Of a stretch of 21,721 nucleotides of DNA, positions 1 through 21,721 are shown piece after piece. Position numbers and translations under genes: made by a program. The stretch is from a virus. The DNA is taken from positions 1-21,721 of IMG/VR virus record IMGVR_UViG_3300030090_000779. One strand, written 5' to 3'. The notes beneath the pieces were generated by a model, which saw only the letters and a program-made list of their open reading frames with translations, had not been told where the DNA came from and searched no databases. The stretch's first letter is position 1. Each line of letters begins with the position of its first letter.

Positions 1-119
1 TCTATTGGAGAGAGCCCAGTACGCTGGATACCTTGATCCGTCTAGACGGTGGGATAGACCACAAAAATGGCCAAAAAAAATTTCAGATCTGAGAAAGCAA
101 ATCAATATCATTCTTAGAA
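1..119 (+). other. End of an upstream gene and leader of the capsid gene
   Basis: By T7 order the scaffolding gene should end here, but the piece is too short to decide its frame. One frame stays open to a TAG at 134-136, overlapping the capsid start by 17 bases and giving a basic tail that contains ISDLRKQINIILRNGTTK. A second frame stops at TGA 90-92, leaving a 27-base gap. The third stops at 34-36. No convincing Shine-Dalgarno site precedes the capsid ATG. A perfect 12-bp palindrome, CCGTCTAGACGG, lies at 38-49. I cannot identify a promoter. Confidence 0.4.
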
Positions 120-1301
120 ATGGCACAACAAAATAGTACATTGACCACTAGTATAACTAGTCCCGGTCAATCGAACTCTACTGGAGACAAGAGGGCGTTA
201 TACCTTAAATTGTTTTCCGGAGAAATGTTCAAAGGCTTCCAAAGGAACACGATAGCACGTGACCTTGTGATGAAGAGAACACTTACAAATGGTAAGTCAA
301 TGCAGTTCATCTTCACAGGAAGAACATCAGCCGAGTATCATACACCCGGCAACAGCATACTAGGTAACTCCGATGGAGCACCTCCAGTAGCTGAAAAGAC
401 AGTGACTGTCGACGATCTATTGATCTCCAGTGCATTTGTCTACGAGCTAGACGAGACTCTAGCACACTACGACCTACGTGGTGAGATCTCAAGAAAGATC
501 GGATACGCTCTTGCAGAGCAGTATGACAGAAAGATCTTCAGAGCAATCACTAAGGCTGCAAGACAGGCTAGTCCTATCACTAAGACTAACTTCAAAGAGC
601 CCGGTGGAACACAGATTCGTGTAACAGGAACCGCAACTAACGGTGCTGCTGCATACGAGCCTGCTGCTCTAATCAATGCTTTCTACGATGCTGCCGCAGC
701 TCTTGACGAGAAAGGAGTATCTGGCGAAGGTAGAGTAGCTGTACTTAACCCAAGACAGTACTACGAACTTATCCAAGGCGTAGAAACAAACGGTTTAATC
801 AACCGTAACGAGAGAGGAGATGCGTTACAGTCAGGTAACGGAATCATTGAAATAGCTGGTATCACCATCTACAAGTCAATGAACATCCCATTCTTCGGCA
901 GATTCGGTACTAAGTTTGGTACAGCATCTGGCACAAACCCCGGTGTTACAGACCCCGGTGCAACTGGCGACTTCGTAGAAGTTGTTATGCAAGATGAGAC
1001 TGCTGGCTCTTCAACAACAAAGACTATTAACAACTATGGTAATGGTACTTCTGCGTTTGAGAACAGCTGTGGACTTATCTTCCAAAAAGAAGCTGCTGCT
1101 TGTGTTGAAGCAATCGGCCCACAAGTTCAGACAACATCTGGAGACATCTCAGTGGTATACCAAGGTGATGTAATTCTAGGTCGTCTAGCTATGGGTGCAG
1201 ATGCACTTAACCCTGCTGCTGCTGTTGAACTCGTAGCTGGTGTGGCAACAAGCCGCAACGCTGCTGGCGAAGCAACAACTACAGGAAACGCTGCTTTCTA
1301 A
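120..1301 (+). CDS. Major capsid protein (T7 gp10-like)
   Basis: This 393-aa protein should form the icosahedral shell (HK97 fold). The N-terminus (MAQQNSTLTTSITSPGQSNS) and the stretch KLFSGEMFKGFQRNTIARDL near residues 30-50 look like T7-type cyanopodovirus capsid proteins. Further support is the central block around residues 115-155 (YELDETLAHYDLRGEISRKI followed by an AEQYDRKIFRAI helix) and the later motif AVLNPRQYYELIQG. It is somewhat longer than T7 gp10A (345 aa), with a Gly/Thr/Ala-rich C-terminal part. Codons look optimised: Ile is often ATC, Asn AAC and Lys AAG, and local GC reaches about 55% (601-660, hand count), well above the later genes. This fits very high expression. It is followed at once by an intrinsic terminator. 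The family assignment is secure; the cyanophage affinity is from memory. Confidence 0.96.
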   Translation: MAQQNSTLTTSITSPGQSNSTGDKRALYLKLFSGEMFKGFQRNTIARDLVMKRTLTNGKSMQFIFTGRTSAEYHTPGNSILGNSDGAPPVAEKTVTVDDLLISSAFVYELDETLAHYDLRGEISRKIGYALAEQYDRKIFRAITKAARQASPITKTNFKEPGGTQIRVTGTATNGAAAYEPAALINAFYDAAAALDEKGVSGEGRVAVLNPRQYYELIQGVETNGLINRNERGDALQSGNGIIEIAGITIYKSMNIPFFGRFGTKFGTASGTNPGVTDPGATGDFVEVVMQDETAGSSTTKTINNYGNGTSAFENSCGLIFQKEAAACVEAIGPQVQTTSGDISVVYQGDVILGRLAMGADALNPAAAVELVAGVATSRNAAGEATTTGNAAF

Positions 1302-1315
1302 CTTACACTTTATAC

Positions 1316-1339
1316 GGGAGCTTCGGCTCCCTTTTTTTT
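1316..1339 (+). terminator. Intrinsic terminator after the capsid gene (T-phi counterpart)
   Basis: A perfect 6-bp GC-rich stem, GGGAGC (1316-1321) with GCTCCC (1326-1331), is closed by a TTCG tetraloop and followed at once by eight T residues (1332-1339). It sits 14 bases after the capsid stop and 4 bases before the gp11 ATG. In T7 the main late terminator T-phi is likewise just after gene 10. It would attenuate, not abolish, transcription of the tail genes, so capsid transcript exceeds tail transcript. The sequence feature is plain; its in vivo strength is inferred. Confidence 0.88.
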
Positions 1340-1343
1340 ATTT

Positions 1344-1955
1344 ATGGCTTCCACAACTATTGACATCGATACCAAACTATCCGCAGTGAACAATATACTG
1401 GGGGCTATTGGGCAAGCACCGTTGACTGAGCTCGACTTTGAAAACCCAGAGGTATCATTTATATTTAATCTACTTCGAGATGCTAACGTAGACACACAAG
1501 CAGAGGGGTGGCACTTTAACACAGAGAAACATGTAGAGTATCCTATCAACTCAGATGGTAAGATACCAATACCCAACGATGTTTTATCGTTAGATTTACA
1601 CGATAACTACACTCGTAGAACTAAGGATCTGGTACGTCGTAATGGATTCTTGTATGATAAAATAGAGCATACAGATATTTTTACTGACAACCTTGTTCTA
1701 GATGTTGTCAAGCTTTACGAGTTTGAAGATCTACCTATTGTTTTCCGACGCTACATTGTCTATAGAGCTTCTCGTGTTGCTGCTACACAGCTTGTAGCAA
1801 ACCCTCAACTTGTTAAATTACTTGCAGTACAGGAGCAACAGGCTAGAGCTGCACTACAGGAGCACGAATGTAATCAAGGGGATCATAGTATGTTCGGCTT
1901 TGAAGATAACTCTGTACATCAAACATATCAACCTTGGAGAAACCTTAGAAGATAA
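1344..1955 (+). CDS. Tail tubular protein A (T7 gp11-like)
   Basis: This 203-aa protein is the adaptor ring that joins portal and nozzle; T7 gp11 has 196 aa. The N-terminus (KLSAVNNILGAIGQAPLTEL) and the following EVSFIFNLLRDANVDTQAEGWHFNTEKHV block are typical, as are IPIPNDVLSLD, an FRRYIVYRASRVAATQLV helix near residues 135-155, and the end NSVHQTYQPWRNLRR. The ATG lies only 4 bases after the U-tract of the terminator, so there is no room for a normal ribosome site. Transcripts that read through would carry the hairpin directly upstream of the start. Its stop overlaps the gp12 start as TAATG. Confidence 0.93.
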   Translation: MASTTIDIDTKLSAVNNILGAIGQAPLTELDFENPEVSFIFNLLRDANVDTQAEGWHFNTEKHVEYPINSDGKIPIPNDVLSLDLHDNYTRRTKDLVRRNGFLYDKIEHTDIFTDNLVLDVVKLYEFEDLPIVFRRYIVYRASRVAATQLVANPQLVKLLAVQEQQARAALQEHECNQGDHSMFGFEDNSVHQTYQPWRNLRR

Positions 1956-4801
1956 TGGCAGGCATAACACAAACAGTACCCTCATTCGCATTAGGTATAT
2001 CAGAACAGCCAGACCATCTCAAGTTTCCCGGTCAGGTTACCAATATTATAAATGCTGTACCTGATGTTACAAAGGGTTTATTCAAAAGGCCGGGTGCAAA
2101 ACGTATAGGTGCTGATGCGTTATCTAGTGTACAGACTGGTGGATCATGGTTTCATTATCATCGTGATGAGACAGAAGGATCTTATATCGGACAGGTAGCT
2201 GCTGACGGTCAAGTCCGAGTTTGGCGTTGTAGTGACGGTGTACTGATGACTACAGTTTATGGCACAGGCGGTCAGACAGCTATACAAAACTATCTAGCTA
2301 CTAGCACACCAGAGAACCTACAATTTCTAACTATTAATGATACTACGTTTGTAAACAGTAGAGATACGACTAACGCAAATACTCTTATTGGAATGACGGG
2401 TACAACTGATGCCAGACCTGACGACCACTTTGGTTTCATTGAACTATTACGTACAGAAAATGGTAGGCAGTATGGAGTTAACATAAATAACGGCACAGGT
2501 GTCACAACCGTTACCCGTGCTACTAAGATAAAAATTACAGACCATAATTTTGATGAAGGTGATGGCTCAGGGCACTGCCCCGGTATAGGTACAGAAGTGT
2601 ATGCTGTAACCGCTAAGTCAAGTTATAGTGCCTCTGAAAATATAACTCATGTAAAAAATAGTTCTGGTACTACACTTACATCAGGTAAAACCAACTTAAC
2701 ATTTCGTGTGACAGCACTTGGTCAACAAGGAGTAAGTCCTAATTATAGTGCTTCTTCTGATGGTCCAGATGGGCAAAACTACAGATGTAGCTATAATATA
2801 GAGGCTGTGCTGCTACATGGTGGTGAAGGATGGGCTCTGAATGATGTAGTTCGAGTTGTACCAGAGCATGCTGATGCAGCTGATAGTTCTGACGGACAGG
2901 CTTACGTAGATGTAACCGTAACTGAAATAGAAACAGCACAGGTTAATGCTAAATATAACAGTGCTGATACAGGACTTATCCGTCCAGCTCCTACACCTTT
3001 TGATGCAGATACAGCTGTAACTGCTGACACGATTCTTGGTGGTATTAAATCTGCCTTACCTAGTGGTGTAAATGGTACTATTATTGGTACAGGTATGTAT
3101 CTAAGTAGTGCCTCTGCGTTTAATGTAGAGGTTGTTGAAGAAGACTTAATGCGTTGTTTTCAAGGAACTGTAAATGATGTGACTCGTTTACCTAATCAAT
3201 GTAAGCATGGTTATATAGCAAAAGTAAGTAACTCTCAGAGAGCTGACGAGGATGATTACTTTCTTAAATTTGAGGGACAGAATGATAAAGATGGTGCAGG
3301 CTCTTGGGTTGAATGTGCAAAACCGGGTATATCAAAGACCTTAACAAACATGCCTTTGGTTATACAGCGTACAGCTACAACTGAGTTTACTGTTAAGCAG
3401 TTTACTTATGAAGATAGACAAGTCGGTGATACCTTAACTAACGCTGATCCATCTTTTGTAGGTAGTCGCATAAACAAAGTATTGTTTTTTAGAAATAGAT
3501 TAGCAATGCTATCTGGAGAAAATGTCATATTATGTAGACCGGGTACGGTAGGTAAACCTGATTTTTTTATAGAATCAGCACTGACTGTAGCGGCTAGTGA
3601 TCCTATTGATATTGCTTGTTCCTCTACATTCCCTTCAGAACTATTTGATGGCATTGAAACCACTACAGGTCTACTCGTGTTCAGCACAAACCAGCAGTTT
3701 CTACTGTCATCTGACGATACAGTTTTAAACCCTGATACAGCTAAGTTAAGAAGTGTATCTACATTTAATTATAACAAAGCAATAGCTCCTATATCACTTG
3801 GCACTACAGTTGCTTATGTCGATAACTCTGGTAAGTTCAGCCGCTTTAATGAAATGGCAAACATACGTAGAGAAGGTGAACCAAATATAGTTGAAGTTAG
3901 TAAGATTGTACCCAGCTTACTGCCTAAAGATATAGACCTTTTGACTAACTCTAGAGAAAACTCTATTGTCTTACTTGGTAAAACTAACAGCGATATTGTA
4001 ACTGGTTATAAATACTTTCAAGTTGCTGAGAAACGGTCTCAAGCTGCGTGGTTTAAATGGAAACTTAATAACCCATTGATATATCATTTTATTGTAAACG
4101 ATCAGTATTTCTTTTTAGATAGCGATTACTATTTACAAAGCATCAATCTGATACGTCAAGAAACAGATCCTACTACTACACAAAACAATGTCGAATACTT
4201 ACTACATTTGGATAATAACGTTGATCTTAGCGGTGGCAGCTTTAACGATTCTACAAACACCACAACCTTCAGTGGTCTGGGGTGGCTAAACACTGTTACT
4301 ACACCTAACTATAATGTAGCTGTTGTAAGTCCTACTGATGGGCGATACGAATTACCTACAGTTGACACAACGGCAAACACTCTGACTCTTAACGGAGACT
4401 GGTCTTCTGGTACATATAAGGTAGGGTACGTCTACGACTACGAAGTCGAGCTACCAACTCTTTACCCAACTCGTACGGAGGGTACAAACTCAAGAGCAGA
4501 TATTAACTCGTCACTTGTAATACATAGAGTTAAGTTTCATTTTGGAACACTTGGTTCTTACAAAGCGGTACTTAAACGTGTTGGTAAGAATAACTACGAG
4601 GTAGATTACGAGTCTACACCAGCTGATGCTTATATAGCTACAAGTGCTCCTTACATAACTGAATTTATTAAGACTGTTCCTGTCTATGAACGGAACACAA
4701 ACTTAGATATTATACTTAGATCAACTCATCCCGCTCCAGCTACACTTCGTGGCTTGTCATGGGAAGGAGATTATTCACCTAGATTTTATAAGCGTGTCTA
4801 A
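1955..4801 (+). CDS. Tail tubular protein B / nozzle (T7 gp12-like)
   Basis: This 948-aa protein is the tail nozzle that carries the fibres and gates DNA exit. The start (TVPSFALGISEQPDHLKFPG, then NIINAVPDVTKGLFKRPGAK) is the classic gp12 opening. The middle contains INKVLFFRNRLAMLSGENV and later TTGLLVFSTNQQFLLSS. The end TLRGLSWEGDYSPRFYKRV is also typical. T7 gp12 has 794 aa; the surplus of about 150 residues may correspond to a Gly/Ser/Asn-rich stretch near residues 190-370, which includes a GEGWALNDVVRVVPEHAD segment. Translation is likely coupled to gp11 by the TAATG overlap. Family certain, placement of the extra domain inferred. Confidence 0.94.
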   Translation: MAGITQTVPSFALGISEQPDHLKFPGQVTNIINAVPDVTKGLFKRPGAKRIGADALSSVQTGGSWFHYHRDETEGSYIGQVAADGQVRVWRCSDGVLMTTVYGTGGQTAIQNYLATSTPENLQFLTINDTTFVNSRDTTNANTLIGMTGTTDARPDDHFGFIELLRTENGRQYGVNINNGTGVTTVTRATKIKITDHNFDEGDGSGHCPGIGTEVYAVTAKSSYSASENITHVKNSSGTTLTSGKTNLTFRVTALGQQGVSPNYSASSDGPDGQNYRCSYNIEAVLLHGGEGWALNDVVRVVPEHADAADSSDGQAYVDVTVTEIETAQVNAKYNSADTGLIRPAPTPFDADTAVTADTILGGIKSALPSGVNGTIIGTGMYLSSASAFNVEVVEEDLMRCFQGTVNDVTRLPNQCKHGYIAKVSNSQRADEDDYFLKFEGQNDKDGAGSWVECAKPGISKTLTNMPLVIQRTATTEFTVKQFTYEDRQVGDTLTNADPSFVGSRINKVLFFRNRLAMLSGENVILCRPGTVGKPDFFIESALTVAASDPIDIACSSTFPSELFDGIETTTGLLVFSTNQQFLLSSDDTVLNPDTAKLRSVSTFNYNKAIAPISLGTTVAYVDNSGKFSRFNEMANIRREGEPNIVEVSKIVPSLLPKDIDLLTNSRENSIVLLGKTNSDIVTGYKYFQVAEKRSQAAWFKWKLNNPLIYHFIVNDQYFFLDSDYYLQSINLIRQETDPTTTQNNVEYLLHLDNNVDLSGGSFNDSTNTTTFSGLGWLNTVTTPNYNVAVVSPTDGRYELPTVDTTANTLTLNGDWSSGTYKVGYVYDYEVELPTLYPTRTEGTNSRADINSSLVIHRVKFHFGTLGSYKAVLKRVGKNNYEVDYESTPADAYIATSAPYITEFIKTVPVYERNTNLDIILRSTHPAPATLRGLSWEGDYSPRFYKRV

Positions 4802-5234
4802 ATACATACACCCAATCACGATAGAGGCTGCTACAGAAGTGGCCTCTAACCTCCGTCCAGACGACTTCAGAGAGGTCCAAGAGGGTCACGGGATAGATCC
4901 TACCACTCTTCCATTTCTGATGTCTCACAACCCCTCCTACGTGTATTTTACAGTGCCTGACGGCAAGACTGCTGGCATGGCCGGAGTAGGAAAAGAAGGT
5001 GATATATGGATGCTTTGCACTCCTGATATACACCGATACCCAATTACATTTGCAAGAGAGGCCAAACGGTATGTCGATAGCCGTACTGAGCCCCTCCTCT
5101 GGAATATAGTTGACAGTCGAAACAAAGTACATTTAAAACTACTTAAGTTTCTAGGTTTCAAGTTTTTACGTAAGCTAAAACATGGACCAAACAATGTAAC
5201 ATTTATTGAATTTTGCCGTGTGCATAGACGCTAA
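4794..5234 (+). CDS. T7 gp13-like protein (GNAT-fold family, DUF2833 type)
   Basis: With the GTG start at 4794 the product has 146 aa and begins MSKYIHPITIEAATEV, the natural family N-terminus; T7 gp13 has 138 aa. An upstream in-frame ATG at 4749 would add residues that only shadow the gp12 coding sequence. The chosen start overlaps gp12 by 8 bases. Family-like motifs are NLRPDDFREVQEGHG near residue 20 and LLWNIVDSRNKVHLKLLKFL near residues 105-125, which resemble the acetyltransferase-like fold of the gp13 group. I see no clear acetyl-CoA-binding RxxGxG motif, so catalysis should not be assumed. T7 gp13 is needed for correct virion assembly. An AAGGAG lies too far upstream (about 26 bases) to serve. 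Confidence 0.84.
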   Translation: MSKYIHPITIEAATEVASNLRPDDFREVQEGHGIDPTTLPFLMSHNPSYVYFTVPDGKTAGMAGVGKEGDIWMLCTPDIHRYPITFAREAKRYVDSRTEPLLWNIVDSRNKVHLKLLKFLGFKFLRKLKHGPNNVTFIEFCRVHRR

Positions 5235-5799
5235 TGCAGGGGCAAGAGCAGCCGCTAGACAAAGAGCTAGAGAAAAGGATGCTATCTTTGCCCAAGAAGG
5301 ACTTAAGTTCTTCAATAAAGAAACACAGCTCGAAAGAGCACAGAATAGAAATGTCATAGGTTTATCACGAGATCGAAGTGATGCTTATGCAAGTGCTCTT
5401 GCTGCTCAAGGTAAGGGTAGATTACAGTTAGAAAACGCTGCTCGTCGTTACTTTAGATCGAAAGGTACAGTTAACGAGGGTGGTAGATCTAGAACATTTG
5501 GTAGAGCTAACTATCAAGGATTACTTGCAGCTCAATCAGAAGTAGAATCAGTTATAGATAACGTATTAGGCCGTAATCTAGCATACGCTGCAGAAGGTGC
5601 TAAACGCAAATTCCAAGTACAAGAAGCTGGAGCTCGAGAAGCTTTAGGATTACCAGCTGCATACGGTGCACCTGTAATGTTACCTCCTACAAACAGATTA
5701 GGCGGTGCTCTACAGATAGCAAGCAGTGTAGCAAGTATCTACAGTGGTTTTGGTATAGGTACTGAATCAAGTATATTTAGTTTATTTAAAAAAGGATAA
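5218..5799 (+). CDS. Internal core protein (T7 gp14-like)
   Basis: With the GTG start at 5218 the product has 193 aa, close to T7 gp14 (196 aa), and begins MCIDANAGARAAARQRAREK; T7 gp14 likewise begins MC. An in-frame TTG at 5206 would give a less natural N-terminus. The start overlaps gp13 by 17 bases. After an Arg/Ala/Glu-rich helix come NRNVIGLSRDRSDAYASALA, a GRLQLENAARRYF segment, a long helix ending near residue 145, and a Gly/Ser-rich hydrophobic C-terminus (SVASIYSGFGIGTE). In T7, gp14 sits at the portal side of the core and forms the outer-membrane pore on ejection. The assignment rests mainly on position, length and N-terminus. Confidence 0.84.
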   Translation: MCIDANAGARAAARQRAREKDAIFAQEGLKFFNKETQLERAQNRNVIGLSRDRSDAYASALAAQGKGRLQLENAARRYFRSKGTVNEGGRSRTFGRANYQGLLAAQSEVESVIDNVLGRNLAYAAEGAKRKFQVQEAGAREALGLPAAYGAPVMLPPTNRLGGALQIASSVASIYSGFGIGTESSIFSLFKKG

Positions 5800-8286
5800 A
5801 TGACATCATCATTCGGAACTATCGTAGGTAGAGAACGGGACAAGATACCCGGCTACGGTGTAGATAACTATGAAGCTACTGAGCCTGATCTAACTAATGC
5901 AGTTAACGATCAGATTACTAGAAACCAAGAAGACACTCGTCAATTCTATAACGAGATGGCTCAAATACAGAAAACTATTGCAGAGACTCCTTTACAGAAT
6001 TTACAGTCTCTTGCACAGTTTTCTCAGTCGGCTGGTCAAGCTATAAGAGTGTATAAGCAACGACAGGAAGCACAAGAAAAAATACAAGAAGCAATGGACT
6101 TCTTAGATAAAAACTCTAGTGCTACACTTCGTGATGCTGAAGGTAAATTAAATTTAGAAGATGCTAAGTTTAACAGTCAACTACTTAATGAGAATACAGA
6201 AGATTCAATCAACTTTCTAAGAACTAGAAATGCTGCACTACCAGAAGATGCTAGCCTTAAGCAAATTCTAAAGGAACTTAACGATAATTATTTTGGTGCA
6301 CGACAGCAGTTTATCAATGAAAACGGTGGTAAAGATATTACTGATTCCCAAGAGTTTATAGAGTTACATAATGCTGCTGATGAGCTTATGATTACAGCTA
6401 TGCTTGATAGAGCACAACAAGCTGGTATCGATACCAATAGTCGAGAGTTTAGAAAAGCATTTTATAATACAATATATCCTGATATAAAACAGAGAAGAGA
6501 TAATAATATACAAAGCTGGAAGTCTCAAGCAAATAGAAATTACGAAGCTAACAGAGATGAAAAGCTAAGAAACATCATTGTTGATACACTACAACCTTAC
6601 CAACAAGGGGATGCTGTTGATATTGATGTAGAAACTTTAGTTCAAACAATTATGGCAACTCGTCCTAACTTTACTAAAAGACAAGCTGTAAACTATTTAT
6701 TTGAAGAAGTTGCTACAGAAGTTGGATCAGACGCACCTAGATTAAAACTACATCATCTTGAATATCTTTTTGATGATGCGTTATACATACCTAGCTATGC
6801 ACCTAACACAAGAGTTACATACGCAGAAGGTAAGTTTAAAGATAAAGATGCTAACAGCTCACTTATACTTAAAACACGAGATAAGTTAGCTGAAATAGAT
6901 ATACGACGTGAAAGAGCTGCAAAGTCTATTGCACAGACTGAGCTTGATGAACTAGGTTTAGAGTTTCCTAATGGTATACCTGATCCTATCTTAGAAAAGA
7001 AACTGCTTCAGTTAGAAGGTAAGTACCCTAATGTAGATGTCAGAAGTCTACAAGTAAGTAGTCGTGGTATTACAAACGGTGGTGAGTATGGTAGAGCTGG
7101 TCAAGGAGATCTTTTACAAACTTTTAATACTGATCTAAAAAACTCTTACGAAGCACAAATAGGTAAGGAGTTGTTCTCTCCATTCAATGCAAGAGAAGTA
7201 GAAAGAGCTCAAGGTGCACTTGCTTTTGAAGTTAAGAAACAGACAGATCTAGGAGTTGAACTAGATGAAGCTGTACAAAACGTATACCCTGATATAAAAG
7301 CTGGGTTGCTTGCTGGTCAATACACAGGAACTGAGATTGAAAAACGTAGAGGAGAAAGAGCAACACCAAACGATATAATAGCAGATGCTAAATTTTTACA
7401 ATCTGATATAGGTAAAGTACAGTATCAAGGAGAACCAATATCCTTGTATGAAAAGCAGGCTCTGACTGACTACAAGAGACATTTAATTAGTCCAGAGATA
7501 TATCCATTTCCAGAATACTTTGGCGGTGTAGTTAGAGGTACTAAGCTTAATGCTAGACAGTATGCTTATAATAGACTAGAAGCAACAGGTGGATTGAACG
7601 AACAAGGTCTTATCAAACAAATGCCTTTTGTAAATAGAAATGGCGTTTTAGTTGATCCGCAGTTTGATCTTACATTAGAAGAGCTTAACACTTTAGAAGT
7701 CAAGCCTCATCTTACAAAGACTTATAATGCTTTACAAGATCCAGAAAAAGCACAAAAGATTCTAAAAGGTTTTCAAACAGGCAACCAACCGGGAACTTTT
7801 GACTCAGCTACAGGTCCAAGAAAAACTAATGCTGACGATCTTACTGTTGGTCAAGTGTTAACATTTGCCAAAAGAGGTGCTAGTAACTTTGGAATCTACG
7901 GATTCAGTGCACAAGAGTTAAAAGATGCAGTTAAGTTTCTACCTCCTAGTTATCTTGACACACAATTTAATGAAGAAACACAGAGTTTTCTAGTATTAGA
8001 ACTTGTAAGACAACGAGCTAACAGAACAAATAGCATTAGAGGTGCTATCATACAAGCCAAAAAAGGTGGTGAAGAGACCATTTTTACAGGTGACGAGACT
8101 GAAGGTAGATGGGATAGATTAGTCCCCTTAACTTTAGCAGAACAAAACGCTGTTTTAGACTTGTTTCCTAATTTACGACAGATACCTATGAACCAGTTTC
8201 ATAATCTTACAGCTGGTGTAGTCTTAGGTATCGAAAGTGAGATAGCAAACTATGAGAGAAACAGAAAAAAACAAAGAAAAAAGTAG
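5800..8286 (+). CDS. Internal core protein (T7 gp15-like)
   Basis: This 828-aa protein is the middle member of the ejected core; T7 gp15 has 747 aa. The start follows the gp14 stop directly (TAAATG) and is one of the few with a fair ribosome site, AAAGGA at 5791-5796. The protein is highly charged and mostly helical, with Gln/Glu-rich stretches such as YKQRQEAQEKIQEAMDFLDK near residues 85-105, no membrane segments, and a basic tail (NRKKQRKK). It has no recognisable enzyme motif. In T7, gp15 and gp16 form the periplasmic DNA channel. Identification rests on position between gp14 and gp16, size and composition. Confidence 0.87.
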   Translation: MTSSFGTIVGRERDKIPGYGVDNYEATEPDLTNAVNDQITRNQEDTRQFYNEMAQIQKTIAETPLQNLQSLAQFSQSAGQAIRVYKQRQEAQEKIQEAMDFLDKNSSATLRDAEGKLNLEDAKFNSQLLNENTEDSINFLRTRNAALPEDASLKQILKELNDNYFGARQQFINENGGKDITDSQEFIELHNAADELMITAMLDRAQQAGIDTNSREFRKAFYNTIYPDIKQRRDNNIQSWKSQANRNYEANRDEKLRNIIVDTLQPYQQGDAVDIDVETLVQTIMATRPNFTKRQAVNYLFEEVATEVGSDAPRLKLHHLEYLFDDALYIPSYAPNTRVTYAEGKFKDKDANSSLILKTRDKLAEIDIRRERAAKSIAQTELDELGLEFPNGIPDPILEKKLLQLEGKYPNVDVRSLQVSSRGITNGGEYGRAGQGDLLQTFNTDLKNSYEAQIGKELFSPFNAREVERAQGALAFEVKKQTDLGVELDEAVQNVYPDIKAGLLAGQYTGTEIEKRRGERATPNDIIADAKFLQSDIGKVQYQGEPISLYEKQALTDYKRHLISPEIYPFPEYFGGVVRGTKLNARQYAYNRLEATGGLNEQGLIKQMPFVNRNGVLVDPQFDLTLEELNTLEVKPHLTKTYNALQDPEKAQKILKGFQTGNQPGTFDSATGPRKTNADDLTVGQVLTFAKRGASNFGIYGFSAQELKDAVKFLPPSYLDTQFNEETQSFLVLELVRQRANRTNSIRGAIIQAKKGGEETIFTGDETEGRWDRLVPLTLAEQNAVLDLFPNLRQIPMNQFHNLTAGVVLGIESEIANYERNRKKQRKK

Positions 8287-8289
8287 AAG

Positions 8290-11200
8290 ATGACAGACTC
8301 AAACTACTCAAAACCTGAGATTACTGTTGACGAAGGCTATGCTGATTACCTAGCTGGCCTTGCAGAACAGGCTACAGACGAGTATGAGCGGAGGAGAGAT
8401 GCACAAGAAGCTGCACAGACACAGGTAGAAACAGATGAGAAGGTCGCTCAAGAAACACAAGACGATCCTCGAAATGCAGAAAACTGGGGTGCTAAGGCAC
8501 TCATAAAAGAGGGACAATCTATATTGTCTGGTGGTATTCAAGATACAGCATCCTCAATCGCTACTTTTCCAGAACGTACAATAGATGCGATATCTGGAGA
8601 AATGCAAGAACAACGACAAGAGACTGGTACATACAGACCAGACTGGAGTCCATTCGGTGGGTATGATAATCCAATCGAAACAAGAACATGGTGGGGTAAG
8701 CAATTACGTGGTTTAGTACATTTTGGTACACTTGCACTTGGTACAGTTGCAGCAGCTAAGGCAGTCGCAGCTACTGGAGTTGTCACGATACCAGCTGGTT
8801 TACTTACACTTGCAAAAGGTAATTTAGTTAGAGGTGCTGCCGTAGGTGCTGTGTCTGACCTTATATCTAAAGAGTCAGACGAGCAAAACGCTTTAGGTGC
8901 GTTACGTGACAGGTATGGTTGGATAGATACACCAATATCTACAAAAGATACTGACCATCCAGTTGTAATGAAGATGAAAAACATTGTCGAAGGTATGGGC
9001 ATAGGTCTGGTCTTTGACGGTTTCGCATACACACTAAAGAAAGGTAGTGACAAAGTTATTGAACAGATAACAAAACGTAACAAGAGTTTAGAAAATCAAA
9101 CAGTACAGGCTGGTATTGCACAGCTTCGTAAAGGTGAGGAAGAGTTTAGAGCAGATAAAAATGCACCTATATCTCAACCACACCAAGGAGCACACGTATC
9201 AGAAGTAGATCCACAAACAGCCCGTGAGCAGTTGTCAAAAACACGTAAGCAATGGGGCTCAGAGGAGGGTTCTACTGGTAGTGTCACAACACCCATAGAA
9301 CGAGAAAGAATAGGCTTAGAAGGCGGCACAGACGAGGCTACGGTCGAACGTATCATGCAAGGCTTGATGAGCACAGAAAAGTTTGCAAAAGAACTAGATG
9401 CAGCAAAAGGTGATCGCAAAGCCTTAGTAGCAAAATTTAGAGAAGCTATTGAAGGACATCAACGTATTACTCAAGGCAGAAATGCTTTAGACATGTCACC
9501 ACAGGAGTATCTAAAAGATTTATTAGAAGCTAATCCTGACATAGTTGATGGTATAGAAGTGTGGACATCTAAAAACGTAGTAATTGCTGACCTTGTAATA
9601 GGGTCACTTCTTAAACAGGTACGTGACTTAGGTGTTGCTGGTAGAGAGATAGCAGATATTGTAGACTTACAAGACATAGACGGACCAGCTAAACAGCTCG
9701 TCGATACTATGTTGACTGCATTATACGAAACAAAGAAAGCTAGATTTGTAAAGTCAGACTCATTCAGAGAACTAGGTCTTGGTAAGAAAAGTAAGAAGAC
9801 TGTAGAAGAGGCTACACAAGCTTCTATGGAAGACGCTAAAGAGTCTATCATGTCTATACTTAAGATTGCTAAAGATGACAAAGATGACAATATGCTAAAC
9901 GCTTTGTATGAAGCATTTTCTATGATGGAAGATGTTAATACATTAGATGATTTTGACAATTGGGCAAGAAAAACTATACTTGGTGGGCCGCTAAAAGAAG
10001 GTGGTGCAAATCGTACAGGTTCTATGATTCGTGAGCTAGAAGGTGTAATGACACATAGTATACTATCTGGACCTAAGACACCTATTCGAGCAATTATGGG
10101 TACATCTACTGCAACATTCTTGAGGCCACTGGCTCAGAGTTTAGGTGCAATTTTAAGATTACCTTTTGATGGTAACGTAGCTACTGTCAGATCAAGTCTT
10201 GCAGCTGTCAATGGCATGATGGAAGCTATACCTGAGTCATTTACACTATTTAGAAGTAAACTAAACTCATACTGGAAAGGCGATATAAGATCAATCAAAA
10301 CACGTTTTACAGAGTTTACAGCAGCCGATGATAACTGGGAGATACTACGTCGTTGGGCAGAAGATAGCGGTAGAGCTACACCCGGAGAAACAGCAGCATT
10401 TCGTGTAGCAAACGTAGCACGTCAAATGAACAATAGCAACTTTTTGACGTACTCTACTAAGATTATGGCTGCAACTGACGATGCGTTTGGCTATATTATG
10501 GGTCGTGCAAAGATGCGTGAAAAGGCTATGCGTAGAGTTCTCGAGTTACAGGACAACGGATATAAGACACCTAAGATAACAAAAGATCTGATGCAAGCAT
10601 ACGAGGATGACTTCTATTCACAAATCTTCGATGCACAAGGTAATATTGTCGATGAAGCTACACAGTTTGCACGTAAAGAAGTTACACTTACACAAGAACT
10701 AACAGGCTTTGCAAAGGGCCTTAATGATGTGTTTAGTGCTACACCTTTAGCTAAACCATTCTTTTTGTTTGCTAGAACAGGTGTAAATGGACTTGCTCTT
10801 ACAGGTAAGTATACACCCGGTTTTAACTTCTTAGTCAAAGAGTTTAACGACATAGCATTTGCAAACCCTAACGACTTACGAAGTGTATCTAAATATGGTA
10901 TCTTTACAGCAGAAGAGCTAGCCAATGCACGTGCCTTACAGACAGGTCGATTGGCAATAGGTTCTGGTGTAGTTATGATGGCTGTTAACGCTTGGATGCG
11001 TGGTGATCTTAACGGTAACGGACCAGTTGATAGACAGAAAAGACAGCTATGGCTTGACGGTAAGTGGGAACCTAGAACTATAAAGCTAGGTGCAGTTCGT
11101 GTTGGTTATGACCAGTTTGAACCATTTAACCTTATCATGTCTACAATCGCTGACGTAGGTGACGCAAGTCAACTTATGGGTGAAGAGTGGACAGAAAACG

Positions 11201-11994
11201 AATTAGGTAAGATAGCTCTTGTTGTAGCACAAGCTGTAACAAGTAAATCATACTTAGCTGGTATACAGTCGTTTGTTGACTTATTTGCTGGCCGCCCCGG
11301 TCAAACAGGTCGTATCATATCTGGACTTGCTAACAACGCAGTTCCATTAGCTGGTATACGTAACGATTTAGGTAGACTATTTACCCCTTACATGCGTGAG
11401 ATAAACTCAGGTGTATACCAGTCTATACGTAATAGAAACTTAATTTTTGAAAAACTTACTTCTAATCAACTACCTGTTAAGTACGATATGCTAAACGGTA
11501 AACCTCTAAAAGATTGGGATTTTCTAACTAGAGCATACAATGCTGTGAGTCCGATTAGTCTAAATTTAGACCAGACTCCCGGTAGAAACTTCTTGTTTGA
11601 TAGTGGTTATGACTTACGTACATCTACTTACTTTGCACCAGATAGCACAAACTTAACAGATCACCCTTATATTAGATCAGAGTTTCAACGAGCATTAGGT
11701 TCACTTAACATAGAATTAGAACTTGATAAACTTGCTAAAGATAAGAGAATGTTAGCATCTATGGAACTTATGTATGCTGATATACGGGCAGGCAAGCGTG
11801 GTCAATTTAATGCTAGAGATTATTACCACAATAGAATCATAGATCAAGTATTTAAACGTGCTAAGAAAAGAGCATGGGCATCAATTAAAGATGATCCTAG
11901 AATTGCAGAGGTAATTGAAAAGCAACGCTTAGAGAAAGTAGCACAAATTGATAAGAGAAGTGCATCTCAAAACATTCTTAACATATATAAATAA
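8290..11994 (+). CDS. Internal core / DNA ejection protein (T7 gp16-like) without transglycosylase domain
   Basis: This 1234-aa protein is the largest ejection protein; T7 gp16 has 1318 aa. It begins 3 bases after gp15. T7 gp16 starts with a lytic transglycosylase domain; here the first 100 residues are Glu/Gln-rich and helical and show no such domain. A long hydrophobic Gly/Ala segment lies near residues 142-185 ([19 protein letters not shown]). Further hydrophobic stretches occur near 805-830 and 885-900. The C-terminal third contains the block [20 protein letters not shown] followed by [15 protein letters not shown], which I recognise from podovirus gp16 proteins. The role would be to insert into the inner membrane and ratchet DNA in. 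Its stop overlaps the fibre start as TAATG. Confidence 0.92.
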
Positions 11995-14570
11995 TGGCAA
12001 CAACAAAGACAACTGAAGAAAAATTCAACGGAACAGGATCTCAAACTGTTTATCCGTTTACAATTGAATACTTAGCTACGTCTGATTTACAAGTATTTGT
12101 AAGCAACGTATTACAAACAGAAACCACCCATTATTCTATATCTGGATCAAGCCTTACTTTTGTAACAGCTCCACCAAGCGGAACAGGGAATGTAAGAATT
12201 AGTCGATCAACAGGAATAGATAAAGCTCGAGCAGTTTACGCTGCTGGATCATCCGTTAGAGCTGTAGATTTAAATGCTAACCAAGATCAAGCTTTATTTG
12301 CATTACAAGAAAGAGTTGCTAAAGTTGGTACACTTGTTAGTAGTGCAGCTCCGACTACCCCTGCAGCTGGAGACAAGTGGTATGACACCGTATCTGGTAG
12401 ATTATTTGTCTACTATGAAGATGTAGACTCATCGCAATGGGTAGAGGCGAGCCCAGCTCACGAAACAACTAATGCTCCACAGATAACAAGTATATCTGAT
12501 GCACAGGTAGTAAGTAACGCTGCTATAAACTCAACTAAATTATCATTTACTCAGACAGGCACAGGAGCTGTAGCCAGAACTCTAGACGACAGACTTAAAG
12601 AATTTGTCTCTGTAAAAGATTTTGGTGCAGTAGGAGATGGTATAGCTGATGACACTTCGGCTATACAGGCAGCAATTAATACAAATAAAAATATAACATT
12701 TCCAATAGGTAGATATAAAGTATCTGATACAATAACAATTCCTCAAGCACATGTAGGTCAAATATTACACGCAGTGACTGGTAACGCAAATTATCCGTCA
12801 GTAGCATTTAAACCTAATGCTGAGATTATTGGAGATTTATCTAGCATAACTAGCTCAGGTAGTCTTACTGATCTTGCATCAGCAAAACCAATGTTTTTGG
12901 TACAAGCTGCGGGTGTAAAATTCCAAGGGTTGTATTTAAATGGTACTAGTAATACAAAAAATTCAATCGGTATAAAGGTTGAGCTTACTGCTGATACTTT
13001 TAGAGATGATGCAGACGGTCAGTATAATGATTGTATGCTTGGAAATTGGCAATGGGCTATTTATCATAAAGGTCGTGGAATAGGAGTTAACGATTGTAAT
13101 ATATTTACAAGTTACACAGGTATTCTTTTAGATTGGCCATCAAATGTAAATCCTAGTCAAATCGGTATTGCTGTAGATGACGACTACGCTAACAGAGGCG
13201 TACAGATAAGAGATAATCAATTTCATGGTGTATTTAGAGCCATTCAACATATAGGTTCGTTTCCTTTAATAGGTGCTTCTATTGTTGGTAATCATTTAGA
13301 TATTGGTCAAGCTTTATTTGAAGTTGGAGTTGATAATGCACATACTATAACACAAGCTAATATAACAGAAGCAAATCCCGGTGTATTTACAAAAACTAAT
13401 CATGGACTACCTAACGGCACACAGTTAACATATAACTCTAGAGGTGGTACTAATCTTGCTACTTCAGCTGGAACTGCTGCAGATGAAACAGTTTTTTATG
13501 TTGTAAATGCACTTACTGATACTTTTCAAATTGCAGCAACTTCTGGAGGCACTCCGTTACAAGTAACTAATGACGGCAATGACAGTCAATGTTTTAAGGA
13601 ACCTGTTGTTGCTGCTGAAACTAGAGATACACTTATATCAAGTAATGTAGTAATGTTTTCTGCTAGTCGTGCTGGTGTTAAGTATAATAGAGGTACAAAA
13701 AGTGTAAGAGATCATATTATTAATAATCACTTTAGTGGTGGTATAAATACTGAAGGTACAGCTGTAGGGCAGACATCAACAGATAGAACACCTTTATATC
13801 ACATTTACTTTAGAAGCTGCCATACTATACAAGATTTAAGTATTAACAATAATTTTTTAGCTTATTCTGATAGACACTCTATTGCATTTATTAACGAGGA
13901 TTTTGAGACTGCCGCAGTAGTTACAGCGGTAAGTATTAACAATAATACTTGCAACGCTTGGGGTTTTACCTCAACAAGTAGTGCAAACAGAGGGGCTATC
14001 GCTGTCGAAATTCCTACAAGTTATTTGTCTATTAGAGGTAATACATTTAAAAATACATACTCTACAACTGAGTGTATTAGGTTTAATAGTAGCACTCAAA
14101 CAAACTTACATATTAGTGACAATACCTTAACTGCTGGTGTTTTATATAATGGAGCTAATGTAACTGTTAGTGGAAATAGACTGGACTCAACTTATTCTGT
14201 AGGTACTTTTACACCTACTTTAGCAAACGTATCTGCTCCAACTTATAGTGCTCAGACTGGTTCTTATATAAAAATAGGACAGTTAGTTAACGTTTGGATA
14301 ACTTTAACATATTCCGGGTTAAGTACTAGTGATACTTCAGCATATAGCATTAGTGGGTTACCTTTTGCTCATGACATAGATCAAGCTCTTTTAGGATTTG
14401 ACGCAAATACTAGTGATGGCTTGGGTAACAAAGGCAATGTTACTGGTGCTGCTTTTACAGGTTCTACAACTATTTCGCTAATGGATGCTACTGGACCTTT
14501 TACATACGCTGATAGTAATGATGCAGCGGGAACACTAAAAATAACATTTGCTTACAAATCTACCTATTAA
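11994..14570 (+). CDS. Tail fibre 1: gp17-type anchor plus beta-helix tailspike
   Basis: This 858-aa protein should be the main receptor-binding fibre. Residues 1-75 form the T7 gp17 N-terminal attachment domain (EEKFNGTGSQTVYPFTIEYL, then SSLTFVTAPPSGTGNVRISR). Residues 75-150 hold a coil and a small domain (AAGDKWYDTVSGRLFVYYED). Residues 183-216 are a hinge shared with the two later fibres, leading into a Pectate_lyase_3-type right-handed beta-helix (VKDFGAVGDGIADDTSAIQA). A Gly/Thr-rich module is inserted near 452-533. The C-terminal 123 residues (736-858) recur as the separate protein at 14815-15246. No catalytic residues can be assigned by eye, so depolymerase activity is open. T7 gp17 has 553 aa. 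Confidence 0.92.
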   Translation: MATTKTTEEKFNGTGSQTVYPFTIEYLATSDLQVFVSNVLQTETTHYSISGSSLTFVTAPPSGTGNVRISRSTGIDKARAVYAAGSSVRAVDLNANQDQALFALQERVAKVGTLVSSAAPTTPAAGDKWYDTVSGRLFVYYEDVDSSQWVEASPAHETTNAPQITSISDAQVVSNAAINSTKLSFTQTGTGAVARTLDDRLKEFVSVKDFGAVGDGIADDTSAIQAAINTNKNITFPIGRYKVSDTITIPQAHVGQILHAVTGNANYPSVAFKPNAEIIGDLSSITSSGSLTDLASAKPMFLVQAAGVKFQGLYLNGTSNTKNSIGIKVELTADTFRDDADGQYNDCMLGNWQWAIYHKGRGIGVNDCNIFTSYTGILLDWPSNVNPSQIGIAVDDDYANRGVQIRDNQFHGVFRAIQHIGSFPLIGASIVGNHLDIGQALFEVGVDNAHTITQANITEANPGVFTKTNHGLPNGTQLTYNSRGGTNLATSAGTAADETVFYVVNALTDTFQIAATSGGTPLQVTNDGNDSQCFKEPVVAAETRDTLISSNVVMFSASRAGVKYNRGTKSVRDHIINNHFSGGINTEGTAVGQTSTDRTPLYHIYFRSCHTIQDLSINNNFLAYSDRHSIAFINEDFETAAVVTAVSINNNTCNAWGFTSTSSANRGAIAVEIPTSYLSIRGNTFKNTYSTTECIRFNSSTQTNLHISDNTLTAGVLYNGANVTVSGNRLDSTYSVGTFTPTLANVSAPTYSAQTGSYIKIGQLVNVWITLTYSGLSTSDTSAYSISGLPFAHDIDQALLGFDANTSDGLGNKGNVTGAAFTGSTTISLMDATGPFTYADSNDAAGTLKITFAYKSTY
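12540..12641 (+). repeat. Fibre hinge repeat, copy 1
   Basis: These 34 codons (residues 183-216 of fibre 1) read LSFTQTGTGAVARTLDDRLK, then EFVSVKDFGAVGDG. The same segment recurs at 15740-15841 and 17234-17335 with identical length. It is the junction between the N-terminal parts and the beta-helix, and is a common seam in phage tailspikes. Confidence 0.85.
13350..13592 (+). repeat. Inserted beta module in fibre 1 (HGLxNG type), copy 1
   Basis: Residues about 452-533 interrupt the beta-helix with a module marked by FTKTNHGLPNGTQLTYNSRG, a central VFYVVNALTDTFQIA and a terminal Gly/Asn turn. A related module sits in fibre 3 near residues 530-618, with AHGFNNGDKVRY and FFIRDKTTDTFKLALTKGG. 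Boundaries are approximate. Confidence 0.65.
14199..14567 (+). repeat. Fibre tip domain, copy 1 (end of fibre 1)
   Basis: This 123-codon segment is the C-terminal domain of fibre 1. It aligns without gaps with residues 21-143 of the protein at 14815-15246, with about 65% identical residues by hand count. GSYIKIGQLV and FTYADS are identical in both. Confidence 0.92.
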
Positions 14571-14586
14571 AAATTAATTTAAAACA

Positions 14587-14811
14587 ATGACAAAAGTAAA
14601 TTACGTAGACAGCCCAACTAAAATAGTTGAAGGACTAGCTATACCAGAACATGACTACATTGCAATGGCATATACCGGAGCAAACAATGCAGGGGCTGAC
14701 GACCCTAATACCATTACTTACAAAACAGGTGGAAGTGGTGGAACAACAGTCGCTACATTAACACTTACATATGCAGCAACTGGACGAATATTAACCATCA
14801 CAAAGAGTTAA
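14587..14811 (+). CDS. Small beta-rich fibre-associated protein, function unknown
   Basis: This 74-aa protein lies between the main fibre and the stand-alone tip gene, with 16 and 3 bases to its neighbours. The sequence is Thr/Gly-rich and strand-like (DPNTITYKTGGSGGTTVATL, then TLTYAATGRILTITKS). I recall small proteins with a YKTGGSGGTTVATL-like motif near tail-fibre genes in many phages, but I know no firm function. No signal peptide or membrane segment. It may be a minor virion or fibre-tip protein, or an assembly factor. No Shine-Dalgarno site is visible; the ATG follows an AT-rich spacer. Confidence 0.75.
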   Translation: MTKVNYVDSPTKIVEGLAIPEHDYIAMAYTGANNAGADDPNTITYKTGGSGGTTVATLTLTYAATGRILTITKS

Positions 14812-14814
14812 ATT

Positions 14815-15246
14815 ATGGCATTTAGATTTAACCCTATAACAGGCGGCTTAGATACTTCTAATGCAGCTTATTCTAAAGGAACATTTACACCAGTTTTAGC
14901 AAACGTTGCTACCCCGACCTATGTTTCTCAAACTGGTTCCTATATAAAAATAGGTCAATTAGTTCATGTTTGGATAAAAATTGAAATGAGTGGATTAGAT
15001 ACCTCAGACACTTCCGGATTTACTATCGGAGGTTTACCTTTTACACATGGTATAGACGAAGCTCTTATTGGAGTAAATTCTTATGGTAGCTCAGGTATTG
15101 GCAACCAAGGTAATATTACTGGTGCAGTCTTTACAGGAAACACAAATATTACTTTAACTGATGCTACTGGAGTTTTTACATATGCAGATAGTGCAGACGC
15201 TGCTGGTGTTGTAGCCTTAGCCTTTGCTTATTATTCTTCAACTTAA
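14815..15246 (+). CDS. Stand-alone duplicate of the fibre tip domain
   Basis: This 143-aa protein consists of a 20-residue leader (MAFRFNPITGGLDTSNAAYS) and a 123-residue domain that matches the C-terminus of fibre 1 along its full length, about 65% identical by hand and with no gaps. The MAFRFNP opening is common in small phage structural proteins and may be an attachment tag. The domain is a Gly/Thr/Asp-rich beta fold and in fibre 1 lies at the distal end, where receptor binding is usual. It could form a second, separately diversifying tip, decorate the particle, or compete with or cap the fibre. All three are inferences; the duplication is seen directly. Confidence 0.88.
   Translation: MAFRFNPITGGLDTSNAAYSKGTFTPVLANVATPTYVSQTGSYIKIGQLVHVWIKIEMSGLDTSDTSGFTIGGLPFTHGIDEALIGVNSYGSSGIGNQGNITGAVFTGNTNITLTDATGVFTYADSADAAGVVALAFAYYSST
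14875..15243 (+). repeat. Fibre tip domain, copy 2 (stand-alone gene)
   Basis: Second copy of the 123-residue tip domain of 14199-14567. Differences cluster in loops, for example GFDANTSDGLGNKG against GVNSYGSSGIGNQG, while the core is kept, as expected for a diversifying binding domain. Confidence 0.92.
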
Positions 15247-15253
15247 ATAAATC

Positions 15254-17200
15254 ATGGCTTTAAATTTTCCCGCAGCCCCGGCGAGTGGTGCTACACATAA
15301 CGCTACAAATGGGCTGCAATATACATATGATGGTGTCAAATGGACATCACAAGGATCTTACGCCACTGGTTTAAAAGATGTAGTAAAACTTGATAGTATT
15401 GCTAGTCAGTTCAACGGATCTCTTACTTCTTTTAACTTAACAATTAATTCAGTAGGAGTAAATCCTTTAAGTGCTGAATCTTTAACAATTAGTTTAGGTG
15501 GTGTAATACAAGAACCGCAGACAGCTTACACAGTTAACTCTGCGACAGGAGTAATTACTTTTACTTCTGCTCCAGCAGCTGGCACTACATTTTACGGTGT
15601 ATTACAATCCCGTTTACCTGTAAACACTGCTGCAATAGGAACTTTAGGTGATGGTGCAGTTTCAACTGAAGGTAAATTAGCAAATGGTGTAGTCACCAAC
15701 GCCAAAGTAAATTCAGCAGCAGCAATAGATGCAACCAAGCTTTCTTTTACACAAACTGGTACAGGAGCTGTAGCTAGGACTGTAGATAGTAAATTAGAAG
15801 ACACAATTTCACCACTTGATTTTGGTGCTGTAGGTGACGGCACTACAGATGATAAAAATGCTTTACAAGCTGCTATTAACGCAGCAGAAGCTATTGTAGG
15901 TCCTAGAATAGGTGCAACTGATATTGAAGCAGCGTATGCAGTAGTTGATTTAGGTGGTAGAAAATATTCTATTTCTAATAGTCTTACTATCAGTGAAGCT
16001 ATTGTTTTACAAAATGGAGCTATTGTAGCTTCATCTACGTTTCCAATAAATAATTACTGTATTAATATAGCTGATACAGCAGAAAGAGCAGTAATACAGC
16101 GTGTAGATATTGATGGAGGATTATACACAACAACAAGAAGAGGAAATGGCATTAAGGTAAATGCACCTAGAGTACATATTTCAAGAGTTTATGTAAACCA
16201 TTTTCCACAATTTGGAATAAGAGTTTTTACTTCTGCTAGTGTTACAACTCAAGAAGTAAGAATTGAAAATTGTTTAGTAAGAGAATGGCAATTTACTGAA
16301 GCTGGTACAGCTACTTTTAGCCTTAGAACAGCAAAAGGAATATCAATAGAAGTTGCTGATAATTATGTAATTAATACCACTGTTGCTCAATGTTTAACAC
16401 CTTTATATTTAAGTGGAGCATTAAATATTATTGATGGATGTCATTTTTATAATGGAGGAGCGAGTGGTGTTGAACCAGTTGTAGTTGAACTTGATAATAC
16501 TGATAACACTGTGTTTTCTGGATGTTATTTTGACAACGGTACAATTGATATAAAAACCAGTTTTAATCATAATATCACTGGCTGTCATTTTCAAAAAACT
16601 GCCAATTCTGCTATAACTAAATTTATTCAAACCTTTACATCAGCTACTGGTGAAACATTACAAGGGTTAATAGTAACCGGATGTAGTTTTAATGGTAGTT
16701 TTGTACCTATTGCTTTTCAAGTAACTGGTAGTGGTAGTTATGCAAGTGACTTATTTAAGGCAATGACGTGGTTAGGTAATTACAGAACAGATGGTGGTGA
16801 TGTTTGGGTTCAATCAAAATTTGGAATTAATGCGTATCTTGAAGATGGAAATATGTATTTAACACAGAATAACAATACTTTTAATTTTAGAGCAATACAA
16901 GGTATAACTTTAGATGCAGATTACGATAACAATTCTGGTGCTGGTGAATCCTTTGTTGAAATAAAAACTGATGGAACCTCAAAATTTAAATTTGATAATA
17001 ACGGTGGATTAGTTCCACAAATAACTACAACTGCAATAGGAACAACTGGTGCTCCAATAAATGCTATGTTTACAAACCATATTAGATTAGTTCCTACTTC
17101 ACAACCCTCTAATCTTGAAGGAAGACTTTATTATGATGCCACCGCAAACAAATTAAAATTTTATAACGGAACCGCTTGGGAAACAATTACATCATCATAA
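15254..17200 (+). CDS. Tail fibre 2: beta-helix tailspike with its own N-terminal module
   Basis: This 648-aa protein begins with a small Trp motif region (FPAAPASGATHNATNGLQYT, then GVKWTSQGSY). It continues with a beta module near residues 55-125 (SLTISLGGVIQEPQTAYTVN, then GVITFTSAPAAGTTFYG) that resembles the anchor-domain style of fibre 1. A helical or coil link and the shared hinge (163-196) follow, then the Pectate_lyase_3-type beta-helix from about residue 189 (DFGAVGDGTTDDKNALQAAI). Repeated short rungs such as NCLVREWQFT and VFSGCYFDNGTIDI support a beta-helix. The end (EGRLYYDATANKLKFYNGTA, then WETITSS) is a common small phage-fibre terminus and differs from fibre 1. The gene is AT-rich compared with the capsid and core genes. 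It is probably a second host-recognition spike. Confidence 0.87.
   Translation: MALNFPAAPASGATHNATNGLQYTYDGVKWTSQGSYATGLKDVVKLDSIASQFNGSLTSFNLTINSVGVNPLSAESLTISLGGVIQEPQTAYTVNSATGVITFTSAPAAGTTFYGVLQSRLPVNTAAIGTLGDGAVSTEGKLANGVVTNAKVNSAAAIDATKLSFTQTGTGAVARTVDSKLEDTISPLDFGAVGDGTTDDKNALQAAINAAEAIVGPRIGATDIEAAYAVVDLGGRKYSISNSLTISEAIVLQNGAIVASSTFPINNYCINIADTAERAVIQRVDIDGGLYTTTRRGNGIKVNAPRVHISRVYVNHFPQFGIRVFTSASVTTQEVRIENCLVREWQFTEAGTATFSLRTAKGISIEVADNYVINTTVAQCLTPLYLSGALNIIDGCHFYNGGASGVEPVVVELDNTDNTVFSGCYFDNGTIDIKTSFNHNITGCHFQKTANSAITKFIQTFTSATGETLQGLIVTGCSFNGSFVPIAFQVTGSGSYASDLFKAMTWLGNYRTDGGDVWVQSKFGINAYLEDGNMYLTQNNNTFNFRAIQGITLDADYDNNSGAGESFVEIKTDGTSKFKFDNNGGLVPQITTTAIGTTGAPINAMFTNHIRLVPTSQPSNLEGRLYYDATANKLKFYNGTAWETITSS
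15740..15841 (+). repeat. Fibre hinge repeat, copy 2
   Basis: Residues 163-196 of fibre 2 read LSFTQTGTGAVARTVDSKLE, then DTISPLDFGAVGDG. The first 14 residues are identical to copy 1, and about 24 of 34 positions match overall. Confidence 0.85.
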
Positions 17201-17203
17201 ATA

Positions 17204-19882
17204 ATGACATTAACAAAAATACAAGCAGACCAGACTGCTTTTACACCGTCTGGTACGGGTGCAACAGTTAGGACCATAGATAGTAAGTTAGAAGATGTAG
17301 TATCAGTTAAGGATTTTGGTGTTACTGGTGATGGAACTACTAACGATACAGTTAAAATACAGGCAGCTTTTGATGGTACACCTGATGGCAGTACTTTAGT
17401 TTTTCCTAAAGGTAGTTATTTAATTACTTCTCAAATATTAGTTACAAATAAAAATATTCATATCCGTGCTTATGGAGCAATATTTTTAATAAATGCAGAT
17501 ATTGATGCGTTTAGGTTTAATAACTACTCAGATGCCGAGTCCGTATTATTAAGTTCTAATTATACAAAAGGTGGTTTATCTATACCTGTCAATGCTTTAT
17601 CTGCACCTTTAACACAAGGTACAATGTTTAAAGTAACTTCTAATTCTGCTGATATTTACAATAACGATGAGGGTAGCTCCAGTAATCAACACCGTACTGG
17701 TGAATGGGTTTCAGCTAAAAAAGATGGAACCAGTACTACAACAAATATTCCACTACATACACCTTTAAGATTTACCGAAGGTGTAGCTACAACCTCAGTC
17801 GCCGGTGAAGAACAAAAAGAAGATTCATATACTACATCTAACAAAGCAAGAGTAACTATTCCAAAAGTAAGAACTGTTACTTGGCATGGTGGAGAAATAA
17901 AATACGAAGAAGGACATGATGCTGATGGCTGGACTGGAGACGCTATCACTCTTCATGCCTTTACAGGAGCAGTTCTTAACAATATAAAAGTTAGTCGTGG
18001 TTATGCTAAAGCTCTTACTTTTAATGGGTGCGTAAACTGTACTGTTGAAAATTCCTATTTTGAAAATTTAACTAACAATACTAGTCAATCTCAATTTGGC
18101 TATGGCGTTGACGATACAGGAAGTATTGGAACTCACATAACAAATTGCAAATTTAACAATACTCGTCACGGTCAAACTACAACAGGACAATCATTTTCGA
18201 GTGTTCAAAACACAACTCCTACATCCAATGAACTTAAAAATTTGTTGATGAGTGGTAGAACACAAGCTGGTTTAGTAAGTAACTGTGTTGGTACAGGTGC
18301 TATTGAATCAGTTTATAGTACACACCAAGACGCACATGATTATGTATTTGCTGATTGTTTAGCAGAAAGTGGAGAATTAGGATTTTCATTTAGAGGTACG
18401 AATATAACTGCACAAGGTTGTAAGTCTATTAATTGTGCTAGAGGATTCAAGTTTTTTACAATGGTTGATAATTCCGAACCAGACGATGATGTTTATACTG
18501 CTGGTAAACCAGAAGGATTTACTACAGGTCAAATGAAAAATTGCATCTCAAGAGGTGCTGGTTTTGATGGAGTTCCTGTATCTGCTATAGATTGTGCTGA
18601 AGTATTAATAGAAAATTGCATAATAGAACACGCACGAAATACTCTTATAATGGCTGACGGCAGTTTCGTAAAACTTGGTGGTAACAATATTCTTATAGCA
18701 TCTAAATTAGAAGATACAAATGTTTTTACTGAAAGTGATAATGAAGGTATCTTTGATATTAATCCAGTTGATTCATTAATAAAAACGGCTGTTATAGCAA
18801 CTTCAGATGTAAATACTTCAACAAATGTAATTACTGAAACTGCACATGGTTTTAATAATGGAGATAAAGTTAGATACAGCACAGGAGATGATACTCAAAC
18901 TCCTAAAGCAGCTATTGGTGGTTTAACTGATAAAGGTACATTTTTTATAAGAGATAAAACTACTGATACTTTTAAATTAGCCTTAACAAAAGGTGGCTCT
19001 GCTATAAGTTTTACAAGTACAGGTAATAATGATCAGTATATAACTTACATATTACCAGAGGTAGAAATCCTAGATGGTGCTACTGTACAAGTAAATGCAA
19101 GCGAAATGATAGCCGCAGGTAGTAATGATTTCCGTCTAGTTAGTGGTACTGATGGCAGATATTTTACAGTTAATGGAATAATAAGAGCGACTTTTTCTAC
19201 ATCGTACGATCAAGTAATACCAACTACTTTAAATACAAAAGGAGACGGTACAATTTATTGGAATGTTATCGGTGCAGCAGATGATTCTATACAGAATAAT
19301 TTATTGGGAAGGTTTATAAAAGCTGAATCATTAGATGGAACAGTTGTACATGATTGGGTAACACCTAATTTAAAAGCAGTCTCTAGAAGAGAAAATGATG
19401 CTTATACTCTAACAACATCACTGAGTACACAGTTTTTTCCAGACGGACTAGGTGCTGGAAAATTTTTAAAATCTACTGTAACTGGAAAAAGTCATAGGTT
19501 TAGATACAGTATAAATTGGTTAAAAACAAATACTAATGATACAGTAGAGATGAGAATAAGATGTAGAGATGATGCTGGTGGTGACAAAGATATTGCAACA
19601 TCTTTAATAATACCAGCAGCCGGTACTGCAGCTAAAATGATTATCGATTGTTTTGTATATAACAATAGTGGTACTGATACACAAGATTGGACTGTAACTT
19701 TTCTACCTGATGGAGGTGCAGTTGATGTAAGAAGAGCAACTACAACCGTTAATTTTGCTACTAATAGTAATGCAACAAAACCTATAAAAATTGCTGCAAA
19801 ATGTGCAAGTTCAACAGGAGACATCTTAACAATGGTAGATCACGATGTTTATTGTGATTTACTAAGTGTTGGTGCTGATTAA
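17204..19882 (+). CDS. Tail fibre 3: beta-helix tailspike lacking an N-terminal anchor
   Basis: This 892-aa protein starts 3 bases after fibre 2. It reaches the shared hinge by residue 11, and the beta-helix motif (DFGVTGDGTTNDTVKIQAAF) by residue 37. There is no gp17-type or other N-terminal attachment domain. Beta-helix rungs run to about residue 520 (NNIKVSRGYAKALTFNGCVN). A module related to the one in fibre 1 follows at about 530-618, and then a separate C-terminal beta domain (RRENDAYTLTTSLSTQFFPD onward) with no match to fibres 1 or 2. It must attach by the hinge or by another protein, perhaps fibre 2. A truncated gene is possible, but the reading frame is intact and tightly spaced. 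No catalytic residues are assigned. Confidence 0.86.
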   Translation: MTLTKIQADQTAFTPSGTGATVRTIDSKLEDVVSVKDFGVTGDGTTNDTVKIQAAFDGTPDGSTLVFPKGSYLITSQILVTNKNIHIRAYGAIFLINADIDAFRFNNYSDAESVLLSSNYTKGGLSIPVNALSAPLTQGTMFKVTSNSADIYNNDEGSSSNQHRTGEWVSAKKDGTSTTTNIPLHTPLRFTEGVATTSVAGEEQKEDSYTTSNKARVTIPKVRTVTWHGGEIKYEEGHDADGWTGDAITLHAFTGAVLNNIKVSRGYAKALTFNGCVNCTVENSYFENLTNNTSQSQFGYGVDDTGSIGTHITNCKFNNTRHGQTTTGQSFSSVQNTTPTSNELKNLLMSGRTQAGLVSNCVGTGAIESVYSTHQDAHDYVFADCLAESGELGFSFRGTNITAQGCKSINCARGFKFFTMVDNSEPDDDVYTAGKPEGFTTGQMKNCISRGAGFDGVPVSAIDCAEVLIENCIIEHARNTLIMADGSFVKLGGNNILIASKLEDTNVFTESDNEGIFDINPVDSLIKTAVIATSDVNTSTNVITETAHGFNNGDKVRYSTGDDTQTPKAAIGGLTDKGTFFIRDKTTDTFKLALTKGGSAISFTSTGNNDQYITYILPEVEILDGATVQVNASEMIAAGSNDFRLVSGTDGRYFTVNGIIRATFSTSYDQVIPTTLNTKGDGTIYWNVIGAADDSIQNNLLGRFIKAESLDGTVVHDWVTPNLKAVSRRENDAYTLTTSLSTQFFPDGLGAGKFLKSTVTGKSHRFRYSINWLKTNTNDTVEMRIRCRDDAGGDKDIATSLIIPAAGTAAKMIIDCFVYNNSGTDTQDWTVTFLPDGGAVDVRRATTTVNFATNSNATKPIKIAAKCASSTGDILTMVDHDVYCDLLSVGAD
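17234..17335 (+). repeat. Fibre hinge repeat, copy 3
   Basis: Residues 11-44 of fibre 3 read TAFTPSGTGATVRTIDSKLE, then DVVSVKDFGVTGDG. Same length as the other two copies; it stands almost at the start codon. Confidence 0.85.
18792..19058 (+). repeat. Inserted beta module in fibre 3 (HGFxNG type), copy 2
   Basis: Residues about 530-618 of fibre 3 share the pattern of the fibre 1 insert: an alcohol-rich start, an HGF-N-NGD turn, a YVV/FFIR strand, TDTFKLA, then a Gly-rich turn before the strand that returns to the fibre. Only the pattern is shared; identity is modest. Confidence 0.65.
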
Positions 19883-19884
19883 TA

Positions 19885-20292
19885 ATGACTGGCGAAGCAA
19901 TCCATCTACCCACCCTAGCTTTACCACCCGCCCAAGAGTATCCAACTCCAGCATTAGATCTACCTACAGCAGACATTCCATCCTACAAACCTTTAGTTGT
20001 ACCTCCTAGTGATTTACGTAAACCTAAAGAAACTAAATCTAAAACAAAAGAAACAACTGAACAACCACCTATACCTAAGTTTGAAGTACCTTACTTTGGG
20101 TTTAAAGTAGATCTTCCTACAGGTGAAGTTGTAATGGCTGCAACCTATGCAGCAGTAACAGCAGTTGCAGTAACAACTTTTGCACAGCCTTTTTTTAATA
20201 CAATTAAGAAAAAACTACAAAAGACAATACAAGGAAAAGTAGATAAATGGAAGCAAAACCGACAGAAAAGAAAAACATCCTCACAAAAATAA
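19885..20292 (+). CDS. Pro-rich single-pass membrane protein, function unknown
   Basis: This 135-aa protein has a Pro-rich N-terminal half (LPTLALPPAQEYPTPALDLP), a Lys/Thr-rich linker, and one hydrophobic segment near residues 81-102 (VVMAATYAAVTAVAVTTFAQ). A strongly basic amphipathic tail follows (NTIKKKLQKTIQGKVDKWKQ). I recall similar proteins beside cyanophage tail-fibre genes but know no established role. It could be a minor virion protein or take part in lysis, as it directly precedes a holin candidate. Its end overlaps the next gene by 46 bases in another frame. Confidence 0.78.
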   Translation: MTGEAIHLPTLALPPAQEYPTPALDLPTADIPSYKPLVVPPSDLRKPKETKSKTKETTEQPPIPKFEVPYFGFKVDLPTGEVVMAATYAAVTAVAVTTFAQPFFNTIKKKLQKTIQGKVDKWKQNRQKRKTSSQK

Positions 20293-20534
20293 AAGAGAAT
20301 GTAGATGATCATGACGAACAGATGCAAATACTAGGTGCCATGGTGCGGCTTGGTGTAGTCATTTGGTCTGGTTTTATTATTACTCTTAATTATGTTGAGC
20401 TACCTATGGTCCGAAAACCTCTAGGAGCATCATCGGACATCACGTTCGTAGCTTCAATCTTTACTGGAGCACTTGCCACTTTTGGGCTGTCTACAGGTAA
20501 TAAAAAATCTAAAGAAGATAAACCAAAACAATGA
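20247..20534 (+). CDS. Putative holin with two membrane segments
   Basis: This 95-aa protein has a charged N-terminus, two hydrophobic segments near residues 30-50 (AMVRLGVVIWSGFIITLNYV) and 64-82 (DITFVASIFTGALATFGLST), and a short basic tail (NKKSKEDKPKQ). This is the layout of class II-like holins, and in T7 the holin gp17.5 also follows the fibre gene. The ATG at 20247 gives a plausible soluble N-terminus and puts the start inside the preceding gene. No endolysin is next to it. Holin is a structural guess; a virion membrane protein is the main alternative. Confidence 0.62.
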   Translation: MEAKPTEKKNILTKIKENVDDHDEQMQILGAMVRLGVVIWSGFIITLNYVELPMVRKPLGASSDITFVASIFTGALATFGLSTGNKKSKEDKPKQ

Positions 20535-20887
20535 ATAAATGGATAATACTCTTAGCCCTGTTGTCACCCGCAGTAGCGAGAGCAAACACAGTTACTCCCC
20601 AGTTTACACAGGGCAGTATGAACTCAACGACAACAACCACCTCAGTGATTCAAGAAGTCAAAACGACTCAGGTATTTGGAGCAGAAGTAAACAGCTGGTC
20701 AGGTTCAAATGTAACTCCTTCTGGAGACATTGCAGACGCAGCTACAACCTTTTCTGTAACAGATGCAGCAGCAGACTGGACACTAGAAACAACATCAAGA
20801 GCAGCAGGCTTAGTAGAACAAATAGATGCAACAACAGATTGGACTATAAATACTACTGTTACCTCGCTGTCTGTCTTTTCTCAGTAA
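20531..20887 (+). CDS. Secreted Thr/Ser-rich protein 1, function unknown
   Basis: This 118-aa protein starts in an ATGA overlap with the holin stop (20531-20534). It has a clear signal peptide, MNKWIILLALLSPAVARA, with likely cleavage after ARA. The mature part is rich in Thr, Ser and Ala, free of Cys, and ends SLSVFSQ. I recall similar small secreted proteins, followed by a relative of the next gene, in several cyanophages, but not a function. It would act in the periplasm or at the outer membrane; a lysis or superinfection role is possible. There is no lipobox, so it is not a typical Rz1-type spanin. Confidence 0.72.
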   Translation: MNKWIILLALLSPAVARANTVTPQFTQGSMNSTTTTTSVIQEVKTTQVFGAEVNSWSGSNVTPSGDIADAATTFSVTDAAADWTLETTSRAAGLVEQIDATTDWTINTTVTSLSVFSQ

Positions 20888-21408
20888 CACCTATTTTAGC
20901 AAGCGAACCAGAAGTTAACAATACATCTAACCCCGTAGCAGCGGCTACAGGTAACGTCACAAATCAGGCTGTACAGTTCCAAAATAATGGTGCAGCCTCT
21001 CGGCAGCAATATGCTCCGGGAGTAGCTTGTAATGGCAGCACGATGACGTTTTCGCCATTTTACATGGGCAACCATACCAACCCATACTCTGAAAAAGAAG
21101 ATATGGAAGGGTTACACCCATCTAGTTATCAACTAAATGAGAACTGGGGGTTTCAAGTTAACTTTATGGTTCCACTTGATAAGAGCGGACATAAACTTTG
21201 CAAAGAAATAGCAAAGAGACAAGAAGAAAAACTCAGGCTCGACTATGAGCTTGTTCGTGCATTGAAATGTGCAGAACTACAGTCAAAGGGTTTTACCCTG
21301 AGACCGGGAAGCCGTGTTGAACACATGTGTCACGACATCGTTCCCATTCAATCCTTATTACCACCCAGTCCTAAACCCGAAAAAAAGGGCTGGCCTTTTA
21401 AAAAATGA
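20839..21408 (+). CDS. Secreted Cys-containing protein 2, function unknown; TTG start proposed
   Basis: The frame is open from 20539, but its upstream part is Arg/Ser/Asn/Cys-rich nonsense that shadows the previous gene. A TTG at 20839 gives 189 aa starting MDYKYYCYLAVCLFSVTPIL, a good signal peptide with cleavage near LAS. The mature part has the conserved-looking segments ATGNVTNQAVQFQNNGAASR and CNGSTMTFSPFYMGN. It also has a charged helix with Cys at both ends (KLCKEIAKRQEEKLRLDYEL, then VRALKCAEL) and a further Cys in EHMCHDI: four mature Cys, so disulfides are likely in the periplasm. The start lies 49 bases inside the previous gene. The start codon is an inference; the reading frame is firm. 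Confidence 0.72.
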   Translation: MDYKYYCYLAVCLFSVTPILASEPEVNNTSNPVAAATGNVTNQAVQFQNNGAASRQQYAPGVACNGSTMTFSPFYMGNHTNPYSEKEDMEGLHPSSYQLNENWGFQVNFMVPLDKSGHKLCKEIAKRQEEKLRLDYELVRALKCAELQSKGFTLRPGSRVEHMCHDIVPIQSLLPPSPKPEKKGWPFKK

Positions 21409-21539
21409 GCACACTATCAAATCAAATAGCAGCACAAGTTGAAGCTATTAAAAAACCAAAGAAAAAAACAAAATCAAAGCGTGACGAAACCGGACGTTTT
21501 GTAAAAGATGAAGCAGACCTAGACACACCATCATTATGA
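21405..21539 (+). CDS. Small basic protein, 44 aa, unknown
   Basis: The ORF overlaps the previous stop as ATGA (21405-21408) and the next start in the same way. The product, MSTLSNQIAAQVEAIKKPKK then KTKSKRDETGRFVKDEADLD, is Lys-rich with a GRFVKDE motif seen in assorted small phage proteins. No membrane segment. The two flanking ATGA junctions are the best evidence that it is translated. Confidence 0.6.
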   Translation: MSTLSNQIAAQVEAIKKPKKKTKSKRDETGRFVKDEADLDTPSL

Positions 21540-21694
21540 TCGCACTAATTAAACCAATACTGTTCAAGTTTTTGGGCAGCAAGTCAGTAAAAGAGCTTGT
21601 AGTCAAACTACTAGAAGCATACAGTAAGACTACTGACAACACAGTAGACGACAAGCTTACAGCTCTTGTCAAGAAAAACTTATTACCAGAATAA
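21536..21694 (+). CDS. Small protein with TDNxxDD motif, 52 aa, unknown
   Basis: It starts in an ATGA overlap with the preceding ORF. The product is an amphipathic helix-rich peptide (MIALIKPILFKFLGSKSVKE then LVVKLLEAYSKTTDNTVDDK) ending LTALVKKNLLPE. I recall small phage proteins with a TDN-x-x-DD motif near holin genes, often of unknown role. The N-terminal hydrophobic stretch is short for a membrane span. It may belong to the lysis group or to DNA packaging. Confidence 0.62.
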   Translation: MIALIKPILFKFLGSKSVKELVVKLLEAYSKTTDNTVDDKLTALVKKNLLPE

Positions 21695-21695
21695 T

Positions 21696-21721
21696 ATGGA
21701 GAATCCAAGGGTTATACCCAA
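21696..21721 (+). CDS. Start of the next gene (partial), possibly large terminase
   Basis: An ATG one base after the previous stop opens a frame reading MENPRVIP up to the window edge. Only eight residues are visible. In T7 order the large terminase subunit follows the fibre, holin and small packaging genes, so that is the positional guess; the sequence itself cannot confirm it. Confidence 0.4.

Follow-up and report, generated by a model that had tools for sequence, protein, structure and literature searches.

The window, by which we mean the whole 21,721-base stretch of viral DNA analysed here, is a fragment of a T7-like marine cyanophage and contains no CCWGG, an orthodox type II restriction site. 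The loss is probably best explained by type II restriction-site avoidance of the classical kind, here complete and shared across the clade; the agent would be a host nuclease with CCWGG specificity, and the host would be Prochlorococcus. Restriction-site avoidance is already known; its completeness here and the either/or coding trade-off that accompanies it are unusual.

The zero count compares with 18.2±4.3 CCWGG expected from 100 dinucleotide shuffles, while CCSGG occurs 21 times against 4.5±2.1 expected. These numbers bear out a preliminary description of the DNA, which had reported no CCAGG or CCTGG where 15 to 20 were expected, about 20 occurrences of CCCGG/CCGGG, and a set of Pro-Gly positions that prove right within a few bases (162, 939, 2027, 5848, 7789, 10816, 13377 and 21016 in our count). 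It had also raised the prospect that a codon shuffle would itself predict near zero sites; when the synonymous codons of its genes are permuted, however, CCWGG comes to 20.2±2.5 (minimum 13 in 150 runs; observed 0) and CCSGG to 4.7±1.9 (observed 19). Depletion in the window exceeds what composition and codon use provide and is specific to the word, CCSGG being spared. In-frame Pro-Gly accounts for 19 of the 21 CCSGG sites, two of them within a 289-aa ORF at the right end. The sites and the genes of the window are as follows.

1..21721, no strand, whole record: 0 CCWGG, 0 GCGC, 0 CGCG
120..1301, +, gp10 major capsid protein, basis of the tree of states
162..166, +, CCCGG, Pro-Gly in gp10 (PGQ)
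345..349, +, CCCGG, Pro-Gly in gp10
600..604, +, CCCGG, Pro-Gly in gp10
939..943, +, CCCGG, Pro-Gly in gp10
954..958, +, CCCGG, Pro-Gly in gp10
1344..1955, +, gp11-like tail protein, gene order in relatives
1955..4801, +, gp12-like tail protein, gene order in relatives
2027..2031, +, CCCGG, Pro-Gly in gp12
2090..2094, +, CCGGG, Pro-Gly in gp12
2579..2583, +, CCCGG, Pro-Gly in gp12
3323..3327, +, CCGGG, Pro-Gly in gp12
3539..3543, +, CCGGG, Pro-Gly in gp12
5800..8286, +, gp15-like internal virion protein, gene order
5848..5852, +, CCCGG, Pro-Gly in gp15
7789..7793, +, CCGGG, Pro-Gly in gp15
8290..11994, +, gp16-like internal core protein, query yielding relatives L085-L164
10381..10385, +, CCCGG, Pro-Gly in gp16
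10816..10820, +, CCCGG, Pro-Gly in gp16
11296..11300, +, CCCGG, Pro-Gly in gp16
11578..11582, +, CCCGG, Pro-Gly in gp16
11994..14570, +, gp17-like tail fibre, gene order
13377..13381, +, CCCGG, Pro-Gly in gp17-like fibre
14314..14318, +, CCGGG, not Pro-Gly (frame 1, gp17-like)
15277..15281, +, CCCGG, not Pro-Gly (frame 2, fibre ORF)
21016..21020, +, CCGGG, Pro-Gly in the 289-aa ORF
21304..21308, +, CCGGG, Pro-Gly in the 289-aa ORF

Pro codons preceding Gly in the window genes are, as had been claimed, all CCC or CCG (17/17), whereas Pro codons elsewhere are mostly CCA or CCT (200/227). A bias of composition, codons or amino acids, with the word itself unselected, is next to impossible as the cause: no point in its support was found, neither the dinucleotide nor the synonymous-codon control reproduces the absence, Pro codons deviate only before Gly, and sister phages of similar GC carry CCWGG at 0.9-2 times expectation. 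Host composition was rejected as well, since Prochlorococcus DNA has no CCWGG deficit (1.19 times expected) and the phage bias therefore does not derive from it.

GCGC (23.6 expected) and CGCG (12.8 expected) are also absent from the window, which the preliminary description had missed, so CCWGG is one among several lost palindromes. General avoidance of palindromes or hairpins would deplete several at once, but it is very improbable, being contradicted by palindromes that are not avoided: CCSGG and CCGG are over-represented, and AGCT, TGCA, GATC and GTAC are near expectation. The GGWCC count of the window is also about as expected.

Relatives fall into two states. The comparison with related phages that had been proposed gives 2 CCWGG against 1045 expected in 103 non-redundant avoider relatives (1.20 Mb), while 42 other relatives have 1344 against 1119 expected; no contig has an observed/expected ratio within 0.3-0.7. 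Longer relatives, used to extend the absence test beyond the length of the record, show 0 observed against 40 expected (a 40-kb contig), 36 (30.6 kb) and 37 (31.8 kb). On a capsid (gp10) tree the state switches about 11 times. The sets of lost palindromes among the relatives compared are clade-specific, each with several unrelated words, a pattern that many restriction-modification (R-M) specificities would produce. Among isolates, P-GSP1 has no CCWGG, P-SSP2 and P-SSP3 have one each, and P-SSP7 has 35. MED4 is a laboratory host of P-GSP1 and also hosts P-SSP7, whose record names no host; since it admits phages of both states, the pressure does not come from the MED4 strain, and the laboratory host is out as its source. 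Some relatives (P-SSP7, P-SSP3) have an integrase gene, in a region outside the window, whose own gene order is T7-like.

At the same Pro-Gly codons, sister phages carry CCWGG where the window has CCSGG, so a single silent base change separates the two. In 91 comparisons of the window with sister CCWGG sites, in frame 0, the amino acids are the same. Changes at homologous sites include 49 CCAGG to CCCGG, 21 CCTGG to CCGGG, 16 CCTGG to CCCGG and only 5 CCAGG to CCAAG. Loss of CCWGG was achieved mainly by silent changes. This substitution spectrum contradicts mutational loss, in which methylated CCWGG would deaminate to CTWGG or CCWAG (Dcm-like, with or without Vsr), because the changes hit the central base and turn CCWGG into CCSGG; although Vsr genes adjoin methyltransferases in some Prochlorococcus genomes, we regard that route as extremely improbable. 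That CCWGG but not CCSGG is lost, silently, in 103 non-redundant relatives and not in sisters of similar composition supports selection against an EcoRII/MvaI-like specificity as the best reading of these sequences. The preliminary description had favoured an EcoRII/Dcm-like specificity, and its proposal stands in this form, with the enzyme a candidate.

Under such restriction-site avoidance, the phage lineage would long have infected high-light Prochlorococcus or close kin, part of whose population would have nucleases cutting unmodified CCWGG; other host nucleases would recognize GCGC and CGCG, with GGCC or GGWCC added in certain clades. Phages bearing the site would be cut on entry and the sites purged, mostly where a Pro codon precedes Gly, via single silent third-base changes (CCA/CCT to CCC/CCG), a switch that would yield the CCSGG excess.

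Prochlorococcus genomes are described in PMC8262939 as having 0 to 1 R-M systems each, so the surprise voiced in the preliminary description at CCWGG loss with such a host is real; yet cytosine-C5 methyltransferases are present in 69 of the 266 Prochlorococcus genomes searched. The search of host genomes that it had suggested did produce candidates, one of them an intact MvaI-like enzyme, with specificity judged by sequence likeness. Nucleases from CCWGG-type families occur in only 5 of the 266 genomes; MvaI/BcnI family members are found in three, EcoRII-C domains in two (G013, G523) and TdeIII-like nucleases in four, two exceeding the cut-off. Of the genomes with C5 methyltransferases, one pairs the enzyme with the intact MvaI-like nuclease and others hold degenerate MvaI/BcnI-like, EcoRII-C-like or TdeIII-like nucleases. 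The L311 nuclease matches PF15515 over its full length (E 5.7e-44), has R.MvaI as its best solved relative (E 3.8e-8) and keeps PD...ExK (PDYKGIEIK aligns with PDFHDIEIK of R.MvaI). It is adjoined by a C5 methyltransferase whose plasmid relatives (57%, 53%) also adjoin annotated MvaI/BcnI nucleases. The L311 pair is a candidate CCWGG-family R-M system. Catalytic residues are absent in alignment from the two other MvaI/BcnI members (L308, L313), and in L312 (L308) the relative is grouped with helicase-Mrr and ATPase genes. In G523 the same methyltransferase lies about 240 bp away from the EcoRII-C domain; no PDB relative was found for the EcoRII-C proteins. No HinP1I-family (GCGC) nuclease was matched in the 266 genomes by a search whose control likewise matched nothing. 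Against site avoidance stand the hosting of both states by MED4, the scarcity of CCWGG-type nucleases and the degeneracy of two MvaI/BcnI members.

The nuclease might instead belong to mobile elements, satellites or competitor phages within the host population rather than to host chromosomes. R-M genes occupy a recurrent site of varying content, close to a tyrosine recombinase in L271, and one methyltransferase (92-97% identical) is paired with differing nucleases across loci; this version, which has candidate mobile elements as carriers and differs from the main explanation in the carrier only, is unlikely. A CCWGG nuclease encoded by the phage itself and turned against the DNA of the host or of competitors, the phage genome being spared by lacking the site, would fit the totality of the absence, as self-cleavage would require, and the flips of state between close relatives, and MED4-type hosts would then need no R-M. 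We consider it distinctly unlikely: several unrelated palindromes were lost together, the genes common to P-GSP1 and P-SSP3 are tiny or also in P-SSP7, and an HNH gene lies near the terminase in both P-SSP7 and P-GSP1. Among 10 proteins, mostly unknowns, from the 40-kb avoider contig the only nucleases are a T7-type endonuclease I and HNH, and comparison of gene content between avoiders and non-avoiders, including the cassette between HNH and terminase, gave no avoider-specific gene. Protection of non-avoiders by the P-SSP7 gp12 'DNA methyltransferase' was also considered and dropped, as that protein has no Pfam match.

The opposite state to that of the window is found in CCGG-avoiders, Tangaroavirus and Prochlorococcus myoviruses. 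Describing it as CCSGG avoidance was wrong; those genomes lack CCGG, which is contained in CCSGG. Because Pro-Gly is always encoded by CCNGG, a phage that keeps Pro-Gly can avoid CCWGG or CCGG, but not the two together. CCWGG-cutting and CCGG/CCSGG-cutting hosts would then make incompatible demands; wild cyanophages may thus fall into two coding guilds, with every Pro-Gly codon switched, that form a sequence-readable host-range barrier, and doubly pressed phages would have to delete Pro-Gly from their proteins, of which Pelagibacter phage HTVC019P (0 Pro-Gly, 19 expected) appears an example. We offer these two proposals jointly and tentatively, as possible but slightly on the doubtful side; if true, they would mean that restriction is strong and widespread among bacteria of the oligotrophic ocean that are believed to be without it.

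Prochlorococcus is very abundant, and the near-perfect loss of a type II word across a clade of its likely phages is indirect evidence of strong restriction in the wild. The avoided words CCWGG, GCGC, CGCG, GGCC, GGWCC and CCGG predict specificities worth seeking, and the CCWGG/CCGG alternative could be read from sequence as a marker of the hosts that a phage can pass through.

In the literature library searched, nothing relevant turned up on CCWGG in cyanophages or on Prochlorococcus methylation. A systematic study of restriction-site avoidance (Rusinov et al. 2018, PMC6286503) reports that about one viral genome in ten shows complete or almost complete elimination. Relative to EcoRII-type R-M, G013 and G523 share the EcoRII-C domain in weak, partial matches (E about 1e-5 to 1e-6). 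In the MvaI/BcnI family (R.MvaI, CCWGG; R.BcnI, CCSGG), the L311 nuclease and C5 methyltransferase are alike to known systems, as judged from sequence, whereas the L308 and L313 relatives differ in having lost catalytic residues. T7 with its EcoRII/Dcm avoidance resembles the present case as a T7-like phage selectively losing one type II word; the few EcoRII sites ascribed to it in the preliminary description correspond to 2 CCWGG against 69 expected (GATC, 6 against 149). Unlike T7, which has lost most Pro-Gly pairs (7 against 29.4 expected), P-GSP1 retains most of them (22 against 30.6), the avoidance spans a clade of 103 non-redundant sequences with sister lineages in the alternative state, and the hosts are described as nearly R-M-free.

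The preliminary description held that CCWGG (W, A or T) is wholly absent from the window while CCSGG (S, C or G) is common, and that Pro-Gly pairs use CCC or CCG where other prolines are mostly CCT or CCA. Counting bears this out: 0 CCWGG against 18.2±4.3 in dinucleotide shuffles, and 21 CCSGG against 4.5±2.1 expected. All 17 prolines that precede glycine are coded CCC or CCG, 200 of the 227 others are coded CCA or CCT, and in-frame Pro-Gly accounts for 19 of the 21 CCSGG. Permuting synonymous codons of the window genes with proteins fixed, proposed as a check on whether near-zero counts are to be expected anyway, still yields 20.2±2.5 CCWGG (minimum 13), so the proposed refutation fails. Expected counts are model-dependent, but first-order Markov, maximal-order Markov and codon-shuffle models all agree. 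GCGC (0 against 24 expected) and CGCG (0 against 13) are also absent, so CCWGG is one member of a set of lost words.

Two scans of IMG/VR retrieved 160 relatives. The proposed counts in related phages, made on contigs and isolates after removal of near-copies, extend the pattern: 103 avoider sequences (1.20 Mb, window included) hold 2 CCWGG against 1045 expected; the count in 42 others (0.88 Mb) is 1344 against 1119. The observed/expected ratio is bimodal, with none between 0.3 and 0.7. Avoider whole contigs of 40, 30.6 and 31.8 kb have no CCWGG, and one of 24.6 kb has a single site. Among isolates (observed/expected), P-GSP1 has 0/41, P-SSP3 1/40, P-SSP2 1/38 and P-SSP7 35/59; the lone sites of P-SSP3 and P-SSP2 apparently share one spot, in a DUF7227 gene. 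The state switches about 11 times on a quick capsid tree (107 rows, single gene), at least eight switches being forced by well-supported branches; recombination may have contributed to the tree's pattern.

Codon alignment of window genes with CCWGG-bearing sister contigs gave 91 in-frame sister sites with amino acids unchanged, which rejects protein change as the route of loss. The commonest swap was CCAGG to CCCGG (49), with CCTGG to CCGGG (21) and CCTGG to CCCGG (16) also found; these hit the central base, and deamination was rejected. As read from these alignments, CCWGG is removed by silent central-base replacement.

The opposite state also occurs. CCGG is absent from Tangaroavirus isolates 9515-10a, P-SSP10 and R27W and from two contigs (L028, L031), which, wherever counted, have only CCA or CCT before glycine. 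CCGG avoidance is found in 0 of 81 CCWGG-avoiders and 6 of 34 others (Fisher p 5e-4, with phylogenetic non-independence among the contigs). In the Prochlorococcus myoviruses P-HM1 and P-SSM2 the initial 50 kb contains no CCGG (32 and 22 expected) and no GCGC, with CCWGG present. GGSCC is nearly absent from both, and in P-SSM2 CCWGG exceeds twice and GGWCC four times expectation. Since Pro-Gly must read CCNGG, a phage keeping Pro-Gly is unable to avoid both CCWGG and CCGG. The Pelagibacter phage HTVC019P (NC_020483, 1-42000) has neither, and its 19 annotated genes encode 0 Pro-Gly against 19 expected; restriction avoidance may have altered the proteome of this SAR11 phage. It also has no CGCG, GCGC, GGCC or GGNCC, 0 GATC against 77 expected, and strong depletion of GANTC and CTNAG. 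P-SSP7 avoids another set (observed/expected: GGSCC 0/25, CGWCG 0/15, GGCC 6/66, CCSGG 1/14).

The window, a 21,721-base IMG/VR virus fragment, has the gene order of the T7-like cyanophage group (capsid, tail, internal core proteins, fibres), and its capsid protein is 60-77% identical to those of T7-like cyanophages of Synechococcus and Prochlorococcus. A 40-kb relative sharing its avoidance state carries psbA, with D1 91-92% identical to that of P-SSP7, P-SSP2/3 and P-GSP1 and 80-85% to that of the Synechococcus phages tested; from this likeness we infer a high-light Prochlorococcus host. IMG/VR contigs are fragments, and the material for the window's own lineage is without the early region. 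At 20531-21408 a 289-amino-acid ORF (20539-21408) overlaps a 118-amino-acid ORF in a different frame (20531-20887); the lengths of these late genes are conserved in a relative (L328), and they are perhaps lysis genes.

Such a host was flagged beforehand as surprising, and indeed 0 to 1 R-M systems are reported for Prochlorococcus, with none in many genomes (PMC8262939). Its DNA shows no CCWGG deficit (1347 observed, 1131 expected). A C5 cytosine methyltransferase is encoded in 69 of 266 genomes that group with a Prochlorococcus single-cell genome, and nucleases of the MvaI/BcnI (three), EcoRII-C (two) and TdeIII families (four, two of them above cut-off) also occur there. Single-cell host genomes are incomplete, which makes these R-M frequencies lower bounds. 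At one locus (L311) a C5 methyltransferase adjoins a nuclease that retains its catalytic motif and has R.MvaI as best solved relative; an annotated MvaI/BcnI nuclease follows the closest plasmid relatives of this methyltransferase, and methyltransferases 92-97% identical to it are paired with other nucleases in other genomes. Catalytic residues are lost in two of three MvaI/BcnI relatives, and other host methyltransferases are adjoined by Vsr, MmeI, HNH and GIY-YIG proteins. At six loci (L270, L271, L273, L278, L311, L315) C5 methyltransferases accompanied by differing nucleases lie close to a SIMPL-like (DUF541) gene, and in several of these loci an aroQ-like gene flanks them on the other side (both genes named by sequence motif). 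L271 also ends in a tyrosine-recombinase-like ORF. This site is likely a defence hotspot. At L312 (5123-9102, with L308 1471-2187) and L313, BcnI-like proteins without catalytic residues lie beside a helicase-Mrr protein, and L312 has a HATPase protein as well; these may form a composite system whose BcnI-like member serves DNA recognition only.

P-GSP1 grows on MED4, as does P-SSP7, so the selecting hosts would be other wild strains or past hosts. On sequence evidence, the loss fits classical type II restriction-site avoidance, in line with the selection against a CCWGG-cutting specificity first proposed, and we infer both the identity and the carrier of the nuclease. Restriction-site avoidance has long been known in T7, which, as the preliminary description said, has very few EcoRII sites: its CCWGG count, 2 against 69 expected, is avoidance of the same kind. 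The phenomenon has been surveyed in phages (PMC6286503). This case is unusual in how complete the avoidance is throughout a varied wild clade, in the clean division into two states and the coding trade-off that underlies it, and in a host group considered almost devoid of restriction.
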